Source: an uncultured Jannaschia sp.
Lineage (GTDB): Bacteria > Pseudomonadota > Alphaproteobacteria > Rhodobacterales > Rhodobacteraceae
Direction of reading: 5' to 3'
Assembly: GCF_947503795.1 (NCBI RefSeq)
Contig: NZ_CANNEZ010000002.1
Span: 62,001-126,000, forward strand
Length of the DNA stretch: 64,000 bases
Part shown: positions 1 to 64,000 of the stretch, in pieces
Position numbering within the stretch: position 1 is the first letter of the stretch
Layout: each line of letters opens with the position of its first letter
Made by a program: the position numbers and the translations under genes
Notes under the pieces: generated by a model
What the model was told of the DNA's origin: nothing
What the model saw: the letters and a program-made list of their open reading frames with translations, nothing else
The model's database searches: none

Positions 1-479
1 GCCATGAACAGGATCGCCGCCAGGACCGGCCCGACGCAGGGCGTCCAGCCGAAGGCGAAGGCCAGCCCGATCACGTAGCCCGCGACAACGCCGCCCTTCG
101 ATTCGCCCCCGGACGCGCCTTGCCCGAACGAGCGATAAAGAAGCCCGATCTTCAGCACCCCGAGAAAGTGCAGCCCCATCAGCAGGATGATCCCCGCCGC
201 GACCCAGCGCAGCACGTCGAACCAATCGCGCACGATCTGCCCGAAGGCGGTGGCCGTGGCCCCCAGCCCGACGAAGATGGTCGCGACCCCCGCGGCGAAG
301 GCGATGGCCGAGAGAACGGCCCGGCGCCGCGTCCCCGGCGGAAGCTCGTCCGCCTCCAGCGCCTGCACCGAGCCGCCCGCGAGATAGGACAGGTAGAACG
401 GCACCATCGGCAGGATGCAGGGCGACAGGAAGGACAGAAGACCTGCCAGGACCGCGCCCGCGATGGTCACGTCGAACAT
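1..479 (-). CDS. soxV: CcdA/SoxV-type thiol-disulfide membrane transporter (3' end off window)
   Basis: N-terminal 159 codons of a CcdA-family membrane protein, which carries reducing equivalents from cytoplasmic thioredoxin to periplasmic thiol proteins. The reading starts at an ATG at 479 with MFDVTIAGAVLAG. Two hallmark motifs are visible: FLSPCILPMVPFY near residue 18 and GWTPCVGP near residue 150, so the cysteine pair that shuttles electrons is intact. Hydrophobic segments are clear throughout. The gene is truncated by the window edge. It runs divergently from soxS and soxR, and in sox clusters a CcdA homologue named SoxV has this position and supplies electrons to the Sox system. The family is certain; the sox assignment is from context. 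Confidence 0.85.
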   Translation of the reverse strand, partial: MFDVTIAGAVLAGLLSFLSPCILPMVPFYLSYLAGGSVQALEADELPPGTRRRAVLSAIAFAAGVATIFVGLGATATAFGQIVRDWFDVLRWVAAGIILLMGLHFLGVLKIGLLYRSFGQGASGGESKGGVVAGYVIGLAFAFGWTPCVGPVLAAILFM

Positions 480-549
480 GATGCGCCTCCCCGCGCGGCC
501 CGAAGGGATCTTCTTGCCGCACGGACATATTCAAATTATGTGTTATGAA
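480..549. promoter_or_regulatory. Divergent soxV/soxS promoter region, AT-rich operator candidate
   Basis: This 70-base spacer separates the divergent starts of soxV and soxS. Bases about 524-552 are strikingly AT-rich in a GC-rich background and contain CATATTCAAATTATG, an imperfect inverted repeat. ArsR-family repressors such as SoxR and SqrR bind AT-rich imperfect palindromes next to their target promoters, so this is the best candidate SoxR operator. That is inference; no -35/-10 pair is obvious. Confidence 0.45.
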
Positions 550-942
550 ATGCAACAGATGTTCCGCGCCGCACTGATCGGCCTCTGGGCCGCCCTGCCG
601 TCGCTTGCCGCGGCGCAGGTCGAGTTGATCATGGGCGAGGAGGCGGGCTGCATCTGGTGCGCCCGCTGGGACGCCGAGGTCTCGCCGGAATACCCGCTGA
701 CCGCCGAGGGGCGCGCCGCCCCGCTGCGCCGGGTCGACATCCACGACCCCCTGCCGGACGACCTGCAACTCGAAAGCCGGATGCGGTTCACGCCGACCTT
801 CATCCTCGTGCATGACGGGATCGAGATCGACCGCCGCGAGGGCTATCCTGGCGAGGATTTCTTCTGGCCGGTGCTGGGACAGATGCTCGACGCCGCCGCC
901 CGAGACATCCCCGAACTGGACGGGTGGCGCGATGGACGGTAA
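550..942 (+). CDS. soxS: SoxS-like periplasmic thioredoxin-fold protein
   Basis: A 130-residue exported thiol protein. Residues 1-22 form a signal peptide ending LAAAQ, followed by a thioredoxin-like domain with the redox motif CIWC (C34 and C37). SoxS of sulfur-oxidising alphaproteobacteria keeps Sox proteins in the active reduced state and is known to be encoded beside soxR and soxV, as here. Downstream, soxR follows with at most a 64-base gap. The start is uncertain: ATG codons at 538, 550 and 559 are in frame and none has a strong ribosome binding site; 550 and 559 both leave a good signal peptide. The DsbA/thioredoxin-like fold is inferred from the CxxC position and length. Confidence 0.82.
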   Translation: MQQMFRAALIGLWAALPSLAAAQVELIMGEEAGCIWCARWDAEVSPEYPLTAEGRAAPLRRVDIHDPLPDDLQLESRMRFTPTFILVHDGIEIDRREGYPGEDFFWPVLGQMLDAAARDIPELDGWRDGR

Positions 943-1006
943 CAGCGCCCCTATGCGCACCCCCCGCCCGGGGGACGCCCGACGCGAGCCAGACGAGTAT
1001 CCGACC

Positions 1007-1363
1007 ATGGCCCTTCCGGTCTTCGGCCCCGACACCTGCGAGGACGATCTCGACCGCATGCTCGAGAACGCGACCGCCGCGTCGAACTTCCTCAAGGCGA
1101 TCAGCCACGAGGGACGGCTGATGATCCTCTGCCATCTCGCCTCGGGCGAGAAATCCGTCACCGAGCTCGAAACCCTGCTCTCGGCGCGACAAGCCGCCGT
1201 CTCGCAGCAGCTCGGGCGCTTGCGGCTCGAAGGGCTCGTTCAGCCCCGACGCGAGGGCAAGACGATCTACTACTCCTTGACCGACGGTCGCGCGATCCGG
1301 ATCATGGATGTCGTCTACGACCTGTTCTGCCGGTCGGAGGGCGGGCCCGCGCGGACACCCTGA
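1007..1363 (+). CDS. soxR: ArsR-family sulfur-responsive repressor SoxR (SqrR-like)
   Basis: A 118-residue winged-helix ArsR repressor. The recognition helix is SARQAAVSQQLGRLR near residues 59-73, followed by the wing (REGKTIYYSL). Three cysteines fall at C11, C42 and C108. From memory, the persulfide sensor SqrR of Rhodobacter capsulatus uses Cys41 and Cys107, so the sensing pair seems conserved; this spacing also supports the ATG at 1007 over an in-frame ATG at 932 that overlaps soxS. Family members derepress sox genes when reactive sulfur species oxidise the dithiol. It lies between soxS and soxT, the soxSRT order known from other sox clusters. Confidence 0.85.
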   Translation: MALPVFGPDTCEDDLDRMLENATAASNFLKAISHEGRLMILCHLASGEKSVTELETLLSARQAAVSQQLGRLRLEGLVQPRREGKTIYYSLTDGRAIRIMDVVYDLFCRSEGGPARTP

Positions 1364-1391
1364 CCGGCGGCCCAATGGGGAGGATCGGGGC

Positions 1392-2444
1392 ATGTTGATC
1401 GACTGGATCGACGAGAGCCACGCGATGGCGCTCGTCGGATGTGCGGGGGGACTCCTGCTGGGCCTTGCGGCGCGTCTCGGGCGGTTCTGTACGCTCGGCG
1501 CGATCGAGGACGTCATCTATGGCGGCTCGTGGGTGCGGGCACGGATGTGGGGCGTCGCCTTGGGCGGCGCGATCGTCCTGACCTTCGCCGCGGATGGCCT
1601 CGGACTGGCCGATCCCCTGCGCTCGATCTACCTCGCCGGTCCTTGGTCGCCCGCCGCCGTCATCCTCGGCGGCCTGCTCTTCGGCTACGGCATGGCCATC
1701 GCGGGGAATTGCGGCTTCGGCGCGCTGGCGCGGCTGGGCGGCGGGGATCTGCGGTCCTTCGTGATCCTTCTCGTCATGGGATTGTCGGCCTTCGCGGTCA
1801 TGTCGGGCCCCTTCGCCCATGTTCGCATGGCGATCTTCCCCGGCGCGACCGGCGGCGGTCCGCAGGGCATTGCGCACGCGCTCTCCGCGGCGACCGGCCT
1901 CGCGCCGGTCTGGCCCGGCATCGCCATCGGTCTGGCCATCCTCGGCGCGGCCCTCTGGGACCGGGCGTTCCTGCGACGGGGCACCGCCCTCGCGGCGGGC
2001 GCCGCCGTCGCGTTCGCCATCGCCACCGCGTGGATCGGCACGAGCTGGATCGCGGCCAACGGCTTCGCCGCGACGCCGGTCGTGTCGCATACCTTCGCCG
2101 CACCCTTGGGCGGCACGATGCTCTGGCTGATGACGGCCAGCGGCACGTCGTTGAATTTCGGCGTCGGCTCGGTCGCGGGCGTGCTGCTCGGGGCCTTCGC
2201 GGGCAGCCTTCTGCGCGGTCACTTCCGGTGGGAGGCGTGTGAGGACCCGCGCGAACTCCGGCGCCAGATCGGCGGCGCGGTCCTGATGGGCGTCGGTGCC
2301 GTGCTCGCCATCGGATGCAGCGTGGGCCAGGGTCTCTCGGCCGCCTCGGTGCTCGCGTTCTCGGCACCCCTCGCGATCCTTTCGATCCTCGCCGGGGCGG
2401 CGATCGGGCTGCGCCAGCTCATCACCGGGTTCCAGACCGGCTGA
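1392..2444 (+). CDS. soxT: YeeE/YedE-family thiosulfate transporter SoxT
   Basis: A 350-residue inner-membrane protein of the YeeE/YedE (TsuA) family, which imports thiosulfate or related sulfur compounds. Many hydrophobic helices are visible with short glycine-rich loops. Three cysteines sit in family-type motifs: GRFCTLGA (C33), AGNCGFGA (C107) and AIGCSVGQG (C309). In TsuA/YeeE three cysteines on the path relay thiosulfate, and the 202-residue spacing between the last two matches my recollection of that family. The start ATG has GGGGAGG upstream. It follows soxR by 28 bases and is probably co-transcribed with soxS-soxR. SoxT has been reported to be needed for sulfur-dependent induction in another alphaproteobacterium. 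Confidence 0.85.
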   Translation: MLIDWIDESHAMALVGCAGGLLLGLAARLGRFCTLGAIEDVIYGGSWVRARMWGVALGGAIVLTFAADGLGLADPLRSIYLAGPWSPAAVILGGLLFGYGMAIAGNCGFGALARLGGGDLRSFVILLVMGLSAFAVMSGPFAHVRMAIFPGATGGGPQGIAHALSAATGLAPVWPGIAIGLAILGAALWDRAFLRRGTALAAGAAVAFAIATAWIGTSWIAANGFAATPVVSHTFAAPLGGTMLWLMTASGTSLNFGVGSVAGVLLGAFAGSLLRGHFRWEACEDPRELRRQIGGAVLMGVGAVLAIGCSVGQGLSAASVLAFSAPLAILSILAGAAIGLRQLITGFQTG

Positions 2445-2546
2445 CCGCAGCACGATCCCCCGCTGCCACGGCTTGACGTCGGCGCTCTGGGCGGGCGTGG
2501 TGGGCCTGGCCCGTCGACGGCCGCGACGCAGGACAAGGACGACCCG

Positions 2547-2897
2547 ATGATCTCAAGACCCGCACTGGCCGCAGCCGCACTCGCCCTTCTTGCCGCCGGG
2601 GACGCCACCGCCCATTCCAAGACCGACGCCCACACGCCGGCCGACGGAACCACCGTGGCCGAGGCCCCGCTGATCGCGATGAATTTCGACGCACCGATGC
2701 GCGTCATCGCGATCGAATTGACCCGCGAGGGCGACGCGGTCGAACTCGAACGCGCCACGGGGATGGAGCCGGTCACGCGCTTCGAGGCTGCGCCGACCGA
2801 GGGTCTCGATCCCGGCATCTACCGCGTCGACTGGCGCGGGATGAGTGCCGACGGGCACCCGATGCAGGGCGAATTCGGCTTCACCATCGCCGAGTGA
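2547..2897 (+). CDS. copC: CopC-domain periplasmic copper-binding protein
   Basis: A 116-residue exported protein. A signal peptide ends ATA before His23, which would become the mature N-terminus; an N-terminal histidine is a copper(II) ligand in CopC proteins. The rest is a CopC-type beta-barrel with DGTTVAEAP and the C-terminal SADGHPMQGEF motif carrying a further histidine. The stop overlaps the ATG of the next gene (TGATG at 2895-2899), so CopC and CopD are translationally coupled and likely work as one copper uptake or handling module. A copper link to the sox genes just upstream is not evident. Confidence 0.88.
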   Translation: MISRPALAAAALALLAAGDATAHSKTDAHTPADGTTVAEAPLIAMNFDAPMRVIAIELTREGDAVELERATGMEPVTRFEAAPTEGLDPGIYRVDWRGMSADGHPMQGEFGFTIAE

Positions 2898-3778
2898 TGG
2901 ACGGCCTCGCCCCGGTCGACGGGCTCGCCCTCGTCGCGGTCGCCGCCAAGGCCGCGGGCTACGGCGCGGCACTTCTGGCGATGGGCGGCGCGCTCTTCGT
3001 CCTCATGTTCCGCCGCGATGCGGATGACGCCACGCTCCGGCGCGCCCGTCGGATGGCGGCACTTGCCGCTTCGATCGGGCTGGCCGTTCTGGCCCTGCGG
3101 TTCGGGATCCGGGCGGCGCGCATTTCGGGCCTCGGGCTCACCGGGGCCACGGACCCGATGATGCTCGGCTTCGTCTGGTCGAGCCCGCTGGGCACCGCCG
3201 CGATCTGGCGCGCGCTGGGCGAAGCGGCGATCCTCTCGATCCTTCTGCCGGGGCCGCTCGGCCGCATCCTTCCCGCCATCGGCGCGGTCGCCGTCGCGGT
3301 CTCCTACGCGCAGGTCGGACACACCCTGGGCGATCCGCGCGCGCTGCTGGCACCGCTTCTGGTGCTGCACCTTCTCGCCGTGGCGTTCTGGATCGGGGCG
3401 CTGGCCCCCCTGCACCACGCGGCCCGGTCGTCCGCGGGCGCGGCGCTGCTCGACCGCTTCGGTCGGATCGCGGGGGGCGTCGTGGCGCTTCTGGCGGTGG
3501 CGGGAATCGGGCTCGGCTGGTGTCTGTCCGGTGGCATCTCGGCACTCTTCGGGACGGCCTACGGGCTGGGACTGATGTTCAAGGTCGGGGCTGTCGCGGC
3601 CCTTCTGGGGCTCGCGGCGCAGAACCGTTGGCGGCTCGTGCCGGCCTTGCGCGCAGGTCAGGCTGGGGCGGCCCCGGCGCTGCGCCGGTCGATCGCCACC
3701 GAGGGCGCGATCGTCGTCATGATCCTGATCGCGACGGCGGCGATCACCACGATCACGACTCCGCCCGCGAATCTCTGA
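2897..3778 (+). CDS. copD: CopD-family copper resistance/uptake membrane protein
   Basis: A 293-residue polytopic membrane protein with about eight hydrophobic helices, matching the CopD/YcnJ family that receives copper from CopC. Conserved polar residues in helices include HTLGDPRALL and LHLLAVAFWIGALAPLHH, which carry the histidines typical of CopD. The start is the ATG overlapping the copC stop codon; a GTG three bases earlier is also in frame. The gene ends ten bases from the convergent end of the curli operon, leaving almost no room for a terminator. Confidence 0.85.
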   Translation: MDGLAPVDGLALVAVAAKAAGYGAALLAMGGALFVLMFRRDADDATLRRARRMAALAASIGLAVLALRFGIRAARISGLGLTGATDPMMLGFVWSSPLGTAAIWRALGEAAILSILLPGPLGRILPAIGAVAVAVSYAQVGHTLGDPRALLAPLLVLHLLAVAFWIGALAPLHHAARSSAGAALLDRFGRIAGGVVALLAVAGIGLGWCLSGGISALFGTAYGLGLMFKVGAVAALLGLAAQNRWRLVPALRAGQAGAAPALRRSIATEGAIVVMILIATAAITTITTPPANL

Positions 3779-3788
3779 CCGGGCGGCC

Positions 3789-4529
3789 CTATTCCGCCGC
3801 GACGAAGGTCAGGATGGGCCAGGTGTCGTCCCGGATCGCGGTGCGCGCGAACCAGCCCGTCGCATCCCCGAACCGCGCCCCGCACCAGAGCCCGTCGGTC
3901 GTCGTCAGGCAGGTATCCACCGTCACGGTCGAGCCCGTGGGCACGACCCCGATCACCCCGGCATCGGCGCGGGGCTGGGACCGGACATTGAGGTTCACGA
4001 GCGTTTCGATCCGAGCGGGCCCTTCAGCGCCGAGAGCCGGGCGGGCCATGGCTTCGGGCGTGGCGCAAGTGCTGGTAAACCCCCGGAAGATACAGCGATA
4101 GGTGGTGATCGCTTCGCGGATACGGCGGCTGTTGGCGTCACCTTCGGCCCGCTCCAGGATCAGCGGCCCGGCATCGCCCCCGAGTTCGCCCGTGATGCGG
4201 AACTGCGTCCCTCCGAGCAGAGCCACGGTCGCATCGGTTGCGTTGGTCAGCCGGATCTGCCCGTCGGCGATCGTCCAGCCCGTCGCGGTCGAGACCGGCG
4301 GGCGGCAATCCTTCGTGGAGACGCCGCGGCGCCCGTCTGCCGCCGCCTCGGGTGCAAGTTCAACCGTGCAGCTTCCCCCGGTCGACGTGCCGGGATCGAA
4401 GCTGAACCAGATCCCCGAGAAGGCGTCGGCGAAGCCACCCTCCTCCTGCGCGACGGCGGGCGCGGCCAGCGCGGTCGCCAATGCGAAACCGAGGATCGCG
4501 GCGCGGCGGGGGACCGATGCCATCGTCAT
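3789..4529 (-). CDS. AprI/Inh-like plus SH3b exported protein, last gene of the curli operon
   Basis: A 246-residue secreted protein. After a signal peptide ending APAVAQ come two parts. Residues about 35-125 (GIWFSF, GGSCTVELAPEA, WTIADGQIRLTNA, VALLGGTQFRI) look like the AprI/Inh beta-barrel known from metalloprotease inhibitors. Residues about 175-240 (LNVRSQPRADAGVIG, GLWCGARFGDATGWF) are a bacterial SH3 domain, usually a cell-wall or peptide-binding module. The csgH stop overlaps an upstream GTG at 4541; I prefer the ATG at 4529, preceded by TGAGGG. Its place directly after csgH suggests a role in curli biogenesis, protection or anchoring. The function is not established; the AprI match is by eye. 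Confidence 0.65.
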   Translation of the reverse strand: MTMASVPRRAAILGFALATALAAPAVAQEEGGFADAFSGIWFSFDPGTSTGGSCTVELAPEAAADGRRGVSTKDCRPPVSTATGWTIADGQIRLTNATDATVALLGGTQFRITGELGGDAGPLILERAEGDANSRRIREAITTYRCIFRGFTSTCATPEAMARPALGAEGPARIETLVNLNVRSQPRADAGVIGVVPTGSTVTVDTCLTTTDGLWCGARFGDATGWFARTAIRDDTWPILTFVAAE

Positions 4530-4537
4530 CGCGACCC

Positions 4538-4918
4538 TCACGGCCCGATATTCAGGGTGAGGTCGGTCCGCGCGGCGACCTCCCCGTTCCGCGAAATGAC
4601 GAGCGAGGCGGCCAGCGCGGTGCCGTCGCCGACATTGATCGAGGTCTGGGAAAACCGGCCCCGGCCGTCCGCGCCGATAACCACCTCGGTGGTCTGCGAG
4701 GTGCGGACGTTGTTCGAACCGCTCCGCCGCTGCAACGTGACCTCACCGCGCACGGTCTCGCCCGGTGGGCCGGAGACGTAGCTCGTGACGACGACCACTT
4801 CGCCGTCGCGCTCGAGATCGATATGCGGGATCGCCGTCATGTCGCCCATCGCGGCGGTGCAGAGCGCCGCCAGGCCCAGGGCCAGCGTCCGACCCGCCCC
4901 GCGCAGGCCCCGGATCAT
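4538..4918 (-). CDS. csgH: Curli assembly chaperone CsgH
   Basis: A 126-residue exported protein with a signal peptide (residues 1-24) and one immunoglobulin-like beta-sandwich: VVVVTSYVSGPPGETVRGEV, SQTTEVVIGADGRGRFSQTS and NGEVAARTDLTLN. This is the alphaproteobacterial CsgH pattern. CsgH is the counterpart of enterobacterial CsgC, a periplasmic protein that stops curlin from forming amyloid before secretion. Its ATG overlaps the stop of the upstream curlin gene (ATGA, 4915-4918), so it is made alongside its client. The downstream SH3 gene overlaps it in turn. Confidence 0.85.
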   Translation of the reverse strand: MIRGLRGAGRTLALGLAALCTAAMGDMTAIPHIDLERDGEVVVVTSYVSGPPGETVRGEVTLQRRSGSNNVRTSQTTEVVIGADGRGRFSQTSINVGDGTALAASLVISRNGEVAARTDLTLNIGP

Positions 4919-5574
4919 GGCCCGCCGAGGACGGTCGTGGTGATGTTCACGGCCCCGGCATTCGAGAACACGGCGACGCTGCCGCCTTCGGTTGCCGCGA
5001 AGGCCCCCGCGCCGAGACCGTCGCCGACGAGCGTGAAGGACACGTTCGTGTCGACTCCGCTCACCACGAGGCCCAGATCGTTGTCATTGCCGCGCTGAAC
5101 CAGCGTGCCGGATGCATTGGTCCCGCCGACCGTCAGCGCGCCGGTGTTGCCAACGCCGTCCTGAACGATCGTGCCCGAGCTGTTGGTGCCGTCGAGATTG
5201 ATGACCCCGGTGTTGTCGGACCCAAGCTGTTCCAGTGACGCGAAAAGCGACTGGCCATCGGCATTGATCGTGGCGGTGTTGTTGAACGCGGCGTCCGTCG
5301 CGCCGCCCTGCGAGAAGAGGACGGTGACATCCGTGCCCGCGACGTTGATGTCGGCCGCGTTGCCCGATCCGGTCTGGCGCGCGGGGGCAAGCCCGTCGAC
5401 CGATCCCGCGATCTGGGTGTTGGTGCCGCCGGACTGGTCGATGCTCAGCGTATTGCGCGCGCCCGTCCCGCCCGTGCTGTCCTGCACGAGAAAGAGCGTG
5501 TTGCCGTCCGCGGCGGCGAGGCCCGGAAGGGCAAGGCAGAAAACGGCCAGAACGCGGCCTTTACCGATAACCAT
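4915..5574 (-). CDS. csgA: Curlin-repeat amyloid subunit (CsgA-like)
   Basis: A 219-residue exported protein: signal peptide ending GLAAADG, then Asn/Gly/Gln-rich imperfect curlin repeats such as LVQDSTGG, ARQTGSGNAADINVAG, LEQLGSDNTGVINLDG, IVQDGVGNTGALTVGG and LVQRGNDNDLGLVVSG. Each repeat forms a strand-turn-strand of a stacked beta-solenoid in curlins, with Gln and Asn ladders at fixed positions. The last 35 residues (GAGAFAATEGGSVAVF) are less repeat-like. I prefer the ATG at 5574, with GGGGGA upstream; an ATG at 5586 is in frame. It follows the CsgB-like gene and overlaps csgH. Which of the small curlins is nucleator and which is bulk subunit cannot be told from sequence alone. Confidence 0.8.
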   Translation of the reverse strand: MVIGKGRVLAVFCLALPGLAAADGNTLFLVQDSTGGTGARNTLSIDQSGGTNTQIAGSVDGLAPARQTGSGNAADINVAGTDVTVLFSQGGATDAAFNNTATINADGQSLFASLEQLGSDNTGVINLDGTNSSGTIVQDGVGNTGALTVGGTNASGTLVQRGNDNDLGLVVSGVDTNVSFTLVGDGLGAGAFAATEGGSVAVFSNAGAVNITTTVLGGP

Positions 5575-5596
5575 GGAATCCCCCATTTCCCCGCAA

Positions 5597-6034
5597 CTAC
5601 CACGAGGATTGGCGCACGCTCAATTCATTTCCGATTCCGCTCTGGCGGAACACGACCGTCTGGCCCTGTCCCGTCTGGGTGATGGTGGCGCGATTGGCGG
5701 CTCCGGTGACCGCCCCCGTCACCGACTGCCCCCGCCCCGACTGCACGATATCGAAGAGGTTCGACTGACCCGTAACATCCAGCACGACGCTGTGCGAAAG
5801 CCCGGCCTGTTCGACCGATCCTGCGGCCGGAGCCGCGGTTGCGACCCGGGCAGAGGACGTGGATCGCGGGTGCCGGACGACCACCGTTACGCGACCTGCC
5901 TCGGCCTCGACGATGCGAAGGGTGTTGGCCTCCGGCGCCACGAGCCCGATCAGCTCGTTCTCGGTCGCCTCCCCGGCAGGTGCCGAGAGAGCCACGACGA
6001 AGCAGGCGGCGATCAGATGTCTGGCGCGGACCAT
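5597..6034 (-). CDS. csgB: Minor curlin / CsgB-like protein
   Basis: A 145-residue exported protein. The signal peptide (MVRARHLIAACF to APAGEA) is followed by a non-repeat region of about 55 residues, then curlin repeats in the C-terminal half: GQSNLFDIVQSGRGQS, NRATITQTGQGQTVVFRQ and SGIGNELSVRQ. It ends SSW. Few repeats plus a non-repeat N-terminal domain suggest a nucleator or surface anchor rather than bulk fibre. The ATG at 6034 has GGAGA upstream; the frame stays open farther upstream but without signal-peptide character. It is followed after 22 bases by the csgA-like gene. Confidence 0.75.
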   Translation of the reverse strand: MVRARHLIAACFVVALSAPAGEATENELIGLVAPEANTLRIVEAEAGRVTVVVRHPRSTSSARVATAAPAAGSVEQAGLSHSVVLDVTGQSNLFDIVQSGRGQSVTGAVTGAANRATITQTGQGQTVVFRQSGIGNELSVRQSSW

Positions 6035-6143
6035 GGGCGATCTCCGATCCGAGGGCGGGAGAATCGCAGCGTAGACGTCAGATGTTAATCTTTCGTTGCC
6101 ACACGCGAATTCGGTTCGGGCGCATCGCGCGACCGTGGCGGGA

Positions 6144-7211
6144 TCAGCCCACCACGTCCGCGGCATGTGGCGTGTCGGGCGGCAAGCGGGGCGCAGGCGC
6201 CTGGACGGCGGGTGCTGCGGGTTCGAGCCGACGCTCGACCACCGGGGCCACCGTGCGGGCACGGCGGCGTGCGGGCACGGTTTCGGGGATGCGCGTCGCA
6301 CCGATCGTGGTGTCGGGACGGGCGGGGGACGCGCCCGTGGCGGGCACGTCGCCGTCGAACTTCTGTCCCACGTAACCGGTCACATAGGCCTGCCCCGCGC
6401 TGGTGTCGGCGAAGCTCCAGATGCCGGCCATCGACCCTTCCGCGATCAGCGCCATCACGGCCTTCTCGACGGCCTGCTCGACCGCGATCTGCTTGGGTTC
6501 ATTGACCGCGCGACCGGCCTCGCCCTCGAGGATCTCGTCGAGCGCGACGTAGGTGAAGATGTTGCCCTGTTCCGAGATCGAGGCGAGCGGCTTGCGCACG
6601 ACGACGCTGGCCAGCACCTCGCTCGTCTCGACCGACACGGCCTTGAGCGACACGGTCACGACGTCGATCTTGTAGCGGCGGTTGGCGCCGATCCCGAGAT
6701 AGCGGGCACCGACGCCGCCGGTGACGGTGTTGGTGTCGTAACCGACGATCGCGCCGTCGATCAGGATGCCGGAATGGTCGAGCGGCCCAAGCACCGAGGG
6801 GCTGATATTCTGCTCACCACGGTAGATGCGGCGCATCTCGGTGATGATCTGGCGCTCGCGCACGAGGTTGTCGAGATTGGAGCGGTCGAGCACGCTGAAC
6901 CAGCGCCGGTCGCCGGCATCCTGCAAGGCCTTGATCAGGACGGCCGCGCCCCCCTGGGTGACGGCACGCGACAGGTTCTGGCCGGTGGTCGATTCCTTGT
7001 ACTGCCCCGTCAGGTCCGGCATTCCATAGACCGACACGGTGACCCGGTGCGACGGGAACGGCACGGCGCGGAGCGCGCGGTTCTGGGCCGTGATATCGCC
7101 GACCGATGCGAGATACTGGCTCTCGTACGAATCCTCGAAGTGGAAATTGCACGCGGACAGGCTTGCGATGGCCAGGGCGGCCACGCTGAACGATCTCAAT
7201 CTGTGGAACAC
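6144..7211 (-). CDS. csgG: Curli secretion channel lipoprotein CsgG
   Basis: A 355-residue outer-membrane lipoprotein. It starts at a GTG (7211) with AGAAGGA upstream; residues 1-21 are a lipoprotein signal with lipobox LSAC. The body shows the CsgG pattern: VSVYGMPDLTGQYK, QGGAAVLIKALQDAG, WFSVLDRSNLDNLVRERQI, GILIDGAIVGYDTNTVTGG, IDVVTVSLKAVSVETSEVL and PKQIAVEQAVEKAVMALI. CsgG forms the nonameric pore that exports curlin. A proline- and alanine-rich tail of about 60 residues extends past the conserved core and is not typical of E. coli CsgG. It lies downstream of csgF in the same operon. Confidence 0.93.
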   Translation of the reverse strand: MFHRLRSFSVAALAIASLSACNFHFEDSYESQYLASVGDITAQNRALRAVPFPSHRVTVSVYGMPDLTGQYKESTTGQNLSRAVTQGGAAVLIKALQDAGDRRWFSVLDRSNLDNLVRERQIITEMRRIYRGEQNISPSVLGPLDHSGILIDGAIVGYDTNTVTGGVGARYLGIGANRRYKIDVVTVSLKAVSVETSEVLASVVVRKPLASISEQGNIFTYVALDEILEGEAGRAVNEPKQIAVEQAVEKAVMALIAEGSMAGIWSFADTSAGQAYVTGYVGQKFDGDVPATGASPARPDTTIGATRIPETVPARRRARTVAPVVERRLEPAAPAVQAPAPRLPPDTPHAADVVG

Positions 7212-7287
7212 TTTACGGTCCTTCTGATTTACTGCTCGTGCTGCGTTCGGCGGGCTTGGCCCGTCCGCGCGGCATCCTATTGTTTGG

Positions 7288-7746
7288 CTATCCGGTGACG
7301 AGTTGCGGGACGACGATCTCCGTGACGGTGCCGTCGAGGGCATCGGTGATGACGAGGCGGATCTCGCCGACGGTGCGGACGAACTCTACCGTGGTGGTTC
7401 CGAAAACGACCGTGCCGCTTTCGCTGGGCGTGTCGCCGAAGATGGCGTCCGTGACCTGGCCCGCGAGTGCCGACAGAAGCCGGCCCTCGAGCTGGCGGAC
7501 GAACAGGTCGGCGTTGCTGGAGCCGGGCGAATCGATCCCGCCGCCGCCGAACCCGCCGCCGCCGCTGGTGGCGTCACGGGCTGTCGCCTCGCGCTGCGCA
7601 CTCGCCGTCGAGAGCAGGTAGGTCGAATTGAGGGGGTTGCCGCCGAAGGACGGGTTGACCGGCGTGTAGACGATATCCTGCGCGACGACCGGACCGGCCA
7701 TCAGGCCGACCGCGAGGGCAAGGGCAAGGGCGGTTCGATACGTCAT
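7288..7746 (-). CDS. csgF: Curli assembly factor CsgF
   Basis: A 152-residue exported protein. After a signal peptide ending PVVAQD comes the CsgF motif VYTPVNPSFGGNPLNSTYLL, the segment that in E. coli inserts into the CsgG pore and forms a second constriction. Then follow a low-complexity glycine stretch (SGGGGFGGGGIDSPG), FVRQLEGRLLSALAGQV and a C-terminal beta-rich part. The ATG at 7746 is preceded by GGAGGAG. It is the first gene of the leftward curli operon, 76 bases ahead of csgG. No csgE is visible, although E. coli needs it for gating. Confidence 0.93.
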   Translation of the reverse strand: MTYRTALALALAVGLMAGPVVAQDIVYTPVNPSFGGNPLNSTYLLSTASAQREATARDATSGGGGFGGGGIDSPGSSNADLFVRQLEGRLLSALAGQVTDAIFGDTPSESGTVVFGTTTVEFVRTVGEIRLVITDALDGTVTEIVVPQLVTG

Positions 7747-8429
7747 CACTAACTCCTCCGGCCGCGCATCACGCGAATCCGACGTTAACACTTTGCCCTT
7801 CGATCAGAGCGTAATTCCGCCGATGCGACAATCTTGACTTACCCACAGGCAACCGGATTCCGCCGTCCGTGCCCAATCGGCCACCACCCGGACATCCGTG
7901 CGCAGATGACCGCCCGCCGATTGATCCCAGTAAAGAAACGGTTTTCCGGTCTTTCGAGCTTTGTCGGGCAGCGCGAAATAGCACCCCCGGCCTCGGCGTC
8001 CGAATGCGACCCGATTGCGTTTCAAATGCAGCAAAAGGTTGACGGTCGGTTAACGCGCGCGGCATGAAGTGAGGCATCGGCGTGTTCTTGCCGATGCTGC
8101 GAACGAATGTTCGCGTGTACGTGTTTGCAGGTTTCCGCGCCAGTTGGAGTACGGCGCCCGCCCCCCGGACAGCCCCGCATCGAAATGGGGCCATGACCGG
8201 GTCGACGGACGGCCTTCGGGCCGGGTCACCGAAGGTACCGGCGGGACCGGATGCGTTGCAGGACGCATCGCCACGATCCCGCCGGGTTGTTCGACCGACG
8301 CGGGCGACCCCCGCCGTCACACCCCCGAAGCGCGGACGCAGATCCGGCGCACGGACACCGAGGCAGATCGGACAGGACGTGAATTCGTCCGGGTCGAGTA
8401 CCCGGATTTCGTGACCTTGTGGGGACTTT
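7747..8429. other. Divergent regulatory spacer between csgF and the large curlin gene
   Basis: A 683-base stretch with no convincing gene. Open frames exist on both strands, but their translations are arginine-rich and lack any recognisable domain, which is normal in GC-rich non-coding DNA. The left half (about 7780-8065) is richer in A and T than the surroundings and probably carries the csgF promoter; the right end carries the promoter and the GGGGA ribosome binding site of the large curlin. Its length suggests several regulator sites, as in enterobacterial csg spacers. No csgD-like regulator gene is nearby. Confidence 0.5.
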
Positions 8430-9932
8430 ATGAACACCAGATTTCTTACCGCCTCGATCCTGGCCCTGTCGGTCGGATCGGGCGCTGCCATGGCGGACAA
8501 CAACTTCGTGCTGTTCGATCAGATCGGGAACGGCAACGACGCGCTGATCGACCAGGATGGCGACAACAACGCCTTCGGCGGCAATGTCGGCAGCTACGAA
8601 GGACCGATCGCCTCGATCAACAACGCGGTCCAGTCCGGCAACGGCAACGATCTCGACCTGACGCAAACCGGGAACGGCAACCTCGTCGGCGTCAGCAAGG
8701 GCGTCAACGGCAACGGGTTCGAACAGCTCGGTGACCGCAACCGCGCCCGGATCGAGCAGACCAGCTTCGAGAACATCATCAACAACGTCAGCCAGGACGC
8801 GACCGCAGGTGGCGGCAACGTCCTCGTGATCCGTCAGGGCTCGACGACCACCCCGCCGAACCCGGTCAGCGGCAATCTCGACCGGACCGGCAACACGCTG
8901 ATCAGCGTCGAGCAGATCAGCACCGGGGCCACCGGCAACCGGGCCCGCATCACGCAGTCGGTCGAGGGTGCAGCGCCCAACAACCGCAACCGCAACCGCA
9001 TCGGTGGTCGGCTCGGGCGCGCGACCCAGATCGAGATCTTCGGTAACACCGCGCTCAACGGTAAGAACCACGGCGTCGAGCAATATGGCGACGACAATGA
9101 CGTCACCGCGGTCCAGCGCGGCGCGGACAACCTGTTGATCACGGCCGCGCAATGGGGTGTCGGCAACGACATGGATCTCCGCCAGATCGGCAACACGAAC
9201 TACATCGTGACCGCCGAGCAGGTGGGCGATAACAACGATGCGCGCATCCGGGTCCGCGGCGACCGGAACGGCAATCTGGGCTTCGGCCAGACCTGGGCGC
9301 TGCTCTCGGGCGCGGGCGCGTCGTCCATGCTGCAGATGGGCAACGGCAACTTCGTGGATTACGACGCCCGCGGCGACGACAACGATTTCGGCTTCGTCCA
9401 GATCGGTGACAACAACACCGTCGGGTCCGTCATGGTCGTCGGAGACGGCAATGAGACGGGCATCAGCCAGACCGGCGACAACAACATCGCCTCGATCGCG
9501 CCCATCGTCGGAGACGACAACGATATCGGCATCCTGCAGCTGGGCGACGCGAACATGGCGGACGTGGTCATGGACGGCGGCAGCAGCCGCAACTCGTTCG
9601 GGATCGGCCAGTTCGGGAACAATCACGTCGCGACTCTGAGCATCGACGGGAACGACAACGGCGAGGGTCTCTTCAGCGGCGACGCGGCCAGTGTCGGCGT
9701 GCCGTCGGGCCTGATCCTGCAAGGCAATCTCGGCGGAGCAGGCAACGTCTTCACCGGCGAGATCACCGGCAACCGCAACGTGTTCGGCGCGGCCCAGCTG
9801 GGTGAAGGCAACGATATCGACGCGACGGTCATGGGCAACCGGAACCAGTTCGCCGTCGTGCAGCTCGGTGATGCCAACGTCGCGCAGTTCAGCCAGATCG
9901 GGAACAACAACAATCTCGGCATCACGCAGTAA
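8430..9932 (+). CDS. Large curlin-repeat amyloid protein, about 500 residues
   Basis: A 500-residue exported protein. The signal peptide (residues 1-22, ending GAAMA) is followed almost entirely by tandem curlin-type repeats of about 20-25 residues with the pattern Q-x-G-x-x-N: FDQIGNGNDALIDQDGDNN, LDLTQTGNGNLVGVSKG, FEQLGDRNRARIEQT, VEQYGDDNDVTAVQRG, LRQIGNTNYIVTAEQVGDNN, FVQIGDNNTVGSVMVVGDGN, ISQTGDNNIASIAPIVGDDN and ILQLGDANMADVVMDGG. The last repeat ends at the C-terminus (QIGNNNNLGITQ). Many Gly-Asp-Asn turns could bind calcium. E. coli CsgA is about 150 residues, so this is over three times longer. It is transcribed divergently from csgF and followed by a strong hairpin. It is probably a main or alternative fibre subunit. 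Confidence 0.85.
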   Translation: MNTRFLTASILALSVGSGAAMADNNFVLFDQIGNGNDALIDQDGDNNAFGGNVGSYEGPIASINNAVQSGNGNDLDLTQTGNGNLVGVSKGVNGNGFEQLGDRNRARIEQTSFENIINNVSQDATAGGGNVLVIRQGSTTTPPNPVSGNLDRTGNTLISVEQISTGATGNRARITQSVEGAAPNNRNRNRIGGRLGRATQIEIFGNTALNGKNHGVEQYGDDNDVTAVQRGADNLLITAAQWGVGNDMDLRQIGNTNYIVTAEQVGDNNDARIRVRGDRNGNLGFGQTWALLSGAGASSMLQMGNGNFVDYDARGDDNDFGFVQIGDNNTVGSVMVVGDGNETGISQTGDNNIASIAPIVGDDNDIGILQLGDANMADVVMDGGSSRNSFGIGQFGNNHVATLSIDGNDNGEGLFSGDAASVGVPSGLILQGNLGGAGNVFTGEITGNRNVFGAAQLGEGNDIDATVMGNRNQFAVVQLGDANVAQFSQIGNNNNLGITQ

Positions 9933-9940
9933 GCGATGCC

Positions 9941-9968
9941 GGGCCGGGCGGAGACATCCGCCCGGCCC
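9941..9968 (+). terminator. Hairpin after the large curlin gene
   Basis: A 12-bp perfect GC-rich stem with a 4-base loop (GGGCCGGGCGGA / TCCGCCCGGCCC, loop GACA) starts 9 bases after the stop codon. There is no T tract. It lies between the convergent large curlin gene and the aromatic catabolic operon, so it may stop transcription from both sides. Confidence 0.7.
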
Positions 9969-10034
9969 ACACGCCGCCCGAAGGGGCGCGCGACTTCATT
10001 CCACATCACTTTTCGAGAACTACCCCGCTGCGCG

Positions 10035-10244
10035 TCAGCCTTCCGCGGCCGGCGCGGTGCGGCGCGCGAGGTCGAGCGCCTGGCCCAGCGCTTCCGCATC
10101 CCCGAGATGGTTGGCGAGGATCAGGATCAGCCGCGCGTTCAGCGCGTGGACCGCATCCGCCTCGAGCCCGTCATGCGCCGCGAGGAGCGCGGCGTAGAAT
10201 GCGTCCGGGTCGTCGAGGTTCGGGGTCACGATCAGGTCTGCCAT
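10035..10244 (-). CDS. DUF2783-family small protein
   Basis: A 69-residue acidic protein beginning MADLIVTPNLDDPDAFYAAL and containing HALNARLILILANHLGD, the pattern I know as DUF2783. The family has no proven function but is repeatedly encoded next to FAD-dependent monooxygenases in aromatic degradation clusters, as here: its ATG lies 4 bases after the monooxygenase stop, with GAGG upstream. It is predicted all-alpha and cytoplasmic, and could be an accessory subunit or stabiliser of the monooxygenase. It is the last gene of the hmgA operon. Confidence 0.75.
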   Translation of the reverse strand: MADLIVTPNLDDPDAFYAALLAAHDGLEADAVHALNARLILILANHLGDAEALGQALDLARRTAPAAEG

Positions 10245-10248
10245 CGCC

Positions 10249-11871
10249 TCAGCACCGCCCCAGCGCGCGCGTCACCGCCGCCTCGACCGCGCGCGGGTCG
10301 TAGGCCGGCCATCGCGCCACGACATGCTGGTCGGGACGGATGAGGTAGAGGCCCCTCTCCGCCGCCCCGAGATAGCGCGCCGCGACCAAACCCTCGGGGT
10401 CGTCCGTAGGCCCGATCGTCACCGTCCCGAGTGCGAGGCCCGCGGCCATGGGCGCTTTCGGGAGCTCGCAGCCGATCGCCAGGAACGCGAAGCCGTCCGC
10501 CAGCCGGTCAAGGAGGAACCCCTCGGCCAGGGGCGCATCGCTGCAGGGGCTGCCGGGCCGGGTCCGCGCGGGCGCCCCCGGCAGCGCGTCCGGCCCCAAG
10601 AGCGGCGAGCCGTCATAGGTGCAGGGCGTCGACAGCCGCCCCGAATTGACCATCGGCCGCGCGAAGGGCACCTCGCCCACGAGGTCCAGCACCGCGTCGC
10701 GGAAGAGCGCGTGCGCCGCGTTCCGGGGCGTCAGGAAGTCGGCCGACCGGCTGGAATGGGCGATGTTCTCCTCGGCGGCCTGCTTGCGCTCGACATGGTA
10801 GCTGTCGAGGAGCGCGTCCGGCGCATCGCCCGCCAGAACCGCGGCCAGCTTCCATCCCAGATTGTCGATATCCTGCATCCCGCCATTCGCGCCCCGCGCG
10901 CCGAACGGGCTGACCTGGTGGGCGCTGTCGCCGGCGAAGAGCACCGGGCCGTGGCGATAGCGATCCATCGTGCAGCACCGGAAGGTGTAGATCGACGTCC
11001 AGACCGTCTCGAAGGATACCTCCGGGCCGATCATGCCGACGACGCGGGCGCGCACCCGCTCGGGGTCGAGCTCAGTGGCGCGATCGATCTCCCATCCGAG
11101 CTGGAAGTCCAGCCGCCAGATATCGTCGGGCTGCTTGTGAAGGAGCGCTGTCTCGCCGGGATTGAAGGGCGGGTCGAACCAGAAGCGCCGCTCGGTCGGC
11201 ATCTCGGTCTGCATCCGGATGTCGACGATCAGGAAATTGTCCTCGAAGACGCGCCCTTCGAACCCCAGCCCCATCATCTCGCGGATCGGCGACCCGGCCC
11301 CGTCGCAGGCCACGAGATATTGCGCCTCCATCCGGTAGGGCCCGTCGGGCGTATCGACCTCGAGCGCGACATGGTCGTCGTGGCGGTCGAGTGCGGTGAC
11401 GCGGTTCCGGCCCCGGATCTCGATCGGGGCGCCGCCCCCCTGGGCGCGGCGGATCTCCTCGACGAGGAAGCGCTCGAAACGGGGCTGCTGCAGGTTGACG
11501 AAGGCCGGGCGGCGATGCCCCGCCTCGGGCAGGAGATCGAAGGCGTAGATCTCCGCCTCGCCGCGAAAGACGCGGCCCCGCTTCCAGACGACGCCCCGCT
11601 CGACAATCGGCTCGCCGCAGCCCAGCCGGTCGCAGATCTCGAGCGTCCGCTTGGCGAAGCAGATCGCGCGGCTGCCCTGTCCGACGCCGTCATGGTCGTC
11701 CAGCACGACGCAGGCCACGCCCTGCCGCCCCAGGTCCAGCGCCAGCCCCATGCCCACCGGCCCGCCGCCGACGATCACGACCGGGTGCCGCACCGGGGCG
11801 TCCGCGTCCTGATCCGGCACGCGCGCATAGGGGTAGAGCTGGAACGCGGTGCGGTAGCGCGTCGCGACCAT
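10249..11871 (-). CDS. FAD-dependent aromatic ring monooxygenase (MhpA/PheA type)
   Basis: A 540-residue class A flavoprotein hydroxylase. Motifs in order: the dinucleotide fold VVIVGGGPVGMGLALD near residue 33, the DG motif LVACDGAGSPIR near 185, and the GD motif LFAGDSAHQVSPFGARGANG near 310. The C-terminal 150 residues form the thioredoxin-like domain usual in 3-(3-hydroxyphenyl)propionate hydroxylases and phenol hydroxylases. It should hydroxylate an aromatic acid with NAD(P)H and O2. Neighbouring hmgA suggests a substrate feeding homogentisate or a related dihydroxy acid, for example 3-hydroxyphenylacetate; this is inference. I chose the ATG at 11871, five bases after the MBL stop; an upstream ATG at 11898 would overlap it. 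Confidence 0.82.
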   Translation of the reverse strand: MVATRYRTAFQLYPYARVPDQDADAPVRHPVVIVGGGPVGMGLALDLGRQGVACVVLDDHDGVGQGSRAICFAKRTLEICDRLGCGEPIVERGVVWKRGRVFRGEAEIYAFDLLPEAGHRRPAFVNLQQPRFERFLVEEIRRAQGGGAPIEIRGRNRVTALDRHDDHVALEVDTPDGPYRMEAQYLVACDGAGSPIREMMGLGFEGRVFEDNFLIVDIRMQTEMPTERRFWFDPPFNPGETALLHKQPDDIWRLDFQLGWEIDRATELDPERVRARVVGMIGPEVSFETVWTSIYTFRCCTMDRYRHGPVLFAGDSAHQVSPFGARGANGGMQDIDNLGWKLAAVLAGDAPDALLDSYHVERKQAAEENIAHSSRSADFLTPRNAAHALFRDAVLDLVGEVPFARPMVNSGRLSTPCTYDGSPLLGPDALPGAPARTRPGSPCSDAPLAEGFLLDRLADGFAFLAIGCELPKAPMAAGLALGTVTIGPTDDPEGLVAARYLGAAERGLYLIRPDQHVVARWPAYDPRAVEAAVTRALGRC

Positions 11872-11876
11872 CCCGA

Positions 11877-12827
11877 TCAGCCCTGCAATGCCTCCCACAT
11901 CTCGAGATCGCGCGCGGCGGTCCAGATGCGGGGGTGGGCGATGCCGCGCGCCTCGTCATGGGCGCGGGCGACGTTGAAGGGCAGGCAATGCTCGTAGATG
12001 GCGTAGTCGGAGAATTTCGGATCGCATTCGGCGCGCACCGCGTCCCACGCCTCCTTGAGCGAGCCGCCGCGGGCGGCGACGCGGGCCGCCGGGCGATAGG
12101 TGCTGGTGACGAAATCCCGCGTGCTCGCGATGGCGCGCTCGACCGCGTCCCGCCCGATCAGCGCGCCGCCGCGTCCCGGCGCAATGGCATCGACGTCATA
12201 GGCGCGGATCGCGTCGAGCGTGCCGCCCCAGTCGCCGAAATACCCGTCGCCGCAATAGCAGGCCGAGCGATCCTCGACGATGTCGCCGGTGAACATGACG
12301 TTCGCGTCGGGAATGTGGATCACCGCGTCGCCGGCCGTGTGCGCCCGCCCGAGATGCCGGATGTCGACGCGCCGATTGCCGAGATAGACCGTCATCCCAT
12401 GCGAGAAGGTCGTCGTGGGCCAGGTCAGGCCGGGAATGCTCTCGTGCCCTTCGAAGAGGCGCGGGAAGCGTTGGAACTCGCTGTCCCAATCCTCCTGCCC
12501 CCGCTCGGCGACCATCGCACGGGCGGCGTCGGACATGATGACCTGCCCCGCGCCGTAGGCCGAAGCCCCCAGCACGCGGACCGCGTGATAATGCGTCAGA
12601 ACGAGATGGCTGATCGGCTTGTCGGTGACCGTGCGGACCTTCTCGATCACGAGGTTGGCGAGGCGGGGCGTGGCCTGCGCCTCGACGATCATCACGCTCT
12701 CGTCGCCGATGATGACGCCGGAATTCGGGTCGCCCTCGGCGGTGAAGGCCCAGAGCCCCTCGCCGATCTCGTCGAAGGTGATGGTCTTGGCGGCCAGGTC
12801 GCCCTGGCTGGCGAAGGCTTTGCTCAT
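11877..12827 (-). CDS. MBL-fold protein with altered metal motif, aromatic operon
   Basis: A 316-residue metallo-beta-lactamase-fold protein with the start supported by GGAGACGAC. The first metal motif, normally THxHxDHxxG, reads THYHAVRVLG (near residue 78): both histidines remain, but the Asp and third His of the second metal site are Val and Arg. The later GRAHTAGDAVIHI and FTGDIVEDR motifs are intact. It may therefore hold one metal ion, or be non-hydrolytic. Its ATG overlaps the FAH-family stop (ATGA) and the monooxygenase follows 5 bases later. A role in hydrolysing an intermediate of aromatic acid breakdown is plausible but unproven. Confidence 0.75.
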   Translation of the reverse strand: MSKAFASQGDLAAKTITFDEIGEGLWAFTAEGDPNSGVIIGDESVMIVEAQATPRLANLVIEKVRTVTDKPISHLVLTHYHAVRVLGASAYGAGQVIMSDAARAMVAERGQEDWDSEFQRFPRLFEGHESIPGLTWPTTTFSHGMTVYLGNRRVDIRHLGRAHTAGDAVIHIPDANVMFTGDIVEDRSACYCGDGYFGDWGGTLDAIRAYDVDAIAPGRGGALIGRDAVERAIASTRDFVTSTYRPAARVAARGGSLKEAWDAVRAECDPKFSDYAIYEHCLPFNVARAHDEARGIAHPRIWTAARDLEMWEALQG

Positions 12828-13771
12828 GTCGTCTCCACGTTTTGAACGATCCGGCCGAAGAGGTCGCGGCCTTCGGCGTCTTCCATCCACATCTCGACCC
12901 GGTCGCCCGAGGCGAGGAACGGCGTCTGCGCGGCGCCGTCGGTCAATGTCTCGACCATGCGCTGCTCGGCGATGCAGGAATACCCGCGCGCGCCCGCCGC
13001 CACGGTCCGACCCGGCCCGCCACCTTCGTCGCGGTTCGAGACCGTGCCCGACCCGATCACCGTGCCCGCCGGCAAGGGACGGGTCCGGGCGGCATGGGCG
13101 ACAAGCTGGCCGAAATCGAAGGTCATATCCTCACCCGACCGGGTCCGCCCGAACGGCGCGCCATTGAGATCGACGCAGAGCGTGGCGTGAAGGCGGCGGC
13201 CATCCCATCCCGGCAGGTCGTCCGGCGTCACGGCGAAGGGTGCCAGCGCCGAAGGCGGCTTCGATTGCACGAATCCGAAGCCCTTCGACAGCTCGTCGGG
13301 GATCAGCGCGCGCAGGCTCACGTCGTTCAGAAGCATGACAAGCCGGATCGCGGCCGCGCCCTCGTCCGGGGTGGCGCCCCGCGGCACGTCGCCCGTGACC
13401 ACCGCCACCTCGCCCTCGAAATCGATGCCCCAGGCGGCGTCGCCCGTGATCGGAGCCGTCGGCGCGTCGAACACGGCGCAGCCCTGGTACATCAGCGGGT
13501 CGGTCCAGAACCGCGCCGGCATCTCGGCGCCGCGCGCGCGGCGAACGAGGTCGACATGGTTCACATAGGCCGATCCGTCGAGAAACGTGTGCGTGCGCGG
13601 CAGCGGCGCGAGTAACGCATCCCCGGCCACGGGTTCGACGCGCGCGCTGGGTGCGAGGTCGGCCCCGTCGAGCCAGGCCCGCATCGTGCCCGCACCGGCA
13701 GACCGCAGACCGTCCTCCTCCACCACGAGCGTGCCATCCGGCCCGCGGGAGGCGAGGCTCGCCAGCCTCAT
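12824..13771 (-). CDS. Fumarylacetoacetate hydrolase family protein
   Basis: A 315-residue FAH-superfamily hydrolase. Visible motifs: the metal-binding stretch GIDFEGEVAVVTGDVPRG (glutamate ligands), VMLLNDVSLRALIPDEL, GFGFVQSKPPSALAPFAVTP and GTVIGSGTVSNRDEG. The paralogues cleave C-C bonds of fumarylacetoacetate or related acyl pyruvates. Directly downstream of hmgA, it most likely splits fumarylacetoacetate or maleylacetoacetate to acetoacetate. No maleylacetoacetate isomerase gene is in view. The start at 13771 (MRLASLASRG) fits known homologues; an ATG at 13780 is in frame. A conserved intergenic repeat separates it from hmgA. Confidence 0.85.
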   Translation of the reverse strand: MRLASLASRGPDGTLVVEEDGLRSAGAGTMRAWLDGADLAPSARVEPVAGDALLAPLPRTHTFLDGSAYVNHVDLVRRARGAEMPARFWTDPLMYQGCAVFDAPTAPITGDAAWGIDFEGEVAVVTGDVPRGATPDEGAAAIRLVMLLNDVSLRALIPDELSKGFGFVQSKPPSALAPFAVTPDDLPGWDGRRLHATLCVDLNGAPFGRTRSGEDMTFDFGQLVAHAARTRPLPAGTVIGSGTVSNRDEGGGPGRTVAAGARGYSCIAEQRMVETLTDGAAQTPFLASGDRVEMWMEDAEGRDLFGRIVQNVETT

Positions 13772-13803
13772 GCGCGCCACCTCGGCGACGCGTCGCCCCC
13801 TAG

Positions 13804-13855
13804 ATCCTCTGGCCCGAAATACCTCGGGGTCACGGGGGCAGAGCCCCCGCCCCGG
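13804..13855 (-). repeat. Dispersed intergenic repeat, copy between hmgA and the FAH gene
   Basis: Read on the minus strand this contains the hairpin GGGGGCTCTGCCCCC followed by CCCCGAGGTATTTCGGGCC and AGAGGA. The same two-part unit recurs at about 34207-34273, and its second part at about 22628-22653 and 45725-45750. It lies within an operon, so it is not a complete terminator; it may be a transcript stabiliser or partial terminator. Confidence 0.75.
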
Positions 13856-13880
13856 CCGACCGTACCCGCGGTCCGGCCGC

Positions 13881-15239
13881 TCATCCCTTCGTCCCCGGCG
13901 TGCCGTCGAAGAGCTTCGGCAAGTCCGTCCAGCAATCGATGTAGTCGTCCTGCAGCGGCGCCTCGCGCCCGGCGAATGCCGTCAGGTGCTGCGGGAACCG
14001 CGTCTCGAACATGAAGGACATCGTGTCCTCCAGTTTCATGGGCTTCAGATCGGCATTGGACGCGCCTTCGAAGGCCTGCCGATCCGGCCCGTGCGGCAGC
14101 ATCATGTTGTGCAGCGAGAGCCCGCCGGGCACGAACCCCTTGGGCTTGGCGTCGTACTGGCCGTGAATGTTGCCCATCAGTTCGGACATGACGTTCTTGT
14201 GGTACCAGGGCGGGCGGAACGTGTCCTCGGCCACCATCCATCGGTCGCGGAAAAGGACGAAATCGATATTCGCCGTGCCGGGGCTCGCCGATGGCGCGGT
14301 CAGCACCGTGAAGATCGACGGGTCCGGGTGATCGAACAGGATCGCGCCGACCGGGCAGTAGGTGTTGAGGTCGTATTTGCAGGGCGCGTAGTTGCCGTGC
14401 CACGCCACGACATCGAGCGGCGAATGCCCGATCCGCGTCTCGTGGAACTGGCCGCACCACTTGACCGTGACGGTCGACGGCGCATCGCGATCTTCGAAGG
14501 CGGCGACCGGCGTCTTGAAGTCGCGCGGGTTGGCCATGCAGTTGGCTCCGATCGGGCCGCGCCCCGGAAGCTCGAAGGTCTGGCCGTAATTCTCGCAGAC
14601 GAAGCCGCGCGCCGGACCTTCCAGCACCTCGACCCGGTAGACCAGCCCGCGCGGCAGGATCGCGATTTCCTGCGGGGCGAGGTCGATCACACCCAGCTCG
14701 GTGCAGAATCGCAGACGCCCTTCCTGCGGGACGACCAGCAATTCGGAATCGGCCGAATAGAAATAGGCGTCCACCATGCTCTCGGTCACCAGATAGACAT
14801 GCGCCGCCATCCCGACCTGCGTGTTGACGTCGCCCGCCGTCGTCATGGTGCGCATCCCCGTCAGCCAGGTCAGCGCCTCGCCCGAATGGGGCAGCGGATC
14901 CCAGCGGTACTGGCCCAGCGAGGTGACGCCGTCGGGGATATGCGGCGCGGTCGTCCAGTAGGGCAGGTCGATCCGCTCGAAACGGTGCGTGTGCCTGACC
15001 GAGGGCCGGATGCGGTAGCACCACGTGCGCTCGGGACGGTCGGCGGTGAAGGCCGTGCCCGAAAGCTGCTCACCATAGAGGCCGTAATTGGCCTTCTGCG
15101 GGCTGTTCATCCCTTGCGGCAGTGCGCCGGGCAGGGCCTCTGTCTCGAAGTCGTTTCCGAAGCCGGGCATGTAGCCTTCGACCGTGCCGACCGGCGTCAA
15201 CGCGGTCGTCAGGCTGTGCGACGCGGGTGCCTCGTTCAT
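13881..15239 (-). CDS. hmgA: Homogentisate 1,2-dioxygenase
   Basis: A 452-residue dioxygenase that opens the homogentisate ring to maleylacetoacetate in tyrosine and phenylacetate breakdown. N-terminal signature: [20 protein letters not shown] and [20 protein letters not shown]. The iron ligands are in [16 protein letters not shown] (His and Glu) and [14 protein letters not shown] (His). Full family length. The ATG at 15239 has GGGAGGAG upstream. It is the first gene of a leftward operon with the FAH-family hydrolase, MBL protein, FAD monooxygenase and DUF2783. No regulator gene is adjacent. Confidence 0.96.
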
Positions 15240-15323
15240 GATGCTCCTCCCTGCTCCTGCCTGCCCCAATAATCGTTGCGCTTGCAACTATCAACGCCCA
15301 ACTGGAGCGGAACGCGGCCGCGG

Positions 15324-16010
15324 TCAGCTCAGCCAAGCGTCGTAATCGCTCACCAGAAGGTGGGTCGGCGCTACGTCCTCCTCGATCTCGGCGAAGCGTC
15401 CGATCGGTTCGCGGAAGATGTTGTCGGTGAGGTCGTCGTTGACGGTCGAGACCTCGCCGATCAGCACGTCGCCCCCCTCGCCCCAGAAGGCGTGCCAGTC
15501 GCCGGGGCGCAGCGTGACGCTCTCGCCCGGCGCCAGCGCCAGCCGCTCGCCGGGCGCGTAGTCGCGGTAGAGCCCGTCACAGGCCACGCGTCCGCCCGCG
15601 CCTTCGTCGAAGCGCCCCTCCTCGTCCGAGCCGTAAAGCTCGATCACCAGCGTGGAACCGCCCCGGTTGATGATATCCTCGGTCTTGGTGATGTGTGTGT
15701 GCATCGGCGAAAGCTGGTCCCGCCGCGAGATCAGGAGCTTCTCGGCATAGCAGAACCCCCCGCCCGCGCGCAGCTCCGCCGGGTCGCCGTTGCGCAGCGT
15801 GAAGAGGAACAGGCCCATCTCGTCGAACCGGCCCGCGCCGTAATCGGTGATGTCCCAGCCGCAGCGATGGTCGATCACCTCGGCGGCCTCGGTGCGGCGG
15901 GCGACGAAGGTCTCGGGCGACCAGCGCGCCCAGGGCGGCAGCGCGAAGCCGTGGCGGCGCATCATCTCGTCGGCCTCGGCCATGATGGCATTGATCCTCG
16001 ACCGCTTCAT
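15324..16010 (-). CDS. D-lyxose/D-mannose isomerase family cupin protein
   Basis: A 228-residue cupin resembling D-lyxose ketol-isomerase. Start MKRSRINAIMAEADEMMRRH is typical of that family. Metal ligands are likely in LSPMHTHITKTEDIINRGG (two His and a Glu) and TLRPGDWHAFWGEGGD (His). Members isomerise D-lyxose to D-xylulose or D-mannose to D-fructose using a divalent metal. The ATG has GGAGGAG upstream. It lies upstream of the sugar regulon but has no copy of the operator; xylulose would be a substrate for the FGGY kinase at 30715-32190. The exact sugar is unknown. Confidence 0.82.
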   Translation of the reverse strand: MKRSRINAIMAEADEMMRRHGFALPPWARWSPETFVARRTEAAEVIDHRCGWDITDYGAGRFDEMGLFLFTLRNGDPAELRAGGGFCYAEKLLISRRDQLSPMHTHITKTEDIINRGGSTLVIELYGSDEEGRFDEGAGGRVACDGLYRDYAPGERLALAPGESVTLRPGDWHAFWGEGGDVLIGEVSTVNDDLTDNIFREPIGRFAEIEEDVAPTHLLVSDYDAWLS

Positions 16011-16109
16011 GCCGGTCTCCTCCTTCGGGCGTCATTGCGCGCGACGATAGCGCCTTCGCCCATCGGCGCCATCCGTCTTTCCGAGCGGCGGGGGCGGCCT
16101 AGATCGGGG

Positions 16110-16637
16110 ATGATGAAGCGACGCCTGTTCATCGCGGCGGCCCTGCTGGCCGCCCTGCCCGCCCGTGCCGAGGAGATGCAGATGGATCTTGAACCGGACT
16201 GGGGCTACGTCGCCGACACGGTCATGGGCGGCGTCTCCGAAGGGCGGGTAACACGCGAACGCATCGCCGGGCGCGACGCGGTGCGCCTGACGGGCGAGGT
16301 CTCGACCGAGAACAACGGCGGCTTCATCCAGATGGCCACCCCGGCCAAGCGCGACGTCTCCGGCTGGACCGGCATCGAACTGGACGTCATCGGCAATGGC
16401 GAAACCTACGAGATGCGCCTGCGCACCGAAGGCATGACGCGGCCTTGGCAATCGTTTCGCGCCGAATTCACCGCGCCGCCCGACTGGACGACGATCCGGC
16501 TGCCCTTCGACGCGTTCGAGGCCAACCGCACCGACATCGCCTGGGATCCCGCCGGGCTGCGGCGGATCGGTGTTCTGGCCGTCGGGCGGGAGTTCACGGT
16601 CGATATCGCGGTGGCCGGGATGCGGCTCTACCGCTAG
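16110..16637 (+). CDS. CIA30-family exported protein
   Basis: A 175-residue protein with a signal peptide (ALLAALPARAEE) followed by a CIA30 domain: WGYVADTVMGGVSEGRV, GEVSTENNGGFIQM, WTGIELDVIGNGETYEMRLR and IGVLAVGREFTVDIAV. The domain is a galactose-binding-like beta-sandwich named after a complex I assembly factor. In bacteria the exported versions have no known role. It is monocistronic, between the divergent lyxose isomerase gene and the convergent dksA-like gene. ATG codons at 16110 and 16113 are both possible, with GGGGA close upstream. Confidence 0.78.
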   Translation: MMKRRLFIAAALLAALPARAEEMQMDLEPDWGYVADTVMGGVSEGRVTRERIAGRDAVRLTGEVSTENNGGFIQMATPAKRDVSGWTGIELDVIGNGETYEMRLRTEGMTRPWQSFRAEFTAPPDWTTIRLPFDAFEANRTDIAWDPAGLRRIGVLAVGREFTVDIAVAGMRLYR

Positions 16638-16957
16638 CCCCTGCGGCAATCGAGGCAGAGCGGTGTCGCCGGATCGAAGGCGAGGCGTGCGGGCTCCACC
16701 GGCTCCTCGCAATCCACGCAGAGCCCCCATGTCCCCGCCTCGACCCGCGCGAGCGCCGCCTCGAGGACGGTGATCCGGGCCGATCGACGTGCCTCTTCGC
16801 CCGCCGCCATCGCCTGGTTCTGAATCGCGTCCATCCGCGACAGCCGCCCGACGCTCTGCTGGTCCAGCACCACGGGGCGGCGCGCCTCGGCCGTGCCGTC
16901 GCGCGCGACCCGTAGCTCGGCCAATTCCGCCTCCAGCACAGCGCGGGGATCGTTCAC
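16634..16957 (-). CDS. DksA/TraR-type zinc-finger protein
   Basis: A 107-residue protein with a predicted coiled coil (residues about 15-75) and a C-terminal four-cysteine zinc finger, CVDCEEPVEPARL and CLDC. DksA-family proteins bind RNA polymerase through the secondary channel and alter transcription, often with ppGpp. This one is shorter than E. coli DksA (151 residues) and lacks its N-terminal extension. Translation starts at GTG (16957), overlapping the rbsK stop by four bases (GTGA), so it is coupled to ribokinase. That pairing is unusual. The acidic coiled-coil tip of DksA cannot be confirmed by eye. Its last bases overlap the CIA30 gene end by 4 bases. Confidence 0.8.
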   Translation of the reverse strand: MNDPRAVLEAELAELRVARDGTAEARRPVVLDQQSVGRLSRMDAIQNQAMAAGEEARRSARITVLEAALARVEAGTWGLCVDCEEPVEPARLAFDPATPLCLDCRRG

Positions 16958-17868
16958 CCGAGCAGCGCGTCGATCTCGGCCCGCGATGGCATCGACGGCG
17001 CGGTGCCGGGCCGCGTGACGCTGATGGCGGCGGTCGCGCAGCCGAAGCGCACCGCCTCGCGCGGGGACATGCCCTCGGCCAGCGCCGCCGCGAAGGCTCC
17101 ATTGAAGGCGTCGCCCGCACCCGTCGTCTCGACCACGGGGCCTGCGTCGAAGGCGGGCACCATCTCGGTCGTGTCGGCGTCGTGATAGAGCGCGCCCTGC
17201 GCCCCGAGGGTCAGGATCGCCGCACGCCCCACCCCCGCCGCCAGCAGCGCCTCGCCCGCCGCGCGGGCCGACGCCGCATCGGTGACCTTGATGCCGGTCA
17301 GCGCCTCGGCCTCGGTCTCGTTGGGGGTGACGTAATCGCAAAAGGCCAGCATGCCTTCGGGCAATGGCGCGGCGGGTGCGGGGTTCAGGATGGTGGTCGC
17401 CCCGCCCTCCCGCGCGAGGCGTAGCGCGTGGACCGCGGCCTCCATCGGCTGTTCCAGTTGGGTGACGAAGACTTTGGCTCCAGCGATCAATGCAGCATGG
17501 CCGTCGACGAAATCCGCATCGATCCCGGCCGCCGCACCCGGCGCGATGATGATCGCGTTGTCGCCCGTCTCGGCGTCGATGAAGATATAGGCCGCGCCCG
17601 TCGCCTCGTCGCTCCGCTCGACGGCCGGAACGACGCCCGCGTCCTCCCACGTGGCCATCGCCATATCGCCGAAGGTGTCCGACCCGATCCGCGTCACCAT
17701 GGCCACGTCGCCGCCCGCGCGCGCCGCCGCGACCGCCTGGTTCGACCCCTTGCCGCCGGGGCCGAGTGCGAAGGACCGGCCCATGATCGTCTCGCCCATC
17801 CGCGGCTGTCGGTCGGCGCGGTAGGCGGTATCGGCGACGAACACGCCCAGGATCACGACATCAGGCAT
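16954..17868 (-). CDS. rbsK: Ribokinase (PfkB family)
   Basis: A 304-residue PfkB-family sugar kinase. Signature 1 is LGPGGKGSNQAVAAARAGG near residue 36; the catalytic and anion-hole motif is VVETTGAGDAFNGAF near residue 245, with Asp as base. NPAPAAPLPEG and YVTPNETEAEAL are typical of ribokinase. It would phosphorylate ribose or a similar pentose with ATP. It overlaps fucU by 8 bases upstream and the dksA-like gene by 4 bases downstream, forming a tight three-gene operon. The true substrate may not be ribose because the mutarotase partner is FucU-type rather than RbsD-type. Confidence 0.88.
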   Translation of the reverse strand: MPDVVILGVFVADTAYRADRQPRMGETIMGRSFALGPGGKGSNQAVAAARAGGDVAMVTRIGSDTFGDMAMATWEDAGVVPAVERSDEATGAAYIFIDAETGDNAIIIAPGAAAGIDADFVDGHAALIAGAKVFVTQLEQPMEAAVHALRLAREGGATTILNPAPAAPLPEGMLAFCDYVTPNETEAEALTGIKVTDAASARAAGEALLAAGVGRAAILTLGAQGALYHDADTTEMVPAFDAGPVVETTGAGDAFNGAFAAALAEGMSPREAVRFGCATAAISVTRPGTAPSMPSRAEIDALLG

Positions 17869-18307
17869 CGGGACCGATCACTCCTTTGCGCAGCATGATG
17901 CAGCCGTAGAACCGGCGCTCGCCCGTCTGGATGACCGCATAGGCCTCGCGCGCGAGGTCGTAGAAGGCGAACCGCTCGATCCCCACCATGTCCCGCGTCT
18001 CGCCGGTGGCCGCGATCTCGGCCTGCACCTGCTGCTGCACCGGCGGTACGGTGGCGGCGTCGTCCACGACCTCCATGCGGCCCGCGAAATCCTCCACGAA
18101 GGTGTCGAGCGGCATCACCGACAGGACCGCGCGCGCCACCTCGGCCATCGGACGGTCGATCCGCAGCACTTCGCCATGAACCGTCTCCTGCGCGATTGCG
18201 TCCGAGGGGAAGTTCGTGTCCGCCAGGATCAGCATGTCGCCATGCCCCATCGCACGCAGCGCATAGAGCACATCGGCGTTCAGGATCGGGTCCAGTCCCT
18301 TGAGCAT
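17861..18307 (-). CDS. fucU: RbsD/FucU-type sugar mutarotase
   Basis: A 148-residue protein of the RbsD/FucU family, which interconverts anomers of ribose or fucose. It begins LKGLDPILNADVLYALRAMGHGD, with the conserved histidine in GHGD and Asp in LADTNFPSD. The C-terminal region RFAFYDLAREAYAVIQTGER and RFYGCIMLRKGVI matches FucU rather than RbsD. Length also fits FucU. It is the first gene of the fucU-rbsK-dksA-like operon. With the L-fucose-dehydrogenase-like reductase at 32270-33295 it could supply the beta-anomer for oxidation; this is inference. Confidence 0.87.
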   Translation of the reverse strand: MLKGLDPILNADVLYALRAMGHGDMLILADTNFPSDAIAQETVHGEVLRIDRPMAEVARAVLSVMPLDTFVEDFAGRMEVVDDAATVPPVQQQVQAEIAATGETRDMVGIERFAFYDLAREAYAVIQTGERRFYGCIMLRKGVIGPDA

Positions 18308-18449
18308 CGTTCGGTCCTCCCTTGGTGCGGGCCACGCTAGGCCCGGCGGCGCGCCGCTGGCAAGACGGCGGCTTGCGATGGGTCAAGACATGCGCCAAGC
18401 GGCCGGGGCAAGATCGTCGCGATACCCGAACCCTCGCCCGGAGACCCCC

Positions 18450-18827
18450 ATGCGCCTCATCGCCCTTCTGCCCCTCGCCCTCGCCGCCTGCCAGACCGCG
18501 CCCGAGGACCTGCGCGTCGACGCGGCACACGGCATGGCGCTCTTCGCGCAGGACTGCGCGGCCTGCCATGCCGTGGACGCGACTGGCGGGGTCGGCCCAG
18601 ACCTCACGCGGATTTCGGCGCGCAACGGCGGGTCCTTCCCGACGACCCGCGTGCTGGGCCAGATCGACGGGCTGGGGCGCCATGGCGACCCGGCGGCGGT
18701 GATGCCGGAATTCGGGGCCGAGGACCTCGGGCCGACGGTGGTCGTGGAGTTCGAGGAGGGGATCGGGACGCCGGTCCCCGCCGACCTCCTGGCGCTGTCG
18801 CGCTACCTCGAGAGCATCCAGCGCTGA
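18450..18827 (+). CDS. Small cytochrome c lipoprotein
   Basis: A 125-residue lipoprotein with a class I c-type heme site. Signal peptide MRLIALLPLALAAC carries a lipobox (LAAC, Cys14). The heme motif CAACH is near residue 41 and a likely axial methionine is in AVMPEFGAEDLG. A C-terminal helix (DLLALSRYLESIQ) completes the cytochrome c fold. It should carry electrons at the periplasmic face of a membrane. It is divergent from fucU and convergent with the SGNH hydrolase; its partner is unknown. Start chosen for the signal peptide. Confidence 0.82.
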   Translation: MRLIALLPLALAACQTAPEDLRVDAAHGMALFAQDCAACHAVDATGGVGPDLTRISARNGGSFPTTRVLGQIDGLGRHGDPAAVMPEFGAEDLGPTVVVEFEEGIGTPVPADLLALSRYLESIQR

Positions 18828-18917
18828 TCGACGATCGGGCTGTTGAAATCGCGCCCCACGGGCGCGTCGCACCGCCGCTCCGGTCTGCCGTCATTGCACA
18901 TTGACCCGGACCGAGCA

Positions 18918-18941
18918 GAGACTATTCGTACGAATATTCTC
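18918..18941. repeat. AT-rich palindrome in convergent spacer, copy 1
   Basis: The 24-base element has a perfect 14-base core TATTCGTACGAATA (18923-18936), extended by GAGA/TCTC arms with one mismatched pair. A close relative (AGACTATTC-N3-GAATAGTCT) lies at 53218-53242, also between convergent genes. Both could be bidirectional terminators without T tracts, or protein-binding sites. Confidence 0.6.
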
Positions 18942-18998
18942 CGCCTCGCCGCGACCGTTCGTCGAGATCCCTCCACCCGGCGCGACGTTCGCGGCGGC

Positions 18999-19637
18999 TC
19001 AGCCCAGCCCCAGCCGCGCATGCACCGCGTCGGCCATCGCAAGACCGATCGCAACCTGTGCTGCGCCATCCATGTGGACGCCGTCCAGCGGATCGACCTC
19101 GGCCATGCGGCCCGCGTCGAAGAACCCGCAGCCCAGCCCCTCGGCCATCTCGCGGAGCGCGGGCGCGATGGCCCGGCTGCGCGCGCGACCGCCCTGGAAC
19201 ATCTCGGCCAGCACACCCGCCTCCTCCAGCGGGACCGGCGCGACCAGCATAACGTCCGGCGCGCCGCCATCGGGCCCCGACGTCGAGCCTTGCACGACCT
19301 GCGCCAGCCGCCCCGCACCGGCGGCGATGTCCCAGCCCCGCAGGCCGAACCGCGCCTTGCAGTCATTCGTGCCCAGCATGACGATCACCAGCCGGATCGG
19401 CCTGTGGCTTTCGAGAAGCGCTGGGAGCACCCGGAGCCCGTTCTTGTGCGCCCCTTCGATCGGGTCGTCATGCACGGTCGTCCGGCCCGGATGCCCCTCG
19501 CAGATCACTTCGGTCCCCAATGCGCGGCCCATGACCATTGGCCAGCGCGCCTCGGGCGGGTGCCGGTCGAGCTGGCCCAGCCGCGCGAAGGGCCGCGTGC
19601 CGTGGCTGTTGCTGTCGCCGAAGACGAGGATCGTCAC
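18999..19637 (-). CDS. SGNH/GDSL hydrolase (arylesterase-like)
   Basis: A 212-residue cytoplasmic hydrolase. Block I is ILVFGDSNSHGTRP (nucleophile Ser), block III VIVMLGTNDCK (Asn), and block V LDGVHMDGAAQVAIG (Asp-x-x-His), so the SGNH catalytic residues are complete. Homologues include arylesterases and carbohydrate acetyl-esterases. Its ATG overlaps the stop of the ABC ATPase gene by four bases, which suggests it deacylates the sugar imported by that transporter. No signal peptide is seen. Confidence 0.83.
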   Translation of the reverse strand: MTILVFGDSNSHGTRPFARLGQLDRHPPEARWPMVMGRALGTEVICEGHPGRTTVHDDPIEGAHKNGLRVLPALLESHRPIRLVIVMLGTNDCKARFGLRGWDIAAGAGRLAQVVQGSTSGPDGGAPDVMLVAPVPLEEAGVLAEMFQGGRARSRAIAPALREMAEGLGCGFFDAGRMAEVDPLDGVHMDGAAQVAIGLAMADAVHARLGLG

Positions 19638-20680
19638 GGATCGACCCGCGCGCCGCTCTCGCGGTCGAAGATGTGGACCGTGCCGGGCGCGGGCATCAGG
19701 TGGATGCGGTCGCCGGGCCGGATACCGGGCCGGTCTCGCGTCACAGCCGTCACCTCGCGCTCGCCGATCCGCGCGATCACATGGGTCTCGGACCCCGTCG
19801 GCTCGACCACCGAGACCGTCGCGGGCAGCCCCGCCTCGGCCAGCGCGAGATGCTCGGGCCGAAGTCCCAGCGTGACGCCGTGGCCCGCCGCGACCCCCGG
19901 CACCGGCAGCACGTGACCGTCCACCGTGACACCGTCCGCCACGCCCTCGCCCGGCATCAGGTTCATCGAGGGCGAGCCGATGAAGCTGGCGACGAAGGTG
20001 TTCGCGGGCCGGTCGTAGAGGTCGAGCGGCGAGCCGATCTGTTCGACGTGGCCGCCCTGCAGAACGACGATCTTGTCGGCCATGGTCATCGCCTCGATCT
20101 GGTCATGGGTGACGTAGATCGTGGTTGTCGACAGCCGCTGGTGCAACTCGCGGATCTCGGCGCGCATCTGGACGCGCAGCTTGGCGTCGAGGTTCGACAG
20201 CGGTTCGTCGAAGAGGAAGACCTGGGGGTCGCGGACGATGGCGCGGCCCATCGCGACGCGCTGGCGCTGACCACCCGAGAGCGCGCGCGGGTAGCGGTCG
20301 AGGTAATCCGTCAGCCCGAGGATGCCCGCCGCGCGGTCCACCCGCTCGGTGATCTGGGCCTTGTCCATCCCCGCCATGCGCAGGCTGAACGCCATGTTCG
20401 CGCGCACCGTCTTGTGGGGGTAGAGCGCGTAGTTCTGGAACACCATCGCGATGTCGCGGCGCGCCGGTGCCAGGTTGTTCACCACCCGGTCGCCGATGGC
20501 GATGGTTCCGCCGCTGATCCCCTCGAGCCCCGCGACCATCCGCAGAAGCGTGGACTTGCCGCAGCCCGACGGTCCCACCAGCACGACGAATTCCCCGTCT
20601 GCGATATCGATATCGAGGCCGTGGATGACCTCCGTCGTCCCGTAGGACTTCCGCAGGTCGCGGATCGTCACGTTGGCCAT
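19634..20680 (-). CDS. Sugar ABC transporter ATP-binding protein (UgpC/MsmK type)
   Basis: A 348-residue ATPase of the CUT1 carbohydrate transporters. Walker A VGPSGCGKST, signature [14 protein letters not shown], Walker B VFLFDEPLSNLD and the switch histidine TIYVTHDQIEAM are intact; the C-terminal 110 residues form a TOBE/MalK-type regulatory domain (LGLRPEHLAL). It powers the permeases at 25108-27140. It is transcribed divergently from the binding-protein gene, with an operator-like palindrome between them, and is coupled to the SGNH hydrolase downstream. Confidence 0.93.
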   Translation of the reverse strand: MANVTIRDLRKSYGTTEVIHGLDIDIADGEFVVLVGPSGCGKSTLLRMVAGLEGISGGTIAIGDRVVNNLAPARRDIAMVFQNYALYPHKTVRANMAFSLRMAGMDKAQITERVDRAAGILGLTDYLDRYPRALSGGQRQRVAMGRAIVRDPQVFLFDEPLSNLDAKLRVQMRAEIRELHQRLSTTTIYVTHDQIEAMTMADKIVVLQGGHVEQIGSPLDLYDRPANTFVASFIGSPSMNLMPGEGVADGVTVDGHVLPVPGVAAGHGVTLGLRPEHLALAEAGLPATVSVVEPTGSETHVIARIGEREVTAVTRDRPGIRPGDRIHLMPAPGTVHIFDRESGARVDP

Positions 20681-20835
20681 TCGTCTCCCCTTCGCTCGGG
20701 CCGACGCTAGCGGGGCGTCCGGCGGCTGTCACGTCCGACATGCTAACATGCCAGTCCCTTGACAGGTCGGGTCCGGCGCGGTGACTGTCGCAGGGTCAAG
20801 GTCGCCCGGAAAGGGCGCCGATCTGGGAGGATCAC
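20681..20835. promoter_or_regulatory. Divergent promoter region of the sugar ABC transporter
   Basis: This 155-base spacer separates the divergent ATPase and binding-protein genes and holds the palindrome at 20737-20752. A binding-protein ribosome binding site (GGGAGG) lies at about 20825. The palindrome is about 57 bases from the ATPase start and 84 bases from the binding-protein start, a position suited to repressing both. Confidence 0.6.
20737..20752. promoter_or_regulatory. GntR-type operator candidate, site A
   Basis: GACATGCTAACATGCC is a near-perfect 16-base palindrome. Closely matching sites occur at 25097-25112, 32233-32248 and 36777-36792. The last overlaps the start of a GntR gene, so that protein is the likely ligand. 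Assignment is inference from repetition and placement. Confidence 0.7.
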
Positions 20836-22506
20836 ATGAAGCACCGCATCTACGAACACTTCCTGCGCACGGGTAAGCTCAATCGTCGCGCCATGCTGCA
20901 GGGCGCGGCCGCCACGGCCGGTCTCGCGGCGGGCGGCGCGCTGATGCCGAAGGGCGCCTTCGCCGACGCCCACGGCAACCTGCGCGCCGAGATCCTGCAG
21001 ATCCCGGGCGTCGGATCGGGCAGTCCGACGGATGCCGACTGGCAGCGCGTGGGCGAGATGTGCCTCGGGGCGACACGCGAAAGCGTGGCCGAGGGCGAGT
21101 TCGCGGGCGTCGAGCTGACCTTCATGGGGCTCAACAACCAGAACACGCACAACTTCCTGTTCCGCGGCTTCCTGAAGTCGTGGGAAGATTACACCGGGGC
21201 CACGATCAACTGGATCGACCTGGCACAGGCCGACTACAACGCGCGCCTGCAGCAGTCGATCGCGACCGGCACGGTCGATTTCGACATCATCGAGATGGGC
21301 GCGCCCTTCGAGGGCGACGTTCTGGGCCGCGGCATGGCCTCCGAGATGCCCCAATGGGTCGCCGACATCATCGACATGGACGATTACGTCGACTACCTGA
21401 AGGCCCCCGTCGGGACGTGGGACGGCAAGACCTACCGCGTGTCGATCGACGGCGACTGCCACACGATGGCCTACCGCCAGGACTACTACGACAACGCCGA
21501 GTTCGCCGAGGCCTGGGCGGCCGGGGCCGGCGAAGGTCCGTGGGCCCCGCCCGAGACCTGGGAGCAGGTCAACGCGCATTCGAAGTTCCTCGCCGGCAAG
21601 ACCGACCCGCTGACGGGCCTGCCCGCGCACGGCTTCCTCGACCCGCTCAAGGGTTGGGGCGGCTTCGGGTTCTACTTCCTCGAGGACCGCGCGACGCCCT
21701 ATGCCAAGCACCCCGACGACCCGGCCTGGCTGTTCGATCCCGAGACGATGACGCCGCGCGTCAACAACCCGGCCTTCGTGCAGGCGATCCAGGACGTGAT
21801 GGACCTGATCGCGACCGAAGGGGCCTACCCGGCCGACCAGATCAATGCCGATCCGGGCACGACCGCATTCCAGCAGTTCCTCGCCGGCACGGGTGCCGCG
21901 CTGACCTGGTGGGGCGATGTGGGTGCGGCGGCGCGGACTTCGGACACCTCGGTCGTGGGCGAGGTCGCGGCCTTCTCGATGAACCCGGCCGCCGAGCGCG
22001 TCTACAACTCGCAATCCGGCGAATGGGAGGAGGGCCGCAACGAAAGCCCGAACCTCGCCTATATCGGCTGGGGCGTCTACGTGATGGCCAAGACCGAGGA
22101 GGACGAGCTGAAGAACAAGGCGGCCTGGTCGGCAGCGGCGCATCTGGGCGGCAAGGACCTGTCGCTCTGGGCCTCGGCCTACCCGTCGGGGTTCCAGCCC
22201 TACCGCAACTCGCATTTCCAGTACGAGGAATGGGAAGCGGCGGGCTACGACCGCGCCTATGTCGAAGATTTCCTCGGCGCCAATCTCGACAGCTACAACC
22301 ACCCCAACGGCGCGATCGAGCCGCGCATCCCCGGCATCTTCCAGTACTACTCGGTCGCCGAGGACGAGCTGGCGAAGGGCTTCGCGGGCCAATACGGCTC
22401 GGCGCAGGAGACCGCGGACGCCATCGCCGCCGCATGGGAGGAGATCACCGACCAGATCGGCCGCGACAGCCAGATCGCGCTCTACAAGGCGTCGCTGGGA
22501 ATGTGA
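20836..22506 (+). CDS. Sugar ABC transporter substrate-binding protein, Tat-exported
   Basis: A 556-residue extracellular solute-binding protein family 1 member. The N-terminus has a twin-arginine signal (LNRRAMLQGAAATAGLAAGG) ending AFADA, so it is exported folded. Binding-protein features include FRGFLKSWEDYTGATINWI, IATGTVDFDIIEMGAPFEG and DGKTYRVSIDGDCHTMAYRQ. At 556 residues it is longer than the usual 420, in line with binding proteins for larger or polyhydroxylated sugars. It is followed by a strong rho-independent terminator, so the permeases 2.6 kb downstream need their own promoter. The ligand is unknown. Confidence 0.9.
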   Translation: MKHRIYEHFLRTGKLNRRAMLQGAAATAGLAAGGALMPKGAFADAHGNLRAEILQIPGVGSGSPTDADWQRVGEMCLGATRESVAEGEFAGVELTFMGLNNQNTHNFLFRGFLKSWEDYTGATINWIDLAQADYNARLQQSIATGTVDFDIIEMGAPFEGDVLGRGMASEMPQWVADIIDMDDYVDYLKAPVGTWDGKTYRVSIDGDCHTMAYRQDYYDNAEFAEAWAAGAGEGPWAPPETWEQVNAHSKFLAGKTDPLTGLPAHGFLDPLKGWGGFGFYFLEDRATPYAKHPDDPAWLFDPETMTPRVNNPAFVQAIQDVMDLIATEGAYPADQINADPGTTAFQQFLAGTGAALTWWGDVGAAARTSDTSVVGEVAAFSMNPAAERVYNSQSGEWEEGRNESPNLAYIGWGVYVMAKTEEDELKNKAAWSAAAHLGGKDLSLWASAYPSGFQPYRNSHFQYEEWEAAGYDRAYVEDFLGANLDSYNHPNGAIEPRIPGIFQYYSVAEDELAKGFAGQYGSAQETADAIAAAWEEITDQIGRDSQIALYKASLGM

Positions 22507-22524
22507 TCCGCACCGTCTGAGATC

Positions 22525-22557
22525 GGGGCGCGTCCGGCGATGGGCGCGCCCCTTTTT
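22525..22557 (+). terminator. Rho-independent terminator of the binding-protein gene
   Basis: Stem GGGGCGCG / CGCGCCCC with a 12-base loop followed immediately by TTTTT, 18 bases after the binding-protein stop codon. It isolates this highly expressed gene from those downstream. Confidence 0.88.
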
Positions 22558-22570
22558 CGTGGTGCCGGGC

Positions 22571-22607
22571 CCGGTCGGGCCGGGGCATCGAGCCCCGGCC
22601 CGACCGG
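22571..22607. repeat. Perfect 16-bp stem hairpin
   Basis: CCGGTCGGGCCGGGGC and its exact complement flank a 5-base loop (ATCGA). The 16-bp perfect stem sits just after the terminator and just before a copy of the dispersed intergenic repeat (22628-22653). It is far more stable than needed for termination and resembles the GC-rich hairpin halves of the other repeat copies. Confidence 0.75.
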
Positions 22608-22627
22608 CGAGGGTCTCCCCTCGCGCT

Positions 22628-22653
22628 CCCCGAGGTATTTGGGGCCAGAGGAC
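22628..22653 (+). repeat. Dispersed intergenic repeat core, copy 2
   Basis: CCCCGAGGTATTTGGGGCC followed by AGAGGA. Matches the cores at 13804-13855 (minus), 34247-34273 and 45725-45750, each in a spacer close to a gene start or end. Confidence 0.75.
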
Positions 22654-22718
22654 GGGGGCGCGATTGACAGCGGCGCATGTCGGGGGCCAGTTCGGGCCAG
22701 ATCCGAAAGGCCCCGCCC

Positions 22719-23828
22719 ATGCTGCCAGATGACATCCAGACGCAGGTCCTCGACCTTCTGCATCACCGCACCTCGCGGCTGGCCGATGGAGACCCGGTGG
22801 CCGAACCGATGGTCTCGACCTCGACGTTCCGGCTGGGCGACCAGCCCGCGCCCGACGCGATCTACGGGCGCTACGCCACGCCCACGGTACAGGCCTGCGA
22901 GGCGCGGCTGGCCGCGGTTGAGGGCGCGCCGAGCCTTCTTTTCGCGAGCGGAATGGCGGCCATCGCAGGCGTGATGCTGAGCGTGCTGAAGACCGGCGAC
23001 CGGGTGCTGGTGCCCGCCGACGGCTATTTCCACACGCGCGTTCTGGCCGGCGAGACGCTTGCGCCGCTGGGCGTCGAGATGATCACCGTGCCGACCCGCG
23101 AGATGCTCGGGGCGGATCTTTCGGGCGTGGCGCTCGTGCTGGTCGAGACGCCGTCGAACCCGGCGCTGGACCTGATCGACCTCGCCGCGCTCTCGGGCCG
23201 CTGCCAAGCGGCGGGCGCGCTTCTGGCCGTCGACAACACCTTCTGCACGGGGCTTCTGCAGCGACCGCTGGCGCTCGGCGCCGACATCACGCTCGCGTCG
23301 GACACCAAGGCCGCGGGCGGGCATAGCGACCTGATCCTCGGGCATGTCGCGACCGCCGATCCGGACCTGATGGAGCGGCTGGCCGCGACGCGCAAATTCA
23401 CCGGGGCGATCCCCGGTCCGTTCGAGGCCTGGATGCTCAGCCGCTCGCTCGAGACGCTGGAGCTCAGGCTCGACCGGATGTGCCGCAGCGCGCAGGCCGT
23501 GGCCGAGCGGCTGGCGTCGGACGACCGCGTTGCCGTGCGCTTCCCCGGCCTGTCCGACCACCCCGACCACGCACTCGCCCGGACGCAGATGCACGCGCCC
23601 GGCTTCGTCATCGGCGCGACCTTTCCCGACCGTGCCGCCGCCGATCGCTTCATCGCCTACGCCGGCTGCATCCTGCCCGCCACGAGCTTCGGCTCGACCC
23701 ATACCAGCGCCGACCGCCGCGCCCGCTGGGGCGATGCGGTGCCCGAGGGCTTCCTGCGGCTGTCCATCGGCATCGAACCGGAGGCGCCGCTGCTCTCCGC
23801 GATCGACCAGGGCCTCACAGCCGTCTGA
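22719..23828 (+). CDS. Cys/Met metabolism PLP-dependent enzyme (cystathionine gamma-lyase/synthase family)
   Basis: A 369-residue fold-type I PLP enzyme. The N-terminus shows PMVSTSTFRLGDQPAPDAIYGRYATPTVQACE and LLFASGMAAIAGVML, typical of gamma-family enzymes. The PLP lysine is in LASDTKAAGGHSDLILGHV, and ETPSNPALDLIDLAAL and AVDNTFCTG supply cofactor contacts. Members perform gamma-elimination or replacement on cystathionine, methionine or homoserine derivatives. AAAGG precedes the ATG at 22719. It lies between the binding protein and permease genes of a sugar transporter, an odd place, and is followed by a TauD/GBBH-like gene with which it may form a pair. Confidence 0.83.
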   Translation: MLPDDIQTQVLDLLHHRTSRLADGDPVAEPMVSTSTFRLGDQPAPDAIYGRYATPTVQACEARLAAVEGAPSLLFASGMAAIAGVMLSVLKTGDRVLVPADGYFHTRVLAGETLAPLGVEMITVPTREMLGADLSGVALVLVETPSNPALDLIDLAALSGRCQAAGALLAVDNTFCTGLLQRPLALGADITLASDTKAAGGHSDLILGHVATADPDLMERLAATRKFTGAIPGPFEAWMLSRSLETLELRLDRMCRSAQAVAERLASDDRVAVRFPGLSDHPDHALARTQMHAPGFVIGATFPDRAAADRFIAYAGCILPATSFGSTHTSADRRARWGDAVPEGFLRLSIGIEPEAPLLSAIDQGLTAV

Positions 23829-23894
23829 CGTCGCGGGCAGGCGAGACGCGGTCGGAATCGGGCGCCAGCAACGGGGGCACATCCCGGAGGCGAC

Positions 23895-25076
23895 ATGCGC
23901 GACGAGACCCTGCCCGATCTGCCCTACACGCCCGATTTCGAAACCTGGCCCGTCACCCATCGCCCCGTCGCCGCCCAAGCCGAGGGCGATGCGGTTCGCG
24001 TCATCTGGGCGGACGGTGCCGAAAGCGTCCACCTCGCCCGCCTCCTGCGTGAAAACAGCCCCGATGCCGACACGATCCACCCCCTCTCGCGCGAGTTGCT
24101 GATCTCGCCCACGGCGATCCCCGCCGACCTCTCGGTGCGGTCGGCATCGGTCGAAAACGGCATCCTCGGGGTCGTCTTCACCGACCGTCCCGACACCTGC
24201 CGCTACCATCCCGGCTGGCTGCGCGGCACCGCATGGCTGGGACAGGTGCCGGAGCCCGACCCGGCCGCGCCGATACTCTGGGACGCGACGCTGGCCGAGG
24301 TGCCGAGCTTCGACGGGCCCGCCGCCTTGGCCGACGACGCGACCTTCCTCGCCTGGCTGGAAGCGCTGGCGCACCATGGCGTCGCGCGCCTTCGGGGCCT
24401 GCCCGAGCGGGACGGGCTCCTCCTCGAGATCGCCGGTCGCATCGGCACGATCCGCGACAGCAATTTCGGCCGCGTCTTCACGTCGGCGATTCAGGACGAC
24501 CCGACCAGCAACGCCTATACCTCGCACGCCCTTCCGCCGCATACCGATCTTGCGAGCCGCGAATGCCCGCCGGGGCTGCAATTCCTCCATTGCCGCGAGA
24601 ACACGACGACCGGGGGTATGGGCACCTATGTTGATGGCTACCGGGTGGCCGAGGATATCCGCACCGAGGATCAGGAGCTCTTCGAGACGCTGACGACCCT
24701 CGACTGGACCTTCGGCAACCGCGCCCGCGACAGCGATTATCGCGCGACGGGGCCGGTGATCGCGCTGGACGCGCAGGGCGCCGTCCGCGAGATCCGCTAT
24801 ACCGTCTGGCTGCGCCAGCCCGTGGTCGCCCCGCTGGACGAGCAGCGCCGCGCCTACGAGAGCCTGCGCGCCTTCGCGGTCCGCGCCGAGGACCCGCGCT
24901 ACCGGATGGAGGTGCGCTACGCCGCGGGCGATCTCTTCGCCTTCGACAATCGCCGCGCGCTGCATGGGCGGACGGGCTACGACGCGGCGGGCGGGGCGCG
25001 CTTCATCGAAGGGGTCTATTCGGACCGCGACGAGCTCTGGTCGCGCATCCGGGTCCTGCGGCGGGACGCGCGATAA
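23895..25076 (+). CDS. Gamma-butyrobetaine hydroxylase-like Fe(II)/2-oxoglutarate dioxygenase
   Basis: A 393-residue protein with two parts: an N-terminal GBBH-like domain (residues about 25-110, DAVRVIWADGAESVHLARLL) and a TauD/TfdA catalytic domain. Iron ligands are in ALPPHTDLASRECPPGLQFL (His and Asp) and FDNRRALHGRTGY (distal His). The layout fits gamma-butyrobetaine dioxygenase, trimethyllysine dioxygenase and the phosphonate enzyme TmpA; the exact substrate, probably a quaternary amine, is not known. The cysteines that bind zinc in the N-terminal domain of human GBBH are not obvious. It follows the PLP enzyme by 66 bases and precedes the permeases by 31 bases. Confidence 0.82.
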   Translation: MRDETLPDLPYTPDFETWPVTHRPVAAQAEGDAVRVIWADGAESVHLARLLRENSPDADTIHPLSRELLISPTAIPADLSVRSASVENGILGVVFTDRPDTCRYHPGWLRGTAWLGQVPEPDPAAPILWDATLAEVPSFDGPAALADDATFLAWLEALAHHGVARLRGLPERDGLLLEIAGRIGTIRDSNFGRVFTSAIQDDPTSNAYTSHALPPHTDLASRECPPGLQFLHCRENTTTGGMGTYVDGYRVAEDIRTEDQELFETLTTLDWTFGNRARDSDYRATGPVIALDAQGAVREIRYTVWLRQPVVAPLDEQRRAYESLRAFAVRAEDPRYRMEVRYAAGDLFAFDNRRALHGRTGYDAAGGARFIEGVYSDRDELWSRIRVLRRDAR

Positions 25077-25096
25077 CGCTTCCCAACCGCCGGGCG

Positions 25097-25112
25097 GCGT
25101 GACTAACATGTC
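25097..25112. promoter_or_regulatory. GntR-type operator candidate, site D (half conserved)
   Basis: The right half CTAACATGTC matches the other sites exactly; the left half (GCGTGA) does not. The site overlaps the permease ATG at 25108. It may be a weak operator for the permease genes. Confidence 0.5.
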
Positions 25113-26214
25113 AGCAATGGCCGAGCAGCTTCACATCGTCACCGAAGACCGCATCACGCCTGCGCGGCGCGCGGTTGGACGCACCATGATCTGGGGCGGG
25201 CTGGCGCTGCTGGTGGCGGTGGGCGCGCTGCAATGGTTCGACCAGACCGGCCGGCTCGATCTCGGCTTCGAGAGCTGGCGTCCGACGCTCTACGCCTTCT
25301 GCCTCTTTGCGACGCTGCTGTGCTGGGCGCAGGTCGTGCTGCATGGCGAACAGGGCAAGCGCACGCTTTTCGTGCTGCCCGCGGCACTCTTCGTGGGCGC
25401 GCTGGTGATCTTCCCGCTGATCTTCGGCGTCGGCATCGCCCTCAGCGACTGGAACCTCGCATCGCCCGACGGGCGGCAGTTCAATGGGCTCGACAACGCC
25501 CGGCAGGCGATGGGCGACCCGTTCTATCTCAACGCGCTCTGGAACATGGTGCTCTACACGGCGGCGATCCTCGTGGAATACGTCATCGCCTTCGGCCTCG
25601 CGCTCCTCCTCAACGCCGAGATCCGGGCGCGTAAGTTCTTCCGCGTGGCGTTTCTCCTGCCCCTGATGCTCTCGCCCGTCGCTGTCTCGTGGATGGTCGG
25701 CAAGTCGATGTTCGAGCCGCGCTTCGGCCCGATGGCCCGCCTCGCCCGCGAGTTGGGATGGGAGACGCCCAGCTTCTTCGGCACCCCCGAGATCGCGCGC
25801 CTGATGATCATGGTCATGGATGCGTGGACCTTCATCCCCTTCATGATGATCATGCTGCTCGCGGGCCTCCAGGCCGTGCCGAAGGAGCTGATCGAGGCGG
25901 CCAAGGTCGACGGCGCATCGCCCTGGCGCCGCTTCTGGGAGGTGACGTTTCCCCTGATGCTGCCGGTGTCGATCACCGCGATCCTGATCCGCATCATCTT
26001 CAAGCTGAAGCTCGCCGACATCGTCATCAACATCACCTCCGGCGGGCCGGGCGGAGCGACCGACACCGTCACCAGCTTCATCTTCCGCGAATACCGCGAC
26101 CGCTCGAACGTGGGCTACGGGACGATGCTCGCGTTCCTCTACCTGATCGCGATCGTGATCTTCATGACTGTCCTGATGAAACTCACCGAACGCTGGACGA
26201 AGCCCCAGACATGA
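25108..26214 (+). CDS. Sugar ABC transporter permease (MalF/UgpA type)
   Basis: A 368-residue permease with about eight hydrophobic helices; two N-terminal ones (residues 20-75) precede the usual six-helix core. The EAA loop that docks on the ATPase is EAAKVDGASPWRRFWEVTF near residue 268. It pairs with the MalG-type permease, whose ATG overlaps its stop codon (ATGA, 26211-26214). The preferred start is ATG 25108; ATG 25117 is an alternative that would free the operator-like sequence from the coding region. Confidence 0.9.
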   Translation: MSAMAEQLHIVTEDRITPARRAVGRTMIWGGLALLVAVGALQWFDQTGRLDLGFESWRPTLYAFCLFATLLCWAQVVLHGEQGKRTLFVLPAALFVGALVIFPLIFGVGIALSDWNLASPDGRQFNGLDNARQAMGDPFYLNALWNMVLYTAAILVEYVIAFGLALLLNAEIRARKFFRVAFLLPLMLSPVAVSWMVGKSMFEPRFGPMARLARELGWETPSFFGTPEIARLMIMVMDAWTFIPFMMIMLLAGLQAVPKELIEAAKVDGASPWRRFWEVTFPLMLPVSITAILIRIIFKLKLADIVINITSGGPGGATDTVTSFIFREYRDRSNVGYGTMLAFLYLIAIVIFMTVLMKLTERWTKPQT

Positions 26215-27140
26215 CGGACGCGCCCGCCACCCAGATCTTCCACGACAGCGAGGCCGACCGCGCCTTCCGTCCGGGCTTCGTTCTGTCGAAGGTGGCGATC
26301 TACGCGCTGTTGATCGCCTGGGCGATCATCTGCCTCTTCCCGATCTACTGGACCATCACCACCAGCTTCAAAGCCGCGCCCGACGTGATGCAGGGCAACA
26401 TGATCCCCTATGTCGATTTCGAGCCCAAACGCCTCGGCTGGCGGGCGCTGGGCCTGTCGCCCGACACGATCGGCAGCGTCTCCACCGTGCGCGACGAGTT
26501 CATGCGCCGGTTCTGGAACTCGACGATCATCTCGGTCTCCGCCTCGCTGCTGGCCGTGATCCTCGGGGCCTGCGCGGCCTATGGCCTCTCGCGCTTCCAG
26601 TACCGCTTCGGCCCGATGCGCAACGGCGACATCTCGTTCTTCTTCCTCAGCCAGCTGATCCTGCCGCCGGTGGTCCTCGCGCTGCCGTTCCTCGTCCTCT
26701 ACCGCGAGCTCGACATGCTGGACAGCCGCATCGGCCTGATCCTGCTCTACACGCTGACGGTCCTCCCCATCGTCATCTGGATCATGCGCGACCAGTTCGG
26801 CTCGATCCCCACCGAGCTCGAGGAGGCCGCGATGGTCGACGGCCTCGGCATCTGGGGCGCGTTCCTGACCATCATCCTGCCCATCGCAGCCCCCGGCATG
26901 GTCGCAGCCTTCATCCTGTCGCTCGTGCTGACCTGGAACGAGTACTTCTTTGCAGCCCTCCTGACCTCGACGCACGCCAACACCCTTCCCGTGATGGTCG
27001 CCTCCCAAACCGGGTCGCAGGGCATCTCCTGGTGGTCGATGGCCGCGCTCAGCTTCGCGGCGATCCTGCCCCTGATCGTGATCGGCATCGTGCTGGAGAA
27101 ATACATCATCAAGGGCATGGCGGCGGGCGCGGTGAAGTAG
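26211..27140 (+). CDS. Sugar ABC transporter permease (MalG/UgpE type)
   Basis: A 309-residue permease with six hydrophobic helices, starting with a cytoplasmic segment and helix KVAIYALLIAWAIICLFPIY. The ATPase-docking EAA motif is ELEEAAMVDGLGIWGAFLT near residue 203. A periplasmic insertion near residues 65-95 (GNMIPYVDFEPKRLGWR) is longer than in MalG. It is translationally coupled to the MalF-type gene. The downstream spacer leads to a convergent Hint-domain gene. Confidence 0.91.
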   Translation: MTDAPATQIFHDSEADRAFRPGFVLSKVAIYALLIAWAIICLFPIYWTITTSFKAAPDVMQGNMIPYVDFEPKRLGWRALGLSPDTIGSVSTVRDEFMRRFWNSTIISVSASLLAVILGACAAYGLSRFQYRFGPMRNGDISFFFLSQLILPPVVLALPFLVLYRELDMLDSRIGLILLYTLTVLPIVIWIMRDQFGSIPTELEEAAMVDGLGIWGAFLTIILPIAAPGMVAAFILSLVLTWNEYFFAALLTSTHANTLPVMVASQTGSQGISWWSMAALSFAAILPLIVIGIVLEKYIIKGMAAGAVK

Positions 27141-27209
27141 CGCGCGCGAAGCGGAGAGGCGGCGCGGCCGCATAGACGTCGCCACCCGCCCCCTCGGACG
27201 GGAGCGTCG

Positions 27210-28244
27210 TCACGCGGCGACCGAGCGCGCGGAACCCGGCGGCGCCCACAGGGCCGCCAGCCGTCTCGCCGCCTGCATCGTCAGGCAGGGACGTGCGGGA
27301 TGCGCGTCCCCGACCATGGGCATCATCGCGTGCCGCAATGCCCGCCGCTGGGGTCGATCCAGGCCCCCGCGAACCATTGGTCCCGGAAGGAGCGATTCCG
27401 TCCAGCACCCCTCGGCGACGACGATGGTGTGGCGATCCAGCAGGAAGTGGTGCCAGGTGATCGACCGCCGGCCATGCATGAACCGGACCCGTCGTAGGCC
27501 CGTCAACGCCTCGGACGGCACGAACACCTCCGTATCGCTGAAGCCGTGGAGCTGGCCCGCCGATCCGGCGAGGATGCGGTGCTGCGGGGACACGATCAGG
27601 TCCCGCGACGGGCAACCGGGGCCCAGCGCGCCGGCGCGGATCAGCACCGGCGGCTTGCTTGGCTTCGGGCCGCGCAGCGGCGCGTTCGCGGCGTTGGTCC
27701 ACCGGATGGGCATGGCGCCGTGCTCGACGGTCGTCACCAGGTCGCCCGCCCGCAGCGTCTCGATGCGGCGCGGCCCGCATGGCGTCTCGATCCGCGTGCC
27801 GGTCGCGTAACACGGAATGGTGCCCCGGCTCGGCGCGCTCTGGGCCGAGTAGCTTGCACCGCCATCGGTCGTCTCGAATGTCTGGCCGCTCTTCAGGAAG
27901 CCGAGGCTCTGGCTGGTCGCCCCCGCGGCCGGGCCGGATGTCGGCGAGACAGTCTTCCCCTCGAACGATACGAACTGCACGACGGCACCCGTATCGTCGA
28001 TGAGGGCAATGGATTCGCTCGCGCCGTACTCGATCCCGCCCGGCGTGAATTCGTCGAACGAGTAGATGTCCTGACCATGTTGGGTGGCGTCCAGCGACGG
28101 GAACGCCATCGTGGCCTTCAGCACGCCGGAGGCATCGTAGATGGCGATGGAATAGCCGGAGACATCCGTCCCGGCGGGAGCGGCGACCTCGAAAAAATTC
28201 GGAGGCGCGTCCTGATATCCGACTTCGGAGAAATACACGGGCAT
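27210..28244 (-). CDS. Hint-domain protein with lamin-tail-like N-terminal domain
   Basis: A 344-residue protein without a classical signal peptide. Residues 1-120 (YFSEVGYQDAPPNFFEVAAP, DVSGYSIAIYDASG) resemble a lamin-tail/LTD beta-sandwich. From residue about 145 comes a Hint (hedgehog/intein) domain: CYATGTRIETPCGPRRIETL, DLIVSPQHRILAG and FMHGRRSITWHHFLLDRH, with the nucleophilic Cys and the conserved His. Rhodobacteraceae encode many such stand-alone Hint proteins, thought to self-cleave or attach during secretion, often by type I export. No RTX repeats are visible here. The function is unknown and the gene stands alone. Confidence 0.82.
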   Translation of the reverse strand: MPVYFSEVGYQDAPPNFFEVAAPAGTDVSGYSIAIYDASGVLKATMAFPSLDATQHGQDIYSFDEFTPGGIEYGASESIALIDDTGAVVQFVSFEGKTVSPTSGPAAGATSQSLGFLKSGQTFETTDGGASYSAQSAPSRGTIPCYATGTRIETPCGPRRIETLRAGDLVTTVEHGAMPIRWTNAANAPLRGPKPSKPPVLIRAGALGPGCPSRDLIVSPQHRILAGSAGQLHGFSDTEVFVPSEALTGLRRVRFMHGRRSITWHHFLLDRHTIVVAEGCWTESLLPGPMVRGGLDRPQRRALRHAMMPMVGDAHPARPCLTMQAARRLAALWAPPGSARSVAA

Positions 28245-28471
28245 GATCCCAGACCTGCTGGCGCCAGCCTTAGATCAAGCTCATTTCAAGTTCCTTAAGC
28301 CGCCCGGGAACGGGGACACGGATCTGATCTCGGAGGGCACCATGCGTCCGGGGTCACGGTCGGCCACGGACAGCCCGAACCATCAGGCGGGAGACGCGAC
28401 CGGCCGTCATGCGCCCAATCGACGCCGCGCGGGCCGCGATGCGCGGCGCGGGCAATCTGCCCCGGCTTCCC

Positions 28472-29278
28472 TCAGCCTTCGATCTCCGCTCTGAGCCACG
28501 TCGCCGCCAGCCGCGCGATGCGGCCGGGATGTGCCACCGTGACCTCCAGCCCCTCGTCCAGCGGCACGCGTGCGCCCGCTTCCTCCAGCCGCCCTTCGGC
28601 CAGCAGCGGCGCAACCAGCGACAGCCGTCCCATCGCCGTGCCCGCACCGCGCAGCGCCTCCTCGATGGCCAGCCCGTAGAGCGAGAAGACCGGCCCCGAC
28701 GCGGGCACGCCGTCGGTCGCGGCGTCCCAGACGTCCCAATCCCCGGCCCAGCTCGCATCCGTCAGCCGCGTCGCCGCCCCGCCCGGCGCGCGGACCGGGA
28801 CCAGAACGTCCGTGCTGAGGCCATAGAACAGCCACAGGTCATGCGGCGCGCGCTTGGTCGCCGGCGGCGCCTCCATCGCGGTGATCGAGACGGTCAGGCC
28901 CGGCATCGTCGCGCGGAGCGCGGGCAGGCGCGGCTGCAGCCAGAGCTGCGCGATCGACGGCAACGTTGCCACCGACAGGCGCGCGGGGGCCGCCCCTGTC
29001 CGCAGCGTGTGCTGAGCCGTCCCGAGATCGTCGAACGCGCGTGTCAGCCCCGGCAGGACGCTGGCCCCCAGCGGCGTCAGGCGCACGCCTCGCGCCAGGC
29101 GATCGAAGAGCGGCGCGCCCAGCCGGTCCTCCAACCCCTTCACATGCGCCGTCACCGCGCCGGGCGTCACGCCCAGCTCGCTGGCCGCGGCCTTGAACCC
29201 GCCCAGCCGTGCCGCCGCCTCGAAGGCGCGCAGCGCGTTGAGCGGCAGGTCGGGGGCACGGGGCGGGTCGACGGACAT
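28472..29278 (-). CDS. LysR-family transcriptional regulator (GcvA-like)
   Basis: A 268-residue LysR regulator. The N-terminal winged helix-turn-helix is LPLNALRAFEAAARLGGF followed by KAAASELGVTPGAVTAHVKG, the GcvA-subgroup pattern; the effector-binding domain follows from residue 95. It is transcribed divergently from the SHMT-like enzyme 81 bases away, so it most likely controls that gene in response to its substrate. The ATG at 29278 is preferred; an ATG at 29284 is in frame. Confidence 0.88.
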   Translation of the reverse strand: MSVDPPRAPDLPLNALRAFEAAARLGGFKAAASELGVTPGAVTAHVKGLEDRLGAPLFDRLARGVRLTPLGASVLPGLTRAFDDLGTAQHTLRTGAAPARLSVATLPSIAQLWLQPRLPALRATMPGLTVSITAMEAPPATKRAPHDLWLFYGLSTDVLVPVRAPGGAATRLTDASWAGDWDVWDAATDGVPASGPVFSLYGLAIEEALRGAGTAMGRLSLVAPLLAEGRLEEAGARVPLDEGLEVTVAHPGRIARLAATWLRAEIEG

Positions 29279-29359
29279 GGGCAAGCCTCAGATTTTCTGA
29301 CCCTCACTTTCACCCGATCTGCGTTGACCGCAAGCCCCCGTCTCGGGCCAATGCGACCC

Positions 29360-30646
29360 ATGACAGATCTCGCCCCCCGTCCCTGGCTCACCGCCCCCGC
29401 CGCCGCCCGCATCGACGCCCTTCGCCTGCCCGCCGATCCCCGCGCCGCGGTCGAGGCGCTGGCGGCCGAGACGCGCGCGATCCACGACGAACGCTGCTTC
29501 AACCTGAACCCCGCGACCAACGTGATGAACCCGCGGGCCGAGGCGCTGCTGGCTTCGGGCCTCGGCAGCCGTCCGTCGCTGGGCCAGCCGGGCGACAAGT
29601 ACGAGACCGGCCTCGAGGCCATCGAACAGATCGAGGTGATGGCCGCCCGCCTCGCCGCCCGCGTGTTCGGCGCCACATATGTCGAGCCGCGCGTCCCCTC
29701 GGGCGCGCTCGCCAACCTGATGTCCTTCATGGCGCTGGCACGGCCCGGCGACGCCATCATCGCGCCCCCGCCCGCCATCGGCGGCCATGTCACCCACCAC
29801 GCGGCGGGTTGCGCCGGGCTCTACGGCCTGACGACGCACCCGGCCCCGGTCGATGCCGCGCGTTACACCGTCGATGTGGACGCCCTCCGCGCGCTGGCCC
29901 ACGAGGTCCGCCCGAAGATCATCACCATCGGCGCCTCGCTCAACCTCCACCCCCATCCCGTCGCCGATCTGCGCGCCATCGCCGACGAGGTCGGTGCCGT
30001 CCTGATGTTCGACGCGGCCCATCTCTGCGGGGTGATCGCGGGCGGCGCCTGGCCGAACCCGCTCGACCAGGGCGCGCATCTGATGACGATGAGCACCTAC
30101 AAGTCGCTCGGCGGCCCGGCCGGCGGCCTGATCGTCACCAACGAGGCCGAGATCGCCCGCCGCCTCGACGCAGTCGCCTTTCCAGGCCTGACGGCCAATT
30201 TCGACGTGGCCAAGACGGCGGCTCTGGCCGTCACGCTGCAGGACTGGATCGACCACGGCGCGGCATACGCCGCTCATATGGTCGCCTTGGCACAAGCCCT
30301 GGCCGAGGCCGCGCGCGCCGAGGGCCTACCCGTCTACGGCACCACCGAAAGCCATCAGTTCGCGATCGAGGCCGCGCCCTTCGGTGGCGGCCAGACCATG
30401 GCCCGGCGCCTTGCCCGCACGGGGTTTCTCGCCTGCGGCATCGGCCTGCCATCGCCCGAAGTGGAGGGCGACATGAACGGTCTCCGCATCGGCACGCCTG
30501 AACTGGCCCGCCGCGGCGTGGAATCGTCTGACGCCCCCGCGATCATGGCGATCCTCGCCCGTGCGCTTCAGAGCGACCCCGAGACCGTCGCCCCCGAGAC
30601 CGCCGCCCTCCGCGCCCGTTTCACGGAATTGCGCTACGCCGGCTGA
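29360..30646 (+). CDS. Serine hydroxymethyltransferase-like PLP enzyme
   Basis: A 428-residue fold-type I PLP enzyme of the SHMT family. N-terminal FNLNPATNVMNPRAEALLAS and GDKYETGLEAIEQIE mirror SHMT, HLCGVIAGGAWPNPLDQGAH contains the ring-stacking region, and the PLP lysine is in MSTYKSLGGPAGG. Housekeeping SHMT reads TTTHKTLRGPRGG there, so this is a divergent paralogue, perhaps a 2-methylserine hydroxymethyltransferase or a beta-hydroxy amino acid aldolase. A dedicated divergent LysR regulator supports a catabolic role. The start could also be ATG 29351. Confidence 0.8.
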   Translation: MTDLAPRPWLTAPAAARIDALRLPADPRAAVEALAAETRAIHDERCFNLNPATNVMNPRAEALLASGLGSRPSLGQPGDKYETGLEAIEQIEVMAARLAARVFGATYVEPRVPSGALANLMSFMALARPGDAIIAPPPAIGGHVTHHAAGCAGLYGLTTHPAPVDAARYTVDVDALRALAHEVRPKIITIGASLNLHPHPVADLRAIADEVGAVLMFDAAHLCGVIAGGAWPNPLDQGAHLMTMSTYKSLGGPAGGLIVTNEAEIARRLDAVAFPGLTANFDVAKTAALAVTLQDWIDHGAAYAAHMVALAQALAEAARAEGLPVYGTTESHQFAIEAAPFGGGQTMARRLARTGFLACGIGLPSPEVEGDMNGLRIGTPELARRGVESSDAPAIMAILARALQSDPETVAPETAALRARFTELRYAG

Positions 30647-30654
30647 CCCGCCGT

Positions 30655-30690
30655 CTTCGATGCTCCTGAAATATGCGCGTGGGGTGCAGG
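30655..30690. repeat. Intergenic repeat, AAATATGC-type variant
   Basis: CTTCGATGCTCCTGAAATATGC after the SHMT-like gene matches CTTCGATGTTCCAGAAATATGC at 33308-33329, and more weakly TTTGCTCAAGAAATATGCC at 53157-53175. Each follows a gene end. These seem to be a second branch of the dispersed repeat family. Confidence 0.6.
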
Positions 30691-30714
30691 GCGTCCGCCA
30701 GCCCCCCGCCGCCG

Positions 30715-32190
30715 TCAGAGCGCATGCGCGATCGCCTTGGTCGTCTCGTAGAGGTCGCGCCAGAGCGGATAGGCCCGCGCATAGGCGTCCTGCGCCACCG
30801 GCTCCACCAGGCGCTCCACCGGATTCCACGCCGAGATGTCGCCCGGCACGCAGGCCCCCACCGCCACGCCCGCCAGGAAGGCGTCGCCCAGCGCCGCCCC
30901 CGTCGTCCGCCGACACAGGTGCTGCGTCACGCCGGACAGATCCGAGGTCGCCTGCAGCCAGACGTCGTTCTTCACCCCGCCGCCCACGGCCAGCACGCGG
31001 CCCGGATCGGCCCCACCCGCGCGGAACGTCTCGACCACATGCGCCGTCCCCATCGCCACGCCTTCGCAGACGGCGCGGAACATCGCGCCCCGGTCATGGG
31101 TCAGGTCCAGCCCGAAGAACGCGCCGCGCGCGTCGGGGTCCTGGATCGGCGTCCGCTCGCCCGAGAAATAGGGCAGGCACAGGAGGCCCAGCGCCCCCGG
31201 CGGGACGGCCCGCGCCTCGGCGGTCAGCACGGCGAAGGCGTCGTCCCCGAGCTCCCGCGCGAACACGTCCCGGAACCAGCGCGTGAGCGTCCCGCTCGTG
31301 CCCTGCCCGGCCATGGCGCACCACGTCCCCGGCCAGAGCCACGGCGCCGACCAGAGCGAGGCGTCCAGAAGACGCGCGGACGTGACCTGGATCATGAACA
31401 TGCTCGAGCCGTACATGACCATCATGTCGCCCGCGTCCCGCGTGCCGACGCTGACCGCCTCGGCCGCCGCGTCGATGGTGCCAGCGGTCACCGGCGTGCC
31501 CTCGGCCAGCCCCGTGGCCCGCGCCGCCGCTGCGGTGACGTGACCGGCGATCTCCGTGGTCCAGATCAGCCGGGGCAGCATCGCGGGGTCGACGATCCCG
31601 TCGCACATCGAGTCGGACCACGCCTGCGCCCGCGCGTCGTAGAGCGGCGTCCACTGTCCTGCCGAATGGTGGTCCAGCACCCGCTCCCCCGTCAGGCGGC
31701 GTACGAGGAAGGTCGTGCAGGTCTCGATCGCCGTGACCTCGGCCCAGAGCTCCGGACGGTTCCGCCGCAGCCAGAGCACCTTTGGCCCGACCGATTGCGA
31801 GGTCAGCACGTTGCCCGACGCCTCCAGCATTGCGTCGGCCCCGAACCGTTCCGTCAGCTCCGCGATCTCGGCGCCCGCCCGCGCGTCCACACCGTAAAGG
31901 ATCGCGGGCGCCAGCGGGTCGCCACCCTTGTCCACCGGCAGCACGCAGGGCCCGATCCCGCTGACCGCAACGGCCGCCACCTCCGCGGCATCCAGCCCGG
32001 CCAGCACCTCGCGGGAAAGAGCCGCGAACCCGTCCCACCAGACGGTCTCGGCGTCGTGCTCGGCCCATCCGGGGCGTGGCACGTCCATCCGGTGCGCCCG
32101 GACCGCCTCGGCCACGACCGCGCCGTCGGGCGTGGCCAGCACGGCCTTGCCCTCGAACGTCCCGATATCCACGCCAAGAAGATAGGTCAT
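30715..32190 (-). CDS. FGGY-family carbohydrate kinase (xylulokinase-like)
   Basis: A 491-residue FGGY kinase. The N-terminal phosphate loop is LLGVDIGTFEGKAVL; the hinge and ATP region include MVMYGSSMFMIQVTS, LPYFSGERTPIQDPDARGAF and VLAVGGGVKNDVWLQ. Family members phosphorylate xylulose, ribulose, fuculose and related ketoses. It is divergent from the aldo/keto reductase with an operator-like palindrome between, so it belongs to the same sugar regulon. The substrate cannot be set by sequence alone. Confidence 0.88.
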   Translation of the reverse strand: MTYLLGVDIGTFEGKAVLATPDGAVVAEAVRAHRMDVPRPGWAEHDAETVWWDGFAALSREVLAGLDAAEVAAVAVSGIGPCVLPVDKGGDPLAPAILYGVDARAGAEIAELTERFGADAMLEASGNVLTSQSVGPKVLWLRRNRPELWAEVTAIETCTTFLVRRLTGERVLDHHSAGQWTPLYDARAQAWSDSMCDGIVDPAMLPRLIWTTEIAGHVTAAAARATGLAEGTPVTAGTIDAAAEAVSVGTRDAGDMMVMYGSSMFMIQVTSARLLDASLWSAPWLWPGTWCAMAGQGTSGTLTRWFRDVFARELGDDAFAVLTAEARAVPPGALGLLCLPYFSGERTPIQDPDARGAFFGLDLTHDRGAMFRAVCEGVAMGTAHVVETFRAGGADPGRVLAVGGGVKNDVWLQATSDLSGVTQHLCRRTTGAALGDAFLAGVAVGACVPGDISAWNPVERLVEPVAQDAYARAYPLWRDLYETTKAIAHAL

Positions 32191-32232
32191 CGCGCGCTCC
32201 CCCTCGCCGGGGACGCTAGCGCCCGCGCTCGG

Positions 32233-32248
32233 GACATTCTAGCATGTC
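32233..32248. promoter_or_regulatory. GntR-type operator candidate, site C
   Basis: GACATTCTAGCATGTC is a 16-base palindrome with a single mismatched pair, lying between the divergent FGGY kinase (start 32190) and aldo/keto reductase (start 32270). It shares its CTAGCATG core with the site at 36777-36792. Confidence 0.7.
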
Positions 32249-32269
32249 AGCCGATCAGGGGAGCACCGG

Positions 32270-33295
32270 ATGACACTCAAGACGCGACACTGGGACCGGC
32301 TGGGCAATGGCGGGCTGACCTTCACCAAACTTGGCTTCGGCACGGCCCCCTTGGGCAATCTCTACCGCGCGATCACCGACGACGAGGCCGATGCCATCCT
32401 CGACCGGGCCTGGGCGGCGGGCGTGCGCTACTACGACACCGCGCCGCTCTATGGGCTCGGCCTGTCGGAGACGCGGCTGAACCGCTTCCTGCGCGACAAG
32501 CCCCGCGACGACTACGTGCTCTCGACCAAGGTCGGCCGCTACCTTCTCCCGGCCACGCCCGAAACGCGCGACGGTCACGGCAAGTGGTTCGAGGTGCCGA
32601 ACCGAAACGAGGTCTACGACTACAGCTACGACGGCGTCATGCGTTCGCTGGAAAGCTCGTTCGAGCGGCTGGGTGTCGACCGGATCGACATCCTCTTCGC
32701 CCATGACATTGACGTCCCGAACCAGGGCAGCCGCGCGAACGTGGACGCCAAGGTCGCCCAGCTCCAGGCGGGCGGCTACCACGCCCTCGAGCAGATGCGG
32801 AAGGATGGCGCGATCACCGCATTTGGTGCCGGCGTCAACGAATGGGAGGTCTGCCAGCAGCTGGCCGAGAGTGGTGACTACGACCTCTTCCTGCTGGCGG
32901 GGCGCTATACGCTTCTGGAGCAGGAGGCGCTGACCTCCTTCCTGCCGCTCTGCGAGGCGCGGGGCATCGGCATCGTGACCGGCGGGCCCTACAACTCGGG
33001 GATCCTCGCCACCGGCCCCAAGCCCGGCGCATTCTACAATTACGAGGTGGCCGAGAAGCCGGTCCTCGACCGCGTCGCCGCCATCGAGCGGGTCTGCCAG
33101 AGCCACGGCGTCAGGCTCGTGGACGCCGCCTTCCAGTTCCCGCTCCTCCATCCCTGTACCGTCAGCGTGGTGCCCGGTGGACAGGGTGTAGCCGAGATGG
33201 ACGGCAATCTCGCGGCCGCCCGGGCCGAGATCCCAGCGGCGCTCTGGTCCGACCTCAAGTCCGAGGGCCTGATGCGCGAGGACGCGCCGACGTGA
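32270..33295 (+). CDS. Aldo/keto reductase, L-fucose (D-threo-aldose) 1-dehydrogenase-like
   Basis: A 341-residue TIM-barrel NAD(P)-dependent oxidoreductase. The catalytic tetrad is visible: Asp and Tyr in YYDTAPLYGLGLSE, Lys in LSTKVGRYL and His in ILFAHDID. The start (RLGNGGLTFTKLGFGTAPLGN) and loop GKWFEVPNRNEVYDYSYDGV are typical of the L-fucose dehydrogenase group, which oxidises L-fucose, D-arabinose or L-xylose to the lactone. The amidohydrolase after it would open that lactone. The operator-like palindrome lies upstream; GGGGAG precedes the ATG. Confidence 0.87.
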   Translation: MTLKTRHWDRLGNGGLTFTKLGFGTAPLGNLYRAITDDEADAILDRAWAAGVRYYDTAPLYGLGLSETRLNRFLRDKPRDDYVLSTKVGRYLLPATPETRDGHGKWFEVPNRNEVYDYSYDGVMRSLESSFERLGVDRIDILFAHDIDVPNQGSRANVDAKVAQLQAGGYHALEQMRKDGAITAFGAGVNEWEVCQQLAESGDYDLFLLAGRYTLLEQEALTSFLPLCEARGIGIVTGGPYNSGILATGPKPGAFYNYEVAEKPVLDRVAAIERVCQSHGVRLVDAAFQFPLLHPCTVSVVPGGQGVAEMDGNLAAARAEIPAALWSDLKSEGLMREDAPT

Positions 33296-33307
33296 ACCGC
33301 CATCCCC

Positions 33308-33362
33308 TTCGATGTTCCAGAAATATGCCGGGGGGTCCGGGGGGCTGGCCCCCCGGCCTCCT
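33308..33362. repeat. Intergenic repeat with GC hairpin between reductase and lactonase genes
   Basis: CTTCGATGTTCCAGAAATATGC is followed by a G/C hairpin (CCGGGGGGTCCGGGGGGCTGG then CCCCCCGG). It lies inside an operon, directly ahead of the amidohydrolase start at 33378. Confidence 0.65.
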
Positions 33363-33377
33363 CCGCTGCGCGCGCCC

Positions 33378-34199
33378 ATGAGAGTCGACGCGCATCACCA
33401 CCTCTGGCAGCCGCTCCGCGGCGACCACGACTGGATGCCCGAGGGCCACCCGATCCTCGACCGTCCTTACGCGCCCGCCGACCTTGCCCCGCATTTGGCC
33501 ACGCGGGCCATCGACCGCACCGTCCTCGTCCAGGCGGCCGCCACGACGCATGAGACCGAGTACATGCTGGGCCTCGCCGACGCGACGGACTGGATCGGCG
33601 GTGTCGTCGGCTGGATCGATTTCGAGGATGCGGACCAGCGCGCCACGCTCGCGCGCCTCGCCCGCCACCCGAAATTCCTCGGGGTGCGGCCCATGATCCA
33701 GGATATCCCCGACGACGACTGGATGCTCCGCGCGGATATCGCCTGGGGGTTCGAGGCGGTTGCCGCGCTGGACCTCACCTTCGACGCGCTGGGCTTCCCG
33801 CGCCACCTCGCCAACTTCCACACCATCCTGACGCGCCATCCGATGCGCTGCGTGATCGACCACGCCATGAAGCCCGACATCGCGGGTAGCGCTTTCGACG
33901 ACTGGGCCGCGGGCATGGCCCGGCTGGCGCGCGACACAACGGCCTGCGTCAAGCTGTCGGGCCTCGTGACCGAAGCCGCCGAGGACTGGAACGTGGAGGA
34001 CCTGCGCCCCTATGCGCACCACCTCTTCGAGACCTTCGGCCCGGATCGGATCATGTGGGGCAGTGACTGGCCCGTCTGCCGCCTGCGCGCCGAATACGGG
34101 GTGTGGCTCGAGGCGGCGGAGGCGCTGACGGCGGATCTTTCGCCTGCGGAGCGCGCCGCGATCTTCGGCGGAACGGCGGCGCGGTTCTACCGGCTGTGA
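33378..34199 (+). CDS. Amidohydrolase, L-fuconolactonase-like
   Basis: A 273-residue metal-dependent amidohydrolase-fold enzyme. The first metal motif is MRVDAHHHLWQP; RTVLVQAAATTHETEYML, GFPRHLANF, CVIDHAMKPDI, CVKLSGLVTEA and the final Asp in IMWGSDWPVCRLRAEYG follow in family order. This subgroup hydrolyses sugar lactones such as L-fucono-1,5-lactone and L-rhamnono-lactone. It directly follows the L-fucose-dehydrogenase-like gene, so the two together would turn the sugar into its acid. A sugar-acid dehydratase is not in view. Confidence 0.85.
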   Translation: MRVDAHHHLWQPLRGDHDWMPEGHPILDRPYAPADLAPHLATRAIDRTVLVQAAATTHETEYMLGLADATDWIGGVVGWIDFEDADQRATLARLARHPKFLGVRPMIQDIPDDDWMLRADIAWGFEAVAALDLTFDALGFPRHLANFHTILTRHPMRCVIDHAMKPDIAGSAFDDWAAGMARLARDTTACVKLSGLVTEAAEDWNVEDLRPYAHHLFETFGPDRIMWGSDWPVCRLRAEYGVWLEAAEALTADLSPAERAAIFGGTAARFYRL

Positions 34200-34206
34200 A
34201 GGCGTG

Positions 34207-34273
34207 GGGGGGGGGCTCTGCCCCCCGCCGCCCTCCGGGCGACTCCCCCCGAGGTATTTCAGGCCAGAGGACG
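34207..34273 (+). repeat. Dispersed intergenic repeat, full two-part copy
   Basis: The hairpin GGGGGCTCTGCCCCCC (about 34212-34227) is followed by CCCCGAGGTATTTCAGGCC and AGAGGACGAGG. It has the same two parts and order as the copy at 13804-13855 (minus strand). It lies between the convergent lactonase and kinase genes. Confidence 0.75.
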
Positions 34274-34277
34274 AGGC

Positions 34278-35063
34278 TCAGCGCGGTGTGGAGACATGCC
34301 GCGCGGCATGGGCTTGGGCGGCGCCGAGTGCGTCTTCCAGCGACACGCCCGCGTCCAGCGCCGCCGAGAGCGCGCCGCAGAACGCATCGCCCGCACCGTG
34401 GCTCGAGACCACCTCGACCGCCCGGGCCGGCATCTCCGTCACGACGTCGCCCCGGTGCAGCGCCAGCCCATCGGCGCCCTTGGTCACGACCGTCGCCCAC
34501 GCGCCGAAGGCCGTCGCCCCCATCTGCGCCGCCTCGACCCGGTTCACGACCAGCACGTCGACCCGCGCCATCAGCGTGGCGTCCACCCCCCGCGCGGGCG
34601 CCGCGTTCAGGATCAGCGTCGCGCTCGGCGGCAGCGCGTGGGCCAGCGCGAGGTTCGCGGCCGCGGGCACTTCGTTCTGGATCAACGCGATGGTCACGTC
34701 TGCGGGCAACTCGCCCGGCATCGCGGCCGCGTTCGCCCCCGTGACGACGACCGCTCCGTATTCGCCCGTGGCGGTCTCGATGGCCACCGACATGCCCGAC
34801 GCCCCCGCCACCCGCGCGACGCGGTCCCGGTCCACGCCCGCCTCGTCCAGCACGGCCAGCATCCGTGCGCCCGGATCGTCCGACCCGACCGCGCCCGCGA
34901 ACGCCACCCGCGCGCCGCAGGCCGCCGCCGCCACGGCCTGATTGCCGCCCTTGCCGCCGAAGCGGTAATCGACGTCCTGGCCGGGTAGCGTCTCATCGAG
35001 CGCGGGCAGCCGGGCGGCCCGGACCACCACGTCCCAATGCAGCGATCCGAGGACGAGGATCAT
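34278..35063 (-). CDS. PfkB-family sugar kinase (ribokinase-like), second copy
   Basis: A 261-residue PfkB kinase, shorter than the ribokinase at 16954-17868. Motifs: VDYRFGGKGGNQAVAAAACG near residue 31, IALIQNEVPAAANLA, VLVVNRVEAAQMG, and the catalytic EVVSSHGAGDAFCGAL near 215. The usual TTGAGD triad reads SHGAGD, a change shared by some family members. It follows the TIM-barrel isomerase by 9 bases and the GntR gene, suggesting that isomerase and kinase act in sequence on the same sugar. Confidence 0.84.
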   Translation of the reverse strand: MILVLGSLHWDVVVRAARLPALDETLPGQDVDYRFGGKGGNQAVAAAACGARVAFAGAVGSDDPGARMLAVLDEAGVDRDRVARVAGASGMSVAIETATGEYGAVVVTGANAAAMPGELPADVTIALIQNEVPAAANLALAHALPPSATLILNAAPARGVDATLMARVDVLVVNRVEAAQMGATAFGAWATVVTKGADGLALHRGDVVTEMPARAVEVVSSHGAGDAFCGALSAALDAGVSLEDALGAAQAHAARHVSTPR

Positions 35064-35072
35064 GCGCCCCGC

Positions 35073-36050
35073 TCACGCACCGAAGAGCGCCCGCGCCACG
35101 ATCCGCTGCGACGTGGCCCCGTCCTGCCGCGCGATAGCGTCCCGCAACTCGGGCAGCGCGCCGATCTCGCCCGCGAGCGTGCGCAGCCGCTCGACCAGCG
35201 CGAGGTTCGTGCGCGCCTCCTCGACCGGGTTCAGCCCGCCATGGTCGGGGAAGGTGTCGAAATAGATCGCGCCGTCATAGCCGATCCGCTCCAGTTCCAC
35301 GAAGAGCTCGATCGTCGCCACGGGATGCACCGTCCCCACCATCAGCCCGTCGTCGCGCTTGCCGTAGCCGTCGTTCAGATGCACGCCCAGCAGGCGCGAA
35401 TGCCGCGCGATCAGGTGGGCGGCATGGGCCGGCATCTCGTCGGCATAGAGGACATGGGCGAAGTCGAGCGTGACGCCGAGGTTCGACCGATCCGCCTCGC
35501 GCACGCCCAGAAGCGTCGTGCCCACATCGGGCATCAGCGCGTAGGCGCGCGGCTCGTTCGGCTTGTATTCGATGGCGACGTCCATCCCCGGGTCGTGATC
35601 GGCGACGGCCTGCATCGCGGCGATCGTGTCGTCCCACATGCGACCATACTCGCCCTGGAACGCGTAATCGAACCCGTCCTGACCCATCCAGAGCGTCATC
35701 ACCGTTCCGCCCAGCGCCCGGCAGGCATCCATGCCGCGCTTCGTCAGGTCGACGGCCTTGGCGCGCAGTCCCGCATCCGGGTTGGTGAATGCCCCGATCA
35801 TGAAGCCCGGCTCGGTGTAGTAGCGCATCGCCACACCGTTCAGCGTCATGCCCGCATCGCCCAGCATCGCGCCCAGCGTCTCGGGTGTCTGGCCTTCGAA
35901 ATGGTCGGGATAGTTGAGGTCGGCGGTGTCGAGCCCGCCGACCTGCCCCGCCGCGGCGATCATGCCCGCGATGCCCCCGCCCAGATCGCCCGCCATCGGC
36001 TTGAACGCGTTGAGCCGCGCGGCATAGCGCGGGCGGTTCGGAATGGTCAT
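35073..36050 (-). CDS. Sugar isomerase/epimerase, TIM-barrel (xylose-isomerase-like)
   Basis: A 325-residue TIM barrel of the AP-endonuclease-2/xylose-isomerase-like family. Likely metal ligands are in VAIEYKPNEPRAY (Glu), LGVTLDFAHVLYADEMP (Asp, His), LLGVHLNDGYGKRDDGL (His, Asp) and IYFDTFPDH (Asp). Such proteins interconvert ketoses and aldoses or epimerise them. Its ATG overlaps the GntR stop codon by four bases and the ribokinase-like gene follows at once. The substrate is presumably the sugar of the surrounding regulon. Confidence 0.83.
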   Translation of the reverse strand: MTIPNRPRYAARLNAFKPMAGDLGGGIAGMIAAAGQVGGLDTADLNYPDHFEGQTPETLGAMLGDAGMTLNGVAMRYYTEPGFMIGAFTNPDAGLRAKAVDLTKRGMDACRALGGTVMTLWMGQDGFDYAFQGEYGRMWDDTIAAMQAVADHDPGMDVAIEYKPNEPRAYALMPDVGTTLLGVREADRSNLGVTLDFAHVLYADEMPAHAAHLIARHSRLLGVHLNDGYGKRDDGLMVGTVHPVATIELFVELERIGYDGAIYFDTFPDHGGLNPVEEARTNLALVERLRTLAGEIGALPELRDAIARQDGATSQRIVARALFGA

Positions 36051-36781
36051 GGGCGGTCCACTTGCGAAGGGGTCGGGTCGGTCGAGAAGAGGTCGGGCCT
36101 TGCGGCTTCCAGCGGGGTCAGGAAGGTCATCAGCTGCGCGAGGTGGTGCCGCATCGCCGCGCGGGCGGCGGCCCCGTCGCGCGCAGCCAGCGCCGCGACG
36201 ATGGCGCGATGCTCGGCCAGCGTCTCGGCCACGCGGTCGCCCATCGGCAGGATCAGGCGGCGGGCGCGGTCGACGTGGACCCAGGCCGTGTCGGACACGC
36301 GGGCCAGCCGCTGGAAGCCCGTGAAGTCGAGCAGCATCCGGTGCATCTCGCCGTCGAGCGCGTAGAAGCCCGGAAAATCGCCATCCTCGACCATCACGCC
36401 CTGCAGGCGCAGGTTCCGGCGCAGGTCGGTCAGTTGCGCGTCGGTGATCCGGGGGGCGAGGTGGTCGATGGCGGCCAGCTCGATCGCCTCGCGCAGGAAC
36501 GCGCCCTCGCGGATCTCGGCCATCGAGAGGCGGGCGACGAAGCTGCCGGCCTGGGGGACGACATCGACCAGCGCTTCGGTCGCGAGCCGGGTGACCGCCT
36601 CGGAGACGGGCGAGCGCGAGACGCCCAGCATGCCACAGATCTCCTCCTTGCGGAGCGCGGCGCCGGGATCGACGCGAAGCTCGACGATCGCCTCGCGGAG
36701 CGCCAGATAGGTGCGCCGCGCGAGCGTGCCCTCGTAGCTGTCGAGGGGGCGGAGCGTGATCGTGGGGGCATCGGCCGACAT
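36047..36781 (-). CDS. GntR-family (FadR subfamily) regulator of the sugar genes
   Basis: A 244-residue regulator. The N-terminal winged helix (residues about 20-85) includes TYLALREAIVELRVDPGAAL and EEICGMLGVSRSPVSEAVTR; the C-terminal FCD domain is all-alpha, with likely metal or ligand residues in LDGEMHRMLLDFTG, ETLAEHRAIVAAL and AAMRHHLAQLM. A palindrome identical in type to three others in the sugar regulon overlaps its own start codon, so it probably represses itself and the transport and catabolic genes until a sugar-acid inducer appears. It heads an operon with the isomerase and kinase. The identity of the inducer is unknown. Confidence 0.88.
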   Translation of the reverse strand: MSADAPTITLRPLDSYEGTLARRTYLALREAIVELRVDPGAALRKEEICGMLGVSRSPVSEAVTRLATEALVDVVPQAGSFVARLSMAEIREGAFLREAIELAAIDHLAPRITDAQLTDLRRNLRLQGVMVEDGDFPGFYALDGEMHRMLLDFTGFQRLARVSDTAWVHVDRARRLILPMGDRVAETLAEHRAIVAALAARDGAAARAAMRHHLAQLMTFLTPLEAARPDLFSTDPTPSQVDRP

Positions 36782-36792
36782 GCTAGCATGCT
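36777..36792. promoter_or_regulatory. GntR-type operator candidate, site B (autoregulatory)
   Basis: GACATGCTAGCATGCT has a perfect 12-base palindromic core CATGCTAGCATG. It overlaps the GntR start codon (36779-36781), so a bound repressor would block transcription or leaderless initiation. Best conserved of the four sites. Confidence 0.72.
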
Positions 36793-36834
36793 ACGTCGTC
36801 GCACCCGCCCCGGCAATCGCGCGCCTCGGGTCGG

Positions 36835-37635
36835 TCAGGCCGCGCCCCGGACGACCGGAAACCAGTCCTCGCGCAGCCGCTCGCCGGCCGCCATCCCGTG
36901 ACCGGGAAAGGGCGGCGAGGTGGGGCCGGGCCGGTCCACGACCCGCGCATCGTCACCGACGTAGCGGAGCGAGAAGGCCCGCCGCCGCCGCTCGGCCACG
37001 TTGCCCCGCGCCCCGTGCAGCGTGTCGAACGAGAAGGCTACGGCGTCGCCCGGTGCCATCTCCCATTCGAGGACGCGCATCCCCTCGGCATCGGGGTCCG
37101 GCACCGGGCGGTAGTCGCCGGGAAAGAATGCCTCCTCCGACAGCCAGCGGGTCGGAAGCACCGGCCGGTCCCAGAGATGCGAGCCCGCGACCAGCCGCAG
37201 CGTGGCTTCCCGCACCGGGTCGAGCGGCACCCAGAAGCTGACCGTCTGGCGCCCGCCGACGAAGTAGTAGGGACCGTCCTGATGCCACGGCGTGGCGCGC
37301 GCGGTCCCCGGCTCCTTGACCAGCACGTGGTCGTGGAAGAGCTGCACCCGTTTGGACCGCATCAGGGCGGCGGCGGCCCCAGCGATGACCGGGTCCCGCG
37401 CGACCGTCTCGAAGGGAGGGATGCGGTGCCAGTTCACGTAGTCGTCGAAGAAGCGCCCGGCTTCGCCCGCCACCGTGTTCTCGGCGGCATGGGGGCCCGG
37501 CGCGATCATGTTATGCGCCACGCCATCGCGCAGATCCTCGACATGGGGCGCAAACAGGCCACGCAGCACCACGGCGCCGTCGCGGGCGAAGGCGGCGGCG
37601 ATCTCGGGGGTGACGATGTTCTCGGTATGGTCCAT
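36835..37635 (-). CDS. Phytanoyl-CoA dioxygenase (PhyH) family protein
   Basis: A 266-residue Fe(II)/2-oxoglutarate oxygenase. The iron triad is in TPWHQDGPYYFVGG (His and Asp) and FDTLHGARGN (distal His); RRRAFSLRYVGDDARV supplies the 2-oxoglutarate arginine. LFHDHVLVKEPG is a PhyH-family signature. Start ATG 37635 gives MDHTENIVTPEIAAAFARDG, a usual PhyH beginning. It lies behind the GntR promoter region but in its own unit, 54 bases upstream of the gntR start on the same strand. It may hydroxylate a substrate of the adjacent pathway; the target is unknown. Confidence 0.85.
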   Translation of the reverse strand: MDHTENIVTPEIAAAFARDGAVVLRGLFAPHVEDLRDGVAHNMIAPGPHAAENTVAGEAGRFFDDYVNWHRIPPFETVARDPVIAGAAAALMRSKRVQLFHDHVLVKEPGTARATPWHQDGPYYFVGGRQTVSFWVPLDPVREATLRLVAGSHLWDRPVLPTRWLSEEAFFPGDYRPVPDPDAEGMRVLEWEMAPGDAVAFSFDTLHGARGNVAERRRRAFSLRYVGDDARVVDRPGPTSPPFPGHGMAAGERLREDWFPVVRGAA

Positions 37636-37754
37636 CCGACATCCATGCCTGCGGCGCGGCGATCCGTCCAGCCCCGCGACGCGACGTGACGCTGGAATCG
37701 CGGCCCGGCCCATCCTAGATCGATGACGCAGGAGACCCGGAGCGGAGCGCCGCG

Positions 37755-38219
37755 ATGCGACTGATCGTCAACGGAATATCCCGGGACATCGATGTGGAGC
37801 CCGACATGCCGCTCCTGTGGGTGCTGCGCGACGAACTGGGGTTGCACGGCACGAAATACGGCTGCGGTATCGCGGCCTGCGGTGCCTGCACCGTGCATCT
37901 GGACGGGGTCGCCACCCGGTCCTGCCAGGTCTGGGCCGAGGACGCGGCGGGCGTCGAGATCACCACCATCGAAGGGCTGGGCACGCCCGACGCGCCCCAT
38001 CCGGTCCAGGCGGCATGGATCGAGACGCAGGTCGCGCAATGCGGCTACTGCCAGTCGGGCCAGATCATGCAGGCCGCCGACCTTCTGGCGACGACGCCCG
38101 ATCCCACCGATGCCGAGATCGACGCGGCGATGGACGGCAATCTCTGTCGCTGCGCCACCTATCCGCGCATCCGTGCCGCGATCCGGCGCGCGGCGGCGCT
38201 GCGAGCGGAGCGCGCGTGA
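37755..38219 (+). CDS. [2Fe-2S] subunit of a molybdenum hydroxylase (IorA-like)
   Basis: A 154-residue small subunit of the xanthine oxidase family. The N-terminal plant-type ferredoxin cluster is held by [20 protein letters not shown] plus Cys in TRSCQ; the C-terminal cluster by [10 protein letters not shown] and [11 protein letters not shown]. This is the two-cluster layout of isoquinoline 1-oxidoreductase alpha and related dehydrogenases. It passes electrons from the molybdenum subunit encoded next, whose ATG overlaps its stop. No FAD subunit gene is present, which fits the IorAB group that donates to cytochrome c or a membrane carrier. Confidence 0.9.
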
Positions 38220-40450
38220 TGGCGTCGGTCGGGAAAATCGCGCGGCGGACCTTCTTCGTCGGCTCGGTCGCCATCGCGGGAGGCGTGGCCTTCGGCACGT
38301 GGCTCTACCGGCGCGAGGGCGCGAACCCGCTCCTTGCCGATCTTCCCGAGGGCGCATCCGCGCTGACGCCCTATGTCCGGATCGACGCCGAGGGCGTGAC
38401 GCTCATCACCCCGCGGGCCGATGTCGGACAGGGCGCGACCTCGATCCAGGCCTACCTGCTGGCCGAGGAGCTGGACGTCGATCCGCTGACCGTGCGCACC
38501 GATCCGGGGCCTGCCTCGGGCGCCTACTGGAACGGCAAGGTCGCCGCCGAGGGCTTTCCGCTGGCCGCTTGGGACGACGGCATCGCCGCCCGGACAGGGC
38601 GTGTGGCCTCGGACGTGGTGGGCAAGCTTGCGGGGCTGCACCTGACCGGAGGCTCGACCACGGTGCCCGACGCCTATGATCGTCTCCGCGCCGCCGGGGC
38701 GTCGGCCCGCGAGACGCTCAAGGCGGCCGCCGCCCTGCGACTGGGCGTAGACGTGGCCGGTCTTTCGACCGCCGACGGCGCCGTGATCGGCCCCGACGGT
38801 GCGATCCCCTATACCGACCTCGCTGCCGAGGCCGCGGCCCTCGACCCCGTCGCCGCCGTGCCGCGCGATCCGTCCGAATGGCGCTGGCTCGGGCGCGACC
38901 ACCGGCGCACCGACATCGTCGCGAAATCCACCGGCACGGCGCGCTACGGCACCGATATGGACCTGCCCGACATGCTCCATGCCACCGTTGTCGCCAACCC
39001 GACCCTCGGCGGGGGCGTCGCCCGCGTCGACAGCACCGAGGCGGAGGCGATGCGCGGCGTCGTCGCGATCCACCGTATCACCGACGGCGTTGCGGTCGTG
39101 GCCGACAACACCTGGCGCGCCATGCGCGCGGCCGAGGCCGTCACCCTTGATTGGGGCACGCCCACCGCCCCCGCCACGACCGACGCGCATTGGGCCGCCC
39201 ATGCCGCCGCCCTGACCGAGGACACCCGCGACAGCCGTTTCGCCGATGACGGCGATGTCGCCGCCGCGACCGGCGACGCCTTCACGGCCGAGTACGGCGC
39301 GCCCTACCTGCATCACGCGCCGATGGAGCCCGCCAACGCCACCATCCGCTACACGCCCGAACGCACCGACATCTGGACCGGGACGCAGGTGCCGACCTTC
39401 GCCCGCGCCGCCGTGGCCGAGATCACCGGCCAGGACGCCGAGGCCGTCCACCTCAATAACCTTCCGTCGGGCGGCAGCTTCGGCCACCGGCTCGAGATGC
39501 TTTGGGTCCGGCAGACCGCCGAGATCGCGCGGCATCATCCGGGCCGTCCCGTCCGCATGACCTGGTCGCGTGAAGAAGACATGTCCCACCCGTTCCTGCG
39601 CCCCATGGCGGTCGCGCGCGGTGCGGGCACCACCGGCGGCGGCGAGGTCCGCAGCCTCGACCTCGCCATCGCGGCGCAATCCGTTTCCGAAAGCCAGGTC
39701 GCACGGCTGGGCTTTCCGCCCGTCGGACCCGACCTCGCCATCGTTGCCGCCGCATGGGATGCGCCCTACGCGCTGCCCGACCGTCGCGTCACCGGCCACA
39801 GGGTCCCCGCGACCGTGCCTGTCTCGTCCTGGCGGTCGGTTGGGGCGTCGCATAACGGCTTCTTCACCGAAACCCTGATGGACGAGCTGATCCACCAGGC
39901 CGGCGCCGATCCCGTGGCCGAGCGCCTGCGCCTGATCCACCACGCCCCGTCCCGCTCCGTCCTCGAGACCGTCGCCGACATGGCGTCCTGGGACGGCCCG
40001 ACGCCCGCTCCGGGCCGGGGCCGCGGCGTGGCCTTCACCTTCTCCTTCGGGGTGCCCTGCGCCCAGATCGTGGATATCGAGGAGACCGACGCCGGTCTTC
40101 GCATCACCGACCTCTGGATCGCCGCCGAGGTCGGGCGCGTTCTCGACCCGGTCAATCTCGAGGCGCAGCTCTCGGGCGGCGCGCTCTTCGGGATGGGGCA
40201 CGCGATGCACGCGGCGATCACGTTCGACGGTGGCATCCCGCAGGAGCGCAACTTCGACAGCTATCCGAGCCTGCGCATGGCCCAGATCCCCCGCGTGCAT
40301 GTCCGCGCGCTGGGCACGACCGGCGCGATCCGGGGTGCGGGCGAGCCGGGCCTGCCGCCCGCCGCCCCCGCGCTGGGCAATGCAATCTTCGCGGCCACGG
40401 GTCAGCGCCTGCGCCGGATGCCCTTCGCCGACACCGTTCGCTTCGCCTGA
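38219..40450 (+). CDS. Molybdopterin-binding subunit of a molybdenum hydroxylase (IorB-like)
   Basis: A 743-residue molybdenum cofactor subunit. The N-terminus ([19 protein letters not shown]) is a twin-arginine-like signal or anchor, typical of IorB-type proteins acting in the periplasm. Later motifs: [51 protein letters not shown] and the C-terminal [20 protein letters not shown], which holds the catalytic glutamate. The enzyme should hydroxylate an aldehyde or N-heterocycle. Its ATG overlaps the small-subunit stop (TGATG). The substrate is unknown. Confidence 0.89.
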
Positions 40451-40489
40451 CCGCTGGACGGGTGCGCGGCGCGCGCGTAGGGCGGTGCC

Positions 40490-41143
40490 ATGACCGATGC
40501 GCCCCTGCCCTACGCCGCCTACGTGTTCGACCTCGACGGCACGCTGATCGACAGCGCGCCGGGCATCCACGCCGCCGTTGTCGCGATGTGTGCCGAGCTG
40601 GACCTGCCGGCGCCCGACCTCAAGACCATGACCGGCTTCATCGGCAACGGGGTTCCGACCCTGATCGCCCGCGTGCTGGCCTGGGCCGAGGCCGATCCCG
40701 ACCGTCACCCGGATGCGCTCGCCGCCTTCACCCGCGCCTACGAGGCCGATCCCGCGGGCGGCACGACGATCCTGCCCGGTGTCCCCGAGACGCTGCGCGC
40801 GCTGGCCGCGCGGGGCGCGCGGATCGGGCTCTGCACCAACAAGCCTGCCGCACCGGCCCGCGCCATTCTCGACCTTCTGGCGCTCGGCCCCTTCCACGCG
40901 GTCGCGGGCGGCGACACGCTGACCGTCCACAAGCCCGACCCCGCGCCGCTTCTGCATGTCATCGCGGCCCTCGGCGCGACCCCCGACACGACGCTCTATA
41001 TCGGCGACTCTGCGGTGGACTGGACGACGGCGGACGCGGCGAGTGTCGACTACGCCCATCTTCATGGCGGCTATCAGAACGGCCGCATCCCCGCCCATGG
41101 CCCGGTGCAATGGATCGACACCCTGCCCGATCTTCTGCCCTGA
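40490..41143 (+). CDS. HAD phosphatase, phosphoglycolate phosphatase-like
   Basis: A 217-residue HAD-superfamily hydrolase. Motif I is YVFDLDGTLIDSAPG (nucleophile Asp), motif II LCTNKP, motif III Lys in VHKPDP, motif IV YIGDSAVDWTTA. A helical cap lies between residues 20 and 95. The family removes phosphate from 2-phosphoglycolate produced by DNA repair or photorespiration. Homologues in this family are often called Gph. It starts 39 bases after the molybdenum subunit gene. A second HAD phosphatase lies at 49641-50411. Confidence 0.87.
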   Translation: MTDAPLPYAAYVFDLDGTLIDSAPGIHAAVVAMCAELDLPAPDLKTMTGFIGNGVPTLIARVLAWAEADPDRHPDALAAFTRAYEADPAGGTTILPGVPETLRALAARGARIGLCTNKPAAPARAILDLLALGPFHAVAGGDTLTVHKPDPAPLLHVIAALGATPDTTLYIGDSAVDWTTADAASVDYAHLHGGYQNGRIPAHGPVQWIDTLPDLLP

Positions 41144-41254
41144 GGCGACGCGCGATTTGCAAGTGATTCGCGAAAAGCCTATGTTCGGGGCATCAGACGT
41201 CATAAAAATACGGCGCCGGGGCGGTTGAACCCCCGGCCGATTGGGGACGAACAG

Positions 41255-41716
41255 GTGCGTAAGGAACGCGAACAGATCGCGGCGATGCCGTTGCGGTGGA
41301 ACGACGACCGGGTCGAGGTGCTGATGATCACCTCGCGTGACACGGGGCGTTGGATCGTGCCGAAGGGCTGGACCATGAAGGGCATCAAGCCCTGGGCCGC
41401 CGCCGGTATCGAGGCGCTGGAGGAAGCCGGCGCCAAGGGCCATATCGGCCGCGAGATCTTCGGGACGTACCATTATCGCAAGCGGTTGGACGACGGCAGC
41501 ACCCAGCGTTGCCGCGTCCGGGTCTATCCGATGATCGTCGACGACCTGAAGAAATCCTGGAAGGAAGAGGACGAGCGCAGGCGCAAGTGGTTCGGCCTCG
41601 AAGCCGCCGCCGACCTGGTGGACGAGCCCGAGCTGGCCGACATGCTGCGCCAGTTGCACGTCAAACCCAAGAAGCACCCGGTGGCGGGCCCGCTCCTGAA
41701 GCGCGCGGCCTCCTGA
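41255..41716 (+). CDS. NUDIX hydrolase (diphosphoinositol-polyphosphatase-like)
   Basis: A 153-residue NUDIX protein. The Nudix box is present in relaxed form: GWTMKGIKPWAAAGIEALEEAGAKG, with EALEEAG carrying the metal-binding glutamates. Upstream VLMITSRDTGRWIVPKGW is typical of DIPP/ADP-ribose type enzymes. It hydrolyses nucleoside-diphosphate-linked substrates. I chose the GTG at 41255, preceded by GGGGACGA; an upstream TTG at 41225 would add ten residues. A bidirectional hairpin follows. Confidence 0.82.
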   Translation: MRKEREQIAAMPLRWNDDRVEVLMITSRDTGRWIVPKGWTMKGIKPWAAAGIEALEEAGAKGHIGREIFGTYHYRKRLDDGSTQRCRVRVYPMIVDDLKKSWKEEDERRRKWFGLEAAADLVDEPELADMLRQLHVKPKKHPVAGPLLKRAAS

Positions 41717-41750
41717 GGGATCACGCGAACGCGTTGGTGCGAACGAGAAA

Positions 41751-41772
41751 AGGCCGGACCAACGGTCCGACC
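41751..41772. terminator. Bidirectional hairpin terminator
   Basis: GGCCGGACC-AAC-GGTCCGACC is a hairpin flanked by AAAA on the left, which gives a T tract on the minus strand. It separates the convergent NUDIX gene and the 48-residue protein gene. Confidence 0.8.
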
Positions 41773-41818
41773 TTCGGGTCGATCTGATACTCTCGAACGA
41801 AACCTCGGATCCGGGCGA

Positions 41819-41965
41819 TCAGCCCCGGTGAGGACCCCGGCGCGGGTCGTTGCGGACGGGGATCGGAATGGCGTCGGGCTGCGGCGCCAATGCACCCAGA
41901 ACTTCGGACAGCTTGTCCTTCAGGGTGTCTGCCAACTTGCCGATGGTCCCGCGGGAATCCGCCAT
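41819..41965 (-). CDS. 48-residue small protein of unknown function
   Basis: A small open frame with a strong ribosome binding site: AAGGAGG sits 5 bases before the ATG. The protein reads MADSRGTIGKLADTLKDKLS, then EVLGALAPQPDAIPIPVRND and a basic end RRGPHRG. The first 27 residues suit an amphipathic helix; there is no membrane segment or signal peptide. I do not recognise the family. The good ribosome binding site, own terminator-like hairpin and codon use support a real gene. A helix that binds membrane or a protein partner is a guess. Confidence 0.68.
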   Translation of the reverse strand: MADSRGTIGKLADTLKDKLSEVLGALAPQPDAIPIPVRNDPRRGPHRG

Positions 41966-42078
41966 GGTCGCCTCCTTGCCGTGACTTGGAAGGTGGGGCG
42001 ACGCAGGGGGAGCTTCAAGCTAAAACTGCATCTTGTGCGACAATCCGCCCGAGGTGACACCGATTTGTGAACGCGGGG

Positions 42079-42885
42079 TCACCCGCCGCGGCAGCCCTCG
42101 ATCTCGACCGCGCGCCGGTCCCCGATGACGGTGATCCGCACCCGCGAGCGGTCGATCGCGACACTGCGCCCGCCGCCCACCATCAGCTCGGATGTGGCGA
42201 CCAGCGTGCCGCCCCGTCGGCTGACCTGCGCGTCCGTCACCCAGACGCCCGGATCGGGCACCTCGAAGACAACTGTCTCGGATCGGCCCACCGGCGGCAG
42301 CGCGATCTCGCCCGTGAGCGCGAGGCCGTCGCGGGTCGGGCGCAGGCGGCAGGTGGCATCCGCCGAGACGCGGCGCGGCCGGTCCGCCAGCGCCGCGGCC
42401 AGGCGGGCGTCGGGCGTGCGCCCGGCACCCAGCGTGCCCGTCACCCGCACCCGCGCGGGCAGGCAGATATCCGAACAGACCCCGAGATCGAGCACCCCGT
42501 CGAGCGTCGGCGCCGCACCGGTCGCCACAACCAGGAGCGGCAAGACGAAGTCGGAATCGTAGCCGATCGAGAGCGCACCCGCGGTGCGGAACAGCCGGGG
42601 CGTGGGCCAGGCCGGCGTCACCGAAGCCACGCCCTGCGACCGCCGCCAATCCATGCGGGGCGCGATGCCCGCGGCGCCCGCGCTTCGCCAATAGGTCTTC
42701 CAGCCGGGGGCCAGGTCGAAGCGCAGCCCCGCGACATGGGTGCCGTCCGCCTGCCGCCAGCCGGGGATCAGCTCGACCCGCAGCGCCTGCGAGACGTCGT
42801 CGAGCATCTGCGCGCGGGCGGCGGGGGCGGCGAGCGTGACGGCGGCGAGCGCGAGGATGAGAAGACGGCGAAGCATCGAACGCAT
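42079..42885 (-). CDS. DsbD N-terminal-domain-like periplasmic protein
   Basis: A 268-residue exported protein with signal peptide ending PAARA. It resembles the DsbD alpha (DsbC-type, PF11412) domain: GLRFDLAPGWKTYWRSAG, FRTAGALSIGYDSDFVLPL and LDLGVCSDICLPARV, where the Cys pair in CSDIC corresponds to a redox or structural site. No DsbD membrane or thioredoxin domain follows, so it is a stand-alone domain. Such proteins are common in alphaproteobacteria and may pass electrons in the periplasm. ATG 42885 or 42876 could be the start. Confidence 0.8.
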   Translation of the reverse strand: MRSMLRRLLILALAAVTLAAPAARAQMLDDVSQALRVELIPGWRQADGTHVAGLRFDLAPGWKTYWRSAGAAGIAPRMDWRRSQGVASVTPAWPTPRLFRTAGALSIGYDSDFVLPLLVVATGAAPTLDGVLDLGVCSDICLPARVRVTGTLGAGRTPDARLAAALADRPRRVSADATCRLRPTRDGLALTGEIALPPVGRSETVVFEVPDPGVWVTDAQVSRRGGTLVATSELMVGGGRSVAIDRSRVRITVIGDRRAVEIEGCRGG

Positions 42886-42934
42886 CTAGGCTGCCCGCCG
42901 CCGGATTGGAATTCACGGCTGCGGCATCGCGGGC

Positions 42935-43876
42935 TCAGCGCGGCGCGGCCGCCCGGCGCAGCCGGTCGAGGATCGCACGTCCGAGCCCCTGCTCGGGGAT
43001 CGGCGCGACGTCGATCCGCTCCAGCCCTCGTGCCCGCGCCATCGCATCGATCCGGTGGAGATGGTCGAAGAGATTGGCCGCCGCCTCCTCGAGATCGCCC
43101 GCGGGCGAGAGGCTCAGATCGCCCGCGACCGGGCCGAACCCCAGAAGGACCGCGTCCGGCGCGGCTTCGGTCACATCGAGCCGGACCGGGGCCGACGGCG
43201 CGTAATGCGACGCGAGCTGGCCCGGCGCCTGCACACGGCCGGGTGTGACGTCACGCGGCAGCGCATGGCCCAGCGCGGCCTCGATGGCCTCGGCCGGCAG
43301 ACCGCCTTCGCGCAGAAGCGTCGCGGGCCCGGTGCGCAGGATCGTCGATTCGAGGCCCACGGGACACGGCCCCCCGTCGAGCACCATGTCGACCCGGTCG
43401 CCCAGGCCTTCGCGCACATGCTCGGTCCGCGTGGCACTGATCCGGCCCGAGGGATTGGCCGAGGGCGCGGCCACCGGGCCGTCCACCGCATGGAGTAGCG
43501 TACGCGCCAGCTCCGCCGCGGGCACCCGGATCGCGACCGTCGGCTGGCCCGCCGTCACCAGCGGCGAGAGCCCGTGTCCGTCGCGCAGTGGCAGCACCAG
43601 CGTCAGGGGGCCGGGCCAGAACTGGTCCGCCAATGCGCGCGCCTCGGCGTCGAAGACCGCGATCCGCTCGGCGGCGGCGCGGTCGGCGACATGGACGATC
43701 AGCGGATTGAAGCTGGGCCGTCCCTTGGCCGTGAAGATCCGCGCCACGGCCCGCCCGTCGGTCGCAAGCGCGCCGAGCCCGTAGACCGTCTCGGTCGGGA
43801 ACGCGACGAGCCCGCCCTCGCGCAGGCAAGCGGCTGCGGCGGCGACGTCGTGACGTGGTGTTCGGCTTGAAGCCAT
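42935..43876 (-). CDS. tsaC: L-threonylcarbamoyladenylate synthase (Sua5/TsaC)
   Basis: A 313-residue Sua5-type enzyme making threonylcarbamoyl-AMP for the t6A37 modification of ANN-decoding tRNAs. Signature motifs: GGLVAFPTETVYGLGA, FTAKGRPSFNPLIVHV, FWPGPLTLVL and APSANPSGRISAT. The C-terminal Sua5 domain from residue about 205 is joined by a linker (SHYAPSAPVRLDV), so this is the long form rather than the single-domain TsaC. It is divergent from the acyl-CoA dehydrogenase gene. Confidence 0.93.
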   Translation of the reverse strand: MASSRTPRHDVAAAAACLREGGLVAFPTETVYGLGALATDGRAVARIFTAKGRPSFNPLIVHVADRAAAERIAVFDAEARALADQFWPGPLTLVLPLRDGHGLSPLVTAGQPTVAIRVPAAELARTLLHAVDGPVAAPSANPSGRISATRTEHVREGLGDRVDMVLDGGPCPVGLESTILRTGPATLLREGGLPAEAIEAALGHALPRDVTPGRVQAPGQLASHYAPSAPVRLDVTEAAPDAVLLGFGPVAGDLSLSPAGDLEEAAANLFDHLHRIDAMARARGLERIDVAPIPEQGLGRAILDRLRRAAAPR

Positions 43877-43959
43877 GAGGGCTGGGACCTTACGTTGCCC
43901 GCGAATACGTCACCCGACTTACGCGGCGCCCGCGCGCACCGCCAGCCAGAGGTTGCCCC

Positions 43960-45630
43960 ATGCCCTATCGCGCCCCCGTCTCCGAGCTGCGCTTCGTGCT
44001 CGACCACGTCGTCGGCTTCGACCGCGTCGCCGCCACCGACATGTTCGAGGAGGCCACGCCCGAAACCGTCGAGGCCATCCTGACCGAGGCGGGCCGCATG
44101 GCCGAGGAGGTTCTGGCGCCCCTGAACCGGCAAGGCGACCTGCATCCCGCGCATCTCGAGAACGGTGTCGTGCGCACCTCGCCGGGCTTCGCCGACGGCT
44201 TCCGTGCCATCGCCGAGGGCGGCTGGATCGGCATGTCGGCCGATCCCGAGCATGGCGGCATGGGCCTGCCCATCGCGCTGACCATGGCCGTCAACGAGAT
44301 GATCGGCTCGGCCTGTCTCGCGCTGCAACTCAACCCGCTGATGACCCAGGGCCAGATCGAGGCACTGGAAGCCCATGCCTCCGACGAGATCCGTGATCTC
44401 TACATCCCGAAGCTCATCTCGGGTGAGTGGTGCGGCACGATGAACCTGACCGAGCCGCAGGCCGGATCGGATGTCGGCGCGCTGAAGTCCAAGGCCGTGC
44501 CGAACGGCGACGGCACCTACGCGGTGTCGGGGCAGAAGATCTACATTTCCTGGGGCGACAGCGATTTCGCAGGCAATATCTGCCACCTCGTCCTCGCGCG
44601 GCTGCCTGACGGGACCGAGGGCACCAAGGGCATCAGCCTCTTCATGGTCCCCAAGCGCATTCCCGATGCCGACGGCAATCCGGGCGTGGCGAACGACCTC
44701 AAGGTCGTCTCGCTCGAGCACAAGCTGGGCCTGCACGGCTCGCCCACGGCGGTCATGCAGTATGACGGCGCGACGGGCTGGCTGGTGGGCGAGCCCCACA
44801 AGGGCATGGCCGCGATGTTCACCATGATGAACAACGCCAGGCTGGGCGTCGGCGTTCAGGGCCTCAGCGTGGCCGAGGCCGCGATGCAGCACGCTATCGG
44901 CTACGCGGTCGACCGGCGGCAGGGGAAGAACTCGGTCAAGCACGGCTCGATCCTCGAACATGCCGATGTGCGCCGCATGGTGCTGGGCATGAAGGCGGAC
45001 ATCTTCGCGGTCCGGTCGATCGCGATGGATTGCGCGGTGGCGCTGGACATGGCCAAGGCCACCGGCGATGCCGCGTGGCGCGCGCGGGGGGCGTTCCTGA
45101 CGCCCATCGCCAAGGCCTTCGGCACCGATACCGGCATCCGCGTCGCGGGCGAGGGCATCCAGATCCATGGCGGCATGGGCTTCGTCGAGGAGACGGGAGC
45201 CGCGCAATACCTGCGCGACGTGCGCGTCACTGCGATCTACGAGGGCACCAACGGCATTCAGGCGATGGACCTCGTGGGGCGCAAGCTGATGGATGGGGGC
45301 GCCGCGGCCTTCGCGATCCTCGACGAGGTGGCCGGAACGGACCATGACGGCCTGCGCGCCGCCGCGGGCGATCTGCGCGCGCTGACCGAATGGATGCTCG
45401 AACAGGACATGGAGGACCGCTTCGCCGGTGCCGTGGCCTATCTCGCCGCCTTCGCCCGCGTCCTCGGCGTGCACTACCACCTGCGCGCGGCCGCCGCCGA
45501 CCCGGAGCGCGCCGGACTGGCCCGGATCGCCGCGAACCGGATGCTGCCCGAGGCGCTGGCCGAGATGGCAAAGGCGCGGACCGGGGCCGAAGAGCTGTTC
45601 GCCATTTCCTCCGACGAGATCGCGGCCTAG
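43960..45630 (+). CDS. Acyl-CoA dehydrogenase, DmdC-like
   Basis: A 556-residue acyl-CoA dehydrogenase of the long (C-terminal extension) class. Motifs: GGWIGMSADPEHGGMGLPI, CGTMNLTEPQAGSDVGALKS (FAD binding), GQKIYISWGDSDFAGN, HKLGLHGSPTAVMQYDGA and the catalytic region RVTAIYEGTNGIQAMDLVG. The best-known roseobacter member is DmdC, which oxidises 3-methylmercaptopropionyl-CoA from DMSP; other members act on fatty acyl-CoAs. At 556 residues it is somewhat shorter than usual DmdC (about 590). No other DMSP demethylation genes are nearby, so the substrate is open. Confidence 0.87.
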   Translation: MPYRAPVSELRFVLDHVVGFDRVAATDMFEEATPETVEAILTEAGRMAEEVLAPLNRQGDLHPAHLENGVVRTSPGFADGFRAIAEGGWIGMSADPEHGGMGLPIALTMAVNEMIGSACLALQLNPLMTQGQIEALEAHASDEIRDLYIPKLISGEWCGTMNLTEPQAGSDVGALKSKAVPNGDGTYAVSGQKIYISWGDSDFAGNICHLVLARLPDGTEGTKGISLFMVPKRIPDADGNPGVANDLKVVSLEHKLGLHGSPTAVMQYDGATGWLVGEPHKGMAAMFTMMNNARLGVGVQGLSVAEAAMQHAIGYAVDRRQGKNSVKHGSILEHADVRRMVLGMKADIFAVRSIAMDCAVALDMAKATGDAAWRARGAFLTPIAKAFGTDTGIRVAGEGIQIHGGMGFVEETGAAQYLRDVRVTAIYEGTNGIQAMDLVGRKLMDGGAAAFAILDEVAGTDHDGLRAAAGDLRALTEWMLEQDMEDRFAGAVAYLAAFARVLGVHYHLRAAAADPERAGLARIAANRMLPEALAEMAKARTGAEELFAISSDEIAA

Positions 45631-45724
45631 GTGAAGCGGTCGGCCCGCTGATGCAGGCCGACCCGCCGGGGGGCGCTGCTCCGTCGTCCATCGGGCTCGA
45701 ACCGATGGCGCCACGATGAACGAC

Positions 45725-45750
45725 CCCCGAAGTATTTCGGGCCAGAGGAA
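45725..45750 (+). repeat. Dispersed intergenic repeat core, copy upstream of the MBL gene
   Basis: CCCGAAGTATTTCGGGCCAG followed by AGGAA. The first 16 bases form a perfect 6-bp stem (CCCGAA/TTCGGG). It lies 17 bases upstream of the MBL hydrolase ATG; the AGAGGAA of the repeat is not in ribosome-binding position. Confidence 0.72.
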
Positions 45751-45765
45751 CAGGCGGGACGGGCG

Positions 45766-46818
45766 ATGAAGGACACCGAGACCCCCGACGGCTATGCCGG
45801 GCTGACCTTTCCCTGGAACGCGCCGCCCGCCGAGGGCGAGGCGATCGAGGTGGCCGAGGGCGTGCTCTGGGCGCGTTTGCCGCTGCCGATGGCACTGGAC
45901 CACGTCAACATCTACTTCCTGCGCGAGGGCGATGGCTGGGCGATGGTCGATACCGGGTTCGACACGAAGCGCACCCGCGCGATCCTCGACCGGCTGCGCA
46001 CCGGGCCACTGGGCGGACGGCCCATCACGCGGATTCTGGTGACCCATCACCATCCCGATCACGTCGGTCTGGCCGGGATGCTCCAGTCCGAAGGCGCGGA
46101 GCTTCTGATGACGCGGACCGCGTGGCTGCTCGCGCGGATGCTGATGCTCGACGAACAGGACGTGCCCCCGCCCGAGACGATCGAATATTGCCGCCGCTGG
46201 GGCATGGCGCATGACATGCTGGCCCGGCGCGCGACCGAGCGGCCCTTCAACTTCGCCGATATCTGCGCGCCGCTGCCGCTGGGCGTGACCCGCATCGCCG
46301 AGGGCGACGGGCTGACGTTCGGCGGGCGGCGGTGGGACGTGGCCCGAGGCGACGGGCATGCGCCGGACCACGCGGTGCTTTTCGAGGCGGAGGGTGACCT
46401 CGTGATCGGGGGCGACCAGCTCCTGCCGGGGATCTCGCCCAACCTGGGGCTGTATCCGACCGAGACGAATGCCGACCCCGTCGGCGACTGGCTCGAGGCC
46501 TGCGACCGGCTGACGCCGCTGGCGCGCCCGGATCAGCTCGTGCTGCCGGGGCACAAGACACCCTATCGCGGCCTGCCGACGCGGCTTGCCTCGCTCCGCC
46601 AGAATCATGTCGCGGCGCTCGACCGGCTGCACGCGCATCTGGGGACGCCGCGCACGGGCGGCGAATGCTTCACACCCCTCTTCAAGCGGAAGATCGACGA
46701 CGCGACCTATGGGCTCGCCTTCTTCGAGGCCATCGCCCATCTGCGCCACCTTCACATCACCGGCCGCGCCATCCGCGAAACGCGGGACGACGGCGTCTGG
46801 ACGTTCCGCGCCGCGTGA
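45766..46818 (+). CDS. MBL-fold metallo-hydrolase
   Basis: A 350-residue metallo-beta-lactamase-fold hydrolase with a complete metal site: VTHHHPDHVGLAGML (HxHxDH), DGHAPDHAVLFEAEGD (His) and IGGDQLLPG (Asp). A C-terminal winged-helix-like extension (RHLHITGRAIRETRDDGVW) is typical of the glyoxalase II-like group with a LACTB2-type tail. The substrate may be a thioester; its location after an acyl-CoA dehydrogenase fits, but the two are separate units. Unlike the MBL protein at 11877-12827, all ligands are present. Confidence 0.87.
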   Translation: MKDTETPDGYAGLTFPWNAPPAEGEAIEVAEGVLWARLPLPMALDHVNIYFLREGDGWAMVDTGFDTKRTRAILDRLRTGPLGGRPITRILVTHHHPDHVGLAGMLQSEGAELLMTRTAWLLARMLMLDEQDVPPPETIEYCRRWGMAHDMLARRATERPFNFADICAPLPLGVTRIAEGDGLTFGGRRWDVARGDGHAPDHAVLFEAEGDLVIGGDQLLPGISPNLGLYPTETNADPVGDWLEACDRLTPLARPDQLVLPGHKTPYRGLPTRLASLRQNHVAALDRLHAHLGTPRTGGECFTPLFKRKIDDATYGLAFFEAIAHLRHLHITGRAIRETRDDGVWTFRAA

Positions 46819-46869
46819 CGTGATCGCCCGGTGCTTGACCCGCGCGACGTGTCGGCCAAGGTTCGACCC

Positions 46870-47364
46870 ATGACGGATGCCCCCGACATCGCCACCTCGG
46901 CCGAGGCCATGGAGGCCGCCGCGCTGCCGCGCTGCGCCGAGCTCCATGCCGACGGCACGGACCACGCCCCCGCCATGCCCGAGGCGGTCGCGCGCGGCGC
47001 CAAGGCCCGCAGTCCCGCCGAATGGGCCTATCAGCGCGTGATCCTCTACCTGAAGGCCTTCGAGGAGGACCTGGACGACGACCACGAGGCCGCGATGGGC
47101 TTCACGGGCGGCGCGACGGGCATCCTGCGCATCCAGGGCATCGGGTTCCACGCGCCGGATCTGCTGACCTTCTCGGGCCTCGACGAACATGGCCATCGCT
47201 GCCAGCTGATCCAGCACGTGAGCCAGACCGGCGTGCTGCTCCGGGCCGTCCCGAAGCCCCGCGACCGGCCCAAACCCAAACGCATCGGCTTCCGGCTCGC
47301 CCGCGCGCTCGAGACCGACGAGACGCCGCCAACACCCCGTGACACCGAACCCGCGACGGGATAG
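46870..47364 (+). CDS. DUF6173-family protein
   Basis: A 164-residue protein whose core (SPAEWAYQRVILYLKAFEED, DDDHEAAMGFTGGATGILRI, LIQHVSQTGVLLRAVPKP) matches what I know as DUF6173, frequent in Rhodobacteraceae. The core is preceded by an acidic stretch and followed by a charged tail. No signal peptide or membrane segment. The function is unknown; AMGF and HVS motifs suggest a small beta-rich ligand-binding domain. It is followed by the aa3 oxidase subunit IV gene, 41 bases on. Confidence 0.75.
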   Translation: MTDAPDIATSAEAMEAAALPRCAELHADGTDHAPAMPEAVARGAKARSPAEWAYQRVILYLKAFEEDLDDDHEAAMGFTGGATGILRIQGIGFHAPDLLTFSGLDEHGHRCQLIQHVSQTGVLLRAVPKPRDRPKPKRIGFRLARALETDETPPTPRDTEPATG

Positions 47365-47405
47365 GACCGCACCCGACAGACCAGACGACACCGGAGCGAG
47401 ACCGT

Positions 47406-47543
47406 ATGGCCGACGACCACAAACAGGGCGAGATGGATATCACCGAGCAGGAGAAGACCTTCGCCGGCTTCATGACGTTCACGAAATGGACCGTGATCGC
47501 GATCATCGTGATCCTGATCCTGCTGGCGATCTTCCGGACCTGA
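47406..47543 (+). CDS. aa3-type cytochrome c oxidase subunit IV
   Basis: A 45-residue single-helix protein: MADDHKQGEMDITEQEKTF then AGFMTFTKWTVIAIIVILIL, ending LAIFRT. The pattern (acidic N-terminus, Gln-Glu-x-T-F, one membrane helix) is that of bacterial aa3-type oxidase subunit IV (PF07835), a peripheral helix of the oxidase complex whose loss is tolerated in Paracoccus. It is encoded apart from the main oxidase genes, as usual in this family. The stop overlaps the region just before the next gene by a few bases (spacing 5). Confidence 0.88.
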   Translation: MADDHKQGEMDITEQEKTFAGFMTFTKWTVIAIIVILILLAIFRT

Positions 47544-47548
47544 CCGTG

Positions 47549-48172
47549 ATGCTGCGCGCCTGCCTGACCGCCCTGATGCTGCCGCTGCTGGCGGCCTGCG
47601 GGGCCGATAACATCTACGCCCCGCTCGAGGAGGTCGCCGCCCGCGCCTATGTCGAGCCTGGCCCGGCCAAGCTGACCCTGCTGACGGCGATAAACAACCG
47701 CTCGGGCTCGGGCGGGCATTCGGCGCTGATGGTGTCGGGCAGCCAGCGGGTGATCTTCGATCCCGCGGGCACGTGGTGGCATCCCACGGCCCCCGAGCGG
47801 GGCGACGTGAAGTTCGGCGTGACGCCCGCGATCTACGACATCTATCTCGATTACCACGCCCGTCCCGAATACCACATGGTCATGCAGGAGATCACCGTCT
47901 CGCCCGAAATGGCCGAGCGCGCGCTCCAGATCGTGCAGGCCCACGGGCCCGCCTCCAAGGCCACCTGCGGCCAGTCGGTGTCGGGGATCCTGCGCGAGCT
48001 GGGGTTCAGCCAGGTCCGGCAGAGCTGGTATCCCGACCGCATCATGGACGATTTTGCGAAGGTGCCCGGCGTGACCGAGCGCAAGCTCTTCGACGACACC
48101 GACGATCCCCATTCGCCCGGCCGTCCTCCGGTGACCTTCGACGCGGACGGCAACGTCATCCAGGCGGGCTGA
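47549..48172 (+). CDS. Lipoprotein, possible permuted papain-fold enzyme
   Basis: A 207-residue lipoprotein: signal MLRACLTALMLPLLAAC with lipobox LAAC (Cys17). The body contains NRSGSGGHSALMVSGSQRV followed by a later cysteine motif, SKATCGQSVSGILREL. A histidine in GHSAL before a cysteine in TCGQS matches the order of circularly permuted NlpC/P60-like proteins (YiiX, LRAT). If right, it could be a peptidase, amidase or acyltransferase at the outer membrane. The protein is conserved in my memory of Rhodobacteraceae next to aa3 subunit IV but has no known role. GTG 47546 is an alternative start. Confidence 0.62.
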   Translation: MLRACLTALMLPLLAACGADNIYAPLEEVAARAYVEPGPAKLTLLTAINNRSGSGGHSALMVSGSQRVIFDPAGTWWHPTAPERGDVKFGVTPAIYDIYLDYHARPEYHMVMQEITVSPEMAERALQIVQAHGPASKATCGQSVSGILRELGFSQVRQSWYPDRIMDDFAKVPGVTERKLFDDTDDPHSPGRPPVTFDADGNVIQAG

Positions 48173-48253
48173 CGCGCGGGGACCGCGACCGCGGGGGTTG
48201 ACGCGCACGGCCCTCGCGTCACCCTGCCCGGAGATCCCCGCCCGGAGCCCCCG

Positions 48254-49660
48254 ATGTCCCAAAGCCTGCCGCTTCCCTGCACCGCCGCAGCCGACGGGCC
48301 CGCGCGGTCGGTCCCCTCGGGCACCGGCACGCTGGTTGCCACGACGATCGGCTCGTCGCTGGCCTTCGTCCTTGGCTCCATCGTCAACGTCGCGCTGCCG
48401 CAGATGCAGGCCGCCTTCGACGCGGGCGCGACCGGCGCGCAGTGGATCGTCAACGCCTACCTGCTGCCGCTGGGCGCGCTGGTCCTGATCGGCGGCGCGC
48501 TGGGCGACCATTACGGGCGCCGCCGCGTCTTCCAGATCGGGCTGGTGATCTTCACCGCCTCCTGCGCGCTGGCGGCGGTGGCCTGGTCCTTTCCGGTCTT
48601 TCTCGCGGCCCGCGCGCTCGAAGGCGTGGGCGCGGCCCTGATCGCACCGACGTCGCTCGCCATCATCGCCGACGCCTTTACCGGCCCGGCCCGTGGCCGC
48701 GCGGTCGGCACATGGGCGGGCGCGGGGGCGGCGGCGGGGGCGCTGGCCCCGGTCGCGGGGGGCTGGATCGTCGACGCCGCCGGCTGGCGTTGGGCCTTCG
48801 TCGCGGTGATCCCCTTCGCGGCGATCGCCTTCGTGGTCGCGGCGCGCACCATCCGCGAAAGCCTCGCCGAGACCGACGACCGCGCGCCCCTGGACCTCGC
48901 GGGGGCGGCACTGGTCGGGACCGGGCTCCTGGCGCTGATCTGGGGTCTCGTGGCCCTGCCCGACCGAGGCGCGACCGGTGCGGTGTTGGCCGCACTCGGC
49001 GGGGGCGCGGCGCTGCTGGCGGCCTTCGTCGCGGTCGAGGCCCGGAAGGGCGACCGCGCCATGACGCCGCTCCGCCTCTTTCGCGATGTCTCCTTTTCGG
49101 GGCTGACGGGCTTCACCTTCCTGCTCTACGCGGCGCTGGGCGGGCTGATGCTGCTCCTGCCCTATGTCCTCATCAGCGATCAGGGCTACAGCGCCACGCA
49201 GGCTGGCCTCGCGCTCCTGCCCTTCCCGCTGATCCTCGGTGTTCTGTCGCGCTTCACCGGCGGCACGCTGGCGGACCGCTACGGCGCCCGGCTCCTGCTG
49301 ACGGTGGGCGCGACACTCGTTGCGGCCGGTTTCGCGTGGTTCGGCTTCGTCCCCGCGGAGGACGTCTCCTACACGGCCCATATCCTGCCGCCGCTTGTCG
49401 TCCTGGCGCTGGGCATGTCGCTCTCGGTGGCGCCGCTCACCAGCGCGGTGCTCTCGTCGGCGGGGGACCGCTACGCGGGCGTGGCCTCGGGGATCAACAA
49501 CGCGATCAGCCGGATCGGCGGGCTGGTGGCGACCGCCCTCCTGGGATTGGTGCTCCTCGGGGGCGACCTCATGGCGGGCTTCGCGCTGGCCGCGTGGACC
49601 GGGGCGGCGCTGGCGCTCGGATCCGCCGCGGTCGCCTGGCTTACCGTTCGTCCCGCGTAA
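48254..49660 (+). CDS. MFS drug/multidrug exporter (DHA2 type)
   Basis: A 468-residue major facilitator with about 14 hydrophobic helices. Motif A is GGALGDHYGRRRVFQIG; the antiporter motif C region is AGAAAGALAPVAGGWIVD; TMH1 has IVNVALPQMQAAF and QWIVNAYLL, the EmrB/QacA pattern. It probably exports toxic compounds with proton uptake. The gene overlaps the 3' end of the convergent HAD gene by 20 bases (49641-49660). No regulator gene is nearby. Confidence 0.88.
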   Translation: MSQSLPLPCTAAADGPARSVPSGTGTLVATTIGSSLAFVLGSIVNVALPQMQAAFDAGATGAQWIVNAYLLPLGALVLIGGALGDHYGRRRVFQIGLVIFTASCALAAVAWSFPVFLAARALEGVGAALIAPTSLAIIADAFTGPARGRAVGTWAGAGAAAGALAPVAGGWIVDAAGWRWAFVAVIPFAAIAFVVAARTIRESLAETDDRAPLDLAGAALVGTGLLALIWGLVALPDRGATGAVLAALGGGAALLAAFVAVEARKGDRAMTPLRLFRDVSFSGLTGFTFLLYAALGGLMLLLPYVLISDQGYSATQAGLALLPFPLILGVLSRFTGGTLADRYGARLLLTVGATLVAAGFAWFGFVPAEDVSYTAHILPPLVVLALGMSLSVAPLTSAVLSSAGDRYAGVASGINNAISRIGGLVATALLGLVLLGGDLMAGFALAAWTGAALALGSAAVAWLTVRPA

Positions 49661-50411
49661 GTCCCGCCGGCACGCGCTCGGCCTCCCCAACCACCTGCCG
49701 CAGGAACCCTTCGGTCAGGTCACCCACCGTGTCGGCGATCGCCGTGGCCCCTTCGGCGCGCAGCTCATCGGGCGCGGTGTAGCCCCACGAGACGCCGACC
49801 GCCGGAATGCCCGCCCGCGCCGCCATCTGCATGTCATAGCGCGAGTCGCCCACGAGGACCGTCGTCCGGGGGCCGTGCCCGGCCTCCTCCATCGCCTTCA
49901 GAACCATCTCGGGACTGGGCTTGGACGGATTCAGCTCGGCGCATTGCACGGAGGCGAACATCCGGTGCCAATCCATCGAATCGAGGAGATGCCCGACGCT
50001 GCGGATCGATTTGCCCGTCGTGATCCCGAGCGTGACCCCCGCCCGGTAGAGGTCGAACAGCATGGCTTCCGTCCCCGGAAAGACCGGCGGGTCGATCTGC
50101 CGGACGATCGCATCGAAATAGCGTGTCCGGTATCCGGCCTGCACCTTGTCGCGCCGGTCGGCATCTAGGTTGCGGGTCAGGATGTCGATCATCTCGCGCA
50201 GGGACAGGCCGATCAGCCGCATGACGTCCGTTCGGGTCGGGGGCGTCTCGCCCGCCGCGCGGAACGCCCCGATCATCGAGTCCGCGATCAGACCGCCCCC
50301 ATCGAGGATCGTCCCATCGACATCGAAGAGCACGAGAAGGGGAGACGCCGACGGGCGCGGAATGACCCGCCCGCTTGGGTTGCATTTGGTCGACCAGTCT
50401 CGCCCCGGCAT
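49641..50411 (-). CDS. HAD-superfamily phosphatase, phosphoglycolate phosphatase-like
   Basis: A 256-residue HAD hydrolase: motif I VLFDVDGTILDGGG, motif II GITTGKS, motif III Lys in PSKPSPEMV, motif IV LVGDSRYDMQMAARAGI. An additional 24 residues precede motif I. The ATG at 50411 has AAGAGGAGG ideally placed; an upstream ATG at 50435 does not. In related genomes a similar phosphatase often follows the 23S pseudouridine synthase gene. The last 20 bases overlap the convergent MFS gene. Confidence 0.86.
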   Translation of the reverse strand: MPGRDWSTKCNPSGRVIPRPSASPLLVLFDVDGTILDGGGLIADSMIGAFRAAGETPPTRTDVMRLIGLSLREMIDILTRNLDADRRDKVQAGYRTRYFDAIVRQIDPPVFPGTEAMLFDLYRAGVTLGITTGKSIRSVGHLLDSMDWHRMFASVQCAELNPSKPSPEMVLKAMEEAGHGPRTTVLVGDSRYDMQMAARAGIPAVGVSWGYTAPDELRAEGATAIADTVGDLTEGFLRQVVGEAERVPAGLTRDER

Positions 50412-50701
50412 CAAATCGCCTCCTCTTGTCGTCAAGAGTTATGGACCGGCGGGAGGTGGACAAGCGGATTGACGCGTTTGAGGCGCATTTACGCCTGATT
50501 TGAACGTATTTTGATTGTTTCTCAGTCTTTTAACGAAATCTTAAGAAGTTTCGGATCTGCCTCGCGGGGACCGTCATCCACCCGTCGATGACCATCGCTG
50601 ACCCCGAAAAACCACGTTTTTACCGCTCTGAAACGAAGAACCCCGGCACCGCGAGGGCACCGGGGGTCCGATTCGTCCGGCGGACCGGCGTTAGGGGTGA
50701 C
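50412..50701. other. AT-rich spacer between HAD phosphatase and rpsU
   Basis: A 290-base non-coding stretch. Bases about 50466-50550 are much richer in A and T than the window average (runs like ATTTTGATTGTTTC and CTTTTAACGAAATCTTAAG) and probably carry the leftward HAD promoter. GGCGCATTTACGCC near 50482 is an imperfect palindrome. The rpsU terminator occupies the right end. No small protein or recognisable RNA is seen. Confidence 0.45.
50634..50664 (-). terminator. rpsU rho-independent terminator
   Basis: On the minus strand, CCCCGGTGCC-CTCGC-GGTGCCGGGG forms a 10-bp stem followed by TTCTTCG. It starts about 38 bases after the rpsU stop codon. Confidence 0.85.
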
Positions 50702-50908
50702 TTACATCATCCCTTCGCGCTGGGCTTTCTTCCGAGCGAGCTTGCGGGCGCGCCGAATCGCTTCGGCCTTCTGCCGCGCCTTCTTCTCGGAGGGCTTCTC
50801 GAAATGTTGCTTGAGCTTCATCTCGCGAAACACACCCTCGCGCTGCAGCTTCTTTTTCAGAGCCCGGAGGGCCTGATCGACGTTGTTGTCGCGAACGCTG
50901 ACCTGCAT
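50702..50908 (-). CDS. rpsU: 30S ribosomal protein S21
   Basis: A 68-residue highly basic protein: [40 protein letters not shown] and an arginine/lysine tail with REGMM. This is the S21 pattern in full, with the longer basic tail found in alphaproteobacteria. S21 sits on the 30S platform and aids initiation by contacts near the anti-Shine-Dalgarno. AGAAAGG lies upstream of the ATG at 50908. It has its own terminator and is monocistronic. Confidence 0.97.
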
Positions 50909-51025
50909 GTGGTTTTCACCACCTTTCTAGGTTGGAGTTGTCCCGTCATCGGGTGCAGGAAGTGGCCATATAGGCTGGGCCCCCTATCTTGTCCAGCAAC
51001 CCGACACCGCCGCCCGGAGGCCCGC

Positions 51026-51712
51026 ATGACACCCCTGAAGGACCGCATCCTCGACGCCGCCCTGAACCACGTGCCCTTCGACGGCTGGTCCGCCGCCACC
51101 CTGCGCGCCGCGATCCGCGATGCCGGCGTCACGCCCGCCGAGGGACGCGCGGCCTTTCCCCGCGGTGCCGTCGATCTTGCGCTGGCCTTTCACGCCCGCG
51201 GCGACGCCCGCATGGTCGAGCAGCTGCGCGCCGAGGACCTGAGCGCGCTTCGCTTCCGCGATCGCATCGCCCATGCCGTCCGCGCCCGCCTCGTCATCGC
51301 CGGCGAGAACCGCGAGGCCGTGCGCCGCGGGGCCACGCTCTTTGCGCTTCCGATCCACGCCGCCGACGGGCTTCGCGCGCTCTGGGGCACGGCGGATGCG
51401 ATCTGGGACGTGTTGGGCGACAGCTCGCGCGACGTGAACTGGTACACCAAGCGCGCGACGCTCTCCGGCGTCTATTCGGCGACCGTGCTCTACTGGCTGG
51501 GCGACCAGTCCGAGGGCCACCGCGAGACCTGGGACTTCCTCGATCGCCGGATCGACGACGTGATGACCATCGAGACGGTCAAGGGCCGGGTGCGCGACTC
51601 CCCGATCCTGTCGCGGCTGATGGCCGGGCCGAACATGCTCCTGTCGCGGATCCACGCGCCCGCGGCCACGCCGCCCGCCGACCTGCCCGGCCATTGGCGC
51701 GACCCGACCTGA
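51026..51712 (+). CDS. COQ9-family ubiquinone biosynthesis protein
   Basis: A 228-residue COQ9-like protein. The N-terminal part (DRILDAALNHVPFDGWSAAT, LRAAIRDAGVTPAEGRAAF) is a TetR-like helix bundle without a DNA-binding surface; the C-terminal lipid-binding part has NWYTKRATLSGVYSATVLYW and FLDRRIDDVMTIE. COQ9 delivers quinone intermediates to the hydroxylase COQ7. CCGGAGG precedes the ATG at 51026. It is divergent from rpsU. Confidence 0.9.
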   Translation: MTPLKDRILDAALNHVPFDGWSAATLRAAIRDAGVTPAEGRAAFPRGAVDLALAFHARGDARMVEQLRAEDLSALRFRDRIAHAVRARLVIAGENREAVRRGATLFALPIHAADGLRALWGTADAIWDVLGDSSRDVNWYTKRATLSGVYSATVLYWLGDQSEGHRETWDFLDRRIDDVMTIETVKGRVRDSPILSRLMAGPNMLLSRIHAPAATPPADLPGHWRDPT

Positions 51713-51721
51713 CGCGCGGCC

Positions 51722-52060
51722 TCAGCTCCGCCAGAGCGTCCAGAGCGTGACGCCATGCACCGCCGCGATCCCGAGATTGGCCGCCACCACCGGGTGCCCG
51801 ATCCCGAGCATCGGGACGGTAATCAACTTGTAGGCCACCTGCACGACCAGAAGCCCCGGCACGACCGCCGCGCGCCATGGCGCGGGCGCGATCAGCAGCA
51901 CCGCGCTTGCCACAAGGATCGCGAGATAGACCGAGATCAGGATGCGGCGCGCGGGCGCGTCTCCGCCGAATGCCATGTCGGACCCCGTCGATCCCGCCAG
52001 CAATCCCCAGATCACGGGGACGAGCACGATGACGTTCAGCGCGAGCGAGACATGGACCAT
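51722..52060 (-). CDS. Small membrane protein of unknown function
   Basis: A 112-residue protein with about four hydrophobic helices (HVSLALNVIVLVPVIWGLLA, ILISVYLAILVASAVLLIA, VVPGLLVVQVAYKLI, ANLGIAAVHGVTLWTLW). I do not recognise the family. The ATG at 52060 is preferred because it starts just before helix 1; an ATG at 52087 is in frame. It is convergent with COQ9 (9-base gap) and divergent from the quinone reductase 77 bases away. Confidence 0.68.
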   Translation of the reverse strand: MVHVSLALNVIVLVPVIWGLLAGSTGSDMAFGGDAPARRILISVYLAILVASAVLLIAPAPWRAAVVPGLLVVQVAYKLITVPMLGIGHPVVAANLGIAAVHGVTLWTLWRS

Positions 52061-52137
52061 ATCGGGCCAGCTAGAACTCCGCCCCACCCGCGTCTAGGGT
52101 CGCCCGAACCCGACGCGCCCGCCTCCCCGGAGACCCC

Positions 52138-53118
52138 ATGCCCGACACCATGACCGCCATCGAGATCACGTCGCCCGGCGGCCCCGAGGTCCTGCGCCCG
52201 ACCACGCGCCCCGTGCCCGTGCCCGCCCCCGATCAGATCCTGATCGCGATCGACCATGCGGGGGTGAACCGGCCCGACGCCCTTCAACGCGCAGGCGCCT
52301 ACGACCCGCCCAAGGGCGCGTCCGACCTGCCCGGCCTCGAATGCGCGGGCACCGTTGCCGCCGTGGGCTCCGGCGTCAGCCGTTGGGACGTGGGCGACCG
52401 GGTCTGCGCGCTCCTGCCCGGCGGCGGGTACGCGGAATACGCCGTCACCCATGGCGACCACGCGCTGCGCATCCCCGATGGCCTCTCGATGGCGCAGGCC
52501 GCGGCCCTTCCCGAGACGTTCTTCACCGTCTGGACCAATGTGTTCGATCGCGGCCGCCTTGGGGGCGGCGAGCGGTTCCTCGTCCATGGCGGCTCGTCGG
52601 GCATCGGCACCACGGCGATCCAGCTCGCCGTCGCGCGCGGCGCGCGGGTCTTCGCGACCGCCGGGTCGTCCGAGAAGGTGGCCGCCTGCGAGGCGCTGGG
52701 CGCAGAGGGCATCAATTACCGCGAAACGGATTTCGTCGAGATCCTGCGCGCGGCGGGCGGCGCCGATCTCATCCTCGACATGGTCGGCGGCAACTATCTG
52801 CCGCGCAACATCAAGGCCTTGGCCGACGATGGGCGGCTGGTGCAGATCGCGTTCCTGCAGGGCCCCAAGGTCGAGCTCAACTTCGCGCAACTGATGGTGC
52901 GGCGGCTGACGATCACCGGCTCGACGCTGCGCCCGCAATCCGACCTCGCCAAGGCCCGCATCGCCGACGCGCTCCGCTCCGAGGTCTGGCCCCTACTCGA
53001 CACCGGCCGTATCGCCCCGGTCATGGACAAGACCTTCGCCCTGGCCGACGCCGCCGCCGCCCATACCCGGATGGAAGCCGGCGAACATATCGGAAAGATC
53101 GTCTTGAAGGTCCGCTAA
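52138..53118 (+). CDS. NAD(P)H:quinone oxidoreductase, zinc-free MDR type (PIG3/QOR-like)
   Basis: A 326-residue medium-chain dehydrogenase/reductase. The N-terminal GroES-like domain (EVLRPTTRPVPVPAPDQILI, HAGVNRPDALQRAGAYDPP) lacks the zinc cysteine cluster; the nucleotide fold has FLVHGGSSGIGTTAIQLAVA and ALGAEGINYRETDF. RLTITGSTLRPQSDLAK marks the PIG3 subgroup, which reduces quinones using NADPH. It ends convergent to glpK, with an AT-rich palindrome between. Confidence 0.9.
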   Translation: MPDTMTAIEITSPGGPEVLRPTTRPVPVPAPDQILIAIDHAGVNRPDALQRAGAYDPPKGASDLPGLECAGTVAAVGSGVSRWDVGDRVCALLPGGGYAEYAVTHGDHALRIPDGLSMAQAAALPETFFTVWTNVFDRGRLGGGERFLVHGGSSGIGTTAIQLAVARGARVFATAGSSEKVAACEALGAEGINYRETDFVEILRAAGGADLILDMVGGNYLPRNIKALADDGRLVQIAFLQGPKVELNFAQLMVRRLTITGSTLRPQSDLAKARIADALRSEVWPLLDTGRIAPVMDKTFALADAAAAHTRMEAGEHIGKIVLKVR

Positions 53119-53217
53119 GGGCCAAGGCGCGGTCCCGGAGCACCGTGCCCCCGATCTTTGCTCAAGAAATATGCCGCCCCGGCTACCGATCCCGGTCCGA
53201 CGCCTGCCGCGACGCGC

Positions 53218-53242
53218 GCAGACTATTCAGCGAATAGTCTGC
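53218..53242. repeat. AT-rich palindrome in convergent spacer, copy 2
   Basis: GCAGACTATTC-AGC-GAATAGTCTGC: 11-bp perfect arms around 3 bases, between the convergent quinone reductase and glpK genes. It is related to the element at 18918-18941. No T tract follows on either side. Confidence 0.65.
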
Positions 53243-53247
53243 CCCCC

Positions 53248-54720
<1,473 letters not shown>

Positions 54721-55147
54721 GGCGCGGCCTCCCTGCTGGCGTCCCCGAGATGTCGCGGATCGGGCGGCGGCGAGCAAGGGGGCGGCAAGACGCTCCAGGC
54801 CCCGCCCCCACCCCGGAGGCCGGGGGGGCCGGCCCCCCGGACCACCCCGGCATCCGCGTCGAAAACCGGGGACCGGGCGATCTCGCTGCGAGCCAGGCCG
54901 GCTTTGTGTCGAAATCTCCGCATGTCGTCACGCCCGCGTCAGCGCCCGTCGCGGGCGCGTGAGGCCGGTGCGGCGGGGGTGCGGGTGCTGTGCGTGGACG
55001 CACTCAGTTCGCGCTGATCTCACGCGTCCGTGCATTGCGGCAGCGGCCCGGCACGCGCATCTTCATCCCATCAGCAGGGCACGCACCGCCCCGCCGCATC
55101 GCAACCGGGCCGAACACAACCACGGGCCCACACCAAGGACAGAACAC
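54721..55147. other. Non-coding spacer between glpK and small exported protein gene
   Basis: A 427-base stretch without a convincing gene. It holds a G/C hairpin of the dispersed repeat type (CCGGGGGGGCCGGCCCCCCGG, about 54822-54842) and the glpK promoter region. Open frames here give proline- and arginine-rich translations with no recognisable domain. Confidence 0.5.
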
Positions 55148-55483
55148 ATGAAAACCCTCATCGCCTCCGCCCTCGTCGCCGCCGCCGCCTTCGCCGCCCC
55201 CGCCACCGCGCAGGTCGGATCCGGCACCGCCGCCGCCATCGCCCATTTCAACCAGTCGCACGACACCCAGGACAATCGCATCGCGCTCCGCGGCGGCGTC
55301 TCGAACACCTTCGTCTCGACCCGTTCGGCCTCCAGCGACCGCGCCTACGCGATCTTCAACGCCCAGGCCGACAACGTGAACGCACTCCGCGGGCTCTACG
55401 GCCAGGCCGGCGTCTCCGGCACCCCGGCCTATGGCGCCGAGATCTTCGCCCGCATCCAGGCCGAAAGCCTCGAAGGCGAGTGA
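55148..55483 (+). CDS. Small exported protein of unknown function
   Basis: A 111-residue protein with a signal peptide (MKTLIASALVAAAAFAAPATA) and a mature part of about 90 residues: VGSGTAAAIAHFNQSHDTQD, NRIALRGGVSNTFVSTRSAS and RAYAIFNAQADNVNALRGLY. No cysteines, so probably a free periplasmic or secreted protein. I do not recognise the family; similar small alanine-rich exported proteins occur in Rhodobacteraceae. AGGACAG precedes the ATG. A hairpin follows 59 bases after the stop codon. Confidence 0.72.
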   Translation: MKTLIASALVAAAAFAAPATAQVGSGTAAAIAHFNQSHDTQDNRIALRGGVSNTFVSTRSASSDRAYAIFNAQADNVNALRGLYGQAGVSGTPAYGAEIFARIQAESLEGE

Positions 55484-55541
55484 CCCCCGACCGGGCCGCG
55501 CCCCCGACAGGTCTCTCCCCCGCCCCCGCGCGCGACCCGAT

Positions 55542-55571
55542 CACGACCCCCGGTGAACACCAGGGGTCGTG
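55542..55571. terminator. Bidirectional hairpin between convergent genes
   Basis: CACGACCCC and GGGGTCGTG form a perfect 9-bp stem around a 12-base loop, followed by TCTCATT. It lies between the small exported protein gene and the convergent esterase. Confidence 0.75.
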
Positions 55572-55573
55572 TC

Positions 55574-56260
55574 TCATTCCACCTGCGCCACCAGTTCCGC
55601 CACGCGGGGACCCAGCGCCTCGACGATCACGCCGACGCCGTCACGATTGGGATGGATGCCGTCGCCCTGCATGTAGCGGGCGCGCGCCTCGGCCACGCCG
55701 ACCTCGGCGATCAGCGGCCCGAGAAAGCTCGTCTCGTGAAGCGCGCCGTACTCCGCCGCCAGTTCGGGATACATCGCGTCGAACGCGGCCTTGAAGGCGG
55801 GGCCGTAATTGCCCGGCGCCTCGAGCCCGACCAGTAGCACCGGCAGCGCGCCAGCGCCCACGAGGATCCCTTCGAGGTTCTCGCGGCTCACCGCCGGCGG
55901 CAATCCCCGCAGAAGGTCGTTCCCCCCCAGCGCCACGATCAGCGCATCGACCTCGGGCGTCAGCGTCCAGTCCAGCCGCGCGAGGCCGCCCGCCGTCGTG
56001 TCGCCCGACACGCCGGCGTTCACGATCCGGGCATCGACGCCTTCCGCATCGAGCCAGGCCTGAAGCTGCGGCACGAAACCCTGGCCATCGGGCAGGCCAT
56101 AGCCCGCCGTCAGGCTGTCGCCCAACGCGGCCACGGTCACCGTCTCGGCCCGTGCCGCCCCCGCGCCCGCCAGAAGGACGGCGGCGACCTGAACCGACTT
56201 GTTCAGCCAGCGGCGGGCCCCATATCCCACCCGACGCACCCACGCCACGAGGTTCCCCAT
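55574..56260 (-). CDS. Arylesterase / lysophospholipase-like SGNH hydrolase (TesA type)
   Basis: A 228-residue exported SGNH hydrolase. A signal peptide (LNKSVQVAAVLLAGAGAARAE) follows an arginine-rich start. Block I is VAALGDSLTAGYGLPDGQG (Ser), block II GVSGDTTAGGLARLDW (Gly), block III VALGGNDLLRGLP (Asn), block V GDGIHPNRDGVG (Asp/His). TesA-type enzymes hydrolyse esters, thioesters and lysophospholipids in the periplasm. It is divergent from a YbbA-like ATPase, the classic tesA-ybbAP arrangement of E. coli. Its ATG overlaps that of the ATPase gene (CCATGG), so one start may lie farther in; a GTG at 56230 is an option. Confidence 0.88.
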   Translation of the reverse strand: MGNLVAWVRRVGYGARRWLNKSVQVAAVLLAGAGAARAETVTVAALGDSLTAGYGLPDGQGFVPQLQAWLDAEGVDARIVNAGVSGDTTAGGLARLDWTLTPEVDALIVALGGNDLLRGLPPAVSRENLEGILVGAGALPVLLVGLEAPGNYGPAFKAAFDAMYPELAAEYGALHETSFLGPLIAEVGVAEARARYMQGDGIHPNRDGVGVIVEALGPRVAELVAQVE

Positions 56261-56996
56261 GGTCCTGTCGCTCCGCGACGTCTCGCTCACGCTCCCCGGC
56301 AATGCGGGACTGGTCGACATCCTCCACGATATCTCGCTGGAGGTGAGCGCGCGCGACAGCGTGGGTCTGGTGGGGCCTTCGGGGTCCGGCAAATCGTCTC
56401 TCCTCATGCTCATGGGCGGGCTGGAGCGGGCCTCGTCGGGCAAGGTCGAGGCGCTGGGCCGCGATCTGACCGCGATGGACGAGGACGCGCTGGCCCGGTT
56501 CCGCCGCGAACATATGGGGGTGGTCTTCCAATCCTTCCACCTGATCCCGACGATGACCGCGCTGGAGAACGTCGCCACGCCGCTGGAACTCGCGGGCCAT
56601 GCGGACGCGTTCGACCGCGCCGCGGCCGAACTGGATGCGGTTGGCCTCGGCCACCGGACCGACCACTACCCGTCCCAGATGTCGGGCGGCGAACAGCAGC
56701 GCGTGGCGCTGGCCCGCGCCGCCGCCCCTCGCCCGGACATCCTTCTGGCGGATGAGCCGACGGGCAATCTCGACCAGGCCACGGGTGCCGCGATCATGGA
56801 TCTTCTGTTCGGGCTCCGCGACCGCCACGGCGCGACGCTGATCCTCGTGACCCATTCGACCGAACTCGCCGCGCGCTGCGACCGCACCGTCCGACTGGTC
56901 GACGGTCGGCTCGAAAGCGAGACGCGCCGCGACCTGCGCGTCGTCGATGCCGCCGAGACCGGCGCCGCCCATCCCGCAGTGGACGCCGCCGAATGA
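56259..56996 (+). CDS. ybbA: ABC transporter ATP-binding protein (YbbA/LolD type)
   Basis: A 245-residue ATPase of the MacB/LolD class. Walker A LVGPSGSGKSSLLML, Q-loop VVFQSFHLIPTMTALENV, signature QMSGGEQQRVALARA, Walker B ILLADEPTGNLDQ and the switch His in LILVTHSTELAAR are intact. It pairs with the FtsX-like permease after it. In E. coli the YbbA-YbbP pair is beside the tesA esterase; the same order here suggests a conserved lipid-related function. The start at 56259 overlaps the divergent esterase start. Confidence 0.89.
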   Translation: MVLSLRDVSLTLPGNAGLVDILHDISLEVSARDSVGLVGPSGSGKSSLLMLMGGLERASSGKVEALGRDLTAMDEDALARFRREHMGVVFQSFHLIPTMTALENVATPLELAGHADAFDRAAAELDAVGLGHRTDHYPSQMSGGEQQRVALARAAAPRPDILLADEPTGNLDQATGAAIMDLLFGLRDRHGATLILVTHSTELAARCDRTVRLVDGRLESETRRDLRVVDAAETGAAHPAVDAAE

Positions 56997-57111
56997 CGCT
57001 CGCACACCCGCCGCTGGCCGTGGCGCGCCCCGTCCTCCGGTCCTTGCTCCCCGAGTATGCTCTTCCGGCGCGCGGCCCCCAGTCGCCCGCGGGCAACCGC
57101 GCGACCCCGGC

Positions 57112-59637
57112 ATGACCTGGCTCACCCACGCCTGGCGCATCGCCACCCGCGAGCTGCGCGGCGGCCTGCGCGGCTTTCGCATCTTCCTCGCCTGTCTCGC
57201 GCTCGGCGTCGCGGCCATCGCCGCCGTCGGCTCGGTCCGGGTCTCGATCACCGAAGGGCTGGAGCGAGAGGGGCGCAACATCCTCGGCGGCGATGCCGAG
57301 GTGCAGTTCACCTACCGCGCCGCGACGGCCGACGAACGCGCCTGGCTCGACGAGCTGGGCACCGTGTCCGAGGTGATGGATTTCCGGTCCATGGTCGCCA
57401 CCGGGGACGGCATCGAGGCCGACCGCGCGCTGACGCAGGTCAAGGCCGTGGACGACCTCTATCCGCTGGTGGGTGAGGTCGAGCTCGAGCCTGCGATTCC
57501 GCTGGACGAGGCACTGGCGGGGGACGGCGTCGTCGTCCACCCGGTGCTGGCCGACCGGCTGGGCCTCGCCGTGGGCGACCCGCTCTGGATGGGGGCGAAC
57601 CGCCTGACGATCACGGCCCGGCTGGTGCGCGAGCCGGATGCCGGTGCCGACGGGTTCGGTCTGGGACCGCGGACGCTGGTGCGGACGGCGGCGCTCGAGG
57701 GGTCGGGGCTTCTGGCCGAAGGCTCGCTCTTCGACAGCGAATACCGCCTCGTGCTGCCGCCCGAGACCACCGACGCCGATCTCGATGCCGCCCGCGCCGC
57801 GATGGAAGCGGAGTTCGCTGAAACCGGCGCGCGCTGGCGTGACCGCCGCAACGCCGCGCCGCAGGTCGAGCGTTTCGTCGATCGCATCGGCAGCTTCCTC
57901 GTCCTCGTCGGGCTCGCGGGTCTCGCTGTCGGCGGCGTCGGCGTCTCGGCCGCGGTGCGCGCCTATCTCGACCGCAAGACCGGCGTCATCGCCACGCTCA
58001 AGACCGTCGGCGCCGAGGGCCGCACGATCTTCGCGGCCTACCTGATGCAGGTCGGGCTGCTGGCGGGGCTCGGCATCGCCATCGGGCTGGTGATCGGCCT
58101 CCTGATCCCGCTCGCGGCCGGACCCTTCATCGAGGCGCAGCTACCCGTGCCCGTCGCACTCGGGCTGCATCCCTCACCGCTGGTCGAGGCCGCACTCTAC
58201 GGCGCGCTGACCGCGCTGATCTTCACGCTCTGGCCGCTCGCGCGTACCGAGCAGGTCCGCGCCGCCTCGCTTTTTCGCGACGGCTCCGGTCCGGTCCGGG
58301 GCTGGCCCCGCCGCCGCTACATCGTGACCCTCGTCCTCGCCGCCGCACTTTTGATCGGCCTTTCCGTCTGGCTCTCGGGCATCCCCACGCTCGCGCTCTA
58401 CTCGGCAGCGGGCATCGCCGCCGCCCTCGCCGTGCTCGTCCTCGCGGCCTGGGGCGTGCGTCGCCTCGCGCGCTGGGGTGCTGGCACACGGGCGGTGCGC
58501 GGGCATCCGGCGCTCCGCCTGGCGCTCGGCTCGGTCGGCGGGCCCGGCGGCGAAGCCACCGCCGTGGTCCTCTCGCTCGGCCTCGGCCTCACTGTGCTGG
58601 CCGCCGTGGGACAGATCGACGCCAACATGCGCGCCGCCATCGACCGCGACCTGCCCGAGGTGGCGCCCAGCTATTTCTTCGTCGACATCCAGCCCGACCA
58701 GCTTCCGGCCTTCCTCGACCGCGTGACCAACGACCCCGCCGTCAGCCGCGTCGACAGCGCGCCGATGCTGGGCGGCGTGGTCCGATCCATCGGCGGACGC
58801 GACGCCTCCGAGATCGACCATTGGGTCACCCGTGGCGACCGCCGGATCAGCTTCGCCGACGCGCTGCCTGCGGGCACGCGCATCACCGGGGGCGAGTGGT
58901 GGCCCGAAGGCTATGACGGCCCACCGCGTGTCTCGATGGCGCAGGAGGAGGCCGAGGAGATCGGCGTGGCCTTGGGCGACGAGATCGTCATGAACGTGCT
59001 CGGCCGCGACATCGTCGCCACGGTCACCAACTTCCGCGAGGTGGATTTCTCGTCGGGCGGGATCGGCTTCGTCCTCGTCTTCGACGCGAACGCCCTGACC
59101 GGCGCGCCGCACACCTGGCTTTCGACCGTCTATGCCGAGGAAGAGGCCGAGGCCGCCATCCTGCGCGACGTGGCCGGGGCCGCGCCCAACATCACCGCGA
59201 TCCGGGTGCGCGACGCCATCGGCCTCGTCACCGAAGCCCTCTCGGCGCTGGCCGCCGCCACGTCCTGGGGCGCGGGCGCGACGCTGTTGACGGGCTTCGT
59301 CGTGCTGATCGGCGCGGCGGCCGCGGGCGAGCGGGGCCGCGTTGCCGAAGCCGCGATCCTCAAGACCGTGGGCGCCACCCGGCGCACGATCCTCGCCAGT
59401 TTCGCACTCCGATCCGCCATGCTGGGGGGCGCCGCCGGGATCGTCGCCATCGCGGGCGGCGCGCTGGCCGGATGGGGCATCATGCGCTTCGTGATGGAGG
59501 CCCCGTTCCGGTTCGAGCCGGTCTCGGCGCTCGCCATCGTCATCGGCGGCGCGCTCGCGACCCTGCTGGCGGGCCTCGCCTTCGCGTGGCGCCCGCTCGC
59601 CACCCGTCCCGCCCGCGTGCTCCGGTCGCAGGAATGA
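57112..59637 (+). CDS. ybbP: FtsX-like ABC transporter permease (YbbP type)
   Basis: An 841-residue mechanotransmission-type permease with about ten membrane helices in two FtsX cores. The first begins WRIATRELRGGLRGFRIFLA, continues with a large periplasmic domain (about residues 50-250) and a three-helix core (VGLAGLAVGGVGVSAAVRAY, TLKTVGAEGRTIFAAYLMQ). A second periplasmic domain and a last core (AAILKTVGATRRTILASFAL) follow. It probably extracts lipophilic molecules, such as glycolipids, from the inner membrane using the YbbA ATPase. It starts 115 bases after ybbA. A strong hairpin ends the unit. Confidence 0.87.
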   Translation: MTWLTHAWRIATRELRGGLRGFRIFLACLALGVAAIAAVGSVRVSITEGLEREGRNILGGDAEVQFTYRAATADERAWLDELGTVSEVMDFRSMVATGDGIEADRALTQVKAVDDLYPLVGEVELEPAIPLDEALAGDGVVVHPVLADRLGLAVGDPLWMGANRLTITARLVREPDAGADGFGLGPRTLVRTAALEGSGLLAEGSLFDSEYRLVLPPETTDADLDAARAAMEAEFAETGARWRDRRNAAPQVERFVDRIGSFLVLVGLAGLAVGGVGVSAAVRAYLDRKTGVIATLKTVGAEGRTIFAAYLMQVGLLAGLGIAIGLVIGLLIPLAAGPFIEAQLPVPVALGLHPSPLVEAALYGALTALIFTLWPLARTEQVRAASLFRDGSGPVRGWPRRRYIVTLVLAAALLIGLSVWLSGIPTLALYSAAGIAAALAVLVLAAWGVRRLARWGAGTRAVRGHPALRLALGSVGGPGGEATAVVLSLGLGLTVLAAVGQIDANMRAAIDRDLPEVAPSYFFVDIQPDQLPAFLDRVTNDPAVSRVDSAPMLGGVVRSIGGRDASEIDHWVTRGDRRISFADALPAGTRITGGEWWPEGYDGPPRVSMAQEEAEEIGVALGDEIVMNVLGRDIVATVTNFREVDFSSGGIGFVLVFDANALTGAPHTWLSTVYAEEEAEAAILRDVAGAAPNITAIRVRDAIGLVTEALSALAAATSWGAGATLLTGFVVLIGAAAAGERGRVAEAAILKTVGATRRTILASFALRSAMLGGAAGIVAIAGGALAGWGIMRFVMEAPFRFEPVSALAIVIGGALATLLAGLAFAWRPLATRPARVLRSQE

Positions 59638-60141
59638 GCGTCGTGCCCCGGTGCCCATGACGGGCTGACGGCCCGGTCGATGCACCGGGCCGTCCCACCT
59701 GCGACCGCGCGTCAGTCCATTGATTGCGCCAAGCATACCATTTCGCCCGAGTATCTACCGGCGCCGCTCTTGCCGATCACGAGCCAAAAGTGCCGTTCTG
59801 CTGAATCGCCAGCCCTTCGCCCTTTTTGACCAGATAGCCGCCCCTCGCCCGAAGGTCCGGCAAAGAGACGCACACGACCACCCAAGCCAGAGCCGTCTCC
59901 GCCTCTCACTTCTGAAGTCAGGATCCGTGCTTCGACATGCCCATGCTTCGGAACCCGGCGTCGATCCGCGCCGCATCCGGTCACCCGCCAGCCTTCACAT
60001 CCCAATAGGACCGGTCCCTGATCGCGGGTCCCTGACGGAAACCCCCGCCATTCTCCACGCTGCGCCCGCGGACGCCCTCCCGCCTCGCCCCGGCGTCGCG
60101 CGGGCTTTCCCCCTCCGCGCCCCCTTGCTAGCCTTCGGCCC
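59638..60141. other. Spacer between ybbP and the dipeptide ABC operon
   Basis: A 504-base stretch with the ybbP hairpin at its left end and probably the dpp-type promoter at its right end. The middle (about 59720-59990) has open frames on both strands, but translations show no domain I recognise. Base composition is slightly less GC-rich than flanking genes. It could be a decayed gene or a long leader. I see nothing firmer. Confidence 0.4.
59667..59694 (+). terminator. Hairpin after ybbP
   Basis: GACGGCCCGGT and ACCGGGCCGTC form a perfect 11-bp stem around a 6-base loop (CGATGC), 30 bases after the ybbP stop. No T tract. Confidence 0.75.
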
Positions 60142-61080
60142 ATGTTGCGCGCGCTCGGGCGGAAGGCCCTGTCCCTGACCTTGTCGCTGATCGTCGCCAG
60201 CGTCGTGATCTTCGTCATGCTGCAAGCCGTTCCGGGCGACCCCGCCGCCTTCATGCTCGGCCTCAACGCACAGCCCGACACCATCGCGGCCCTTCGTGCC
60301 GAACTCGGGCTCGAGGGCGGGCTGATCCAGCGTTACCTCGCCTGGACCGGCGGGATGATGACCGGCGATCTGGGCACCTCCTACACCTACCGCGCACCGG
60401 TATCGGACCTCGTGCTGGACCGGATCGGCGTTTCGGCCCCGCTCGCGGCCTACGCGCTGATCCTGACGGTGCTGATCGCCTTCCCGGTCGGCCTCATCGC
60501 GGCAACCCGGCGGGGCGGGCCGGCGGACTGGGGCATCATGGGTGCCACGCAGCTCGGGATCGCGGTGCCGAACTTCTGGTTCGCGATGCTGCTCGTCCTC
60601 GTCTTCGCGGTGCAGCTCCGCTGGGTCTCGGCGGGCGGCTTTCCCGGCTGGTCCGACCCCGTCGCGGCCATCGGCGCGCTGACGCTCCCGGCCATCGCGC
60701 TGGCCCTGCCGCAGGCGTCGATCCTCGCGCGCGTCCTGCGGTCCGCCGTGCTCGACACGCTCGACCAGGACTACATCCGCACTGCCCGCGCCAAGGGCCT
60801 CAGCCGCCGCGCGACGGTCGTCCGCCATGCGCTTCGCAACGCGCTGATCCCGGTCCTGACGATCCTCGGGCTCCAGTTCTCGTTCCTCCTGGCCGGCGCG
60901 ATCATCATCGAGAACGTGTTCTTCCTGCCGGGCCTCGGGCGCTTGATCTTCCAGGGCATCACCCAGCGCGACCTCATCGTCGTCCAATCGGTGACCATGC
61001 TGCTCGTGGCCTCGGTGATCGTCGTCACCTTCCTCGTCGAGGTGGCCTACACGCTCGCCGACCCGAGGCTCCGGCGATGA
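60142..61080 (+). CDS. Peptide/nickel-type ABC transporter permease (DppB type)
   Basis: A 312-residue permease with six hydrophobic helices and the DppB N-terminal sequence (FVMLQAVPGDPAAFMLG) plus periplasmic stretch DLGTSYTYRAPVSDLVLDRI. The EAA docking loop is IRTARAKGLSRRATVVRHAL near residue 213. It forms a pair with the DppC-type protein, whose ATG overlaps its stop (ATGA, 61077-61080). Such transporters import oligopeptides, nickel complexes, glycosides or opines. No binding-protein gene is upstream. Confidence 0.92.
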   Translation: MLRALGRKALSLTLSLIVASVVIFVMLQAVPGDPAAFMLGLNAQPDTIAALRAELGLEGGLIQRYLAWTGGMMTGDLGTSYTYRAPVSDLVLDRIGVSAPLAAYALILTVLIAFPVGLIAATRRGGPADWGIMGATQLGIAVPNFWFAMLLVLVFAVQLRWVSAGGFPGWSDPVAAIGALTLPAIALALPQASILARVLRSAVLDTLDQDYIRTARAKGLSRRATVVRHALRNALIPVLTILGLQFSFLLAGAIIIENVFFLPGLGRLIFQGITQRDLIVVQSVTMLLVASVIVVTFLVEVAYTLADPRLRR

Positions 61081-61888
61081 GGGGCGCGCTTCTCATCGGC
61101 GGCGCGATCACGGCCGTCTTCGCGCTCTTGGCCGGTGTGGGGCTCCTCTGGGTGCCCCATGACATCACGGTGCTCGACATCTCGGCGCGGCTGCTCGGGC
61201 CCTCCGCCGCCCACCCCCTCGGCACCGACCATTTCGGGCGCGACACGCTCTCGATGCTGATGGAGGGCGCGCGGACCTCGATCGCGGTCGCCCTCCTCGC
61301 CGTCGGCATCGGCATCGGCATCGGCGTGCCGCTCGGGCTGACGGCGGCGGCGGCGCGCGGCAGCCTCCTCGACGAGGTCATCATGCGCGGCAACGACCTC
61401 GTCTTCGCCTTCCCCAGTCTCGTGATCGCGATCCTCATCACCGCCGTCTTCGGCCCGAGCGCCGTCAACGCGATCCTCGCCATCGGCATCTTCAACATTC
61501 CCGTCTTCGCCCGCGTCGCCCGCGGCGGGGCGCTGCCGCTCTGGACGCTGGATTACGTCATGGCGGCGCGAGTGGCGGGCAAGGGCCGGACGCTGATCTC
61601 GGTGCAGCACATCCTGCCCAATATCGCGAATCTCCTGATCGTGCAGGCGACGATCCAGTTCTCGCTGGGCATCCTCGCCGAGGCGGCGCTCGCCTATGTC
61701 GGCCTCGGCGCGCAGCCCCCGGTGGCGAGCTGGGGCCGGATGCTCGCCGACGCGCAGACCATGATCTACACCGAGCCGCAGCTCGCCCTGATCCCCGGCC
61801 TCGCCATCGTCGCGATCGTGCTGGGGCTGAACCTCCTTGGCGACGGGCTGCGCGACCTGCTCGATCCCCGGCTGCGGCGAACGCGAGC

Positions 61889-61892
<4 letters not shown>
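61077..61892 (+). CDS. Peptide/nickel-type ABC transporter permease (DppC type)
   Basis: A 271-residue permease. [21 protein letters not shown] is the DppC signature; the EAA loop is [20 protein letters not shown] near residue 160; the end [20 protein letters not shown] is typical. It has six helices. Translation is coupled to DppB before it and to the fused ATPase after it (ATGA overlaps at both ends). Confidence 0.92.
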
Positions 61893-63498
<1,606 letters not shown>

Positions 63499-63502
<4 letters not shown>

Positions 63503-63960
63503 GCCTCCTGCACGCCTCCATCGCCGCCCGCGCGCCCGAGGCGATGGCCCGCGCGCTGGCGCGGCTGCTCGGCGGCACGGCATTGCCGTTTCCGCCCTGC
63601 CCCGGCGCGTGGATCGCTTTCGCGGCCGCAGATGACGGCACCGCGGTCGAGGTCTATCCGTCCGGAACGCGGTTGGACCACGGGCCCTCTTCCGTCGCCT
63701 TCACACCCGGCCCGCCCCGGCGAGACGCCGGAGCCACGCATCTGGCGCTGGCCTCGCCCCTCACGGTGCCGGAGATCGAGGCGCTCGCCGCGGGCTTTGG
63801 CTGGACCGCGCGGACCTGCGACCGCGGCCCGTTCGACTGCGTCGAGATCTGGACCGGCGAGGGCCTTCTGATCGAGGTGCTGGACGCAGGGATGCTGGCC
63901 GATTACCGCAAGGGCATGACGGTCGCGTCTTGGCGCGCGATGTTCGGGATGGAGGACTGA
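63499..63960 (+). CDS. VOC-superfamily-like protein in the dipeptide ABC operon
   Basis: A 153-residue protein that may have two beta-alpha-beta-beta-beta modules as in the glyoxalase/VOC fold: LHASIAARAPEAMARALARL and AWIAFAAADDGTAVEVYPSG, then ATHLALASPLTVPEIEALAA and FDCVEIWTGEGLLIEVLD. Metal-binding residues would be His and Glu in these strands; they are only partly apparent. Its ATG overlaps the ATPase stop (ATGA), so it is the fourth gene of the operon. It may process the imported compound. The family call is by pattern only. Confidence 0.65.
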
Positions 63961-63961
63961 C

Positions 63962-64000
63962 ATGACCGATCGGGCGAAGGCACTCTGGTTCGACGCAAGC
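63962..64000 (+). CDS. Start of a further gene, possibly a zinc-type alcohol dehydrogenase (partial)
   Basis: Only 13 codons are present (MTDRAKALWFDAS). The ATG comes one base after the previous stop. The opening resembles medium-chain dehydrogenases of the threonine-dehydrogenase type (A-L-W-F/Y), but with so few residues the call is tentative. Confidence 0.35.
   Translation, partial: MTDRAKALWFDAS

Follow-up and report, generated by a model that had tools for sequence, protein, structure and literature searches.

Most known regulators of the FCD (FadR) subfamily of GntR proteins are repressors, with a metal site formed by Asp and His residues in the FCD domain and operators of the TNGTNNNACNA type; the PDB entries 3fms and 3sxy we take to be TM0439. 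In Escherichia coli, sgcQ and sgcX represent the BtpA/SgcQ and M42 families, in an operon whose function and substrate are not known; transport there is by a PTS, and the regulator is a different one. PMC5507952 describes the full oxidative route for L-fucose, together with an ABC system, in the Rhodobacteraceae bin08, and the legend to its Figure 3 refers to binding sites of FucR at the loci depicted; the main-text passages name neither the family of this predicted FucR, nor its motif, nor the loci bearing its sites, and it is at most a possible counterpart of the regulator considered here. The non-phosphorylating L-fucose route 3 (PMC11199699, PMC6336799) runs through mutarotase, 1-dehydrogenase, lactonase, dehydratase, L-KDF dehydrogenase and hydrolase classes.

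The locus that we analyzed lies in a window of 64,000 nucleotides from an uncultured Jannaschia sp. Its regulator, gntR (36047-36781, minus strand), carries both the N-terminal HTH and the C-terminal FCD domain of the FCD subfamily (PF00392, 51.3 bits; PF07729, 90.9 bits; both above cut-off), and 3sxy and 3fms were among its structure matches. As in other FCD regulators, an Asp-His-His-His set (D142, H146, H190 and H212 in alignment numbering) is invariant in 22 of 22 aligned regulators (alignment A2, 21 relatives plus the window) and forms a putative metal site. However, the half-site here is CATG around a YTAR core, and is not of the TNGTNNNACNA type. We propose, with a probability of roughly 0.78, that a palindrome with the family consensus AACATGYTARCATGTT is the operator through which this regulator controls a regulon for import and oxidation of a fucose-type sugar.

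Three full palindromes, none with an assigned strand, are present in the window. Operator 1 (GACATGCTAACATGCC, 20737-20752) lies between divergent genes for a malK-type ATPase and a presumed binding protein (sbp), and operator 3 (GACATTCTAGCATGTC, 32233-32248) between those for an FGGY kinase (fggy) and an aldo/keto reductase (akr). Operator 4 (36777-36792) reads AGCATGCTAGCATGTC on the minus strand and carries the start codon of gntR at its positions 12-14. The gene placements given for these sites in the initial annotation agree with our annotation of the window. Mismatches to the pattern proposed there, GACATGYTARCATGNC, number 0, 1 and 1, respectively, and the window holds 10 matches with up to three mismatches (both strands counted), compared with 2.22 on average and never more than 7 among 100 shuffles. 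In the whole 3.46-Mb genome, the same pattern with up to two mismatches recovered the three palindromes plus two one-strand matches at two mismatches. Its exact form occurred three times in 394 family genomes, including the genome under study; position 1 in the relatives is mostly A rather than G.

The specificity of the motif emerged more sharply with the relatives' own consensus, RRCATKYTARMATGYY, whose only exact matches in the 3.46-Mb genome are the three palindromes, with none at one mismatch; at two mismatches there were 16 places, compared with 12 for a backward control pattern at up to two. We also built a matrix from the sites of 31 of the 38 relatives kept (17 distinct, window excluded), omitting seven in which the best match had at least five mismatches (L014, L017, L030, L032, L034, L038 and L042; only 21 bases were searchable in L034). 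With this relatives-only matrix, operators 3, 4 and 1 ranked first to third in the window (25.1, 24.7 and 22.0 bits), the next match scoring 14.1 bits, and one simulated 3.46-Mb sequence contained no match of 16 bits or more. In the genome-wide scan suggested earlier, strong copies of the motif were limited to this locus. Searches by topic and by four 12-base core strings found no description of the motif in the literature as far as it was accessible, where the supplement of PMC5507952 may overlap; the sections seen of PMC9007349 and PMC10203303 held nothing bearing on it.

Orthologous upstream regions, whose comparison the initial annotation had recommended, supported the proposal of a single GntR-controlled regulon. 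Of 41 relatives found, L044-L046 (31%-32% identity) were excluded from the gntR counts. In the remaining 38, the motif was present at gntR with up to three mismatches in 28, versus at most 1 of 38 for any of 60 permuted palindromes. Counting operators of at least 15 bits within 250 bp 5' of a gene start, we found them upstream of 31 of 36 gntR starts (by construction), 21/22 uxaA and 14/15 btpA starts (at sites shared with gntR and akr), 15/21 akr, 2/2 fucD, 3/6 malK and 2/8 malF starts, and all three sbp starts, the latter from three closely alike loci. No strong operator was seen at 6/21 akr and 3/6 malK starts, and none upstream of lac (0/16), fggy (0/16), fucU (0/16), xi (0/11) or malG (0/10) in relatives. 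In relatives the operator recurs ahead of the genes that lead the same operons; besides gntR, it stands before akr/btpA, malK/sbp, and uxaA or fucD. Binding of the GntR protein to these sites, and the extents of the operons, are predictions.

At gntR the operator is combined with a promoter. The window has a promoter-like pair, TTGCCG-17-TAGCAT (36788-36816, minus strand), whose -10 overlaps operator 4 and whose -35 matches at only four of six positions. In relatives this promoter is mostly TTGACA-16-TAACAT, again overlapped by the operator, and the start codon falls within the operator in 26 of 32. A TTGACA match of at least 5/6 at -10 spacing was found upstream of gntR in 23/32, while ten control offsets gave 0-1. 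When 149 genomes were searched for the compound operator-promoter-start element, it was found in nine, in every case before a gntR orthologue, and the backward control gave none. This overlap with the promoter, together with the start codon inside the operator, implies that the gntR mRNA would be leaderless and autoregulated.

A sigma-70-like promoter scan of 19600-37800 gave nothing over the threshold of the tool, and promoters were therefore judged by conservation. On the malK side, GTGACA-17-TAGCGT (20704-20732, minus strand) is promoter-like, its -35 beginning 4 nt past operator 1; a comparable pair is present in all four of the relatives compared, three of which closely resemble one another, and 0/200 shuffles reached the mean. 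In the sbp direction, a -35-like TTGACA (20759-20764, plus strand) starts 6 nt past operator 1, and CTTGACAGG lies beside or overlaps the operator in L010, L024, L036 and L047 as well; a canonical -10 was absent in 5/5 loci (promoter pair, 0/5). No promoter was found in the fggy and akr directions of the window, and a pair in the akr direction was present in only 1/15 loci. A -35 (at least 5/6) that would make the operator the -10 was found in 0/14 akr, 0/14 btpA and 0/13 uxaA cases.

The genes around these sites were assigned by homology unless stated otherwise. On the minus strand from operator 1 are a MalK/UgpC-type ABC ATPase (malK, 19634-20680), a GDSL hydrolase (18999-19637; membership of the regulon by position only), a FucU/RbsD-type mutarotase (fucU, 17861-18307; 87.5 bits to the L-fucose mutarotase model, cut-off 141) and a PfkB ribokinase-like kinase (pfkB1, 16954-17868). 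On the plus strand are sbp (20836-22506), a MalF-type permease (25108-26214, start approximate) and a MalG-type permease (26220-27140, start approximate). The 556-residue sbp product is presumed to be the substrate-binding protein by its position beside transporter genes, here and in relatives; it had no Pfam or NCBIfam match and no PDB match at E <= 0.1, and its AlphaFold2 model (eight sequences, mean pLDDT 34.4) was set aside. A terminator-like hairpin with a T tail follows sbp (22525-22552, plus strand), although such matches were no more frequent than in shuffles. Flanking operator 3 are fggy (30715-32190, minus strand; XylB-like, below cut-off) and, on the plus strand, akr (32270-33295), a likely aldose 1-dehydrogenase whose best-scoring structures are L-galactose dehydrogenases and for which no NCBIfam match reached cut-off, followed by an amidohydrolase (lac, 33312-34199), L-fucono-1,5-lactonase-like at 201 bits, below the 400-bit cut-off. 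Downstream of gntR, on the minus strand, are a xylose-isomerase-like TIM-barrel protein (xi, 35073-36050), which overlaps gntR in the same direction, and a second PfkB (ribokinase-like) kinase (pfkB2, 34278-35063). Apiose was considered for the isomerase-like protein and dropped, as no result bore on it.

By homology, the products of the locus would import and oxidize L-fucose or a similarly configured sugar (D-arabinose, L-galactose). The mutarotase, 1-dehydrogenase and lactonase families are all at the locus (FucU and lactonase models below their curated cut-offs), and would supply those three steps. Homologues of the dehydratase, SDR and FAH hydrolase, which would act later, are on another contig outside the window and are 57% (UxaA family), 58% and 59% identical, respectively, to the relatives' genes; that cluster carries no operator, its best score being 11.9 bits. 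Compared with route 3 (PMC11199699, PMC6336799), the predicted enzyme classes are alike, but the genes lie on two separate contigs, additional genes for an isomerase-like protein and kinases are present, and the dehydratase encoded next to gntR in relatives belongs either to the UxaA family or to the enolase type.

A competitor that we judge less likely than not is that the same operator and regulator serve a sugar other than L-fucose, for example D-arabinose or L-galactose, on which these promiscuous enzymes would also act, or else a second sugar that would be the substrate of the isomerase-like protein and the kinases. The aldo/keto reductase characterized in PMC6336799 uses D-arabinose, L-fucose and L-galactose. 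The locus also encodes the isomerase-like protein, the FGGY kinase and both PfkB kinases, for which the oxidative pathway has no role, and relatives add BtpA, M42 and an HxlB-like SIS protein. Against this, FucU is retained, and some relatives have FAH hydrolase (NF053535, 437.6 and 406.8 bits; cut-off 500) and SDR genes beside the regulator, an arrangement that fits deoxyhexose route III. This alternative overlaps the wider form of our own explanation. The regulon drawn in the initial annotation is supported, but its assignment to one sugar is a proposal, because the isomerase-like protein and three sugar kinases are unneeded in an oxidative pathway.

The initial annotation had four sites, all of them working operators. 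Three are real, being the sole exact consensus matches in the genome; that the fourth, at 25097-25112, also works is unlikely. It has five mismatches by letter comparison, and its matrix score of -3.2 bits places it 81st in the window, at background level, and rules it out as a full operator. The most plausible reading is that it forms the left half of a degenerate operator at 25105-25120 (annotated as 25104-25120, plus strand), at the malF start. In favor of a working fourth site, CTAACATGT covers the malF start, a position at which full operators occur in L023 and L029 (25.2 and 25.1 bits). Compared with these, however, the right half is altered by a 1-nt insertion and by further changes. 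The site would have kept a -10-like half (a possible -10, TAACAT) and lost the other.

Returning to the three full operators, we predict their sign of control to be negative. The GntR dimer most likely represses its targets when the inducing sugar or sugar acid is absent. Bound over the -10 box and start codon of gntR, it would directly block RNA polymerase and repress its own operon, gntR-xi-pfkB2; two divergent pairs of transcripts would be repressed as well, namely fggy with akr-lac and malK with sbp, and fucU and pfkB1 presumably follow malK. The operators of malK and sbp lie just 5' of a -35-like element, where activation is also possible, and GntR might then be an activator, or activate at malK/sbp and repress at the gntR -10. 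We regard this as improbable, since covering the -10 and start codon is a repressor position and most known FCD regulators are repressors. Finally, the sites are short, but it is very unlikely that they resemble one another by chance or belong to some repeat without a regulatory role: relatives conserve them in the same places, and the permuted-palindrome control, the relatives-only matrix, the genome-wide uniqueness, the upstream counts and the 149-genome compound search all speak against it.

In relatives, the operon opposite akr begins with btpA-m42 under this operator, as an operator-controlled counterpart of the sgcQ/sgcX pair of E. coli, and the L039 protein scores above the cut-off of TIGR00259 (BtpA/SgcQ family). 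The E. coli system differs in its PTS and its regulator. The pair is dispensable: L028 has no BtpA at this position, and the genome of the window has no BtpA or M42 match, both families being detected in control genomes. We suggest only tentatively, and with some doubt, that the regulon ties the BtpA/SgcQ and M42/SgcX pair to the uptake and breakdown of a fucose-type sugar.

As a sugar regulon, the locus is genuine but unremarkable. Its neatly compact promoter is economical in design, since a single 16-bp palindrome both overlaps the -10 box and contains the putatively leaderless start codon. The locus provides an operator model that can be used for a regulator occurring in Rhodobacterales and Hoeflea, and would link its transporter, whose binding protein is otherwise without a match, to a sugar of the fucose type. 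The unexplained BtpA/SgcQ-M42 pair is placed in a defined sugar regulon and, if the suggested tie is true, would gain a testable substrate class.

Three full palindromes lie in the window: GACATGCTAACATGCC at 20737, between the transporter ATPase gene malK and the presumed binding-protein gene sbp; GACATTCTAGCATGTC at 32233, between the FGGY kinase gene fggy and the aldo/keto reductase gene akr; and GACATGCTAGCATGCT at 36777, over the start of gntR, which encodes an FCD-type GntR regulator (36047-36781, minus strand). The initial annotation had proposed four such sites; these three stood, but the fourth, at 25097-25112 by the permease gene malF, scored only -3.2 bits (rank 81 in the window) with the operator matrix described below. 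With every palindrome scored on both strands, the pattern first proposed matched the window 10 times at up to three mismatches; 100 shuffles averaged 2.22 matches and never exceeded 7. Across the whole genome (3,463,450 bases, 4 contigs), at up to two mismatches, it recovered the three palindromes and two one-strand matches. A wider consensus from relatives matched the genome exactly at these three palindromes, nowhere at one mismatch, and at 16 places at two mismatches; its backward control gave 12 matches at up to two mismatches. The strong copies are therefore not scattered at random through the genome; random scatter was the outcome that the initial annotation had named as refuting a regulon.

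Comparison of upstream regions in relatives, also suggested there, supported the operator reading. Scanning GTDB genomes with the GntR protein as query yielded 41 loci, of which 38 were retained for gntR counts, and in 28 of the 38 the palindrome AACATGYTARCATGTT occurred with up to three mismatches near the gntR start (200 bases upstream and 20 downstream of the BLAST start). Because this consensus was picked after inspecting the window and the same loci, the permutation control matters: 60 permuted palindromes matched, on average, 0.12 of the same 38 loci, and none matched more than 1. A matrix built without the window, from a re-checked list of 31 relatives' sites (17 distinct), ranked the window's palindromes 1, 2 and 3, at 25.1, 24.7 and 22.0 bits, with the next window score at 14.1, and one simulated sequence of genome length held nothing at or above 16 bits. 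An additional operator-like site (19.8 bits) was seen within the gntR coding sequence at two loci (L018:10326 and L022:413).

Counted at a 15-bit threshold and no more than 250 bases ahead of a gene start, operators preceded gntR in 31/36 cases (by construction), akr in 15/21, fucD in 2/2, malK in 3/6, malF in 2/8, sdr in 1/6 and m42 in 1/16; the values for uxaA (21/22), btpA (14/15) and sbp (3/3) are not independent, since uxaA shares the gntR operator, btpA shares the akr operator and the sbp cases are closely alike loci. With the same settings, none was found upstream of lac (lactonase-like), fggy or fucU (0/16 each), xi (xylose-isomerase-like; 0/11), the permease gene malG (0/10), sis (0/8), pfkB2 (0/7), fah or pfkB1 (0/5 each) or creatininase (0/2). 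These counts show a pattern in which the operator stands ahead of an operon's first gene. The lone m42 case fits locus L028, where m42 adjoins the operator and btpA was not found. Operators at L011:6815 and L018:8426 precede an enolase-family (fucD-like) gene, with no uxaA-gntR arrangement within the stretch examined. Between malK and sbp of three alike loci (L010:13667-13690, L024:18651-18674 and L036:18626-18649), two operators share 8 bases, and CATG-like blocks alternate with YTAR blocks.

Among 32 relatives whose gntR operator scores at least 15 bits, the in-frame start codon occupies operator positions 12-14 in 26 (ATG in 25, GTG in L030; exceptions L012, L035, L037, L039, L040 and L041), and in 23 TTGACA (at least 5/6) precedes the -10-like TAACAT by 15-18 bases, most often 16; ten control offsets each gave 0 or 1. 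The window's gntR has its ATG at the same positions and TTGCCG-17-TAGCAT, the -35 matching 4/6. The compound pattern TTGACAN{15,17}TRRCATKYTARNATG, which this promoter would not match, occurred 9 times in 149 family genomes (backward control, 0), always just upstream of a gntR orthologue (46-70% identity); seven of the nine sequences were new relative to the earlier loci. Towards malK, 5/5 loci including the window have a -35/-10 pair beyond the operator (scored 4-15 nt past it). On the sbp side a conserved CTTGACAGG adjoins or overlaps the operator, and a recognisable -10 was absent in 5/5 loci. Towards fggy/btpA a weaker pair was present in 8/15 loci, with none found in the window, and towards akr in 1/15.

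The sites are unique and conserved and stand at operon heads, and at gntR the operator overlaps promoter elements and the start codon. A GntR dimer would bind these operators and repress by occlusion, and repression would end once the FCD pocket binds a sugar or sugar acid. The D/H/H/H residues of that pocket, which we take to be a metal site, are invariant in 22/22 aligned GntR sequences.

The malF start in L023 and L029 is overlain by a full operator (25.2 and 25.1 bits). The window keeps CTAACATGT but has GTCAGCA where L029 has GTTAGC, and we interpret its site as the remnant of an operator in which the TAACAT half may still serve as a -10 box. Two genes (cystathionine gamma-lyase family and TauD family) and a terminator-like hairpin, such hits being no more numerous than in shuffles, separate malF from sbp, and malF would therefore require a promoter of its own; in relatives holding both binding-protein and permease genes, the two are closer together. 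The intervening genes (22677-25076; the second TauD/gamma-butyrobetaine-hydroxylase-like) have no evident role in a sugar locus.

The window's aldo/keto reductase is nearest to L-galactose dehydrogenases and its amidohydrolase resembles L-fucono-lactonase; the window also encodes a FucU-type mutarotase, a xylose-isomerase-like protein, an FGGY kinase, two PfkB kinases and a MalFGK-type transporter, whose presumed binding protein (556 aa) had no match in Pfam, NCBIfam or PDB. A 745-aa protein (28409-30646) is serine-hydroxymethyltransferase-like in its C-terminal half, its long N-terminal part having no Pfam match. In relatives a UxaA-family or enolase-family gene adjoins gntR, in some together with SDR and FAH hydrolase genes; judging from its N-terminal sequence, the enolase-family protein is presumably L-fuconate dehydratase, and NCBIfam gave related dehydratases only, below cut-off. 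Own-genome homologues (UxaA-family, 57% identity; SDR, 58%; FAH, 59%; IlvD-type) are grouped in a 20-kb stretch of contig C1 in which no operator was found. This second sugar-acid cluster (L056, G000:C1:1155000-1174999) encodes UxaA-family, enolase-family, SDR, IlvD and FAH proteins and, by eye, an apparent TRAP transporter.

Such enzyme classes are described for L-fucose and D-arabinose, and D-arabinose, L-fucose and L-galactose as substrates of one aldo/keto reductase (PMC6336799, PMC11199699). By judgement rather than computation, we put the probability that the sugar is L-fucose at about 0.55; a like-configured sugar or a mixture is, on the same uncomputed footing, the less likely alternative.

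In many relatives (loci among L006-L039), BtpA/SgcQ and M42 genes head the fggy operon, opposite akr, and in some fggy is followed by an HxlB-like SIS gene or one of the creatininase family (8 and 2 starts counted, respectively). Both btpA and m42 are absent from the window between the operator at 32233 and fggy, and its own genome gave zero matches to either family; control genomes yielded both.

A GntR/FCD sugar regulon is of an already known kind. Predicted FucR sites are reported in L-fucose loci, including one of a Rhodobacteraceae bin (PMC5507952); the available text of that source gives neither family nor motif for FucR. The parts worth pursuing are the compact promoter-operator-start element and the possible link to BtpA/SgcQ and M42.
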